38,265 bases of DNA from contig NZ_AKKF01000142.1 of assembly GCF_000281955.1 (NCBI RefSeq), positions 1 to 38,265 on the forward strand, in the 5' to 3' direction. The DNA is from Caulobacter sp. AP07 (GTDB taxonomy: Bacteria; Pseudomonadota; Alphaproteobacteria; Caulobacterales; Caulobacteraceae). The notes beneath the pieces were generated by a model, which was given only the letters and a program-made list of their open reading frames with translations, was not told the origin of the DNA and ran no database searches. This document shows positions 1 to 38,265 of this stretch, piece after piece. How positions within the stretch are numbered: position 1 is the stretch's first letter; each line of letters begins with the position of its first letter. The position numbers were made by a program, and so were the translations under genes.

Positions 1-32
1 GGGAGAGGGTGCAAGAACGCCCCCGACAGCGA

Positions 33-64
33 ACGGGCGCCGGTTCGTTGGAACCGGCGCCCGT
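33..64 (-). terminator. Perfect 14-bp hairpin after the cold-shock gene
   Basis: Two 14-base arms (33-46 and 51-64) are exactly complementary around a 4-base GTTG loop. The hairpin lies 25 bases past the stop codon of the cold-shock gene on its strand. No clear T-run follows, so it may act as an mRNA 3' stabiliser as much as an intrinsic terminator. Confidence 0.65.
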
Positions 65-89
65 CAAACTGGCCGTAGCCTTGGAAACC

Positions 90-293
90 CTAGAGCGGCT
101 TCAGGTTGGCCGCCGCGATCTTGCCGCGCTCTTCGGCGGTGTCGAAGCTGACCTTCTGGCCTTCGTCGAGGCTGCGCAGCCCCGCGCGTTCGACGGCGCT
201 GATGTGCACGAACACGTCCTTGCCGCCGTCATCGGGCTGGATGAAGCCGAAACCCTTGGTTCCGTTGAACCATTTCACCACGCCGGTCGCCAT
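90..293 (-). CDS. Cold-shock domain protein (CspA family), 67 aa
   Basis: A single cold-shock domain of 67 residues, the usual length. It opens with [10 protein letters not shown] and contains the RNP1-type KGFGFI and RNP2-type VFVHI nucleic-acid-binding motifs. The family binds single-stranded RNA/DNA in the cytoplasm and acts as an RNA chaperone. The ATG at 293 is chosen because AGGAGA lies 7 bases upstream and because the match to the family starts exactly there; the frame is open further upstream but has no family character. A 176-base leader separates it from the next minus-strand gene, in keeping with the long 5' UTRs of some csp genes. A strong hairpin follows the stop. Confidence 0.95.
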
Positions 294-469
294 ATCGAAG
301 TCTCCTAGACCAAAGCCGATCCGATGCCCGGACATCGCGGGCGGGTAACAATCGCAGTTGTCCGGGTAGCGGTAGCAGGCCCAAATCCAGGATTGCGCGG
401 CAGATTGGACACGGCCCTGTTGAGGGGTCAATTCAAAAAACGTCGATATGCTTAAGCACGCATTCGGCT

Positions 470-1099
470 TCAACGCTCGGCCAGCAACGCCTCGACCAAT
501 CCGTGGGCCTCCGGGCTGGACCAGTCGGCGTCGCCCGACAGCCGGGCCCGCTCGCGGCCTTGCTTGTCGTAGATCACGGTGGTCGGATAGCCCTGGGCGC
601 GGGGGTCCAGCTCGAACGACAGCTTGTAGCCGGGGTCGCGATAGACCTGCAGTGGCGCGTTGGCCGTCATCTCGGCCTGCACCAGGTTGAGGTCGCTGTC
701 GCGGTCGACGCTGATCGGCAGCACCTTCAGCGGCTGGGTCGCGTAGCTGGCCTGGAGCTTGGCCAGGGTCGGCATCTCCTTCTTGCAGGGCGCGCACCAG
801 GTGGCCCACAGGTTCATCACCACCACCTGGCCCTTGAAACTGGCCAGGGTCAGTTCCTTGCCGGCGCCGTCGGTGAACACCGTGGCCGGCTGGCCGCGCG
901 GCTCGACGGGCACTTCCAGCTTCTCTAGCGACGCTTTCTTGAATTCCTTGAGGTCAACGACGCCTGCGGGTTTGAACGAAGCCGAGGCGATGACGTATAG
1001 AACCGCCGCGACGCCGATCAGCAGCACGGCGCCGATCGCCCATTTCAGCGGGCTGCGCTTCGGCGCCGCCTGGTTCTTGTCCGACTGGATTTCGCTCAT
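470..1099 (-). CDS. tlpA: TlpA-family membrane-anchored thiol:disulfide oxidoreductase
   Basis: This 209-residue protein has a charged N-terminus, one transmembrane segment at about residues 18-40, and a periplasmic thioredoxin fold with the active site [10 protein letters not shown] (Cys102 and Cys105). The fold continues with the cis-proline region ([13 protein letters not shown]). TlpA/ResA-type proteins reduce disulfides in the periplasm, often for cytochrome c or cytochrome oxidase copper-site assembly; the client here is unknown. The start ATG at 1099 abuts the argH ATG at 1100 on the other strand, so both codons share one CATATG palindrome. The open frame extends upstream into argH antisense but has no thioredoxin character there. 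Family assignment is firm; the exact role is not. Confidence 0.92.
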
Positions 1100-2524
1100 A
1101 TGACCGACAACGCCTCCGATAAGCCCCAGACCGCGACGGGCGGACAGGGCCAAGCCATGTGGGGCGGCAGGTTCTCGGCCAAGCCGGCGGAGCTGATGCA
1201 GGCGATCAATGTCAGCATCGGCTTCGACAAGCGCCTGTGGGCGCAGGACTTGGCGGGCTCCCGCGCCCATGCGCGGATGTTGATCAGCCAAGGCGTGATT
1301 GCAAGCGCGGACGGCGAGGAAATCCTCAAGGGCCTGGAGGCCATCGGGGCCGAGATCGTCGCGGGGACCTTCCCGTTCCGCGACGAATACGAAGACATCC
1401 ACATGAACATCGAGGCGCGGCTGCGCGAGCTGATCGGCCCGGTCGCCGGCCGGCTGCACACCGCCCGCTCGCGCAACGACCAGGTGGCGGTCGATTTCCG
1501 CCTGTGGGTCCGCGAAGCCTGCGAGCGTTCGGCGGGCCAACTGGAGGCGTTACAGCGCGCGCTGATCGCCCAGGCCGACGTTTACGCCGACGCCCTGATG
1601 CCGGGCTTCACCCACCTGCAGCCGGCCCAGCCGGTGACCTTCGGCCACCACCTGATGGCCTATGTCGAGATGTTCGGCCGCGACGCCTCGCGGTTCCGTG
1701 ACGCCCGGGCCCGGATGAACGAATGCCCGCTGGGCGCCGCCGCCCTGGCCGGCTCGCCCTTCCCGATCGACCGCCACGCCACGGCGGCCACCCTGGGCTT
1801 CGACCGTCCGACCGCCAATTCGCTGGACAGCGTCTCGGCCCGCGACTTCGCCCTGGAAGCCCTGTCGGCCGCCTCGATCACCGCCACGCACCTGTCGCGC
1901 CTGGCCGAGGAGATCGTGCTGTGGACGACGCCGATGTTCGGCTTCATCAAGCTGACCGACGCCTTCACGACCGGCAGCTCGATCATGCCGCAGAAGAAGA
2001 ACCCCGACGCCGCCGAGCTGATCCGCGCCAAGGTCGGCCGGATCCTGGGCTCCCTCACCACCCTGACCGTGGTGATGAAGGGCCTGCCGCTGGCCTATTC
2101 CAAGGACATGCAGGAGGACAAGGTCCCGACCTTCGAGGCCTTCGACGCCCTGGAGCTGAGCCTGCTGGCCATGGCCGGCATGGTCGCCGACCTGACGCCC
2201 AACACCGACAAGATGGCCGCCGCCGCCGGCGCGGGCTTCTCCACGGCCACCGACCTGGCCGATTGGCTGGTCCGCACGCTGAACATGCCTTTCCGCGACG
2301 CCCACCACGTGACAGGCTCGGCCGTGAAGGCGGCGGAGATCAAGGGCGTGGATCTGGCGGAACTGGCGCTGGCCGACTTGCAGGCGATCGAGCCGCGCAT
2401 CACTTCTGATATCTACTCCGTGCTCACGCCCGCCGCCTCGGCGGCCAGCCGCATCAGCTATGGCGGGACCGCTCCCGCCCAGGTTCGCGCCCAGGTCGCG
2501 CGTTGGAAGGAACTGCTCGGATGA
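1100..2524 (+). CDS. argH: Argininosuccinate lyase
   Basis: Splits argininosuccinate into arginine and fumarate, the last step of arginine biosynthesis, in the cytoplasm as a homotetramer. The 474 residues match the usual length. Seen directly are the start of the family core (MWGGRF), the HTARSRNDQ substrate segment and the fumarase/aspartase superfamily signature [10 protein letters not shown]. The start at 1100 has no evident Shine-Dalgarno sequence; an ATG at 1157 directly before the conserved core is an alternative, but an N-terminal tail of this kind is common in Caulobacter relatives. The stop overlaps the next gene's ATG in ATGA, implying translational coupling to the lipoprotein and probably an operon with lysA. 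Confidence 0.97.
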
Positions 2525-2835
2525 TCCGTCCCCTCGCTTTCGTGACCCTGGCCGCGCTAGCCGTGTCGTCCATGGGCCTGGCGGCCTGCGGCAAGCAGGC
2601 CGAGCTCGAACGTCCGGCCCCGCTGTGGAACGCCCAGAAGAAGGCCGCCTTCGAGGCCGAGCGCCGCGCCGGTTCGGCCCAGGCCAACCAGCCGGCCCGC
2701 CCCGGCGGCATCCAGGAAAACATGGACCCGGCGTCGAGCAACCGCACGAACCGCGCCGCCCCGCTGGGCGGCACCCAGACCGACCCGTTCGGCGGCCCCT
2801 CGGGCGCCGGCTTCCCCGGCGCGACGAAGAACTGA
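2521..2835 (+). CDS. Small LptM-like lipoprotein between argH and lysA
   Basis: A 104-residue protein with a short positive N-terminus, a hydrophobic segment and a lipobox ending GLAAC-GK, so Cys23 should be lipidated and the protein exported. After the Cys it reads GKQ...L, resembling the CGQKGPL start of LptM (YifL), the small lipoprotein that helps mature the LPS translocon LptD and is often encoded just upstream of lysA/dapF. The remainder is low-complexity, rich in Pro, Ala, Gly, Asn and Arg. The ATG at 2521 overlaps the argH stop. Lipoprotein status is clear; equivalence to LptM rests on position and the CGxQ motif only. Confidence 0.85.
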
Positions 2836-2838
2836 TTC

Positions 2839-2880
2839 GTCATCCCGGACGTCGCGCGCCGCGCGAGGCTCCGGGATGAC
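2839..2880. repeat. Intergenic palindrome with GTCATCCCGGA arms
   Basis: The arms at 2839-2849 and 2870-2880 are perfect 11-base inverted repeats around a GC-rich centre that itself pairs (GCGCG/CGCGC). It sits between the lipoprotein and lysA. The shape suits a REP-like dispersed element; it could attenuate or stabilise the operon mRNA. Confidence 0.55.
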
Positions 2881-2898
2881 CGCCATGAAGAGAGCCTC

Positions 2899-4179
2899 TT
2901 GAACCATTTCGAATACGGCCCCGAGGGCCTCGCCTGCGAAGGCGTCCCGCTGGCCCGCGTCGCGGCGCAGGTCGGCACGCCGGTCTATGTCTATTCCCGC
3001 GCCACGCTGGAGCGGCACTACACCGTGTTCCGCGCCGCCCTGGAGCTGGCCGGGATCGTCGACCCGCTGATCGCCTATGCGGTGAAGGCCAATTCCAACG
3101 TCGCGGTGCTCAAGGTGCTGGGCGACCTGGGGGCCGGGGCCGACACCGTGTCGGAGGGCGAGGTGCGCCGCGCCCTGGCGGCCGGCATCCCAGGCGAGCG
3201 GATCGTGTTCTCCGGCGTCGGCAAGAAGCGCGGCGAGATCGCCTTCGCGCTGCAAGCCGGCGTCGCCGAGATCAACGTCGAGTCCGAGCCCGAGCTGAAC
3301 CTGATCGCCGCCGTCGCCGCCGAGCTGGGCGTCAAGGCCAAGGTGGCGTTCCGGGTCAATCCGGACGTCGCGGCCGGCGGCCACGCCAAGATCGCCACCG
3401 GCAAGTCCGAGAACAAGTTCGGCGTGTCGTTCGCCGAGGCCGCGCGGCTGTACGCCAACGCCAGCAACCACGCCCATCTCGAGCCGATCGGCGTGGCCTG
3501 CCACATCGGCAGCCAGATCACCGACCTGACGCCGATGCGCCAGGCCTTCAGCAAGATGCGCGGCCTGGTCGAGCAGTTGCTGGCCGAGGGTCTGCATGTC
3601 GAGCGCCTGGACCTGGGCGGCGGCCTGGGCGTGCCCTATTTCAACATGCCCGAACCGCCCTCGCCCGCCGAGTTCGCGGCCATGGTCGCCGAGGTGACCC
3701 AGGGCCTGCCCGTCAAGCTGGCCTTCGAGCCGGGCCGGGTGATCGCCGCCAACGCCGGGGTGCTGGTCAGCGAGGTGATCCACGTCCACGAGCGGCCGGA
3801 GGGCAAGCGCTTCCTGGTCATCGACGCGGCGATGAACGACCTGATCCGCCCGGCCATGTACGACGCCTTCCACGACATCCGTCCGCTGGTCCCGCGCGCC
3901 AAAACCGAGCAGGGGGGCGAGACGACCTACGACGTGGTCGGTCCGATCTGCGAGACCGGCGACACGTTCACCCGTGATCGCGCCTTGCCGTCGCTGGCGG
4001 CGGGCGACCGGGTGGCCTTCATGTCGGCCGGGGCCTACGGCGCAGCCATGGCCAGCGAATATAACACCCGGCCGCTGGTGCCCGAGGTGCTGGTCGACGG
4101 GGACAGGTTCGCGGTGATCCGCGAACGGCCGTCGTATGAGGACATGCTGAGCCGGGACGTGGTGCCGGACTGGGTATGA
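2899..4179 (+). CDS. lysA: Diaminopimelate decarboxylase
   Basis: Decarboxylates meso-diaminopimelate to L-lysine, the last lysine step, using PLP. The 426 residues match the family (fold III, alanine-racemase-like barrel). The PLP lysine lies in YAVKANSN (about Lys63); also visible are HIGSQ, the glycine-rich DLGGGLGVPY, the phosphate-binding EPGR and the dimer-interface GPICETGD with its cysteine. Translation appears to start at TTG 2899 after a purine-rich AAGAGAG; a 5-codon ORF beginning ATG at 2885 overlaps this start and could modulate it. It follows the lipoprotein by 63 bases and ends in a strong terminator at 4245-4281. Confidence 0.96.
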   Translation: MNHFEYGPEGLACEGVPLARVAAQVGTPVYVYSRATLERHYTVFRAALELAGIVDPLIAYAVKANSNVAVLKVLGDLGAGADTVSEGEVRRALAAGIPGERIVFSGVGKKRGEIAFALQAGVAEINVESEPELNLIAAVAAELGVKAKVAFRVNPDVAAGGHAKIATGKSENKFGVSFAEAARLYANASNHAHLEPIGVACHIGSQITDLTPMRQAFSKMRGLVEQLLAEGLHVERLDLGGGLGVPYFNMPEPPSPAEFAAMVAEVTQGLPVKLAFEPGRVIAANAGVLVSEVIHVHERPEGKRFLVIDAAMNDLIRPAMYDAFHDIRPLVPRAKTEQGGETTYDVVGPICETGDTFTRDRALPSLAAGDRVAFMSAGAYGAAMASEYNTRPLVPEVLVDGDRFAVIRERPSYEDMLSRDVVPDWV

Positions 4180-4182
4180 CTT

Positions 4183-4235
4183 CCCTCTCCCCTTGCGGAA
4201 GAGGGTGGCCCGCGGAGCGGGTCGGGTGAGGGGTT
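4183..4235. repeat. GC-rich imperfect inverted repeat after lysA
   Basis: A CCCTCTCCCC...GGGTGAGGGG type inverted repeat lies between the lysA stop and its terminator. Its antisense translation (PHPTRSAGHPLPQGER) resembles a motif often produced by dispersed intergenic repeats of Caulobacter-like genomes; that link is from memory, not a search. Confidence 0.4.
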
Positions 4236-4244
4236 GAAGAACAG

Positions 4245-4281
4245 AAACGCCGCGACAGCCGAAAGGCCGGTCGCGGCGTTT
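4245..4281. terminator. Terminator hairpin between lysA and the recombinase
   Basis: Twelve-base arms (4245-4256 and 4270-4281) are complementary, beginning AAACGCCGCGA, with a small inner GCC-GAAA-GGC hairpin. A/T-rich ends on both sides suit bidirectional use: end of lysA on the plus strand, and possibly the minus-strand recombinase transcript. Confidence 0.75.
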
Positions 4282-5533
4282 GTCGTTTGAGAGACCCCTC
4301 GCAGTACTTCACACCCATCCCCTCGCCGCCGTTGCGAAAGGACAACCTCAGCGGGGCTTGCTGGATCGCTCCGCGATCCTCCGCCCAGGCTAGAATCTTC
4401 TCCAAATCCCCGAACATCCGCACATCGTGCTCGCCGCGCCGGTCTGTCGGGGTGACGACGATCTTCTCGATCAGCGCCCGCAAGGCCGTGGCCGCCTCGG
4501 TGCGGTTGTCGGGATTGCCCAGCGCCTCGGTCAGCCGTTCCACCTTGCGGCGATAGAGTTCGGCGACGTTGGGGTGAATGTCGGGAACATCGCGCGGCGC
4601 CTCGGCCATGGCCGCCTCGATGGCGGCGACCTCGTTTTCCAGCTCGCGCAGGCGCCCCACCATGCCCGGCGTGTACTCGCCCTCCTCGATCATGGTCAGG
4701 ATGCCCTTGGCCGCCTTGCGCGCCTTCTCCAGGCGCTGGCGGTCCACCGCCTCGTTGGCCCGGCGCTCATGGTTGAGCCGGTTGGTCTCCTCGATGAACG
4801 ACCGCATCGCCTCGGCCGCGATCTGGGGCGTCAGCAGCCGATCGCGCAGACCGGTCAGAACCCTGGCCTCCAACCGCTCGGCGACAAGGGTGGTCTTGTT
4901 GGAGCATCCCTTGCCGGTGATGCGGCCCAGGCAGACCATGCGACCATTGCCCCGGCGGGTGATGGGCCCGCCACAGACCCCGCAGGCGACCAGACCCGAC
5001 AGCAGGCTCGACGGACGGCGCGCCGCCGACGCCGCGCCCAGCAGGCGCTTGCCGTCGGCCACGGCCTGCTCATAGACGCGCGAGAACTCCTCCTGCCGCG
5101 CCTTGGCGGCGTTCCACAGACCGTCATCGACGATCCGCAGGTGCGGCACCTCGGCGTGAACCCATTCGCTTTCGGGATTGGCCCGGCGCTTAACGCCGCC
5201 GGTGTCGGGGTCGCGCAGGTCCCTGGCTCGGTTCCAGACCATGCGGCCGACATAGAGGGGGTTGTTCAAGATGCCGTGGACGCCGTTGGATTTGCCGCGA
5301 ATGGTCTGGGAACTCCAGGCCCGCCCACGCGGCGCGGGAACGCCGGCTTCATTGAGCTCGACGGCGATCTGGCGCGGGCTCTTGCCGGCGACGTAGTCCT
5401 TGAAGACACCCCGGACGACCTCGGCCTGCTCGGGAATGATCTCCCGCTCGCCAGTCGTCACCTTGCCGGCCGCGTCGAAGGCGCGGATCACGCCGTAGCC
5501 GTAGCACTTGTTGCCGCTCGCCTTGCCCGCCTC

Positions 5534-5543
5534 GACCCGACCC
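5534..5543. repeat. GACCC tandem duplication causing the frameshift
   Basis: Two adjacent copies of GACCC (GGGTC on the coding strand), followed by a partial third (GACCG). One copy too many shifts the recombinase frame. Slipped-strand gain or loss here would switch the gene off or on. Confidence 0.85.
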
Positions 5544-5973
5544 GACCGCGAAGACCCCGGTGGGTCTTGGCGGCAAGCTCCTTGAGGAACAGGGCGTTCA
5601 TCGTGCCCTTGAGGCCGACGTGAAGCTCGCTGATCTCGCCCTCCGACAGGGTGATGACCGGCACGCCCGCGAACCGCAGCCGCTTGAAGAGCGCGGCGAT
5701 ATCCTCCTGATCGCGGCTGAGCCGGTCCAGCGCCTCGGCCAGGACCACATCGAACTTGCCCGCCATGGCGTCGTGCAGGAGCGCGCGAACCCCAGGGCGC
5801 AGGATCATCGTCGAGCCTGAGATCGCCGCGTCCGAATAGTCCGCCGTCACCGACCAGCCCTGCTTGTCGGCGTAGAGACGGCAGATGCGAAACTGGTCTT
5901 CGATGGAAGCGGCCGACTGCTTGTCGTCGGAATAGCGGGCGTAGAGCGCGACGCGGGTCATCGAAGAACTCCT

Positions 5974-6159
5974 TCAAGCTGGCGTGTCGTTGGTCTCGGC
6001 ATTGGCCGCCGCCATCCGCTGGGCGAACTCCTCGCGCGCAATCTGGCGGCCGATCAGGCGGGCCAAGGTCATGAGCGCGGCTTGGCCCTGCTCGCTGATC
6101 GGCGGGCCGTCATTGGCGGGGGTGATGGTCTGCGAAGGCGGGGGAGAGGGCTCGTCCAT
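5974..6159 (-). CDS. Small conserved hypothetical preceding the recombinase
   Basis: A 61-residue acidic, Pro-rich-headed protein whose second half (ALMTLARLIGRQIAREEFAQRM) looks like an amphipathic helix. It ends 12 bases before the recombinase start, so the two were probably one operon. The ATG at 6159 is preferred because GTGGAG lies 8 bases upstream; the frame is open further upstream but poor in character. Function unknown; similar small proteins sit before recombinases in other alphaproteobacterial islands (recollection). It could be an accessory or regulatory partner. Confidence 0.6.
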   Translation of the reverse strand: MDEPSPPPSQTITPANDGPPISEQGQAALMTLARLIGRQIAREEFAQRMAAANAETNDTPA

Positions 6160-6413
6160 GCTTGGCTCCACAACTGGAGCCGTCACGGTTCGGGGCTCGT
6201 CGCCCCAAGTCAAAGGCGCGTCAGTCCAAGCGACGCTCTCCACCCTCCCATTCCGGCAAGCTGCGGAAACCTCGCGGGATACTCCCGGCGTCAACGGGAA
6301 ACGGGAGAAAGAAGTGAAATTGAAGCGCGTCATGGCCCCTAGACGCGCCAGACCGGCAACCAAAACGGTGGTCATGCGCAACGATCTGGGGTTCGACCTC
6401 CAAATCATTGCCG

Positions 6414-6944
6414 CTAGACCGGCAACGGTTCGACGGGTGCGTAGGCCGCGCCACAGTCGGGGCAATGGGCCTTGGTGAGGAAAGCGTGGGCCTCGCGGAC
6501 GAAAGGCCAAGCCTCTCCGTCCTGGCAGTAGTTGAGGCGAAAGCCGATGGAGAGCATGGCCGTGGCGTCTTGGACGGTGTGAGGCTTGAGCTTCGACAGG
6601 ACGACCAGCGCCTTGTCGCGAACCTCGTAAAGGCGATCACACTCGGCGGAGATGGCGTCCATCTCCCTGCCCTCGGGCAAGGCGCTGATCTGACCTTTGG
6701 TGAGTTTGAAATAAGGGTACTGAGCGACCAGCGCGGTCTCCAGCGCCGAGGCGCGCCGGCCAAGCCGGTCGATTTCCTGATCCAGGGCGAGCCAACTGGC
6801 GCACCGCGCGGGGATGCTTGCTGCCCTTACCGGCGCTGCTCCCCGCGCAGGCCCCATCAACGGAACGATGGTCGCGCCGACTACCGTGCGACGTGAGACA
6901 ACAGGCAGGCGCGTGCCGTCGCCCGTCTTTCGACGCTGGCCCAT
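6414..6944 (-). CDS. Hypothetical protein with Tat-like N-terminus
   Basis: A 176-residue protein with AGGA ahead of the ATG at 6944. Its N-terminus has SRRTVVGATIVPLMGPA, resembling a twin-arginine signal (S-R-R-x followed by a hydrophobic stretch) and an Ala-x-Ala-like end. The middle is helical and charged, and the C-terminus carries CPDCG, a possible zinc or metal knuckle with the nearby Cys and His. It lies 254 bases upstream of the small recombinase-linked gene on the same strand and seems part of the mobile region. No function is recognised. Export is uncertain because the twin-arginine motif is incomplete. Confidence 0.65.
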   Translation of the reverse strand: MGQRRKTGDGTRLPVVSRRTVVGATIVPLMGPARGAAPVRAASIPARCASWLALDQEIDRLGRRASALETALVAQYPYFKLTKGQISALPEGREMDAISAECDRLYEVRDKALVVLSKLKPHTVQDATAMLSIGFRLNYCQDGEAWPFVREAHAFLTKAHCPDCGAAYAPVEPLPV

Positions 6945-7006
6945 AGCGTTGGTCCTGATTCAGTGGGTATCGTGAAACTAACGCCTTAAGCAGCCTCAAT
7001 CAATCT

Positions 7007-7038
7007 AAAAGTACGTTGAGGCGTACAAAAAGTACGTT
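7007..7038 (+). promoter_or_regulatory. Twin AAAAGTACGTT repeats at the XRE gene start
   Basis: Two identical 11-base repeats (7007-7017 and 7028-7038) are exactly 21 bases, two helical turns, apart; a CGTAC between them forms an inverted pair with the first. The second copy ends three bases before the ATG. This is the geometry of an autoregulatory operator for the small HTH protein it precedes. Confidence 0.6.
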
Positions 7039-7041
7039 TTC

Positions 7042-7293
7042 ATGATCACCGCATCGCAGATCAGAGCCGGCCGTGCCCTCGTTGACTGGACGGGAGCTAA
7101 GCTTGCTGAAGCGGCAGGCCTCGCTTTGCAAACAATTCGACGCATGGAAAGCCAGGTTGGCCCTGGTCGCAGCTCGGCCGCCAACGTCGAGGCCGTCCGT
7201 CGCGCTCTAGAGGAAGCCGGAGTGATCTTTCTAGACGCGGATGACGTGGCCGGCGTTGGGCCGGGCGTCCGCCTGAAACCTGATCGCGGTTAA
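7042..7293 (+). CDS. Small XRE-family HTH regulator
   Basis: An 83-residue protein made almost wholly of a helix-turn-helix of Cro/C1 type: ITASQIRAGRALVDWTGAKLAEAAGLALQTIRRMES, followed by the NVEAVRRALEEAGVIF segment typical of this alphaproteobacterial subfamily. It is a DNA-binding repressor candidate. No Shine-Dalgarno sequence precedes the ATG at 7042; a leaderless or very short leader is plausible, with twin repeats lying at the start codon. It is transcribed away from the recombinase operon and shares its 97-base intergenic region with the Tat-like hypothetical gene, so it may control that gene too. Confidence 0.85.
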   Translation: MITASQIRAGRALVDWTGAKLAEAAGLALQTIRRMESQVGPGRSSAANVEAVRRALEEAGVIFLDADDVAGVGPGVRLKPDRG

Positions 7294-7325
7294 GCCGCAG
7301 GCGCGAATGCGCCCGATCCGGCTTA
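7291..7325 (+). terminator. Hairpin overlapping the XRE stop codon
   Basis: TTAAGCCG (7291-7298) pairs with CGGCTTAA (7318-7325), enclosing a smaller GGCGC/GCGCC hairpin; the right arm also belongs to a 12-base palindrome at 7318-7329. No T-run follows, so the terminator role is probable, not certain. Confidence 0.45.
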
Positions 7326-7344
7326 AGCCGCTTGCCAAGCCAGA

Positions 7345-7436
7345 GCCGAACGGAGAGCGACCGGTCAAGGGTTCGCGCCAGCGCACCGCCGTAGGCGGCG
7401 GCGAAGCCGCCCTTGAGGGGGCGATCTCCGTTCGGC
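7345..7436. repeat. 92-base imperfect long hairpin (possible ncRNA or palindromic repeat)
   Basis: Outer 11-base arms GCCGAACGGAG / CTCCGTTCGGC are perfect. After an internal loop TCAAGGG / CCCTTGA pair, then TTCGC / GCGAA with a 4-base bulge, then a terminal CCGCC-GTA-GGCGG hairpin. The whole forms a rod on either strand. It contains no ORF and sits in the non-coding stretch between the XRE gene and the winged-helix gene. It could be a small RNA, a dispersed palindromic unit or a recombination site. Confidence 0.55.
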
Positions 7437-7708
7437 ACCCACGCTGAACTGGACCGCATCTGTGGCCGAGATCGAGGCCAGAGGAGCAGTTTGCGTGCTT
7501 TTAGGTCTTAGGTCCCGGTCAAGGGATTGAGTTCAATGGGGAAATCGTCGGGTGAGGAACCTCGGGTTTCACGAGGTTCCTGTAAAAGTTAAACACCATC
7601 ATGCACTTAGGGGCCGAAGGTCCCGGTGCTTTTATCTTGCCCTAGCAATGTGAAGGGCCCAGACGGCAAATCCCGCCTCCGGAGACAGCTTTGCCGTTCG
7701 ATTGAAAC
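7437..7708. other. Intergenic stretch with one perfect hairpin
   Basis: With the elements just before it, this completes about 415 bases without a gene. The only firm structure is a perfect 10-base stem AGGAACCTCG / CGAGGTTCCT at 7555-7581 with a 7-base loop. GGTCCCGGT occurs twice (7511-7519 and 7629-7637). Base composition is lower in GC than the core genes, in line with imported DNA. No coding sequence was seen. Confidence 0.5.
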
Positions 7709-8068
7709 CTAGTGGCGATAATCAGAGAGCGCCTTGGTCAAATGGTGCTCTCCTGGCCCAGTGATATGAAATCGACCGTCGGCGCTCTTGTGAACCAAAC
7801 GATCAGCACCGAGGCGTTGCAAGGTCTTGCTCACTGTTGAAGACCCGTTCTTGCTCGAGATTCCTAATGCCTTTCGATCGATGCCCGCCGGTGCGCAACG
7901 CCCTATCAAGAGCAAAAGCTCGACTGCACAGGACACCTTAGCGGTAATCACCACCTCATTACCCAAAGTCTCGATCAGCGGCATCTCCACCCACATGAGC
8001 GTCGACATCGCCTCGGATACCGCTGACTCACCATCTACGGGGTAAAGGCGAAGCAATTCGGCGATCAC
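7709..8068 (-). CDS. Orphan winged-helix-like hypothetical protein
   Basis: Up to 119 residues from a GTG at 8068; an ATG at 8008 (MSTLMWVEMP) preceded by GAGGCG is an alternative start. The C-terminal half reads like a MarR/GntR-style winged helix: a helical segment, then SSTVSKTLQRLGADRLV (recognition helix) and HKSADGRFHITGPG (wing). It is probably a DNA-binding protein; target and ligand are unknown. It stands alone between the mobile region and the stress island and is less GC-rich than its neighbours, so it may belong to the mobile part. Confidence 0.6.
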   Translation of the reverse strand: MIAELLRLYPVDGESAVSEAMSTLMWVEMPLIETLGNEVVITAKVSCAVELLLLIGRCAPAGIDRKALGISSKNGSSTVSKTLQRLGADRLVHKSADGRFHITGPGEHHLTKALSDYRH

Positions 8069-8145
8069 CCAGGAGGCAGGCCGCCCTTCAGCCTTGAGTC
8101 CAAGACCCCTGGCTTGCGCGAGCGGACTTCAAGCTTGGACGCCGC

Positions 8146-8541
8146 CTAGCCGCCGGGCTTGGGCGTGGGGTGATCATGAGTTTCCCGCGCGGCCGGCTGC
8201 GCCGCGGGCGGCATGCAGGGCATGTCGCCCGGCTTCATCATCGCCCCATCCGGCATGGATCCGGCCGAGGGCTTGCCCATTGGCGTCGACGCGGGCGGAG
8301 CGGACCTGGTTGGGCCCGGCGCGTGGGTCCCGGCGCCGCCCATGCCCCCACCCGACATCATGCCGGACGTCATCATCGGGCAATCTCGCGCCGGAGCCTC
8401 CACGGGCTTGGGCGGCGCGGTCGAGGCGGCAGGAGCGGTCTCGGCCGGATGGTGGCCCGCGTGCGGGTCCTGCCCGCCCGCCTGGGCTGGCGCCGCCAGG
8501 AGCGACATCAGGACCGGCAGCGTCGTCAAGATCATGCGCAT
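8146..8541 (-). CDS. Secreted Met/His-rich protein, possible copper binder
   Basis: A 131-residue protein with a clean signal peptide (MRMILTTLPVLMSLLAAPAQA, cleavage after about residue 21) and AAAGGTG before the ATG at 8541. The mature part is low-complexity with dense Met and His clusters: DPHAGHHPAE, CPMMTSGMMSGGGMGG, MPDGAMMKPGDMPCM and a final HDH. Met-rich periplasmic segments of this kind bind Cu(I)/Ag(I) in CopB/CopC/CusF-type systems. It follows a small membrane protein by 29 bases in one operon with a FixK-type box upstream, and a copper-ATPase C-terminal remnant lies just beyond. Copper binding is inferred from composition. Confidence 0.8.
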   Translation of the reverse strand: MRMILTTLPVLMSLLAAPAQAGGQDPHAGHHPAETAPAASTAPPKPVEAPARDCPMMTSGMMSGGGMGGAGTHAPGPTRSAPPASTPMGKPSAGSMPDGAMMKPGDMPCMPPAAQPAARETHDHPTPKPGG

Positions 8542-8570
8542 GGTCACACCTTTCTGATCAAGCAGCGCGC

Positions 8571-8858
8571 TCAACGGCGCGCGAGGAAGCCAAAGGCATT
8601 GTAGAGGGCGGCGAACAGCGCCCCGAGAAACGCGCCTGCCGCCACAGCGCAGAGTCCTCCCGCGACCAGCCCCGACACCGCGCCGATCGGCATGACCCCG
8701 AACAGCGACAGGTACATATGCGAGGCGCCGCCAAGACCGCTGGCGGCGAGAAGCCAGCACGCCACGTAGATCAGGCCGAGGAAGGTCGCGCCGGTCGCCG
8801 CGCAGCGGATCGGGCTGAGCGCCGACGTCGCGGACGACGGCATCTGGGTGGTGGTCAT
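8571..8858 (-). CDS. Small membrane protein, first gene of the Met-rich operon
   Basis: A 95-residue protein with GGGAGGCG before the ATG at 8858. It has hydrophobic segments at about residues 23-42 (TGATFLGLIYVACWLLAASG) and 50-85 (FGVMPIGAVSGLVAGGLCAVAAGAFLGALFAAL), with two to three membrane spans, and ends in a basic ARR. No family is recognised. A FixK/FNR-type palindrome lies 62 bases upstream, so this gene and the Met-rich protein gene after it are probably induced when oxygen falls. Confidence 0.8.
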   Translation of the reverse strand: MTTTQMPSSATSALSPIRCAATGATFLGLIYVACWLLAASGLGGASHMYLSLFGVMPIGAVSGLVAGGLCAVAAGAFLGALFAALYNAFGFLARR

Positions 8859-8919
8859 GGCTCGCCTCCCTTCAAGGCTTGCTTGTCCTATGAGTTTCCG
8901 CGCCGTGACCTTCATCGCA

Positions 8920-8933
8920 TTGACGTGGATCAA
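8920..8933 (-). promoter_or_regulatory. FixK/FNR-type box TTGATCCACGTCAA
   Basis: A perfect TTGA-N6-TCAA palindrome, 62 bases upstream of the 95-residue membrane protein gene. Binding by the FixK-like regulator encoded at 22.0 kb is inferred. Confidence 0.7.
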
Positions 8934-8950
8934 GAACTTCGAAGCCCCGG

Positions 8951-9063
8951 CTAGAGCTCGACGGCCCGCTCCCTCAGGGCGTTGGCGATGAGGCTGAATG
9001 ACGACAAGGCCATCGCCGCGGCGGCGAGCTGAGGCGATGACAGAAGCTTGAAGCTCGGACGGC
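8951..9063 (-). pseudogene. C-terminal remnant of a copper-type P-type ATPase
   Basis: Read on the minus strand, this stretch gives SPQLAAAAMALSSFSLIANALRER followed shortly by TAG, closely resembling the last transmembrane helix of CopA-type heavy-metal ATPases (usually SPxxAAAAMALSSVSVVxNALRLR). No start codon or upstream ATPase sequence is attached; the VIT1-like gene ends only a few bases upstream. It is best read as the tail of a lost copper exporter gene. A second possible piece lies at 11.3-11.5 kb. Confidence 0.6.
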
Positions 9064-9066
9064 CAG

Positions 9067-9768
9067 CTAGGCCGCCACGCCGACCAATCGACCAACGCCC
9101 GCTGTGACGCCCATGGCCACCAGGCCCCAGAATGTGACGCGCAGCGTCGCCCGCCACGGCCGCGCCCCGCCCGCCAGGGCGCCGACGAAGCCCAGCAACG
9201 CCAGGCATGCGGTCGAGATCAGCACCACGATCGGAACAAGCAGCGAGGTCGGGGCCAGAAGCACCATCAGCAGCGGCATGACCGCCCCGGCCGCGAAGCT
9301 GCTGGCGGAAGCGACGGCGGCCTGGATCGGCCGCGCCGCCATCGCCTCGGAAATACCCAACTCATCCTGGGCATGGGCTCCGAGCGCGTCCTTGTTCATC
9401 AGTTGGGTCGCCACGCGCCTGGCGGTTTGATCATCCAGTCCCCTTCGCACATAGACTTGGACGAGCTCCTCGTGTTCGGCGTCAGGATCGTCGTGCAACT
9501 CCGCCGTCTCGCGGGCCAGATCGGCTTGTTCGGCGTCAGCCTGCGAACTGACCGAGACATATTCGCCAGCGGCCATGGACATGGCGCCCGCGACCAATCC
9601 GGCAACGCCTGCGACCAGGACGTCCGCGGGCTTGGCCGCGGCGGCGGCGACACCGACGACGAGGCTCGCCGTCGACACCAGCCCGTCGTTGGCCCCCAAC
9701 ACCGCAGCCCGAAGCCAACCGATACGGGAGATCAGATGGCCTTCGATGTGACGCGTCGATCGGGGCAT
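9067..9768 (-). CDS. VIT1/CCC1-family iron/manganese transporter
   Basis: A 233-residue membrane protein that starts HIEGHLISRIGWLRAAVLGANDGLVSTASLVVG, the hallmark first helix of VIT1/CCC1 proteins. It has the conserved AMSMAAGEYVSVSSQADAE segment and a cytoplasmic acidic/His metal-binding region (ELHDDPDAEHEELVQVYVRRGL), and three more helices at the C-terminus. Family members move Fe2+ or Mn2+ out of the cytosol. The ATG at 9768 has only a weak GGACAGG upstream. It runs away from the cytochrome gene at 9862 on the same strand (93-base gap), so it may share that operon's promoter. Confidence 0.9.
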   Translation of the reverse strand: MPRSTRHIEGHLISRIGWLRAAVLGANDGLVSTASLVVGVAAAAAKPADVLVAGVAGLVAGAMSMAAGEYVSVSSQADAEQADLARETAELHDDPDAEHEELVQVYVRRGLDDQTARRVATQLMNKDALGAHAQDELGISEAMAARPIQAAVASASSFAAGAVMPLLMVLLAPTSLLVPIVVLISTACLALLGFVGALAGGARPWRATLRVTFWGLVAMGVTAGVGRLVGVAA

Positions 9769-9804
9769 GGAACCTGTCCAATGTTTCGGAGGAGATGCGA
9801 CCGG

Positions 9805-9820
9805 CGAACGCCGGCGTTCG
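9805..9820. terminator. 16-base palindrome between cytochrome and VIT1 genes
   Basis: CGAACGCC and GGCGTTCG form a perfect palindrome 41 bases past the cytochrome stop on the minus strand. Without loop or T-run it is only a candidate for a weak terminator or processing site. Confidence 0.3.
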
Positions 9821-9861
9821 GGTCGAGGAACCCGTGATTTGACGGGACCGCGCGGCCCTTC

Positions 9862-10242
9862 TCATCGTCTGGGAACCCGCGCCGGAGCGTCTGGCTCCAG
9901 ACTCTTCAGATAGACGGTGAGGGCCTCGATCTCGTGGGGGTCCAAGACCCATTCCGGCATGGGCCCATGCCCCACGACGATACCTTCGGCCAAGGCCTCG
10001 CCAAGTTGCTCGACGGGATAGCGATAGTGAAGGTCGCGCAATCGCGGCGCCTTGGGCAAAGGGCTGTCGCCCACGCGATCCACGGCGTGACATCCGCCGC
10101 AGTCGCGCTTGGCGATAGCCTGCCCCTGCGCGAGACGCTCGCGGGGCGGAGTGTCGTCGATCCCGGCCTGTGGCCGCCCGGCGCCCACCACGGTCAGCGC
10201 CAGGACGGTCATCAAGGCCAAGGCCCGTGCTCCGACGCTCAT
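9862..10242 (-). CDS. Periplasmic single-haem cytochrome c
   Basis: 126 residues with a signal peptide of about 26 residues, one haem site C48-GG-C51-H52, and a likely axial methionine in GHGPMPEWVL near residue 94. Size and order (CxxCH early, Met late) are those of class I cytochromes c, which carry electrons between periplasmic enzymes and oxidases. It is divergent from the DUF2267-cytochrome pair; both sides share a FixK-type box at 10300-10313. One of three cytochromes of similar design in this island (the others are at 10.8 and 13.5 kb), all with a conserved RYP/RYR motif after the haem site. Confidence 0.92.
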   Translation of the reverse strand: MSVGARALALMTVLALTVVGAGRPQAGIDDTPPRERLAQGQAIAKRDCGGCHAVDRVGDSPLPKAPRLRDLHYRYPVEQLGEALAEGIVVGHGPMPEWVLDPHEIEALTVYLKSLEPDAPARVPRR

Positions 10243-10299
10243 CGTATGCTCCTCAATGTTTCCAGGTCGATCTTGATAGGGCCAGCGGCCGGATCAGAT

Positions 10300-10313
10300 T
10301 TGATCCTTGTCAA
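10300..10313. promoter_or_regulatory. FixK/FNR-type box TTGATCCTTGTCAA between divergent operons
   Basis: A perfect TTGA-N6-TCAA palindrome. It lies 53 bases before the DUF2267 start on the plus strand and 57 bases before the cytochrome start on the minus strand, so a single site could serve both. Confidence 0.75.
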
Positions 10314-10366
10314 CACGCCCTCGCCGCGTCTCGCCGAAACTGTCGACCATGATCCTGGAGGGTCCC

Positions 10367-10807
10367 ATGGCCAGCAGTCTTCCGGTTTTCGACACCACCG
10401 TCCAAGAGACCAACGCCTGGCTGAAAGCCATCGCCAGCGAGCTTGGTCCCTGCGATCGCCACCAGGCCTATCTGGGGGCGCGCGCGACGCTGCACGCGCT
10501 GCGCGATCGCCTGACCCCGGACCCCGCGATGAACTTCGCCGCTCAGTTGCCGATGTTGCTGCGGGGTATGTTCACCGAGGGCTGGCGGCCGAGCCAGACG
10601 CCGACCCTTGACCGGCGCCTGGACGAATTCCTTGCCCGGATCGAGGAGACCTTGCCGCCAGACTTCCCGATCGAGACCGAGAGTCTGGCGCGTGGCGTCT
10701 TTCGAGGACTTGAGGCGCGGATGGACCACGACCTGCTAGCCAAGGTGATCCGGCAACTCCCGCTGCCGCTGCGCGCGCTGTGGCCCCAAACCCTGGCGAC
10801 GCTGTGA
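10367..10807 (+). CDS. DUF2267 protein
   Basis: A 146-residue soluble protein. The segment WLKAIASELGPCDRHQAYLGARATLHALRDRLTPDPAMNFAAQLPMLLRGMFTEGW is typical of DUF2267, whose members are mostly helical and of unknown biochemical role, often near stress or envelope genes. CTGGAGGG precedes the ATG at 10367. Its stop overlaps the GTG start of the following cytochrome (GTGA), so the two are translationally coupled. A FixK-type box 53 bases upstream suggests low-oxygen induction. Confidence 0.88.
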   Translation: MASSLPVFDTTVQETNAWLKAIASELGPCDRHQAYLGARATLHALRDRLTPDPAMNFAAQLPMLLRGMFTEGWRPSQTPTLDRRLDEFLARIEETLPPDFPIETESLARGVFRGLEARMDHDLLAKVIRQLPLPLRALWPQTLATL

Positions 10808-11220
10808 GCGCGCTCGCCAGCGATCCGCCGACCGTCAGCTCCACACGGAGTCTCTGGGGCCTTGCGGTGTTGGCCTCCGGCGTCGTGGCCGCCTGCGCCG
10901 CCTTGGAGCCTCTGCATCCCGGCCCCGAGGTTTCCCTTGTCGAGACCGGGCATGCGCTCGCTGTCAGTGAGTGCTCGGCCTGCCACACGGTGGGGGCGGG
11001 GGGCGGCGCTCCGGCCACCGACGCCCCCTCTTTCGCGAACGTCGCCGAACGCTATCGCAACTACCGGCTGGATTGGGAACTGGAGACCATTTCGCAGGTC
11101 GGTCACTATCGGATGCCGCCCAAGATGCTGACCTCCCCGGAAATCGACGCCCTGGCGGCCTATATTCGTACGCTCGACACCGCCAAACCCTCCCAGGCCC
11201 CGACGCCGCCGACCCGCTAG
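10804..11220 (+). CDS. Cytochrome c, possibly lipid-anchored
   Basis: 138 residues from GTG 10804, which overlaps the stop of the DUF2267 gene. A hydrophobic segment ends VVAAC, which fits a lipobox with Cys31, so the protein may be a periplasmic lipoprotein rather than soluble. The haem site is C57-SA-C60-H61 and the axial Met is probably in YRMPPKML. Its haem surroundings (GHALAVSECSACHTVG, RYRNYRLDWELE) resemble the cytochromes at 9.9 and 13.5 kb, pointing to paralogues. It is probably an electron carrier used under FixK control. Confidence 0.9.
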   Translation: MSALASDPPTVSSTRSLWGLAVLASGVVAACAALEPLHPGPEVSLVETGHALAVSECSACHTVGAGGGAPATDAPSFANVAERYRNYRLDWELETISQVGHYRMPPKMLTSPEIDALAAYIRTLDTAKPSQAPTPPTR

Positions 11221-11699
11221 GCCTTGGCCACCGCCCCGCGTCCCACGTCCAATCGCGCCGCGATCACCGTCGGGGCGGCCGCGGCGGCGGCGGTGAGCCA
11301 CAGCCCCCCCCCGGGGGCCTGACCGCTCGTGGACCAGCGCCTCGAGCCGCGCGCGCGCCACCAGCAACCCCGTAACAGGGCGACGCCCAGCGCGAGGCCG
11401 GCCCGCCCCGCGGGCCACCGCCAGACGCCGCCCGGGCTTGACCGGCGCGCCGGTCATATGGGCCAGGCCGACACCAGCCTTGCCGTCGCGGGCGAACACA
11501 GCGTTCCCGGCGCCATGGCCGAGATCATGGCGAGGACGGCCGGCCATGAGACGCCAAGACTGGCCGGGGTCGCGCCGACGTCAAGACGAGTCGATTTTCC
11601 GCTCATCGGCGAGGCGAAAGAGCCACCCGACCGCCGCAGATCCCGAGCATCGGCGAAGCCCTCGAGAGACCAGGAACCGCGTGCGCTGATCACGGTCGA
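11221..11699. other. 479-base stretch without an intact gene; possible copper-ATPase relic
   Basis: No convincing ORF on either strand. Near 11370-11510 the minus strand reads GNAVFARDGKAGVGLAHMTG then APVKPG, recalling the VxxDGKxAGLxAVADPVKP segment of the CopA-type ATPase phosphorylation domain, though with interruptions. It sits upstream, in the same orientation, of the clearer CopA C-terminal remnant at 8951-9063. The rest is very GC-rich, with runs such as CCCCCCCC near 11306. The relic reading is tentative. Confidence 0.35.
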
Positions 11700-12434
11700 T
11701 CAGGCGCGCGCCCGCCGTGTCGAACGGGTCGTCGAAACTGGCGCGATCGGGGTGGTCGTCTGGAACAGCGACAAGGGCAGGCCTGCTTGGCGGGCGGCCA
11801 TGATAAAGCCGACGCGGCAACCCATGGCGTCGAGATCGGCTTCCTGGACGTCGGCCCAGGCTTCAAACTTCGCCGCGCCCTTGGCCCTGGTCCTCAGGGC
11901 CTCGGCCAAACGCCCGTGACTGTTGCCCTCCACCAGATAGACGTACTGACAACGCGTGAGGGCCTCGCTGAAGGCGGCGCGTTCGGAATCCGCGGCGGCT
12001 TGCGGCGGTCGGATCGCCAGCAGGCTCAAGCCGGCTCGCCGGCATGCGTCGCGGGCGGCCAATGCTCGTCGCGCCGTGGCCTGCGCCTGTCCCGGATTGG
12101 GCGACGCGGAATCGACCCTGGCGACGGCTTGATCACAGGGCCCCAGGGTCGCGTCTAGCTGCGCCCAGACCGCGCGTGTCTGATCAATCAAGGCAGCGCT
12201 TGGCGTGGGATGCGAGCGTGGCGACGTTGGAGTCTCGTCGAAGGGCACGGACGATGGCAGGCGAAACACCCGTTGGGCGGGCCAGATCAGCGCCACGACC
12301 AGCCCTAGCAGGAGCGCGGCGGTCCAGACATTGCGCCTGGCCAGCATCCCTTCACCCGCGATCCGAACGACGGAGCGAGACGATGTTCCATCCACGCGGA
12401 CCTTGGGCGTCCGATCAGCGTAAACTTCGCTCAT
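11700..12434 (-). CDS. Membrane-anchored hypothetical protein
   Basis: 244 residues: a basic cytoplasmic N-terminus, one transmembrane helix at about 36-53 (NVWTAALLLGLVVALIWP), then a soluble, mainly helical, probably periplasmic domain with several cysteines. Its ATG overlaps the stop of the preceding membrane protein gene by four bases, so it is the last gene of the operon that begins at 13314. No family is recognised. Its position behind a FixK-type box and next to cytochrome genes suggests a role in the low-oxygen response, but nothing in the sequence names it. Confidence 0.75.
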   Translation of the reverse strand: MSEVYADRTPKVRVDGTSSRSVVRIAGEGMLARRNVWTAALLLGLVVALIWPAQRVFRLPSSVPFDETPTSPRSHPTPSAALIDQTRAVWAQLDATLGPCDQAVARVDSASPNPGQAQATARRALAARDACRRAGLSLLAIRPPQAAADSERAAFSEALTRCQYVYLVEGNSHGRLAEALRTRAKGAAKFEAWADVQEADLDAMGCRVGFIMAARQAGLPLSLFQTTTPIAPVSTTRSTRRARA

Positions 12435-12988
12435 GACCTGGCCCGCCGTCGCGCTTCCAGGGCCAGGGGCAGCGCCGCGAGATCCAGCGCCACCGCCAGG
12501 GCGGCCCCAAGACTACGCCAATCGGGCGTGGCGTTGACGGCCAGGACCGTCAAGGCCAGTGGCCCGCTGAGCGAAAGCAGCGCCCGCCCCCGCGCGCTCC
12601 ACCCGGCCGTCGCCGCCGGGCCGGCGCCCCCCAGCAGCGCCAAGGCCTGTACCGCGGCGACCGCCAGCACCGCCAGGGTGAGGCTCTGGCCGTTCGGCGC
12701 GTCGAGGAAGGCGAGCATGGCGCCGAAGCCACCGGTCACGCCCCCCCAGGCGAGCAGGGACCAAAAGGCGCCCGCCGGCTTGGCCGCGACGAGGCCGGCG
12801 ACCGCTCCCAGCATCAGACAAGTCTGCAACAGCGACGACGCGGCGGCGCCCGCCAGCGGGGCGGTCAGCGCCAAGGCCGGAAAGATCCAGCGCGGGTCAA
12901 GGCGCGACCGCTGCGCCGATCGTCTCTTCACCCGTCGCGCCACGTGATCCAAGGGGCGTCGATAGGCATGTCCACGCGGATAGGTCAT
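12431..12988 (-). CDS. Polytopic membrane protein of unknown function
   Basis: 185 residues with AGGAGA before the ATG at 12988. After a very basic N-terminus (RRVKRRSAQRSR) come five to six hydrophobic helices between about residues 33 and 175 and a basic tail. No motif for transport or catalysis is apparent. It is third in the minus-strand operon of four genes (51, 48, 185 and 244 residues), overlapping the last by ATGA. Members could form a small envelope complex; this is inference from gene order only. Confidence 0.75.
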   Translation of the reverse strand: MTYPRGHAYRRPLDHVARRVKRRSAQRSRLDPRWIFPALALTAPLAGAAASSLLQTCLMLGAVAGLVAAKPAGAFWSLLAWGGVTGGFGAMLAFLDAPNGQSLTLAVLAVAAVQALALLGGAGPAATAGWSARGRALLSLSGPLALTVLAVNATPDWRSLGAALAVALDLAALPLALEARRRARS

Positions 12989-13015
12989 TTGAGGTCTCCT
13001 GGGACGGCCCCGGCG

Positions 13016-13162
13016 CTAGCGAACGCTCAGCGGCTGCACGGCCGGCTCGTGATAGGGCTGACGCAACGGCCGCAGTTGACAGCTCGCCAGCGACGCCACG
13101 CCCAGAATGACCATGGCGGCGACCAGAACGGTCCGAGGTCCCAAAGAAGGGCGGCAGCTCAC
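13016..13162 (-). CDS. 48-residue small lipoprotein
   Basis: Reads MSCRPSLGPR, then a hydrophobic segment ending in the lipobox LASC, then a 20-residue tail (QLRPLRQPYHEPAVQPLSVR). It begins at GTG 13162, which overlaps the TGA of the preceding small gene (GTGA), and ends at TAG 13016, 27 bases before the next gene. The signal, lipobox and coupling argue for a real gene of a kind that automatic pipelines miss. Function unknown. Confidence 0.6.
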   Translation of the reverse strand: MSCRPSLGPRTVLVAAMVILGVASLASCQLRPLRQPYHEPAVQPLSVR

Positions 13163-13314
13163 CGCGCGATCCTCCGGACCCAGGGCCTTGGCGATCTACG
13201 CATGGCCGGGCCTTCGCCGGCGGCGGCCTGCACCGACACGGCGCTCAAGGTCAGGACGAAGGCCGCGAAAGCGACGACGTTCAGGATGACGAGGGCCAGT
13301 TGGAGAACGGTCAT
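13159..13314 (-). CDS. 51-residue small membrane protein
   Basis: Starts at ATG 13314 with a perfect AGGAGG nine bases upstream. Residues 1-30 (MTVLQLALVILNVVAFAAFV then LTLSAVSVQA) form one transmembrane helix or an uncleaved signal; the C-terminus is short and basic. It is the first gene of the operon running to 11700, and a FixK-type box lies 53 bases upstream, the same spacing as at the DUF2267 gene. The ribosome site and position make it credible despite its size. Confidence 0.65.
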   Translation of the reverse strand: MTVLQLALVILNVVAFAAFVLTLSAVSVQAAAGEGPAMRRSPRPWVRRIAR

Positions 13315-13367
13315 GACGCGAACCTCCTGTTGGTGGCTGATGATCTCTCGACGCGGCGCCCGCGATC

Positions 13368-13381
13368 TTGATCTTGCTCAA
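13368..13381 (-). promoter_or_regulatory. FixK/FNR-type box of the small-membrane-protein operon
   Basis: TTGATCTTGCTCAA on the plus strand, a perfect TTGA-N6-TCAA palindrome 53 bases before the 51-residue gene. The next gene on its other side ends at 13453, so it serves this operon. Confidence 0.7.
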
Positions 13382-13396
13382 TCGCGGGAAAACTTG

Positions 13397-13437
13397 GCCC
13401 CGCCCCGCGGGAGCGATCGGCGCTCCGCGGGGCGGGC
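13397..13437 (-). terminator. GC-rich hairpin terminator after the adhP-cytochrome operon
   Basis: A long stem (CGCCCCGCGG...AGCG pairing with CGCT...CCGCGGGGCGG, small bulges) lies just past the cytochrome stop. On the minus strand it is followed by GTTTTC, the expected U-tract. It separates this operon from the next FixK box. Confidence 0.7.
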
Positions 13438-13452
13438 TTCTCAAAGCCCCGA

Positions 13453-13860
13453 CTATCGCGGCCTGGTCCGAGGCCGAGGATCGAGGCTTCGGAGATAGGC
13501 CTTCAACTGAACGACCTCGTCCTCGTCCAGCTCGACCATCGGCATGCGCGGATGGTGGTCCGGAGTGCCCTCCTCGGGCGGCCGACCGGGCGCCAGCATG
13601 CCTTCGGTCAGGATCTGGTCGAGCCCGCCTGGCGGGTAGCGCCGGTACAGGGTCGCGAAGGGCGGCGCGTCGGCCAGCGGACTGGGCCTGGCGTCCACGG
13701 CGTGGCAGATTCCGCAATTGCGCTGGGCGATCCGTTGGCCGCCAAGCGCCTGCGAGGACAGCGGTCGCCGTGCTGGCTCGGAGGAGGCCTGAACCGCCGC
13801 CGCCAACCCCACGGCCAGGATGGCGAGAAGCCCCGCGCCGATCATCATGTCGCCCTTCAT
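13453..13860 (-). CDS. Periplasmic cytochrome c coupled to adhP
   Basis: 135 residues with an N-terminal signal (about 1-25), haem site C49-GI-C52-H53 and a likely Met ligand in HPRMPMVEL. It is a paralogue of the cytochromes at 9.9 and 10.8 kb, with the same [14 protein letters not shown] ... YRRYPPGGL arrangement. Its ATG overlaps the adhP stop (ATGA), so the two are made together. AdhP itself is a cytoplasmic NAD enzyme, so a direct electron transfer is unlikely; co-expression under low oxygen is the simpler reading. Confidence 0.92.
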
Positions 13861-14891
13861 AGCCGATCCTCGAAATCGAGCACCACCCGGCCTTCGATCT
13901 CGCCGCGCGCCATGCGGTCGAAGACGCCGTTGATGTTGTCCAGCCTCTCGGCGTGGACCGTCGCCCGCACCCGGCCGTCGGCGGCGAAGGCCAGGGCCTC
14001 CCGCAGGTCCAGGCGCGTGCCGACGATGGAGCCGCGCACCGTGATCCCACGCAACACCGTGTCGAAGATCGACAGTGGGAAGTCGCCGGGCGGCAGGCCA
14101 TTGAGCGACACCGTGCCGCCCCGCCGAACCATGCCCAGGGCCTGGGAGAAGGCGATGGGCGACACGGCGGTGACCAGGACGCCCTGGGCGCCGCCGATTT
14201 CCTTTTGCAGGTAAGGGCCGGGATCGGCCTCTCGGGCATTGACCGTGATGTCGGCGCCCAGGGTACGCGCCAAATGAAGTTTGTCGTCGTCGATATCGAC
14301 GGCGGCGACCTTGAACCCCATGGCCTTGGCGTACTGCACGGCCATGTGGCCAAGCCCGCCGACGCCGGAGATCGCCACCCAGTCGCCGGGCTTGGCGTCG
14401 GTGACCTTCAGGCCCTTGTAGACGGTGACGCCGGCGCAGAGGATCGGCGCCGCCTCCAGGAAGCTCAGATTGGCCGGCAGGTGGCCGACATAGTCGGCGT
14501 CGGCCAACACGTACTCGGCGAAGCCGCCATCGACGGAATAGCCCGTGTTCCGCTGCGCCTCGCAGAGCGTCTCCCAGCCTCCCAGGCAGTGGGTGCAGTG
14601 GCCACAGGCCGTGTGCAGCCAAGGCACGCCGACCCGGTCGCCCTCTTTGACGTGCTCCACGCCCTTGCCGACCTGGACCACCGTGCCGACGCCCTCGTGA
14701 CCCGGAATGAGCGGAAGGATGGGCTTGACGGGCCAGTCGCCGTGGGCGGCGTGCAGGTCGGTGTGGCAGACTCCGCAGGCGGCCATCTTGACCAGCACCT
14801 GACCGCGACCGGGTTTGGGCCGCGCGACGTGCTCCACGACCAGCGCCTGGCCGAAGGCCCGAACGACGGCGGCCTTCATGGTCTTGTCCAT
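13857..14891 (-). CDS. adhP: Zinc-dependent alcohol dehydrogenase AdhP
   Basis: 344 residues of the medium-chain dehydrogenase family. Catalytic zinc ligands are in CGVCHTDLH (Cys39) and PGHEGVG (His65-Glu66). The structural zinc loop is C-x2-C-x2-C-x7-C in [16 protein letters not shown], and the NAD site GVGGLGH. It interconverts alcohols such as ethanol and aldehydes with NAD(H) in the cytoplasm; reducing acetaldehyde would regenerate NAD+ when respiration slows. GGAGGG precedes the ATG at 14891. A CTACGTA-N5-CCCAA motif about 95 bases upstream marks it as a likely direct FixJ target. Confidence 0.96.
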
Positions 14892-14983
14892 GATATCCCT
14901 CCAGGTGGCGCCGAGGCGCGGCCTGGATGGAATGGGCCGCCTCGTCGTCGCGGTTTGATACCGCCGCCAGAGGCGCCTGGCAG

Positions 14984-15000
14984 TTGGGAGTAATACGTAG
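14984..15000 (-). promoter_or_regulatory. Putative FixJ site upstream of adhP
   Basis: On the minus strand CTACGTA, five bases, then CCCAA. The same motif with identical spacing precedes fixK at 21926-21942. The link to FixJ is inferred from gene context. Confidence 0.5.
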
Positions 15001-15005
15001 AGGCG

Positions 15006-15401
15006 TCAGTAAGCGGCGACGGCGCGCTCGACGGCCTCGACCAGGGCGGCTTCGACCAGTGGTTTTTCGATGACGCGGCTATAGCCCGCCGCCAGGGCCT
15101 GATCGACCAGGCGCGCCGAAGGAAACGCGGTGATCAACAGCGCTTGCCCTTGCCACCCCCGTTCACGCAACCGCCTCAGGATCGACAGGCCGTCGATCTC
15201 GGGCATGCGGTAATCGGCGACCAAGCACACCGCGCCGAGCGCCGTGGGGTCGGCCAACAGGGCCAGACCCGAGGCGTAGGCGCGCACCTCGAAGCCTCGC
15301 CCACGCAGGAGCAATTGCAGTGAGCGGCGGACACCAGGATCGTCTTCGACCAGCAACAGCCGCGCACGGCCTTCGAGCTTGGTGGGAAGCGCTTGCGTCA
15401 T
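15006..15401 (-). CDS. Stand-alone receiver-domain protein next to fixJ
   Basis: 131 residues from ATG 15401; a GTG at 15434 would add 11 residues and lacks a ribosome site, as does the ATG to a large extent. It is one complete receiver domain: acidic pair VEDD, phospho-acceptor Asp in VADYRMPEIDG, Thr in LLITAF and Lys in VIEKP. There is no output domain. In Caulobacter crescentus a lone receiver, FixT, inhibits FixL autophosphorylation; position beside fixLJ and a FixJ-like site upstream make a similar feedback role plausible. It has only one cysteine, so an iron-sulphur cluster of the kind reported for FixT is unlikely. It could instead be a phosphate sink. Confidence 0.88.
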   Translation of the reverse strand: MTQALPTKLEGRARLLLVEDDPGVRRSLQLLLRGRGFEVRAYASGLALLADPTALGAVCLVADYRMPEIDGLSILRRLRERGWQGQALLITAFPSARLVDQALAAGYSRVIEKPLVEAALVEAVERAVAAY

Positions 15402-15459
15402 GTCGGCCTGCTTGCCGCGACCCGGAATGGTCACGGCTTGGACATGCCATATGGCTCCA

Positions 15460-15476
15460 GCGCGGTCGTTACGTAG
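15460..15476 (-). promoter_or_regulatory. Putative FixJ site upstream of the lone receiver
   Basis: Minus strand CTACGTA followed after five bases by CGCGC, so the second half deviates from CCCAA. The core is about 70 bases before the ATG at 15401, close to the spacing seen at fixK. Confidence 0.4.
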
Positions 15477-15482
15477 ACCCCC

Positions 15483-16103
15483 TTAGGCCTCGTCCTGCAA
15501 ACCCGCGGCGAAGGCGATCCGCAGCGCCTCCGAGAGGCTCTTGACCTGCAGCTTGGCCATCACGTTGGCGCGATGGACCTCGACGGTGCGCGGCGAGATG
15601 CCCAGGTCGAAGGCGATGGTCTTGTTGGGAAGGCCCTGGGCCATGCCCTTGAGCACGTCCTGCTCGCGGCTGGTCAGGGCCGCGATGGCGACCGCCGCAT
15701 CGCTCGCCCGCGCCGCACGGGCTTCGACGTCGTCCAGCCGCTCGAAGGCCGCGATGATGGCGGTCAGCAGTACGGCCTTCTCGAACGGCTTCTCAATGAA
15801 ATCGACCGCCCCGCCCTTCATGGCGCGAACCGCCACGGTGATGTCTCCGTGCCCGGTCAGGACCACGACCGGCATGGCGATGCCGCGCTCGGCCATGACC
15901 TTCTGGACCTCCAGGCCGTCCATGCCCGGCATGCGCACGTCCAACAGCACGCAGCCCGGCTCGGCGTCCTTGGCCGCCTGCAGGAAGGCGTCTCCCGAGG
16001 CGTAGGTCGACACCGCGTAGCCGGACGTTTTGAGCATGAACCCGGCCGAGCGACGGATCGCCTCCTCGTCATCGACGATATGGATCATCCGTCTAGCGCT
16101 CAT
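15483..16103 (-). CDS. fixJ: FixJ-family response regulator
   Basis: 206 residues: receiver domain (DD at 11-12, phospho-Asp55 in LLDVRMPGMDG, Thr83, Lys105 in IEKPF) and a LuxR-type HTH near the C-terminus (LTSREQDVLKGMAQGLPNKTIAFDLGISPRTVEVHRANVMAKL). This is the FixJ layout; phosphorylated FixJ activates fixK and related promoters when oxygen is low. AGGAGG lies before the ATG at 16103, which is inside the end of the sensor gene (11-base overlap), so kinase and regulator are co-translated. Confidence 0.95.
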   Translation of the reverse strand: MSARRMIHIVDDEEAIRRSAGFMLKTSGYAVSTYASGDAFLQAAKDAEPGCVLLDVRMPGMDGLEVQKVMAERGIAMPVVVLTGHGDITVAVRAMKGGAVDFIEKPFEKAVLLTAIIAAFERLDDVEARAARASDAAVAIAALTSREQDVLKGMAQGLPNKTIAFDLGISPRTVEVHRANVMAKLQVKSLSEALRIAFAAGLQDEA

Positions 16104-17976
16104 GGATGGCCTCCTTCTCGACCTTGACCAGCGTGAAATGGAATTGCGAGCCGCCGCCGGGCCTGGGCTCATGCCAGATGCGACCGCCGTTGGCCTCGAC
16201 GATCGTGCGGCAGATCGACAGCCCCAGCCCCATGCCTTCGGTCTTGGTGCTGACGAACGCGGTAAACAGTTGCCCAGCAATGCTCGACGCGACGCCGGGA
16301 CCGTTGTCGGCGATCGTCACCCGCACCAGGCCGTCGCCTTGGTCACGCGTGCGAAGCCAGAGCCTGGGCTGCTCGGCGCCGCTCATGGCCTCGACCGCGT
16401 TGCGCGCCAAGTTGATCACCACCTGCTGGATCTGCACGCGATCGATCAGCACGGGCGTGGCGGCGGCGTCCAGTTCGAAAATCGGATCGAGCCCCTGGTC
16501 GCGGGCCCCCATCAAGCCTAGGGCGGCGGCTTCGTGAATGACGGACGGCAGGTCCTCGACGCTCTTTTCAACCTCGCCCCGGGCGACGAAATCGCGCAGC
16601 CGCCGGACGATATGGCCCGCGCGCATCGCCTCGGCGGCCGCGTCATCGAGGGCCTCGCGGATCATCGGCAGGTCGTCGGAATCCGGCTTGGCCAGGAGAT
16701 CGCGCACCGCCTCGACATAGTTGGCGACGGCGGTGATCGGTTGGTTGAGCTCATGGGCCAGGGTCGAGGCCATGGTCCCCATGCCGCTGACCCGGGCGAT
16801 ATGGATCAGCTCGGCCTGGAGCTCCTCGAGGCGGGCCTGGGTGCGCTGGCGATCGGTCAGGTCGCGGACGAAACCAGTGAACACCCGGGGGCCATGGCCG
16901 ATGGCTTCGCCGACCGACAGCTCCATCGGAAAGGTCGTGCCGTCCTTGCGCATGCCGACGACGACGCGCCCCATGCCGATGACCTTGCGCTCGCCCGTGG
17001 TCAGGTAGCGCTCGATATAGGCGTCGTGGCGCTCGCGGTCGGGCGACGGCATCAGGCAACGAACGTTCTCGCCCAGCACTTCGGTCTCCTGAAAACCGAA
17101 CAGGCGCTCGGCGGCGGCGCTGAACGACAAGATCTTTCCCCGTTCGTCGATGACCACCATGGCGTCGGGAACGGTGGACAGGATCGACCGCAAATGTTCG
17201 GCGCTGGCGTCCAGGGCTTGCTCGCTAGCGCGTTGGTCGGTGACGTCGCGCAGGACCGTGCCAAATCCCCGCAAGGCCCCGGCCCGGTCGTGAAGCGCGG
17301 TGATGGAAACGTGGGCCAGGAATTCCGAACCGTCCTTGCGCAGAAGCCAGGCCTCGTCCTCGATCTTGCCTTCGGCCTGGGCCCTGGCGAGGTCGGCCCG
17401 TGGCTTGCCCGACTGGCGGGCGTCCTGCGGATAGAACGCCGCGACGTCCTGGCCGACGACCTCGGCCTCGCTCCAGCCCATGAGCCTTTGCCCGCCGGCG
17501 TTCCAGATCAACACCCGCCCCTCTGGGCCGAGCATGCAGGTGGCGTACTCGGTCGCGCCGTCGATCAGCAGGTTGAGTCCGCTGGCGACGTCTTCGGCTT
17601 GCCTCGCCCTGGCCGCGGCGCCCTGCTCGCTGGAAGCCGACCGCAGACGCAGCCGTTCGATTTCCGCGCCCACCAGAATTATGCCCGTCGCCGCCAACAG
17701 GAAGGTCAGCGCCTCCGCCATCGCCAGGGCGTCCGGTCGGTCGCGGCCGCTGAACGCGAAACCGGCGACGAGGCCCAAGAACGTGGCGACGAGGCTAGGC
17801 CCCACACCGCCGAACACCGAGGCGACGACAATGGGCACGGTAAAGAGCAGATAGGCGGCATGATCTCCCAGCCAAGGGGCCAATAACCAACGTATCCCAA
17901 TGGCGAGGGCGAAGGCCGCCAGAGCGACGCCGTAGCCCTTCATCCGGTCTCGTTGGAGGGCCAAGCCGAACGCCAT
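16093..17976 (-). CDS. fixL: FixL-type haem oxygen-sensor histidine kinase
   Basis: 627 residues. An N-terminal membrane region of three to four helices (about 15-105, DUF4118-like) is followed by PAS1 (about 130-250) and PAS2 (about 260-375). PAS2 has the FixL haem signature: RHDAYIERY with His317 as likely proximal ligand, IGMGR with Arg337 as the oxygen-responsive arginine, and RKDGTTFPMELSVGE. The kinase core follows with H-box AHELNQP (His408), N-box NLARNAVEAM, DNGPGV and GMGLGLSI. Family knowledge: unliganded haem switches the kinase on and it phosphorylates FixJ. GGGGAAGGTG precedes the ATG at 17976. It is divergent from the acyl-CoA synthetase gene. Confidence 0.95.
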   Translation of the reverse strand: MAFGLALQRDRMKGYGVALAAFALAIGIRWLLAPWLGDHAAYLLFTVPIVVASVFGGVGPSLVATFLGLVAGFAFSGRDRPDALAMAEALTFLLAATGIILVGAEIERLRLRSASSEQGAAARARQAEDVASGLNLLIDGATEYATCMLGPEGRVLIWNAGGQRLMGWSEAEVVGQDVAAFYPQDARQSGKPRADLARAQAEGKIEDEAWLLRKDGSEFLAHVSITALHDRAGALRGFGTVLRDVTDQRASEQALDASAEHLRSILSTVPDAMVVIDERGKILSFSAAAERLFGFQETEVLGENVRCLMPSPDRERHDAYIERYLTTGERKVIGMGRVVVGMRKDGTTFPMELSVGEAIGHGPRVFTGFVRDLTDRQRTQARLEELQAELIHIARVSGMGTMASTLAHELNQPITAVANYVEAVRDLLAKPDSDDLPMIREALDDAAAEAMRAGHIVRRLRDFVARGEVEKSVEDLPSVIHEAAALGLMGARDQGLDPIFELDAAATPVLIDRVQIQQVVINLARNAVEAMSGAEQPRLWLRTRDQGDGLVRVTIADNGPGVASSIAGQLFTAFVSTKTEGMGLGLSICRTIVEANGGRIWHEPRPGGGSQFHFTLVKVEKEAIHER

Positions 17977-18183
17977 GAATCTTCACCTTCCCCGTGGTTG
18001 TGGCGATCCGCCCCAAGGCCCGAACCACGGCTGATCATGCCCCCTCGCGTCGCGGCTTACAAACCGGTTCGGCGAGGTTTGAGCCAAGCCGAATGCGGGA
18101 TTCTACGGATGGCGCGGAAGGGGCGCGACGGGCCATTTGCCCGCTGACCGCCCGCCACGACGGGCCCGACACCCGAGGCCGCC

Positions 18184-20865
18184 ATGTCGCTGCACAATCT
18201 TGCTCCCCTGCTCTCCCCGACCTCTGTGGCGGTGATCGGCGGCTCCGATCGTCCGGGCTCCGTGGGCCAGGTGGTCGTCGAAAACCTGCTGTCCGGCGGC
18301 TTCGCCGGTCCGGTCTACCTGGTCAATCCGCGCCCGCTGTCGGTGGTCGGCACGACGTGGTCGGCGACCATCGCCGATTTGCCCAAGCCGCCTGAACTGG
18401 CCGTGGTGGCCGTCCCGGCCGTCGCCGTTCCCCAGGTGGTCGCCGATCTCGGCGCGACCGGGGTCAAGGTCGCCGTGATCCTCTCGGCGGGGATCACCGA
18501 GGCCAATGGCCTGCGGAAGGCCATGCTGGAGGCCGCCAGGCCCTTTGGCCTGCGGATCATCGGACCCAATGGCTTGGGCCTGCTGGCGCCCCACGCCCAG
18601 CTCAACGCTTCCTTCGCCCGCGGCGCGCCCGGCCCCGGGGGCCTGGCCCTGATCTCCCAGAGCGGCGCCCTAGTCAGCGGCGTGATCGATTGGGCCAATA
18701 CCCGCCAGCTTGGCTTTTCAGGGATCGTCTCGGTGGGCGACATGGCCGAGGTCGACCTGGGCGACCTGATCGACCTCTTCGCCGCCGATCCCCACACCGA
18801 CGCCATCCTGCTCTATGTCGAGGGCGTCACCAACGCGGCCAAGTTCATGTCGGCGGCCCGCGCCGCCGCGCGGATCAAGCCGGTGATCGCCTTGAAAGCC
18901 GGGCGCAACGCCGCCAGCGGCAAGGCCGTCCGCTCCCACACCGGCGCCCTGGCCGGCGCCTACGACGTCCACGCCTGCGCCTTCGAGCGGGCGGGCGTCG
19001 TCCAGGTCGAGACCCTGACCGACCTCTTCGACGCCGCCGCGGTGCTGCGCGCCGGGCGGAGCTTGGCCGGCGAACGCCTGGCCATCGTCACCAATGGCGG
19101 CGGAGCCGGAATCCTGGCCCTGGACGCCATGGCGTCGAGCGGCGGCGTCCTGGCCGAACTCGGGCCGCAGACCTTGGACCGCTTGAACGCCCTCCTCCCC
19201 GCTGGCTGGTCACATGGCGACCCGGTGGACTTGATGGGCGACGCCTCGGCCGAGCGCTATCGCCTGGCGCTCGACGCGGTGCTGGCGGACGCCGGGGTCG
19301 ACGCGGTCCTGGTCATGAATTGTCCCACCGCCTTGTCCAAGCCAGGCGACATCGCCCGGGGCGTGGCCGCCAGCATCGTGGCCGCCCGCGAACGCGGCCT
19401 GCGCAAGCCGGTGATCGCCTGCTGGTTGGGCGACGCCAACCAGGACGCCGCCGGTCCGATCCTCAGCGCGTCCGGCGTCCCGATGTTCGGCGCGCCGGAC
19501 GCCGCCGCGCGGGCCTTAGGCCATCTCCTCGCCGCCCGCCGCGCCAAGGCCGGCCTGATGGCCGCGCCAGCTCGCCACGATGAGCGCGTCGGCGACCGCG
19601 CCGCGGCCCTGGAACTGATCCGGGCCGCAAGGTCGCAGGGCCGCACCCTGCTCAACGAGGTCGAGGCCAAGGCCTTGCTGAACGCCTATGGCGTCGCCAC
19701 CGTCCCGACCCGATTGGCGGCCACGGCCCAAGACGTCGCCAGGCTCTGCGCCGAGCTCGCCCCGCCCTACGCCGTCAAGATCGTCTCGCCGCAGATCTCC
19801 CACAAATCCGACCTCGGCGGCGTCGCCCTCGATCTCCCGAACGCCGAGGCCGCCAGCGCGGCCGCCGCGGCCATGGCCGCCCGCATCGCCAAAACCCGCC
19901 CTGACGCCATGATCACCGGGTTCGCGGTGGAAACCATGATCCCTCTGCGACGCGCCCACGAACTTATCGTCGGCCTCGCCCAAGACGCCACCTTCGGTCC
20001 GGTGCTGATGGTCGGGGCCGGCGGCAAGGCGGTCGAGGTGCTCAAGGATCGCGCGCTGGGCCTGCCGCCCCTCGACGGCGACCTGGCGCACGCAATGATC
20101 GCCAAAACCCAGATATCGCGCCTGCTGGCCGGCTACCGCGACGAGCCGCAAGCCGACATCGCCGAGGTCGCCGCCACCCTGGAGGCGCTCTCGGCCATCG
20201 CCGTCGACCTGCCCGACATCGTGGAGCTGGACATCAACCCCTTGCGCGTCGACGCCTACGGCGTCCTTGCGCTCGACGCGCGCATCGTGATCACCCCGGA
20301 CGCCGATCCCGGGTCGCGCCTCGTCATTCGCCCCGTGCCGATGGAATGGGCCGCCGACTTGCGGACCCGAAGCGGCGTGGCCTTCCATGTCCGACCGGTG
20401 CGTCCCGACGACACGCCCGCCGTGGCCGCCTTCTTCGCGCAACTCGACGCCGAGGACCTGCGACTGCGGTTTCTGTCGCCCCTGCGCACCGTTGACGCCG
20501 GCCGCCTGGCGCTGATGACCCAGGTCGATTACCGCCGCACCATGACCTTCCTGGCCTTCGACGCCGATCGCCAGACGGTCATCGCCACCGCCATGCTGGC
20601 CTCCGGCGCCGATCCCGAGCGCGCCGAGGTGGCCGTCGCGGTGCGAAGCGACTTGAAAGGCCATGGCCTGGGCTGGACCCTCCTCGACCACGTTCTGCGC
20701 TATGCGCGCGCCCAGGGGGTCAAGGTCGTGCATTCGATCGAGAGCGCCGACAATGTCGCGGCCCTTCAGCTCGAAAGGGACATGGGCTTCACCGCCCGGA
20801 TCTGTCCCGATGACACCGGCCTGCGGATCGTCGAACATCAGATCGACGTGAGCGCCAACGCCTAG
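18184..20865 (+). CDS. ADP-forming acyl-CoA synthetase fused to GNAT acetyltransferase
   Basis: 893 residues: CoA-binding Rossmann domain (about 10-130, VAVIGGSDRPGSVG), succinyl-CoA-ligase-like domains, an ATP-grasp domain (about 480-700, KIVSPQISHKSDLGGV) and a C-terminal GNAT domain (about 730-890, acetyl-CoA loop RSDLKGHGLGWTLL). Proteins of this layout include the Pat lysine acetyltransferases, which modify and switch off acetyl-CoA synthetase. In Salmonella Pat the synthetase half is thought to lack its phospho-histidine; here SHTGALAG keeps it (His252), so the synthetase half may still make ATP and acetate from acetyl-CoA and ADP. It is divergent from fixL and ends in a strong shared terminator. 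Confidence 0.93.
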   Translation: MSLHNLAPLLSPTSVAVIGGSDRPGSVGQVVVENLLSGGFAGPVYLVNPRPLSVVGTTWSATIADLPKPPELAVVAVPAVAVPQVVADLGATGVKVAVILSAGITEANGLRKAMLEAARPFGLRIIGPNGLGLLAPHAQLNASFARGAPGPGGLALISQSGALVSGVIDWANTRQLGFSGIVSVGDMAEVDLGDLIDLFAADPHTDAILLYVEGVTNAAKFMSAARAAARIKPVIALKAGRNAASGKAVRSHTGALAGAYDVHACAFERAGVVQVETLTDLFDAAAVLRAGRSLAGERLAIVTNGGGAGILALDAMASSGGVLAELGPQTLDRLNALLPAGWSHGDPVDLMGDASAERYRLALDAVLADAGVDAVLVMNCPTALSKPGDIARGVAASIVAARERGLRKPVIACWLGDANQDAAGPILSASGVPMFGAPDAAARALGHLLAARRAKAGLMAAPARHDERVGDRAAALELIRAARSQGRTLLNEVEAKALLNAYGVATVPTRLAATAQDVARLCAELAPPYAVKIVSPQISHKSDLGGVALDLPNAEAASAAAAAMAARIAKTRPDAMITGFAVETMIPLRRAHELIVGLAQDATFGPVLMVGAGGKAVEVLKDRALGLPPLDGDLAHAMIAKTQISRLLAGYRDEPQADIAEVAATLEALSAIAVDLPDIVELDINPLRVDAYGVLALDARIVITPDADPGSRLVIRPVPMEWAADLRTRSGVAFHVRPVRPDDTPAVAAFFAQLDAEDLRLRFLSPLRTVDAGRLALMTQVDYRRTMTFLAFDADRQTVIATAMLASGADPERAEVAVAVRSDLKGHGLGWTLLDHVLRYARAQGVKVVHSIESADNVAALQLERDMGFTARICPDDTGLRIVEHQIDVSANA

Positions 20866-20969
20866 TCCGCTTGCGGGACATGCCCGCTCTTGAATAGGTC
20901 GCAGGTCCGCGACGACGGGGCTCGGCCGAGAATCCCTCAAGGCCGGCATGCGGAGACGACGCGATCAAC

Positions 20970-21014
20970 GCGCGCCAAGCCCGCGACGGCGGAACCGTCA
21001 CGGGCTTGGCGCGC
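20970..21014. terminator. Bidirectional terminator between the synthetase and a universal stress gene
   Basis: Fourteen-base perfect arms (20970-20983 and 21001-21014, GCGCGCCAAGCCCG) enclose an inner GACGG/CCGTC stem. It lies between two convergent genes, so it ends both transcripts. Confidence 0.75.
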
Positions 21015-21022
21015 ATCCTGCG

Positions 21023-21820
21023 TCAGTGGCCAAGCAGCAGGGGCAGCTGCGCCGCGTCCAGCATCCGGCGCGTGACGCCGCCAAACAGCTCCTCCCTCAG
21101 ACGTCCCTGGCCGTAGGCGCCCATCAGGCAATAGCCGGCGCCCGCGGCGGCGCACGCTTCGAGGATCTGGGCGTCGGGCTTGTCGCCGTCGGCCGGAATG
21201 CGCCGGATGGCGGCGTGAATGTCATGGCGCGACAGATAAGTCGCTGCCGCCTCGGCCGGGGCGCCCTCTTGGTCGCCCACCGTGAAGAGCTCGACCGAGG
21301 CGGCCAGCTTCAGCAGCGGTGCGCCGGCCCGAAGGGTCGCCATCACCGACGGCGAACCGTCCCAGGCGACCACCACCGGGCCGGTGAGGTCGATGCCGCG
21401 GACATTGTCGGGAACCGCGACCACCGGGCAACAGGCCTGGGTGGCGATGGCGTTGACCACGCCGCGCGGCTCCACGTCGAGCAGGCGGTCGCGCTTGCAA
21501 TTGACGACGATCAGGTCGGCCAGGCCAGCCTCGCGCATCAGGCATTGCGCCACGTCGCCGGTGGCGTCGACCCAGTCCCAAGGCGCCTGCTCGTGGGCCA
21601 GGCGGGTCTCCACGGCGATACGATTGGCTGCCTCCACCCTGCGCTCCTCGGCCTGGATCATCGCCTGAGCCGCGCCGTCGATGTCGCCGACGAAGGTGGG
21701 GACCGGTGTGACGTCCACGCACCGCAGATGCCCGTTCAGGGCGCGGGTAAGATCAAGGGCCGCCTGCAGGCGCGCCTCCTGACCGGCGTCATCGTGCACA
21801 AGCAGCAGAACCGTCTTCAT
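21023..21820 (-). CDS. Universal stress protein, two-domain (copy 1)
   Basis: 265 residues starting MKTVLLLVHDDAGQEARL, with AGGAGG before the ATG at 21820. It carries two UspA-like halves; the second ends with GAYGQGRLREELFGGVTRRML, matching the G-x2-G-x9-G-S/T ATP-binding motif. Universal stress proteins bind ATP or AMP and support survival in starvation and hypoxia, though their action is usually indirect. A close paralogue with the same ends lies at 23.8-24.6 kb. It is divergent from fixK and shares its 179-base promoter region. Confidence 0.93.
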   Translation of the reverse strand: MKTVLLLVHDDAGQEARLQAALDLTRALNGHLRCVDVTPVPTFVGDIDGAAQAMIQAEERRVEAANRIAVETRLAHEQAPWDWVDATGDVAQCLMREAGLADLIVVNCKRDRLLDVEPRGVVNAIATQACCPVVAVPDNVRGIDLTGPVVVAWDGSPSVMATLRAGAPLLKLAASVELFTVGDQEGAPAEAAATYLSRHDIHAAIRRIPADGDKPDAQILEACAAAGAGYCLMGAYGQGRLREELFGGVTRRMLDAAQLPLLLGH

Positions 21821-21925
21821 TGTCGCCTCCTGGGAGTTTCGAACGGCGAGGCTAAGCACGGGATCCACAGATCGGTATTCGGGTTTATACTGAGGACAAG
21901 AGGCTCCGGCGCACCGCGACCTCGA

Positions 21926-21942
21926 CTACGTAAACATCCCAA
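21926..21942 (+). promoter_or_regulatory. Putative FixJ site upstream of fixK
   Basis: CTACGTA, five bases, CCCAA; the core is about 70 bases before the fixK ATG. The same motif and spacing occur upstream of adhP. Activation of fixK by FixJ is the known family circuit; the site itself is inferred. Confidence 0.55.
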
Positions 21943-21999
21943 TGGGCGACCAACCGCCCTCCGCCTATCCCTGAGACCTGCCGCTCAAGGAGACGTGCG

Positions 22000-22671
22000 A
22001 TGTCCATGCCAGCTCTTCTGCGAGATCGCGCCGACGCCACGACGCGGAGCGCTCAGGTCATTTCCCCCGTCGAGGTCTTCGGCGCGATCGGGGTGGGCAT
22101 AGCCTTCTCCGGCGGCGAGGAGATTTACGCTCAGGATGAGGAAACCGACATGGTCTACCAGGTCCAACGCGGCGCGGTCCGCGCCTCCCGCCTGCTCGGC
22201 GATGGACGTCGGCAGATCGCCGGCTTCTACTATCCCGGCGACCTGTTTGGTCTGGAGGCTGGCCCCACGCACCGCGCCTCGGCCGAAGCCCTGTGCGACA
22301 GCAAGATCCTCGTGGCCAAACGCTCGGTCCTGAAACACTACGGCGAGGCGGGCGAACGCCTGGAGCGGCTGATCTGGCGCGCCACCGGCCAGGAACTGGG
22401 CCGGGCCCACGACCACATGATGCTGCTGGCGCGAAAGAGCGCCTATGAACGGGTGGCGGGGTTCCTGTCGGATGTGGCTCAGCGCCAGGGCGCGGCCTGG
22501 AACGAACTGGCGATGAGCCGCCAGGACATCGCCGATCATCTGGGCCTGACCATCGAGACCGTATCGCGGATGATCACCCAACTGCAGGCCGACGGCCTGG
22601 TGGCCTTAGACGGCTGTCGGCGGTTTCGGGTCGTCGCGCCCGGTCGATTGGCCGACCTGGTCGCGACCTGA
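22000..22671 (+). CDS. fixK: FixK-type Crp/Fnr transcription regulator
   Basis: 223 residues: cyclic-nucleotide-like jelly roll (about 30-140) and a winged HTH near 165-215 with MSRQDIADHLGLTIETVSRMITQLQADGLV. The recognition helix has E-T-V-S-R (E-x-x-S-R), which in FNR/FixK proteins reads TTGA half-sites. The four-cysteine iron-sulphur set of FNR is absent (few Cys), so it is FixK-like and would be controlled by amount, through FixJ. AAGGAGA stands before the ATG at 22000. The TTGA-N6-TCAA palindromes throughout this island are its expected targets. Confidence 0.94.
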   Translation: MSMPALLRDRADATTRSAQVISPVEVFGAIGVGIAFSGGEEIYAQDEETDMVYQVQRGAVRASRLLGDGRRQIAGFYYPGDLFGLEAGPTHRASAEALCDSKILVAKRSVLKHYGEAGERLERLIWRATGQELGRAHDHMMLLARKSAYERVAGFLSDVAQRQGAAWNELAMSRQDIADHLGLTIETVSRMITQLQADGLVALDGCRRFRVVAPGRLADLVAT

Positions 22672-22712
22672 GCCGCTTAGGCCGGGCCGCGCGAAGTCCG
22701 TAGGAGGACCTC

Positions 22713-23228
22713 ATGGCTCCAGACCAAGTCTTTCCACCCGCCGAGCCGTCCAGGCCGCCCGGGTCTCCCGAGGCCAAGGTCAGCGCGATCCTGGCGCGTC
22801 ATCACCTGATGAGCGTGGCGACGCTACGCCCCGACGGTTGGCCACAAGCGACCTTGGTGAACTATCTCGCCGACGGACTGGCGCTCTACTTCCTGGTGGC
22901 GCAGGACAGTCAAAAGCGGGCCAACATCGCCGCCGACCCTCGCGTCTCGATCGCGATCGGCGGCGACGACGAAGGTCCGCCGCAGGGTCTGTCCCTCGCC
23001 GGCCAGGCGGTCCAGGTCGATGATCCGCTTTGGGTCAATGCGCTCAATCGTCGGATCTGGGGAACCCCCGAGTTCGCCCGTTTCGAGCCCCATCCCTCCA
23101 GCCATGCCGTCGCCCTATTGCGGTTCAAGCCGCAATGGGTGTCGTTGATCGACTATGGATCGCCCCCCGGACGGGTTCAGTTGTTCGCCGTGCGGCGGGA
23201 CTGGCGCCTCGAACCCGCCGATGCGTAG
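22713..23228 (+). CDS. Pyridoxamine-5'-phosphate-oxidase-like flavin protein
   Basis: 171 residues with AGGAGG before the ATG at 22713. After a Pro-rich head comes the split-barrel FMN-binding fold: VSAILARHHLMSVATLRPDGWPQATLVNYLADGLALYFLVAQDSQKRANIAADPRVSIAIG. This pattern is usual for the general-stress/PPOX group that binds FMN, F420 or haem and reduces small substrates. It is not the vitamin B6 enzyme itself. It follows fixK by 41 bases on the same strand, so they are probably co-transcribed. Confidence 0.88.
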   Translation: MAPDQVFPPAEPSRPPGSPEAKVSAILARHHLMSVATLRPDGWPQATLVNYLADGLALYFLVAQDSQKRANIAADPRVSIAIGGDDEGPPQGLSLAGQAVQVDDPLWVNALNRRIWGTPEFARFEPHPSSHAVALLRFKPQWVSLIDYGSPPGRVQLFAVRRDWRLEPADA

Positions 23229-23309
23229 TCGCGGCCGATCGCGCGCGTCGTTGCGGCCCCGGGCGTCGCCGCGTCTGAACGTTCTGCCCTGAATGGCGTT
23301 GAAAGGCCC

Positions 23310-23798
23310 ATGTCCCGTCAGAGCGCCGCCGTTCTAGCCTACCGCCTGGATGGCGATCAGCCGGCGTTCCTGCTGGTTCACCCGGGCGGGCCGTTCTGGC
23401 GCAAGCGTGATCTCGGCGCCTGGTCGCTGCCCAAGGGCTTAGTGGAGGCGGGGGAGGATCCAATGACGGCGGCGCGGCGCGAGTTTCGCGAGGAGGTGGG
23501 CCTGGTTCTGGATGGTCCTCTGCAGGCTCTGACACCGCGCCGCGCCTATCGCGGCAAGGTCATACTGCCCTGGTTGACTCACGCGGATCTGAATCTGGAT
23601 CGGTTCACGAGCCAGACCTTCCGGCTGGAATGGCCGCCACGATCGGGCCGCTTCCAGGATGTCCCGGAAGTCGACGAAGCCGCCTATTTCAGTTTGCCTG
23701 CGGCGCTAGAGAAGGTTCTTCCGGCCCAGGCGCCCATCCTCCTGGAAGCCGCGGATCTGCTGGCGCGGGACGGCGCGCAGGCCGCGGGTCTCGAGTGA
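23310..23798 (+). CDS. NUDIX hydrolase
   Basis: 162 residues with the Nudix box G-x5-E-x7-R-E-x2-E-E-x-G at GLVEAGEDPMTAARREFREEVGL, preceded by LGAWSLPKG. Such enzymes cleave nucleoside-diphosphate derivatives with Mg2+; the LPKGLVEAGE form is like that of diadenosine or inositol polyphosphate hydrolases and NUDIX proteins of unknown substrate. It starts at ATG 23310, 81 bases after the PPOX-like gene. It converges on the next universal stress gene with one base between the stops. Confidence 0.9.
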   Translation: MSRQSAAVLAYRLDGDQPAFLLVHPGGPFWRKRDLGAWSLPKGLVEAGEDPMTAARREFREEVGLVLDGPLQALTPRRAYRGKVILPWLTHADLNLDRFTSQTFRLEWPPRSGRFQDVPEVDEAAYFSLPAALEKVLPAQAPILLEAADLLARDGAQAAGLE

Positions 23799-23799
23799 G

Positions 23800-24597
23800 T
23801 TAGTGACCGAGCACGAGCGGCAGGACGGCGGCGTCGAGCATGCGCCGCGTCACGCCGCCGAACAGGTCTTCAGACAAGCGCCCGTGGCCATAGGCGCCTA
23901 TCAGGCAGTAGACGGCCTTGTCCTCGGCGCAGATCCGCAGAAGCACTGCGTCCGGGTCCTGTCCCAAGGCCGCGCAACAGGTCACCTGGACGGCGACGCC
24001 GTGGCGTTCGAGATAGAGCGCGGCGGCTTCCGGCCCGACGCCCTGGCCCTCCCCCACCGTGACCAGCCGCACCTGGCGGGAGAGTTTCAGTAGCGGGGCA
24101 GCGGCGCGCAAGGTGGCCATGATCGGCGCCGAGCCATCCCACCCCACCACCACAGGGCCGGTCGGATCAAGGCCCCGAACGTGGTCGGGCGTGGCCACGA
24201 CCGGACAGCGGGCCTTGAGGGCGAGCGTCGCCGCCGCGGCCCGCGGATCGGTCGACAGCCAATGGTCCCGTTTGCAATTGACGACGATCAGGTCGGCCAG
24301 GCCCGCTTCGCGCAGCAGGCAGTCAGCGACGGCCCCGGCGGTGTCGATCCAGGTCCAGACAATATCCTCCCGCGCGAGCCTGACCTCCAGGAGCCTACGG
24401 TTGTCGGCGGCGGCGTGGCATTCCTTCGTCAGAATAAGGTCGGCCGCCATGCCGGTGACGTCGCGCGCCCGGGTTGGGAACGCCACCACCTCCAGGCACA
24501 CCAGATGCCCCTGCAGCGCGCGCACCAAATCCAGGGCGGTCCGTAGCCTCGCCTCCTGGCCGACGTCGGCGTGAATGAGCAGCAGGACGGATTTCAT
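23800..24597 (-). CDS. Universal stress protein, two-domain (copy 2)
   Basis: 265 residues and clearly a paralogue of the gene at 21.0-21.8 kb: same length, MKSVLLLIHADVGQEARL start, shared GLADLIVVNCKRD block and the same GAYGHGRLSEDLFGGVTRRMLDA ATP-binding end. It is 54 bases after the third universal stress gene on the same strand and likely co-transcribed with it. It has more cysteines than copy 1 in the last third. Role as for the family: stress survival by an ATP-binding, probably regulatory protein. Confidence 0.93.
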   Translation of the reverse strand: MKSVLLLIHADVGQEARLRTALDLVRALQGHLVCLEVVAFPTRARDVTGMAADLILTKECHAAADNRRLLEVRLAREDIVWTWIDTAGAVADCLLREAGLADLIVVNCKRDHWLSTDPRAAAATLALKARCPVVATPDHVRGLDPTGPVVVGWDGSAPIMATLRAAAPLLKLSRQVRLVTVGEGQGVGPEAAALYLERHGVAVQVTCCAALGQDPDAVLLRICAEDKAVYCLIGAYGHGRLSEDLFGGVTRRMLDAAVLPLVLGH

Positions 24598-24651
24598 CGG
24601 ACTCTCTCCCGCGTTTGGGTCTCGCGTTGGCGCCAGCGTCGGCGGCCCGCT

Positions 24652-25503
24652 TCAGGCGTGCGCCATCCAGAGCGCGGTCGGCGGCGCGTGCAGGAGGTGT
24701 TCAGTGGCGCCGCCGAGCACGAAGTCGCGAAGCCGCGAATGGCCGTATGCCCCCATCACCAGGAGGTCGGCATCGACCTGACGAACATAGCGTTCGATGA
24801 CCATTCCAGCCGAGCCATGGTCGGACGCCAACGTCTTGGCGTGCGCGGTGACGCCATGGCTGCGCAGGTGGCGCACGACGTCCTGCCCCGTCTGGTCATC
24901 GACCCCGAGCTTGTCGCCGCTGATGGTCAGCACCGTGACGGCGTCGGCCTTGGCCAGGACCGGGAAGCTGTCGGCCAGGGCGCGCGCGGCGCTGGCGCCG
25001 CCGTCCCAGGCGACCACGACCCGCGCGCAACCGCTGGCGCGCGCCTCAACGGCGGTCTCGTCCAGGATCAGGGTCGGACGGCCGGAACCGAAGACCACGG
25101 TCCTGACGACGGCCTGCTGTTCGTCGAACCGTCCGCTGAGCGGCACGATGCACAGGTCTCGGGTCCGCGCCATCCGGGCGACGTGCTCGCCGACGTCGTA
25201 GAGGTGGGCCCGATGCGTCTGGGCCAGGAACTCGACCTCGGCGCGCAGGGCGCTGGCGGCCGCCTGGGCCAGCACATCCTGACCCTGGCGATGGGACTTG
25301 GCTTCCTCTGCGCGCGCCAGATCCGTCAGCCCGATCAGATAGTCGGCGATCCTGTTGCTGTGGACGGGGATCTGGATATCGACGGCCAGGGCCGTCAGCG
25401 TCGCCTGCAGATGCCGCGCCCACCAGACGCCGCGCTCGATCACGGCGGGCGGAGTCGGCTCCGGATAGCTGTCCAGCTGGAGGAGAATGTCCTTGAAAGC
25501 CAT
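24652..25503 (-). CDS. Universal stress protein, divergent third member
   Basis: 283 residues with AGGAG before the ATG at 25503; an in-frame ATG at 25527 is a weaker option. Two UspA halves; the N-half begins MAFKDILLQLDSYPE and the C-half ends GAYGHSRLRDFVLGGATEHLL. It is of the longer type found in low-oxygen gene clusters and differs from the two 265-residue copies. A near-perfect FixK box, 50 bases upstream and inside the end of the ATPase gene, should drive it with the following universal stress gene. Confidence 0.92.
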   Translation of the reverse strand: MAFKDILLQLDSYPEPTPPAVIERGVWWARHLQATLTALAVDIQIPVHSNRIADYLIGLTDLARAEEAKSHRQGQDVLAQAAASALRAEVEFLAQTHRAHLYDVGEHVARMARTRDLCIVPLSGRFDEQQAVVRTVVFGSGRPTLILDETAVEARASGCARVVVAWDGGASAARALADSFPVLAKADAVTVLTISGDKLGVDDQTGQDVVRHLRSHGVTAHAKTLASDHGSAGMVIERYVRQVDADLLVMGAYGHSRLRDFVLGGATEHLLHAPPTALWMAHA

Positions 25504-25528
25504 TGGAAAGCTCCTTTCGACCGCCATT

Positions 25529-28012
25529 TCAACCGTCGTCGCGCCTACGGCGTTGATCTGGATCAGGTCGCCGCATCATCCTCGGCAGCCAAGCCCAGCT
25601 GGCCGCCGCGACGCCCGCGACGACGCAGATCGCCGCGAACCCCGCCGACGGCGTCGCCATGCGAAACAGCGCCGCCAGACCCGGGGTCAACAACACCGCC
25701 AGCAGGATGGCGCCGGCCGCTCCAGCGATCGTCCAGAAAACCCAGCGCCGCGCATCCAGCAGGCGTCCGTCGCGCCCCGTGGCGTCGATAATGGCCAGGG
25801 TCAGATTGCCGATCACCAGCGCCACGAAGGCGCCGGACCGCGCCTGGGTGGCGGGCATCCACGTCAGGCCCCAGAGATAGAGCGCCAGCACCGCGACCAG
25901 GATGACCATCCCCTGCAAGGCCCCAAGGGCGATCTGCCGCGCGCCAAACAGGCTCGCCCCGGGCGAGCGCGGCGGTCGCCGCATGCTGTCGCGATCGCTG
26001 GGCTCGCCTTCGAAGACCAGGGAGCACACCGGATCGATGATCAGTTCGAGAAACACCACCTGCACCGGAAACAGCATCGGCGGCGCTCCGAGCAGCACCG
26101 GCGCCAGGGCCAGGCCGGCGATCGGCACGTGGATGGCGGTGACATAGGTCAGGGCGCGACGCAGGTTGTCATAGATCCGTCTGCCCAGCCGGACTCCGCC
26201 GACGATCGAGGCCAGACTGTCGTCCAGAAGAATCAGGTCGGCGGCTTCGCGGGCCACGTCCGTCCCTCGCCGCCCCATGGCGATGCCGATATGGGCCGCC
26301 TCCAAGGCCGGCGCGTCATTGACGCCATCGCCGGTCATGGCGACGATCTCGCCATTGGCCTTCAGGGCTTCCACCAGCGCCAGCTTCTGTTCGGGTCGCA
26401 CGCGCGCGAAGACGCGGACCTCCACCAGGCGCGCGCGCAGCGCCGCTTGATCCAGCCGAGCGATTTCGTCGCCGGTCAGAACGCCCGCCCGTACGTCGAG
26501 CCCGGCCTGGCGAGCGATGTTCCGGGCCGTCGCCGGATAGTCGCCGGTGATCATCATCACCTTGACGCCGGCCTCTCGCGCCTCGCGCACGGCGCCGGCC
26601 GCGTCGGATCGCAGCGGGTCGGCGAACCCAACCAGGCCGCGGAAGACGAACCTGGCGGCTTCGGGCTCATCCGGCGCGTCGTCGCCCCCGACCGCCTCGG
26701 CGACGGCCAGCACGCGCAGGCCTTCGACCGCCAGGGTTTCAAGCGCCGCGCGGATAGGCGCGGTCTCCTCGGCCGCCAGACGGCACAGGGCGAAGATCGC
26801 TTCCGGCGCCCCCTTGGCGGCCAGCAGCAGGCTCTGGTCAGTCCGGCGCCAGGCCTGGACCACGGCCAGACGCCCCGTCCGCAGAGGCCAAACCCGTTCG
26901 AGGCGCGCGTCGGCCGGCGGAGGCGCCAGGGCGACGAGCGCGCGGTCCATCGGATCGACCGGTCGCGCGGCGCAGGCCAGGCTCGCGGTGGCCAATAGCG
27001 GGTGCGGATCGGAAGCGCCCTTGGCCGAAGGCGCGCACCGGGCGCCCTGCGCCCAGAGCGCGGCGACGCTCATGCGGTTCTCGGTCAGGGTTCCGGTCTT
27101 GTCGACACAAAGCACGGTGGCCCCGCCGAGGGTCTCAATCACAGCGCCGCGGCGCACCAGAACATTGTGCCGGCTAAGCCGCCATGCGCCCAGAGCCAGG
27201 AAAACGGCCAAGACCATAGGAAATTCTTCCGGGATCATGGCAATCGCCACCGTGATGCCCGCCAGGGCGGCCTCGAGCCAGTCGCCGCGCATCAGCCCAT
27301 AGGCGAGGAGGACCAGAAGGCAGAACAGGCCGGCGGCCAGGCCGAGCCACCCGACGAGCCTTGCGATGGCCTTCTCCAGCGGGGCCGGAGAGGCCTCCAG
27401 CGTCGCCAGGGCCGCGCCAATCTTGCCGATGGCGGTTCGGGGTCCCGTGGCGGTCACCTCGGCCACCCCCTGGCCCGAGACGATCAGCGTACCCGCGAAG
27501 ATCGCTCCGGATGGGCCGCCCGCCGATCCTGGCGCACGCTGGACCGGAACGGATTCGCCCGTGAGGGCGGCCTCGTCGATGGTCAGGAGTTCGCCGTCGA
27601 TCAATTGGCCGTCGGCGGGCACGCGCTGCCCTTCGCCGACCAGGACGACGTCGCCGGGCACGAGCGAACGCGACGGGACCAGCCGCTCGCTCCCGTCGCG
27701 AACCAGCCGCACCATGGGCTGGGCCAGGTCGCGTAGCGCCCTGAGGGCCCGTTCGCTGCGCGCTTCCTGGAACACGACCTGGACAATGGTGGCGACCGCC
27801 GCCAGGGTCAGCAGCAGGCCCTCGGCCAAGTCGCCAAGCGCCAGATAGAGGCCTGAGGCCGCCAAGAGCAGGCCAAACATCGGTTCGCGGATCGTCGCCA
27901 GTAGAATTTGCGCCACCGAGCGCGCACGCGGCGGATCGATCTGATTGGGGCCGACGAGGGCGAGACGACGCATCGCCTCGCCCTCGTCCAGGCCCCTGGT
28001 ATGACCTGTCAC
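25529..28012 (-). CDS. P-type cation-transporting ATPase (Ca2+/Na+/H+-like)
   Basis: 827 residues from GTG 28012 with GGAG upstream. Visible are the actuator TGES (151-154), ion-site helix PEEFP (about 261), phosphorylation site DKTGTLTENRM (Asp304), GDGVNDAPAL and a C-terminal transport region with several helices. PEEFP and the lack of a Cys-Pro-Cys motif and metal-binding domain exclude the heavy-metal (CopA) class and fit P2/P3 ATPases for Ca2+, Na+, K+ or H+. The ion is not decided by sequence. It lies in the operon behind the ElaB-like gene; the mycobacterial DosR regulon has a comparable pump, CtpF. Confidence 0.93.
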   Translation of the reverse strand: MTGHTRGLDEGEAMRRLALVGPNQIDPPRARSVAQILLATIREPMFGLLLAASGLYLALGDLAEGLLLTLAAVATIVQVVFQEARSERALRALRDLAQPMVRLVRDGSERLVPSRSLVPGDVVLVGEGQRVPADGQLIDGELLTIDEAALTGESVPVQRAPGSAGGPSGAIFAGTLIVSGQGVAEVTATGPRTAIGKIGAALATLEASPAPLEKAIARLVGWLGLAAGLFCLLVLLAYGLMRGDWLEAALAGITVAIAMIPEEFPMVLAVFLALGAWRLSRHNVLVRRGAVIETLGGATVLCVDKTGTLTENRMSVAALWAQGARCAPSAKGASDPHPLLATASLACAARPVDPMDRALVALAPPPADARLERVWPLRTGRLAVVQAWRRTDQSLLLAAKGAPEAIFALCRLAAEETAPIRAALETLAVEGLRVLAVAEAVGGDDAPDEPEAARFVFRGLVGFADPLRSDAAGAVREAREAGVKVMMITGDYPATARNIARQAGLDVRAGVLTGDEIARLDQAALRARLVEVRVFARVRPEQKLALVEALKANGEIVAMTGDGVNDAPALEAAHIGIAMGRRGTDVAREAADLILLDDSLASIVGGVRLGRRIYDNLRRALTYVTAIHVPIAGLALAPVLLGAPPMLFPVQVVFLELIIDPVCSLVFEGEPSDRDSMRRPPRSPGASLFGARQIALGALQGMVILVAVLALYLWGLTWMPATQARSGAFVALVIGNLTLAIIDATGRDGRLLDARRWVFWTIAGAAGAILLAVLLTPGLAALFRMATPSAGFAAICVVAGVAAASWAWLPRMMRRPDPDQRRRRDDG
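25553..25566 (-). promoter_or_regulatory. FixK/FNR-type box inside the ATPase gene end
   Basis: TTGATCTGGATCAG on the plus strand, one base off a perfect palindrome. It is 50 bases upstream of the third universal stress gene and overlaps the last codons of the ATPase gene, so it would be an internal promoter. Confidence 0.6.
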
Positions 28013-28051
28013 GTGCTTCTCCGCCTCGCCAGGCTGCAGGACGCGACCTGG

Positions 28052-28381
28052 CTATGCGCCGCGAGAGCGACGGATCACCGCATAGGTGATGAGGCTGGCG
28101 GCGGCGGCGCCGACCAGGGCCGCGCCCGCCGCGGTGGTGGCCAGCGCTTCGCTCGGATGGCGCCGGACTTGCCGCTCCGCCGCCGTCTCGAGGCGATCGA
28201 GCTTGGCCTGGACATTACCGACCAATTCGATGGCCGCGTGACCCAGGGCCACGGCGCTCGCCGAGACCGCGTCGCTGGCGTCGTGGCCCAGGTGATCGAC
28301 CATGGTCTTGAGGTGATCGGTGACGTTCTCGAAAGCGTCGCGGCCGTCGCGGGCGAGCGCCTTGATGTTACGAGCTGACAT
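28052..28381 (-). CDS. ElaB/YqjD (DUF883)-like membrane-tethered protein
   Basis: 109 residues: long amphipathic helices with a coiled-coil look (NVTDHLKTMVDHLGHDASDAVSASAV ... NVQAKLDRLETAAERQVRRHP), then one C-terminal transmembrane helix (LATTAAGAALVGAAAASLITYAVI) and a basic tail RRSRGA. This C-tail-anchored layout with RRHP just before the helix is that of ElaB/YqjD/YgaM proteins, which tether to the inner membrane and bind ribosomes in stationary phase. It starts 36 bases after the nuclease gene and precedes the ATPase by 39 bases. Confidence 0.85.
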   Translation of the reverse strand: MSARNIKALARDGRDAFENVTDHLKTMVDHLGHDASDAVSASAVALGHAAIELVGNVQAKLDRLETAAERQVRRHPSEALATTAAGAALVGAAAASLITYAVIRRSRGA

Positions 28382-28416
28382 TGTCTTTCCTTGAAAGAGG
28401 GGAGTGGATGACGTCC

Positions 28417-30078
28417 CTACAACGCGCCCTCTCGCGGCGACGCGTCTTGACCTGGGTCAAGTTCGCTCGAAGGCGGAGGCTTCCCATCGCCGAACTGCCC
28501 ACCGACAACGGCGCTCAGGCGGCGCAGCAGCGCCTCGCGGGCGGCGTCGTCCCGAGCCCCTTCCAGGGCGGCGTTGAGCGCCAGCTGAAAGGCGACCCGG
28601 TGGTTATGCCAGTCGAGCTTGGCCGCGGCATGGGGCGGCAACCGGGCGGGCGATGGTTGCCTCGGCGTCGCGGCCCCCTCGGTGAGGTCGAAGGCGTCGT
28701 CCAGGTCCGGGATCAAGATGGCGCCGGCGTCGAAGCCCGCGGCGATCAGCCGATCGCGCAGGCCGGCGGCGGCGTCCGGCTCCCCGTGGGCCAGCAGAAC
28801 TGAACCGCTGACCGGAGCACGATCGAGCGCCCATCGCGTCAGGCCCGCCGCATCGGCATGAGCCGAATAGGCGTCGAGCTTGCGCACCCGCGCGCGAACC
28901 CGAACCTCGTCGCCCTGGATGCTGACCCGCGGCGCGCCGTCAGCGAGCAGCCGTCCTAACGTGCCGGCGGCCTGGAAACCACAGAGCAGCACGGTCGCTT
29001 CCTTGCGCCACAGCAGCCGCTTGAGGTGTTTGCGCACCCGGCCCGCGTCGCACATGCCGCTGGCCGCCAGGATCACATGCCAGCCGGAGAGGCGCTCCAG
29101 GCCATCGCTGTCCCATGGCTTGGCCAGGAAGCGCAGGTGCTCGGAGGGCCGGACCGGCTCGAACGGGTTTCGCTGGAGGGCGGGGTTCCAGCCTCGATCG
29201 AGGAACACCTTGGAGGCTTCAATGGCCAGCGGCGAGTCGAGGAAGATGTCGCCGCGCGGCGCGTCCCCGTCTTCCATCAACTGCTGCAGGTCGACCAGGA
29301 GCTCCTGGCTGCGTTCCAGCGCGAAGGCGGGGATGAGCAGCGGCCCGCCCGCGGCGTGGGCCGCCTTAAGCTCCTCGGCCAAGGCCGCCCGGCGAGCGAC
29401 GCCGCTGGCGGCCACGCGTTCCCGGTCGCCGTAGGTGGATTCGAGGATCAGATGGTCGACGCCCTTGGGGCCTTGCGGGTCGGCGACGAAATCGCTCCCG
29501 CCAGAGCCGAGGTCCCCGGAGAACAACAGGCGCTTCTCGGCGCCGGCGGGATCGACAACGACCTCGATGGAGGCCGAGCCCAGGATGTGACCCGCCTCCC
29601 AATAGACCGCCGAGAGTCCGGGGGCGACCGCCACCGGCTCGCCCAGCTTGACCTTCCGAAATTGCTTCGTGACCCGGGCCGCGTCGGCCTCAGTGTAGAT
29701 CGGCTCGACCGGGGCCAGACCCCGCCTCTGATTGCGCCGATTGAGGGCCGCCACCTCCCCTTCCTGGATGCCGCCCGCGTCGGCGAGCATCACCGCGCAA
29801 AGGTCGCGCGTCGCCGCCGTCGCATAGATCGGCCCCTCGAAGCCCGCGAGCATCAGCTTGGGAAGCAGGCCGCAATGGTCGACATGGGCATGGGTGAGCA
29901 GGACAGCGTCGATCTGACTCGGATCGAAGGGAAACTCGCCATAGTTCAGCGCCTTGAGGGTCTTTGATCCCTGGAACATGCCGCAGTCGACCAGGATCGT
30001 GGCCTCCTGCGTCTGCAGGCGTGCGCACGAGCCGGTGACGCAGCCGGCGGCGCCGTGAAAGGACAGGATCGGGGTCAT
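28417..30078 (-). CDS. Beta-CASP metallo-beta-lactamase-fold ribonuclease
   Basis: 553 residues. The N-terminus has the metallo-beta-lactamase motif HAHVDHCG with further ligands in EAGHILGSAS and FSGDLGSGGSDF; the middle is the beta-CASP domain (ESTYGDRER, AFALERSQELL, ASGMCDAGRVRKHL) and a RMMBL-like end (YSAHADAAGLTRW). This is the CPSF73-like family of RNA endo/exonucleases. About 90 extra C-terminal residues are low-complexity and not shared by the family. It is second after the host-attachment-type gene in a FixK-driven run, with a further box inside its 3' end. Confidence 0.93.
   Translation of the reverse strand: MTPILSFHGAAGCVTGSCARLQTQEATILVDCGMFQGSKTLKALNYGEFPFDPSQIDAVLLTHAHVDHCGLLPKLMLAGFEGPIYATAATRDLCAVMLADAGGIQEGEVAALNRRNQRRGLAPVEPIYTEADAARVTKQFRKVKLGEPVAVAPGLSAVYWEAGHILGSASIEVVVDPAGAEKRLLFSGDLGSGGSDFVADPQGPKGVDHLILESTYGDRERVAASGVARRAALAEELKAAHAAGGPLLIPAFALERSQELLVDLQQLMEDGDAPRGDIFLDSPLAIEASKVFLDRGWNPALQRNPFEPVRPSEHLRFLAKPWDSDGLERLSGWHVILAASGMCDAGRVRKHLKRLLWRKEATVLLCGFQAAGTLGRLLADGAPRVSIQGDEVRVRARVRKLDAYSAHADAAGLTRWALDRAPVSGSVLLAHGEPDAAAGLRDRLIAAGFDAGAILIPDLDDAFDLTEGAATPRQPSPARLPPHAAAKLDWHNHRVAFQLALNAALEGARDDAAREALLRRLSAVVGGQFGDGKPPPSSELDPGQDASPREGAL
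28447..28460 (-). promoter_or_regulatory. FixK/FNR-type box inside the nuclease gene end
   Basis: TTGACCTGGGTCAA, a perfect TTGA-N6-TCAA palindrome, 66 bases before the ElaB-like start and within the last codons of the nuclease gene. It would be an internal promoter for the ElaB-like gene and the ATPase. Confidence 0.65.
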
Positions 30079-30154
30079 GATGGAATCTCGCGGAGATGGG
30101 CCCGATCGGACGCGGCGCGAACCGGCGGGCGAAATGGGACGGGGACTGACCGGC

Positions 30155-30601
30155 TCACGGCGCGCTACGCCGCAGCCCGCGCACGGCCTCGCGCAGGGCC
30201 TCGGCGTCCGCATCGACCCGATCATGGGCCTGATCGAGCGCCAACCGCCGGCGCAGGGCAGTTGGCAGCGCCTCGCGCAGCATGCCCAGGGCGCGAGGCG
30301 GCGCGAAGACGATCAAATAGTCGAAACGGTGTTCGTCGACGAGATCCGCCAGCCGCGCGCCAAGCCGGGTCAGGAAATCACGGGCGCTCTTGTCGGCGGC
30401 GGTGATCGTGGCGACGCCGTGGATCGCATGGCCCATCCGATCATGGACCGCGCCCGAACCGGGATGCGGAAAGACCCGAGGCTCCAGGCCCGTCAACCAT
30501 TCGGGATGTTCAGTCAGGAACCCGCCGCGGCGCGGCTCCTCGAAGAGTCGGGCCCGACCGCCGTCGGCCGCCACCACCAAGGTTCGTCCATCCGTAATCA
30601 T
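30155..30601 (-). CDS. Host-attachment family protein
   Basis: 148 residues with AGGAGG before the ATG at 30601. TLVVAADGGRARLFEEPRRGG near the start and the FDYLIVFAPPRALGMLREALP block at about 105-125 are features of the family named for a protein needed for attachment to host cells (Pfam PF10116). Biochemistry is unknown; the fold resembles eRF1/peptidyl-tRNA hydrolase-like domains. Free-living bacteria have it in stress and low-oxygen clusters, so the name should not be read as evidence of a host. A FixK-like box lies 48 bases upstream. Confidence 0.9.
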   Translation of the reverse strand: MITDGRTLVVAADGGRARLFEEPRRGGFLTEHPEWLTGLEPRVFPHPGSGAVHDRMGHAIHGVATITAADKSARDFLTRLGARLADLVDEHRFDYLIVFAPPRALGMLREALPTALRRRLALDQAHDRVDADAEALREAVRGLRRSAP

Positions 30602-30648
30602 CGTCGCCTCCTGGAGCCGACAGGATCGGCCAGGCTGCATCCGGTTCC

Positions 30649-30662
30649 CTGATCTGGATCAA
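30649..30662. promoter_or_regulatory. FixK/FNR-type box CTGATCTGGATCAA between divergent genes
   Basis: One base off the palindrome. It lies 48 bases before the host-attachment-type gene (minus) and 62 bases before the quinone oxidoreductase gene (plus) and may serve both. Confidence 0.6.
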
Positions 30663-30724
30663 TTTGGCGGCCGCTCCGGCGACTAGTCTCCCTTGGTCAG
30701 CATGTCGTTGTTTGGGAGCCCCCC

Positions 30725-31324
30725 ATGAAACACGCCGTCATCCTCGCCCACCCCAGGCCCACCAGCGTCTGCGCGGCCATCGCCCGGACCTGCGTCGAGC
30801 ACCTGCGCGCGACCAACCACACCGTGATCCTGCGCGACCTCTATGTGCTGGATTTCGATCCGCGCCTGAAAGCCGAGGAACTGCCGTCGCCGTCGGGCGT
30901 GCATCCGGCCGCGGACGTCGTCGCCGAACGGCGGCTGATCGGGGAGATCGACAGCTTCATCTTCGTCTATCCCTTCTGGTTCAACGCGCCGCCCGCCATC
31001 CTCAAGGGCTATATCGACCGGGTGTTCAGTATGAGCTTTGGCTACGCGCCGGGTCCGAGCGGCACGGAATCGCTGCTCGACGACAAGACCTTGCTGAGTT
31101 TTTCGACCTCCGGGGCGCCCGAGGACTGGGTGAACAACACCGGAGCGTTGCAGGCCCTGATGACGGTCTTCGACCTGCACCTGTCGGGGGTCTGCGGACT
31201 GCGGGTTCTGGACCACAAGCACTTCGGCTCGATCGTCTCCAACATTACAGCCGAGTCCGTCGCTGACCTGCTGGACCAAGTTCGCATGCGTCTGGACGAT
31301 CTCTTTGGCTCGGCCCTGGCGTGA
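30725..31324 (+). CDS. NAD(P)H:quinone oxidoreductase, flavodoxin-like
   Basis: 199 residues: MKHAVILAHPRPTS (phosphate/FMN loop), FVYPFWFNAPPAILKGYIDRVFSMSFGY and the STSGAP segment, typical of the NQO1/KefF/MdaB flavodoxin-like two-electron reductases. Such enzymes reduce quinones with NAD(P)H in the cytoplasm and prevent semiquinone formation. GGGAG precedes the ATG at 30725. Its stop overlaps the GTG of the Nramp-like gene (GTGA). Confidence 0.9.
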   Translation: MKHAVILAHPRPTSVCAAIARTCVEHLRATNHTVILRDLYVLDFDPRLKAEELPSPSGVHPAADVVAERRLIGEIDSFIFVYPFWFNAPPAILKGYIDRVFSMSFGYAPGPSGTESLLDDKTLLSFSTSGAPEDWVNNTGALQALMTVFDLHLSGVCGLRVLDHKHFGSIVSNITAESVADLLDQVRMRLDDLFGSALA

Positions 31325-32724
31325 CGCTCAGCATGGCTTCGTTCGACAACAACCTGCAGTCCGGCGCGCGCCGTCGGGCGGAATCGTCCATGAGCGATCG
31401 CGCAGAAGCCAAGGTGCAACCGGCCACCGATCACTTCGTTCGACCTCCCTCCCTACATCCCAATGTGCACCGGCTTCGGCGGGCCGCGCTCTTCCAACGG
31501 CTGGGACCGGGCCTGATCACCGGGGCGGCGGACGATGACCCGGGCGGCATAGCCACCTACTCCCAAGCCGGCGCCCAAATGGGTCTGCAGATGCTCTGGA
31601 CCGTGCCGTTCAGCTATCCGCTGCTGTCCGCGATCCAGATGATCAACGCCCGTATCGGGCGGGTGACGGGCCGTGGGCTGGCGGCGAATCTGGGCCGCGT
31701 GTTCCCCCGTCCAATCGTCACAGTCCTCGTGGGGTTGCTGTTCGTCGCCAACGTGGTGAACATCGGCGCCGACCTCGCGGCGATGGGTTCGGCGGCGAAG
31801 CTGGTGTTGGGCTGGGGCCAGCACACGTTCACCGTGCTCTTCGCGGCGCTCTCCCTGGCCTTACAAATCCTCATCCCCTATCACCGCTATGTCCGCTACC
31901 TGAAGTGGCTGACGCTCGCGCTGTTCGCATATGTCGGCGTGGTCTTCACCGTGCATATCGATTGGAGCCAGGTCGCTCTTCGTACGGTGGTTCCGCAGTT
32001 GGCGTTCACAGGGGCGACCGTCACCATGGTCGTGGCCATCTTCGGCACGACCATCAGCCCCTACCTGTTCTTCTGGCAGGCCTCCGAAGAGGTGGAAGAC
32101 GAGGAGGCCGACCCGACGACCGGCCCGTTGCTGACCCATCCGGAACAGGCCCCAGAGCAGCTGAGCCGCATCCGCTGGGACACCTATGTCGGCATGGGCT
32201 TCGCCCACCTGATCGCCTTCTTCATCATCCTGACGACGGCCGTCACCCTAAATTCGGCCGGCGTGACCGATATCCAGACCTCCGCCGAGGCCGCCCAGGC
32301 GCTGAAACCTATCGCGGGGACGCTCGCCTTCCTGCTGTTCAGCCTGGGCATCATTGGCACGGGCCTGCTCGCGGCGCCCATCCTGGCCGCATCGGCGGCC
32401 TATGCGATCAGCGAATCCCAAGGCTGGAAAATTGGACTTGAACACCCGGCGCGCGAGGCCGTGGGCTTCTACAGCGTGATTGGCCTCGCCACGATCCTGG
32501 GGCTCGTCGTGGACTATTCGTCCCTGGACCCGATCAAGGCCTTGTTCTGGAGCGCGGTGCTGAACGGTGTGATCGCCGTGCCGATCATGGCGGCGATGAT
32601 GGTGGTGGCGTCTCGCCGCCATGAGATGGGACAGTTCGTAGCGACGCTAGGGCAGCGCATCTTCGGCTGGCTGGCGACTGCGATCATGGCCGCCGCGGTG
32701 GTCGCCATGTTCGCGTTGCGGTAA
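31321..32724 (+). CDS. Nramp-related metal transporter with atypical motifs
   Basis: Up to 467 residues from GTG 31321; ATGs at 31333 or 31391 are alternatives. About eleven transmembrane helices. Helix 1 carries ITGAADDDPGGIATYS, the Nramp DPG site, with Gly replacing the usual Asn after DPG. Helix 6 reads FGTTISPYLFFWQA in place of the canonical MPHN segment, so the Met that prefers Mn2+/Fe2+ is missing. The protein belongs to a large subgroup annotated as Nramp; ion choice (possibly Mg2+ or another hard ion) is open. It is translationally coupled to the quinone oxidoreductase gene. Confidence 0.9.
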   Translation: MTLSMASFDNNLQSGARRRAESSMSDRAEAKVQPATDHFVRPPSLHPNVHRLRRAALFQRLGPGLITGAADDDPGGIATYSQAGAQMGLQMLWTVPFSYPLLSAIQMINARIGRVTGRGLAANLGRVFPRPIVTVLVGLLFVANVVNIGADLAAMGSAAKLVLGWGQHTFTVLFAALSLALQILIPYHRYVRYLKWLTLALFAYVGVVFTVHIDWSQVALRTVVPQLAFTGATVTMVVAIFGTTISPYLFFWQASEEVEDEEADPTTGPLLTHPEQAPEQLSRIRWDTYVGMGFAHLIAFFIILTTAVTLNSAGVTDIQTSAEAAQALKPIAGTLAFLLFSLGIIGTGLLAAPILAASAAYAISESQGWKIGLEHPAREAVGFYSVIGLATILGLVVDYSSLDPIKALFWSAVLNGVIAVPIMAAMMVVASRRHEMGQFVATLGQRIFGWLATAIMAAAVVAMFALR

Positions 32725-32783
32725 CCGGTTCTATGTTGGTCGCGATCAACGCGCGGGCGGATGTCATCCACCAGCCTGTCCGA

Positions 32784-33779
32784 TTATGGCGGCGGATTGA
32801 TCTGCAGCACCGCGGCCCCCGTGAAGGCGCCGCCACGCAAGTCGGCGAGCGCTTGGCCGGCCTGTCGAAGACCGTAGATTCTAAGGTGCGGCCGTACGCC
32901 GGCGGCGGCGGCGCGCGGCAGGTAGTCCTGGGCGTCGGCGCGGGTGAGGTTGGCCACCGAGACCAGGGTTCGCTCGCCCCACAGGTCGGCATAATCCAGG
33001 GCCGGGATCTGGCTCATATGGATTCCCGCGCACACCACCGCGCCGCCCTTGCGGACCGCCCGCAACGCGAGCGGCACAAGCGCGCCGATCGGCGCGAACA
33101 GGATGGCGGCGTCCAGCAGCTCGGGCGGCGCGACGTCCGACGCTCCCGCCCACAGGCAGCCCAACTCTAGCGCGAGGTTCTGCGCGGCCTGATCGCCGGG
33201 CTTGGTGAAGGCGTAGACTTTCTGCCCCTCGGCGATCGCCAATTGAGCCAGGAGGTGGGCGGCGGCGCCAAAGCCATAGAGGCCCAGCCGATCGACGACC
33301 CGCCCCTCCATCGCCTTGCGCCAGGCGCGAAAGCCGATCAGACCGGCGCAGAGCAACGGCGCGGCCTCAAGATCGCCGAGACCATCGGGCAGGACCAAGC
33401 AGAAGCGCGCATCGGCGACCGTCATTTCCGCGTAGCCGCCGTCGCGCGTCCAGCCTGTGAACTGAGCGTGATCGCAAAGGTTTTCCGCGCCCTGGCGACA
33501 GAAGCGGCAACGCCCACAGGCGCCGCCAAGCCACGGGACACCGACGCGCTGACCTAGGGCGAGGCTCGTGACGCCCTGCCCGAGCGCCTCCACGACGCCG
33601 ACGATCTCATGTCCCGGAATGACGCCGTCGCGCGTGGGAAGATCGCCTTCCAGAAGATGAAGATCCGTGCGGCAGACGCCGCAGGTGCGCACACGGAGCA
33701 GGACCTCGCCCGGGCCAGGCGTTGGCGCGTGACGGAGGGCGGGCGTCAGGTGGCCGCCCTCCAGGACCATCGCCAACAT
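32784..33779 (-). CDS. Zinc-dependent alcohol dehydrogenase, second copy
   Basis: 331 residues of the medium-chain dehydrogenase family: CGVCRTDLH and PGHEIVG (catalytic zinc), CGRCRFCRQGAENLC (structural zinc) and a Rossmann loop with GLYGFGAAAH. It is more distant from AdhP (14 kb): shorter, with GFGAAA in place of GVGGLG, like the AdhA/zinc-binding group found in low-oxygen clusters. Substrate unknown. Its ATG begins one base after the Hsp20 stop, so it is coupled to Hsp20. The direction converges on the Nramp-like gene. Confidence 0.93.
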   Translation of the reverse strand: MLAMVLEGGHLTPALRHAPTPGPGEVLLRVRTCGVCRTDLHLLEGDLPTRDGVIPGHEIVGVVEALGQGVTSLALGQRVGVPWLGGACGRCRFCRQGAENLCDHAQFTGWTRDGGYAEMTVADARFCLVLPDGLGDLEAAPLLCAGLIGFRAWRKAMEGRVVDRLGLYGFGAAAHLLAQLAIAEGQKVYAFTKPGDQAAQNLALELGCLWAGASDVAPPELLDAAILFAPIGALVPLALRAVRKGGAVVCAGIHMSQIPALDYADLWGERTLVSVANLTRADAQDYLPRAAAAGVRPHLRIYGLRQAGQALADLRGGAFTGAAVLQINPPP

Positions 33780-33780
33780 G

Positions 33781-34257
33781 TCAGGCGCCGGCCCTGGAGC
33801 CGGGGGTCTCGATGGCGATGGTCTTGCCGGCGGGACTGGCGGTCTTTGGCGCGGTGATCGTCAGGACGCCGTCCTTGAGCGCGGCCTTGATCTTGTCACC
33901 ATCAACGCCGCGCGGCAGGGCGATTGACCGCGTGAAGGCGCCGGAACGCCGCTCGATAATGCGATAGGTCTTGTCGCCGTCCTCAGTCTGCGAGGCCTTT
34001 TCGCCCGAGATGGTCAGCAGGTCGCCATCCAGGCTGACGGTGATTTGCGGCTCGGCGTAGCCTGGCACATCGAGTTTCAATTCAACGCCTTGCGCGGTCT
34101 CGCTGAAATCCAGGTCCGGCGAAGAGAAGGTCTGCGCCAGACCGGCGGCGCGACCGAACTCGTTGACCACCCGGTCGATCTCCCGCTGCAGGGGCGCGAA
34201 CAGATGCGTGGCTTGCTGGGTGAAAGCCGGCAGCAAGGACTTGTCTTGAACGGCCAT
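33781..34257 (-). CDS. Hsp20 small heat-shock protein
   Basis: 158 residues with a helical N-terminal arm (FTQQATHLFAPLQREIDRVVNEF), the alpha-crystallin domain (about 48-145, DLDFSETAQGVELKLDVPGYAEPQITVSLDGDLLTISGEK ... DGVLTITAPK) and a short tail without a clear I-x-I motif until TIAIET. It is an ATP-independent holdase for unfolding proteins. GGAG precedes the ATG at 34257. A FixK-type box 76 bases upstream and the coupled dehydrogenase place it in the low-oxygen response rather than, or in addition to, heat shock. Confidence 0.95.
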   Translation of the reverse strand: MAVQDKSLLPAFTQQATHLFAPLQREIDRVVNEFGRAAGLAQTFSSPDLDFSETAQGVELKLDVPGYAEPQITVSLDGDLLTISGEKASQTEDGDKTYRIIERRSGAFTRSIALPRGVDGDKIKAALKDGVLTITAPKTASPAGKTIAIETPGSRAGA

Positions 34258-34333
34258 GGATGAATCTCCATCAGGACGAAGGTGCGCGCGCCAGGCGCGC
34301 GGATCATTCTTCCACCTTGTCGTCGTCCATGGA

Positions 34334-34347
34334 TTGATCTCGATCAT
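34334..34347 (-). promoter_or_regulatory. FixK/FNR-type box upstream of Hsp20
   Basis: TTGATCTCGATCAT, one base off a perfect palindrome, 76 bases before the Hsp20 ATG. Confidence 0.6.
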
Positions 34348-34488
34348 TTTGTGTGCGGCCAACTGCGCCAGGGACCGCATCCCGCTCAGGCCGGGGCCAT
34401 CCCGTCCATCATCGAACGCCCGCCGCCCCGACGTGTCGTCGCTTCCCCGCCCCTGAGGGAGGCTTCCAGCGCCATGGCGCGATCACTC

Positions 34489-34502
34489 TTGATCCGCTTC
34501 AA
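34489..34502. promoter_or_regulatory. Second FixK/FNR-type box far upstream of Hsp20
   Basis: TTGATCCGCTTCAA, a perfect TTGA-N6-TCAA pattern but with a less regular centre. It is 232 bases before the Hsp20 ATG and without an obvious gene of its own; an auxiliary site or an unannotated short transcript is possible. Confidence 0.45.
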
Positions 34503-34558
34503 TCTCAGGCTCAGCCGCAAGACGACGCTATGGAGCCGGCCGGTCGCGACAGGATGCG

Positions 34559-35590
34559 CTAGCCCCACCTCCAAACGCCGGCCGCGGCGCCCAGCGCCAA
34601 CAGGGTCCCCGCCGAATAGAGGCCGCCAAGGCGCCAGCCGCCCACCACGCAGGCGATGACCATCTTCGAGAAACTGTCGACCACGGCCGCCAGCAGCACC
34701 GCCTGGCCGGCGACGCCGATGGCCATGCCCCCCGCCGTCATGCGGGCGGCCGCCAGGGTGACCGCATCGGCGTCGACCAGGCCGCCGAGCGCCGCCACCG
34801 GCAGAAGGCCGGAAGGACCGTAGAGGCCGGCCGCGCCCCTTGCCGCCGCCATGATGACGCCGAGCACCAGGGCCGCGCCCGCCAGGGCGAGGGGTTTGGA
34901 GACCTCCTTCTGCAGTCGCGCCAGATAGAAGGTCACCGCCGTCGAGGAGACCAGCGCGCCGGCCGCACTGGCCAGCAAGGCGCCGCGCGCCGGTCCCCAC
35001 ACCTTGATCGCGGCGTAGGCGACAAAGGAAATCGCCGCCATAGCGATGGTCAGCACCCAGAGTTCGGCGAAATTGACCAAGCCATAGGGTCCAAAGGGGC
35101 GGTTTGGCAGAAGCGGCAGGGCCACGAAGGTCATGGCCAACAGAACCAGCGCGTCTCGGAGTTCGGGCCAGGTCAGACGCTTGAGCCAGGTGTGCAGCAT
35201 CTCCTTGCTCGCCAGCAGAGCAGCGACCGCCACAGCCGCGGCGGCGGCGACCCGCTCGTCGCCGAGCACCGCCAACGCCCCGAGCCCGAAGGTCAACAGG
35301 CCGGCGACGATGGCGGTGACCGAGTAGTCGTTGTCGTCGCGTTGTTCTCGCTGCTTGAAGAGGATGAAGGCCGTCGCGAAGGATAAGCCAAGCGTGGACA
35401 TGGCCCAGCCGCCCAGGGTCTGGCTCAGCATCCCAGCGACCCCGCCGAGCAGACCCGACAGGGCGTAGGTGCGTAAACCCGCGGCGGGGCCCCCTTCGGT
35501 GACGTCGTGCGCCCGCCAGCCCCGCTCGATGCCGATCAGGAAGCCGATGGCCAAGGCCAACCCAAGCCTCTCGAAGGGCTCAACCGCCAT
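34559..35590 (-). CDS. MgtC/SapB-DUF4010 membrane protein
   Basis: 343 residues and about eleven hydrophobic helices. The N-terminus (RLGLALAIGFLIGIERGWRA) has the MgtC-type ALAIGFLIGIERGW signature, and the latter half (AAAGALVSSTAVTFYLARLQKE ... ARMTAGGMAIGVAGQAVLLAAVVDSFSKM) is DUF4010. The family is linked to Mg2+ homeostasis and membrane-ATPase control through MgtC, but DUF4010 itself is uncharacterised. The ATG at 35590 is preceded by purine-rich GAAGAGGA and fits the family start. The gene ends 301 bases upstream of Hsp20. Confidence 0.9.
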   Translation of the reverse strand: MAVEPFERLGLALAIGFLIGIERGWRAHDVTEGGPAAGLRTYALSGLLGGVAGMLSQTLGGWAMSTLGLSFATAFILFKQREQRDDNDYSVTAIVAGLLTFGLGALAVLGDERVAAAAAVAVAALLASKEMLHTWLKRLTWPELRDALVLLAMTFVALPLLPNRPFGPYGLVNFAELWVLTIAMAAISFVAYAAIKVWGPARGALLASAAGALVSSTAVTFYLARLQKEVSKPLALAGAALVLGVIMAAARGAAGLYGPSGLLPVAALGGLVDADAVTLAAARMTAGGMAIGVAGQAVLLAAVVDSFSKMVIACVVGGWRLGGLYSAGTLLALGAAAGVWRWG

Positions 35591-35751
35591 ACCCGATCCT
35601 CTTCCGCCGTTCAGAGGCCTCCCGACATCTGTCCAGGATGCGCCGCAAGAGGCTGGCCGCAACCCGGCGTGGAGCCCAGACCATCCTCCGCCGCTTGCGG
35701 ACCGTTCTCTCGCCGTCGTCTACCGTCAGGGTCCGACATGCGGGCATGACC

Positions 35752-36519
35752 TCAGCGGGCCGTATATCCGCCGTCGATGACCAGCTCCGAACCGGTCACG
35801 AACTTGGCTTCGTCGGACGCCAGATACACAGCTCCCCAGGCGATATCGTCGGCTTCTCCCATATGCCCGAGCGGATGAAGCGCATCGGCGGCCTTGCGGC
35901 CCGTCTCCAGATCGCCCTGGGCGCTCAGGTGATGCTCGACCATCGGCGTCCAGATGAAACCGGGATGGATGGAGTTCACGCGAATTCGATCGCTGGCGTA
36001 GATGAGCGCATCGGTCTTGCTCATCAACCGAACGGCGCCTTTCGACGCGTGGTATGCGGGGACATCCGGCGCTCCCACCAGTCCATAGATGGACGAAAGG
36101 TTGATGATGCTGCCACCGCCCGCGCGTCGCAAATGCGGAATGGCGTGCTTGGTGCAGAAGAACACGCCCTTGACATTGATGGCCTGGACCCAATCCCATT
36201 CGGCTTCGGTCACCTCATGTGTCGGCTTGTTGGCTCCCGCCACGCCGGCATTGTTCACCAGCACATCGATGCGGCCGAAGTACTCGGCCACCTCGTTGAT
36301 CGCCTGCGCCACTTGGGTTTCACTGCTGACGTCGCACCGCCAGTAGCGCGCCGCTTTGCCTGAGGCCATCATTTCGGCGGCCAGCGCGGCGCCCTGGTCG
36401 TCAAGGACGTCGAAGATGGCGATCGAAGCGCCTTCCTCCGCCATTCGCAGCGCCGTGGCTCTGCCAAGCCCGAGCGCCGCACCCGTGACGGTCGCGACCT
36501 TGTTCTTAAGCCGATCCAT
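35752..36519 (-). CDS. Short-chain dehydrogenase/reductase
   Basis: 255 residues of the classical SDR type: cofactor loop TGAALGLG, NNAG, catalytic Ser in NLSSIYG and YxxxK as YHASK, and the PGFIWTPM segment. Substrate unknown; the sequence is in the glucose-dehydrogenase/cyclohexanol-type group. The ATG at 36519 matches the family start (MDRLKNKVATVTG); an upstream ATG at 36600 with AGGGG before it would add 27 residues and cannot be excluded. A perfect FixK-type palindrome is 118 bases before the first and 37 before the second. Confidence 0.92.
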   Translation of the reverse strand: MDRLKNKVATVTGAALGLGRATALRMAEEGASIAIFDVLDDQGAALAAEMMASGKAARYWRCDVSSETQVAQAINEVAEYFGRIDVLVNNAGVAGANKPTHEVTEAEWDWVQAINVKGVFFCTKHAIPHLRRAGGGSIINLSSIYGLVGAPDVPAYHASKGAVRLMSKTDALIYASDRIRVNSIHPGFIWTPMVEHHLSAQGDLETGRKAADALHPLGHMGEADDIAWGAVYLASDEAKFVTGSELVIDGGYTAR

Positions 36520-36828
36520 CGGCTTCACCCTTCGGATAACCGACACCGCCGAGAGAGAACGCCTGCTTGTTGCAGGTGCTCGGCGCTCTTCGGATTTCAT
36601 CACGCCCCTAATGTCCCCCTCTCGCGCGGCGTCACATTGATACAGCTCAAGTATTTTGCTCCGCGACTAGCTGGTCAGAATGACCGATCCATGGGGTTCG
36701 TGGGCGGGTGAAATCGGATCGGAAACGCCACGGCCACCGAGCTTGACCACGAGCAGGTCTCACTAGCTCTTCGTCGCTAGCGGCTGGTCGAAACGCCAGC
36801 TTCTCGCGCCTAGATCGCGACCGAGAGC
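36520..36828. other. 309-base region between the SDR and the transposase fragment
   Basis: Holds the SDR leader and a FixK-type box at 36637-36650. Beyond about 36700 no gene, repeat or IS end was recognised; the left end of the insertion sequence is not visible. Confidence 0.5.
36637..36650 (-). promoter_or_regulatory. FixK/FNR-type box upstream of the SDR
   Basis: TTGATACAGCTCAA, a perfect TTGA-N6-TCAA palindrome; the last one in the window and the right edge of the box-bearing region. Confidence 0.65.
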
Positions 36829-37476
36829 TTGTGTCGGTTTGGCATGGCGCCCGACCGGTCGTTTCCCGTCGTGCCCAAAGAGGCCCTCTATCCAGCCACG
36901 ACCGACTGGCTGGAGAAACTGACCTTGGACATCAAGGCAAAGGCCAAGCTGCGCGAGGATCGTCAACCGGCCTCCCGGCCCAATGATGTCTGGGCCATGG
37001 ACTTCCTGCACGATCAGCTCTTCGACGGGCGCAAGATCCGCATCCTGGCGATCATCGACACCTTCAGCCGGTTCTCGCCGGCCCTTGATCCCCGCTTCGC
37101 CTACAAGGCTCACGACATTGTCGAGACCCTCGATCGAGCCGGCAAGGCGGTGGGCTACCCCAAGACCATACGGGTCGACAATGGCCCGGAATTTGTCTCC
37201 CGCGACCTGGATCTGTGGGCCTATCAGCGCGGCGTCACCCTGGACTTCAGCCGCCCCGGCAAGCCGACGGACAACGCCTTCGCGGAGTCCTTCAACGGCA
37301 AGGTCCGGGCCGAATGCCTGAACACCGCCTGGTTCATGTCCCTCGACGACGCCCGCTCAAAATGCGAGGCTTGGCGTAGGGACTACAATGAACATCGTCC
37401 CCACAGCGCGATCGGCGACAAGTGCCCGATCGAGCTGATGAACGGCGCCGGGCCATATGGCCCGCCCGACGCCTGA
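36829..37476 (+). pseudogene. 5'-truncated IS3-family transposase (OrfB)
   Basis: The open frame is 215 codons; transposase similarity begins near 36910 and includes the rve integrase core with the DDE residues: Asp in VWAMDFLHDQL, Asp in RVDNGPEFVS and Glu in NAFAESFNGKVRAECL, then the YNEHRPHSAIG end. The N-terminal HTH and OrfA, normally about 150 codons more, are missing, and the first 25 codons are unrelated. A GGTCCAAGGTTGGGGGCAAG stretch near 37501 may be the right end. It is a relic at the right edge of the island. Confidence 0.85.
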
Positions 37477-37522
37477 CCGGCGAGAAATCCCGGCCCGACC
37501 TGGTCCAAGGTTGGGGGCAAGG

Positions 37523-38265
37523 TCAGAACCTCACGACCTTGGGTTCGCCGTCGTAGAGGATCTGGCGGTCGACCGGAGCGCTCTGGGCCCCAGCGCCCTT
37601 GCCGGGCGCAACCAGGACCAGATTCAGTTGGCGCTTCTGGATCATGCCCGGAAACGACCCCTGCCGCGCGCCGACGCTCAACGTCCGGGCCTGGTCATTC
37701 CACACCAGGTCATAGGTGGCGCGCTGGCCCTTCTCGTAGGCGTAGGTTTCGTTGTCGTCCTCGTAGATCGTGAACCGGGCGTCGGCGCCGGGATAAATGC
37801 GGATCTCGTAGGGCGCCTCGGGATGCTCGGTGGCGAACTGCACCGCTGGCCCCATCGGCATGATGGAGCCGGCGCGGACATAGAGCGGCAGGATCTCCAA
37901 CGGCGCCGGGCGTGACACCGTCTTGCCGCCGGCGTGACGCTCGTTGCTCCAGAAATCGTACCAGTCCGCGCCCTTGGGCAGATAGGTGCTGACAATCAAA
38001 TCCCGTTGCGCCTGCGCCAGCTTGGCGGCCGCCCGCAGCTCGGCGGGGCGCCGCCAGGTCAGGCGCAGGCTTCGCTCGCCGCCGCCCTGGTAGTAGTCGA
38101 TGCGCACCGACAGGCGTTCCCCTTGCTTCAGCCTGCGCTTGACGCCGTGATATCGCTCCGCGCCCGTCGTCCAGTCGTCGACCACCTTCTCGCCGTCGAG
38201 GAACAGGCGCATGCCGTCGTCGCCGGCCACGCCGATTTCATAGTCGCCGTCCTCGGGCGCCACGA
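37523..38265 (-). CDS. GH31 alpha-glycosidase with PA14 domain (3' part)
   Basis: At least 247 residues; the 5' end lies beyond the window. Visible from the N-side is a PA14-like segment (DGDYEIGVAGDDGMRLFLDGEKVVDDW ... GVKRRLKQGERLSVRIDYYQGGGERSLRLTW), then the GH31 C-terminal beta domains (YLPKGADWYDFWSNERHAGGKTVSRPAPLEILPLYVRAGSIMPMGP and IYPGADARFTIYEDD). A PA14 insertion is known in alpha-xylosidases acting on xyloglucan oligosaccharides, so this is a likely activity. The catalytic aspartates are off the edge. The gene appears to be separate from the stress island. Confidence 0.9.
   Translation of the reverse strand, partial: VAPEDGDYEIGVAGDDGMRLFLDGEKVVDDWTTGAERYHGVKRRLKQGERLSVRIDYYQGGGERSLRLTWRRPAELRAAAKLAQAQRDLIVSTYLPKGADWYDFWSNERHAGGKTVSRPAPLEILPLYVRAGSIMPMGPAVQFATEHPEAPYEIRIYPGADARFTIYEDDNETYAYEKGQRATYDLVWNDQARTLSVGARQGSFPGMIQKRQLNLVLVAPGKGAGAQSAPVDRQILYDGEPKVVRF

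What the first reader, a model, noticed from the sequence alone, without database searches (positions are those of the whole stretch)
8920..36650. A 28-kb low-oxygen regulon marked by nine FixK-type palindromes
Six perfect TTGA-N6-TCAA sites (8920, 10300, 13368, 28447, 34489, 36637) and three one-mismatch ones (25553, 30649, 34334) occur here, nearly all 35-120 bases ahead of genes. A scan by eye found none of the perfect form elsewhere in the window. At this GC content well under one would be expected by chance in 38 kb. The island encodes a FixK-like protein with the matching E-x-x-S-R helix, and FixL/FixJ. Together they define a self-contained oxygen-responsive regulon without cbb3 oxidase, similar in content to the Burkholderia lxa locus and the mycobacterial DosR regulon.
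Basis: partly seen in the sequence, partly recalled or inferred. Interest (0 to 1): 0.8.

Follow-up and report, generated by a model that had tools for sequence, protein, structure and literature searches.

The report
Second oxygen-sensing FixLJ-FixK survival island
A 28-kb gene island in a Caulobacter-group genome carries a second set of predicted oxygen-sensing regulators (FixL, FixJ, FixT, FixK) among clustered DNA sites of the kind FixK and FixJ bind, so it would likely switch on low-oxygen survival genes through a control line partly separate from the cell's ordinary one.

Summary
All six perfect and all three named one-mismatch sites are at the stated places. The 5.6-Mb genome has 30 perfect sites, 6 of them in this 0.68% of it. 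In relatives with shuffled gene order, sites recur 50-90 bp before the same genes, with an A/T-rich step where a class II promoter needs its -10 box.

The reading is mostly right but incomplete. (1) It is a second system: a canonical FixL-FixJ-FixK sits on contig C270, and cydA on C155 has a FixK site. (2) It has two tiers: the island fixK lacks a FixK site but has a FixJ box whose half-site (CCAATG) differs from the usual CCCTTA type; adhA has a weaker one. (3) Its tandem-PAS FixL groups with FixLs of sphingomonad conjugative plasmids, apart from the genome's own FixL; there FixJ-type boxes, not FixK sites, precede many genes. (4) No cbb3 was found in this genome, but other carriers have it.

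No expression data exist here. New variant of a known kind.

The parts
16093..17976 (-). fixL: DUF4118-type membrane part, first PAS, heme-type PAS, HisKA, HATPase (627 aa)
   Evidence: Pfam; residues 260-387 align to FixL heme PAS 1dp6 with the RHD-x-YI and G-x-GR-x-V segments kept
15483..16103 (-). fixJ: receiver plus GerE (LuxR-type) DNA-binding domain
   Evidence: Pfam on the longer ORF 15483-16280; start chosen by eye
15006..15401 (-). fixT-like single-domain receiver beside fixJ
   Evidence: Pfam Response_reg; beside fixJ in 12 of 12 long-FixL genomes read, window included
22000..22671 (+). fixK: CRP/FNR regulator with E-T-V-S-R helix, no N-terminal cysteine cluster
   Evidence: Pfam; sequence; FixK2 4i2o E 1e-49
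21927..21944 (+). FixJ box TACGTA-N6-CCAATG between usp1 and fixK
14982..14999 (-). weaker FixJ box before adhA
   Evidence: adhA 8 of 9 upstream regions score 7 or more
15470..15487 (+). possible FixJ box before fixT (CTTA-type half)
   Evidence: low score 8.5; TACGTA kept in 11 of 12 rows
8920..8933 (.). FixK site 1, 68.5 bp before small gene 8571-8858 (-)
   Evidence: one row only
10300..10313 (.). FixK site 2 between divergent cytochrome c (9862-10242 -) and DUF2267 gene (10367-10807 +)
   Evidence: kept in G059 only
13368..13381 (.). FixK site 3, 60.5 bp before small gene 13159-13314 (-)
   Evidence: 3 perfect and 1 one-mismatch of 4 rows, window included
25553..25566 (.). FixK site (1 mismatch) 56.5 bp before usp3
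   Evidence: 3 of 6 rows, window included
28447..28460 (.). FixK site 4, 72.5 bp before 109-aa gene 28052-28381 (-), inside the 3' end of the beta-CASP gene
   Evidence: 8 of 8 rows perfect, window included
30649..30662 (.). FixK site (1 mismatch) 69.5 bp before the NQO-type flavodoxin gene
   Evidence: 13 of 16 rows have a site at 52-72 bp (11 as best match, two more)
34334..34347 (.). FixK site (1 mismatch) 83.5 bp before hsp20
   Evidence: hsp20 4 of 4 rows (3 perfect)
34489..34502 (.). FixK site 5, about 238 bp before hsp20
   Evidence: the site is also in G059 (L106:2986), where no hsp20 match was found and adh2 follows
36637..36650 (.). FixK site 6, 124.5 bp before the SDR gene
   Evidence: 2 of 2 rows: window and G059
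18184..20865 (+). ADP-forming acyl/acetyl-CoA synthetase-like protein with GNAT domain
   Evidence: below the NCBIfam cut-offs
21023..21820 (-). universal stress protein 1
23800..24597 (-). universal stress protein 2
24652..25503 (-). universal stress protein 3
13857..14891 (-). zinc alcohol dehydrogenase adhA
32784..33779 (-). second alcohol dehydrogenase-like gene
33781..34257 (-). Hsp20
25529..28012 (-). cation P-type ATPase
28417..30078 (-). beta-CASP metallo-hydrolase
30725..32724 (+). NQO-type flavodoxin and Nramp transporter genes
4019..5977 (-). large serine recombinase remnant right after lysA; no Resolvase domain found in the ORF
   Evidence: neighbours compared
36829..37476 (+). IS3-type transposase fragment at the right edge

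Best explanation
The window holds a gene island in which a FixL-FixJ-FixT module, of a lineage shared with sphingomonad plasmids, is predicted to sense falling oxygen and to switch on fixK through a FixJ box, after which FixK would likely activate the stress, fermentation and electron-transfer genes that carry its palindromes. Shown by sequence: the regulators and their domains, the palindromes and their genome-wide concentration, the recurring spacing before the same genes in rearranged relatives, the FixJ-type box before fixK and adhA, and the separate FixL lineage. Inferred: oxygen binding by FixL, phosphotransfer to FixJ, inhibition of FixL by FixT, DNA binding, induction in low oxygen, and survival as the benefit. 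The genome also has a canonical FixL-FixJ-FixK whose fixK carries the other type of FixJ box, so the two input lines would be kept apart at the FixJ step and could merge at the FixK step, because both FixKs share the helix core LGLTIETVSR and the cydA promoter carries the same palindrome.
For: Density: 6 of 30 genome sites in 0.68% of the genome. Conservation: of 228 upstream regions in relatives, window and own canonical loci, 39 hold a perfect site and 33 a one-mismatch one, against 0 perfect and 0-9 one-mismatch for each of 11 rearranged half-sites (11 of the 39 are canonical cydA, fixK and fixL promoters, and five rows repeat a site seen from a neighbouring gene). 109-aa gene 8 of 8 perfect at 68.5-73.5 bp although gene order differs; hsp20 4 of 4; NQO gene 13 of 16 at 52-72 bp. 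Spacing: over 43 site-gene pairs the A/T share rises to 0.67, 0.65 and 0.67 at +29.5, +30.5 and +33.5 from the centre, where a -10 hexamer lies if the site is centred at -41.5. Sensor: heme-PAS match to solved FixL. FixJ to fixK link: TAMGTA-N6-CMAATG occurs 15 times in 75 whole genus genomes; 13 of the 15 lie just before a fixK gene, 11 of them in long-FixL genomes and 2 in G012 and G013; reversed control 4. Long FixL goes with the AATG box in 12 of 12 loci, short FixL with CTTA in 8 of 9; the own canonical fixK has TAGGTA-N6-CCTTAG. Lineage: FixL split of 16 against 27 rows at 100/100.
Against: No expression, binding or oxygen data. The relatives are kin, so the counts are not independent. 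G012 and G013 have an AATG box; the FixL read beside it in both is of the short type. In one search the A/T share is also 0.65 at +46.5, which has no such reading. FixK sites before SDR (124.5 bp) and the far hsp20 site (about 238 bp) are off class II spacing. Sites before the 9862 cytochrome, DUF2267, SDR and 8571 genes are seen only in the window or in G059. usp2, acs, fixL, the P-type ATPase, Nudix, VIT and DUF4010 genes have no convincing box of either kind in the window. G084, a far relative with FixL, FixJ and FixT, shows neither box in 27 kb. The FixK tree bootstrap had not settled.
Confidence: 0.77

Rival explanations
1. The palindromes are used mainly by the canonical FixK (contig C270), fed by the canonical FixL-FixJ, and the island regulators are redundant or weak.
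For: Both FixKs share LGLTIETVSR, and cydA carries the same palindrome type.
Against: The AATG FixJ box stands before fixK in 12 of 12 long-FixL loci, and sites are concentrated around the island fixK.
Confidence: 0.14
2. The cluster is an old vertically inherited Caulobacter locus that was lost and reshuffled many times, not a transferred module; the likeness to sphingomonad plasmids reflects shared ancestry.
For: At least 12 of 75 genus genomes carry it with FixL of one clade; FixK of the island falls among Caulobacteraceae FixKs.
Against: Island FixL is nearer to plasmid FixLs (63-69% for three of them) than to the genome's own FixL (52%); only 2 of 387 evenly drawn class genomes gave a match at E 1e-150, one being the own genome (three candidates scored in each genome); here it follows lysA beside a recombinase remnant, while in G059 lysA keeps its usual neighbour and the island lies on another contig.
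Confidence: 0.25
3. The sites are another regulator's, such as an FNR or CRP protein, and the FixK gene is a bystander.
For: FixK and FnrN boxes are very similar (PMC4999443, passages).
Against: Own-genome search with this FixK gave one other FixK-like protein and two weak matches; PMC4999443 reports only FixK in its four Caulobacterales.
Confidence: 0.05
4. Chance clustering of a 14-mer.
For: Single one-mismatch matches do occur inside genes (21501, 24278).
Confidence: 0.01

Closest known systems
Caulobacter crescentus FixL-FixJ-FixK-FixT hypoxia network (PMC3751524 and PMC7078487, passages seen; the 2005 paper is not held)
   Same: Sensor kinase, FixJ, FixT, FixK, FixK sites, cydA as a target.
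   Different: Published FixK-activated genes include ccoN, cydA, ompW, ftrB and fixT; here the sites precede mainly stress, cytochrome, redox and small genes, the FixL has two PAS domains and belongs to another clade, the FixJ box has another half-site, and FixT has one cysteine instead of the four-cysteine motif.
Burkholderia cenocepacia lxa locus (PMC6127331, passages seen)
   Same: Clustered Usp genes, heat-shock protein, cytochrome c and reductase genes tied to low oxygen; FixK (BCAM0049) suggested as a regulator of the oxygen response.
   Different: There the regulators (BCAM0049; BCAL2210/2211) lie outside the locus (BCAM0275-0323); here they are inside. Gene-by-gene orthology was not tested.
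Mycobacterial DosR regulon and Streptomyces OsdR (search listing and abstract starts; the rest recalled)
   Same: Usp, Hsp20-type and cation ATPase content under a two-component system that answers to low oxygen.
   Different: DosR is the LuxR-type regulator itself with another box; no FixK tier (recalled).
FixLJ on sphingomonad plasmids (PMC6783567, passages: copies on two plasmids of Sphingobium hydrophobicum, transfer suggested; that FixL was not in my tree)
   Same: FixL of the same clade, FixJ and FixT on pLA4, pDB-2, pISP1 and pTK1, with overlapping effector types.
   Different: FixK-type sites at background level there (2 in 150,603 bp); FixJ-type boxes precede many of the genes.

Membership tests
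FixL-FixJ-FixT-FixK oxygen network | FixL with heme-type PAS and kinase | tested here: met
   Pfam; 8js5 and 1dp6 alignments. That the kept H and R are the heme and distal residues is recalled.
FixL-FixJ-FixT-FixK oxygen network | FixJ = receiver plus GerE domain, next to fixL | tested here: met
FixL-FixJ-FixT-FixK oxygen network | FixK lacking the FNR cysteines, with E-x-x-S-R helix | tested here: met
FixL-FixJ-FixT-FixK oxygen network | FixJ box before fixK | tested here: met
   half-site differs from the usual type; binding untested
FixL-FixJ-FixT-FixK oxygen network | FixT four-cysteine Fe-S motif (C. crescentus type) | tested here: not met
   one Cys in the 131-aa protein; [quoted passage not shown]
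FixL-FixJ-FixT-FixK oxygen network | Induction and signalling in low oxygen | not testable with these tools
   needs experiment
FixL-FixJ-FixT-FixK oxygen network | Controls a high-affinity oxidase | tested here: inconclusive
   no oxidase gene found in the island, no ccoN match in the genome; FixK site before cydA elsewhere
lxa locus | Gene content (Usp, Hsp, cytochrome c, reductases, SDR) | tested here: inconclusive
   same gene types by Pfam and by protein-table passages of PMC6127331; no orthology test
lxa locus | Regulators outside the locus | tested here: not met
   fixL, fixJ, fixT, fixK are inside
DosR regulon | LuxR-type DosR with its own box as the activator | tested here: inconclusive
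   a FixJ-type and a FixK-type regulator with their boxes are present; the DosR box was not searched for
integrative mobile island | Working recombinase and end repeats | tested here: inconclusive
   recombinase ORF without Resolvase domain; ends not found, contig stops at 38265; in 5 of 7 relatives read lysA is followed closely by an ABC-ATPase gene, in G016 and G018 other ORFs lie between

The most novel reading that the evidence does not exclude
A portable oxygen-sensing module: a plasmid-lineage FixL-FixJ-FixT with its own private FixJ box travels with low-oxygen survival genes; on sphingomonad plasmids FixJ drives those genes directly, and in Caulobacter the module has been rewired through a host-type FixK, giving one cell two FixLJ lines that are insulated at FixJ and joined at FixK.
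Probability: 0.48. Interest if true: 0.75.

Novelty: new variant of a known kind. Interest (0 to 1): 0.62.

Why it matters
Low-oxygen survival gene sets of the DosR or lxa kind are usually studied as fixed parts of one chromosome. This one can be followed across at least 12 Caulobacter-group genomes, and its FixL clade onto conjugative plasmids, with candidate binding sites of both tiers readable from sequence. It makes testable how a likely transferred two-component system keeps its signalling separate from a resident paralogue while sharing the downstream activator, and how direct FixJ control can turn into a FixJ-FixK cascade.

Tried and rejected
Chance clustering was rejected. A FixK site before fixK (autoregulation) was looked for: 0 perfect and 1 one-mismatch of 16 upstream regions, which include some short-FixL loci. 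'No cbb3' as a defining trait was rejected: of 12 long-FixL genomes 6 have ccoN over the cut-off, G041 has a piece, G040 and G074 only weak matches, G000, G035 and G059 none. FixK control of the sphingomonad plasmid genes was set aside for lack of sites. Six one-mismatch matches before fixJ fall in codons of the fixL 3' end and were not taken as sites. The fixT box is left open: TACGTA is kept but the other half varies. G084 has FixL, FixJ, FixT, Usp and acs but neither TTGA-N6-TCAA nor a strict FixJ box in 27 kb read, a result against a universal box. The plasmid FixK query gave 530 records, all under 60% identity. My note says the lysA junction is intact in 7 relatives; 5 of 7 is right. Structure prediction was not used.


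Full report
1. The observation. The window is contig C142 of a 5.6-Mb draft genome in 326 contigs; the closest named FixK in the scan is that of Caulobacter sp. UNC279MFTsu5.1, 92% identical. Genome-wide there are 30 perfect sites, against 11 for the letters read backwards; 6 of 30 in 0.68% of the genome has a binomial P of about 5e-8. I looked at about 2 kb on each side (less at contig ends) of the 24 sites outside the window: many lie inside predicted genes, and by eye two stand out, one 84.5 bp before cydA (bd oxidase, Pfam) and one at the start of a Usp gene. The rest I did not annotate.

2. What the island encodes. Pfam scans give a FixL-like kinase, FixJ, a single receiver (FixT position), FixK, three Usp proteins, Hsp20, two alcohol dehydrogenase-like proteins, an acyl-CoA synthetase-like protein with GNAT domain, a cation P-type ATPase, a beta-CASP hydrolase, an NQO-type flavodoxin, Nramp, VIT, DUF4010/MgtC, PNPOx, Nudix, an SDR and three small c-type cytochromes. 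The FixL heme-PAS region aligns over 128 residues with FixL 1dp6; the FixK has no N-terminal cysteine set and its best solved match is FixK2.

3. The FixK sites behave like sites. I took genes matching the window's in 40 stretches of other genus genomes, plus the window and the own canonical loci, and searched 228 upstream regions. The true half-site gave 39 perfect and 33 one-mismatch matches; each of the 11 rearranged half-sites gave 0 perfect and 0-9 one-mismatch. Eleven of the 39 belong to canonical cydA, fixK and fixL promoters, and five rows repeat a site seen from a neighbouring gene. The 109-aa gene has a perfect site in 8 of 8 rows, at 68.5-73.5 bp. The NQO gene has a site at 52-72 bp in 13 of 16 rows (11 as best match, two more), and its first base is other than T in 12 of the 13. 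hsp20 has one in 4 of 4; usp3 in 3 of 6. Over 43 site-gene pairs the A/T share is 0.67, 0.65 and 0.67 at +29.5, +30.5 and +33.5, where the -10 hexamer falls when the site is centred at -41.5; a value of 0.65 at +46.5 has no such reading. This points to activation (class II), though no start site was mapped.

4. A second tier. The 16 fixK upstream regions hold 0 perfect and 1 one-mismatch FixK site. In the window the fixK promoter holds TACGTA-N6-CCAATG, beginning 73 bp before the start codon, kept in relatives at 53-73 bp. Other FixK genes of the group have a TA-G-type left half and CCCTTA instead, the known type (PMC4999443 quotes TAAGTAATTTCCCTTA for S. meliloti; passages); the own canonical fixK has TAGGTA-N6-CCTTAG. 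Long FixL goes with AATG in 12 of 12 loci, short FixL with CTTA in 8 of 9, the exception being G013. In 75 whole genomes TAMGTA-N6-CMAATG occurs 15 times in 14 genomes; 13 of the 15 lie just before a fixK gene (11 in long-FixL genomes, plus G012 and G013), 2 elsewhere (G001, G052); the reversed pattern occurs 4 times. G040 and G041 have ACAATG and so escape this pattern. In the own genome TAMGTA-N6-CCAA occurs 3 times, 2 of them in this island, before fixK and adhA; the control also occurs 3 times. A matrix built from fixK boxes alone scores 12 or more in 18 of 157 other island upstream regions, against a mean of 0.47 and a maximum of 3 in 100 column shuffles; five of the 18 are the fixK box seen from divergent usp1, and adhA supplies seven.

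5. A second system in the cell. The genome holds another FixL (52%) with one PAS domain, FixJ and FixK (48%) on contig C270 beside an ABC gene taken as cydC; in relatives cydA, cydD, cydC and the canonical fixLJK are contiguous, so C155 and C270 are probably one locus. No ccoN is matched, and the only PF00115 match is a COX1 taken as aa3-type by eye. Of 12 long-FixL genomes, 6 have ccoN over the cut-off, one has a piece, two have weak matches only and three none; so lack of cbb3 is not tied to the island.

6. Where the module comes from. In a FixL tree of 43 rows the island type (about 627 aa, two PAS domains) and four sphingomonad plasmid FixLs form 16 rows split from 27 others, the own canonical FixL among them, at 100/100; pTK1 is on a long branch. 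The plasmids pLA4, pDB-2, pISP1 and pTK1 are typed conjugative and carry FixL, FixJ and a FixT-like receiver. In the stretches read, three of the four also show Usp genes, and various of ppsA, Hsp20, MBL hydrolase, MgtC, acetate kinase and phosphotransacetylase occur; pISP1 shows Hsp20, MgtC, truncated hemoglobin and cytochrome c but no Usp gene. The four hold 2 FixK-type sites in 150,603 bp, which is background (other arrangements 0-4). The FixJ matrix scores 14 or more in 15 of 77 upstream regions (up to 250 bp) of three of them, 11 distinct boxes, against a mean of 0.25 and a maximum of 2 in 100 shuffles. The island FixK, by contrast, falls among Caulobacteraceae FixKs (bootstrap not settled). 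In an even draw of 387 class genomes, 2 gave such a FixL at E 1e-150, the own genome and G084, with three candidates scored in each genome. G084 shows neither box in 27 kb.

7. Mobility. In the window a serine-recombinase remnant follows lysA directly. In five of seven relatives read (G019, G010, G031, G059, G017) an ABC-ATPase gene follows lysA within about 2.3 kb; in G016 and G018 other ORFs lie between. In G059, whose regulators are 90-99% identical, the island is on another contig than lysA. This fits transfer or movement, but the ends were not found and the right end runs off the contig.

8. Against what is known. The C. crescentus FixL-FixJ-FixK-FixT network is the nearest known system; PMC4999443 describes the Caulobacterales FixK targets as limited to redox processes (section read) and reports conserved FixJ sites only before fixK there (passages). 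The lxa locus has similar content but its proposed regulators lie elsewhere (PMC6127331, passages). FixLJ on sphingomonad plasmids has been noted as possibly transferred (PMC6783567, passages); those passages name no regulon. I saw no paper on a second FixLJ-FixK in Caulobacter, the altered FixJ half-site or the plasmid regulon in the listings of searches (open-licence papers only, at most 20 rows each; the 2005 Caulobacter and 2013 lxa papers were not held).

9. Verdict. The site cluster is real and strongly suggests a low-oxygen regulon; the deeper result is a two-tier, second FixLJ line of plasmid-type lineage. All steps of action in the cell are inferred.

Noticed in passing
G029 contigs C55:19254 and C186:485243 (L114, L116): Two near-identical island-type FixKs in one genome, both with the AATG FixJ box.
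   Followed up: partly
L112 (G031 C31) 17703 and 18060; ccoN at C31:18354-19751: A ccoN lies just beyond the island with two perfect FixK sites within 0.7 kb before it.
   Followed up: no
L131 (pTK1) 17724, 24939, 31254; L129 (pDB-2) 15005, 27495: High-scoring FixJ-type boxes on sphingomonad conjugative plasmids near FixL, phosphofructokinase, ppsA, Hsp20 and hydrolase genes.
   Followed up: partly
window 9862-11220 and 13453-13860: Three small c-type cytochrome genes within 4 kb.
   Followed up: no
window 37523-38263 and own contig C209:17735-18472: Two GH31-like C-terminal pieces, 89% identical, each at a contig end.
   Followed up: no
L155 (G018) and L156 (G016) after lysA: Other ORFs lie between lysA and its usual neighbours, so this may be an insertion hot spot.
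   Followed up: no
L088, L089, L092, L094, L097, L098: A second, distant FixK-like protein (36-39%) sits a few kb from FixK with perfect FixK sites around it, in loci with short FixL.
   Followed up: no
NQO promoters, e.g. window 30649: The first base of this site is other than T (C, G or A) in 12 of the 13 rows with a site at 52-72 bp, as if a weaker site were selected.
   Followed up: no
L159-L160 (G084): A far alphaproteobacterial chromosome has FixL (58%), FixJ, FixT, Usp and acs together but neither FixK nor FixJ box in 27 kb.
   Followed up: partly
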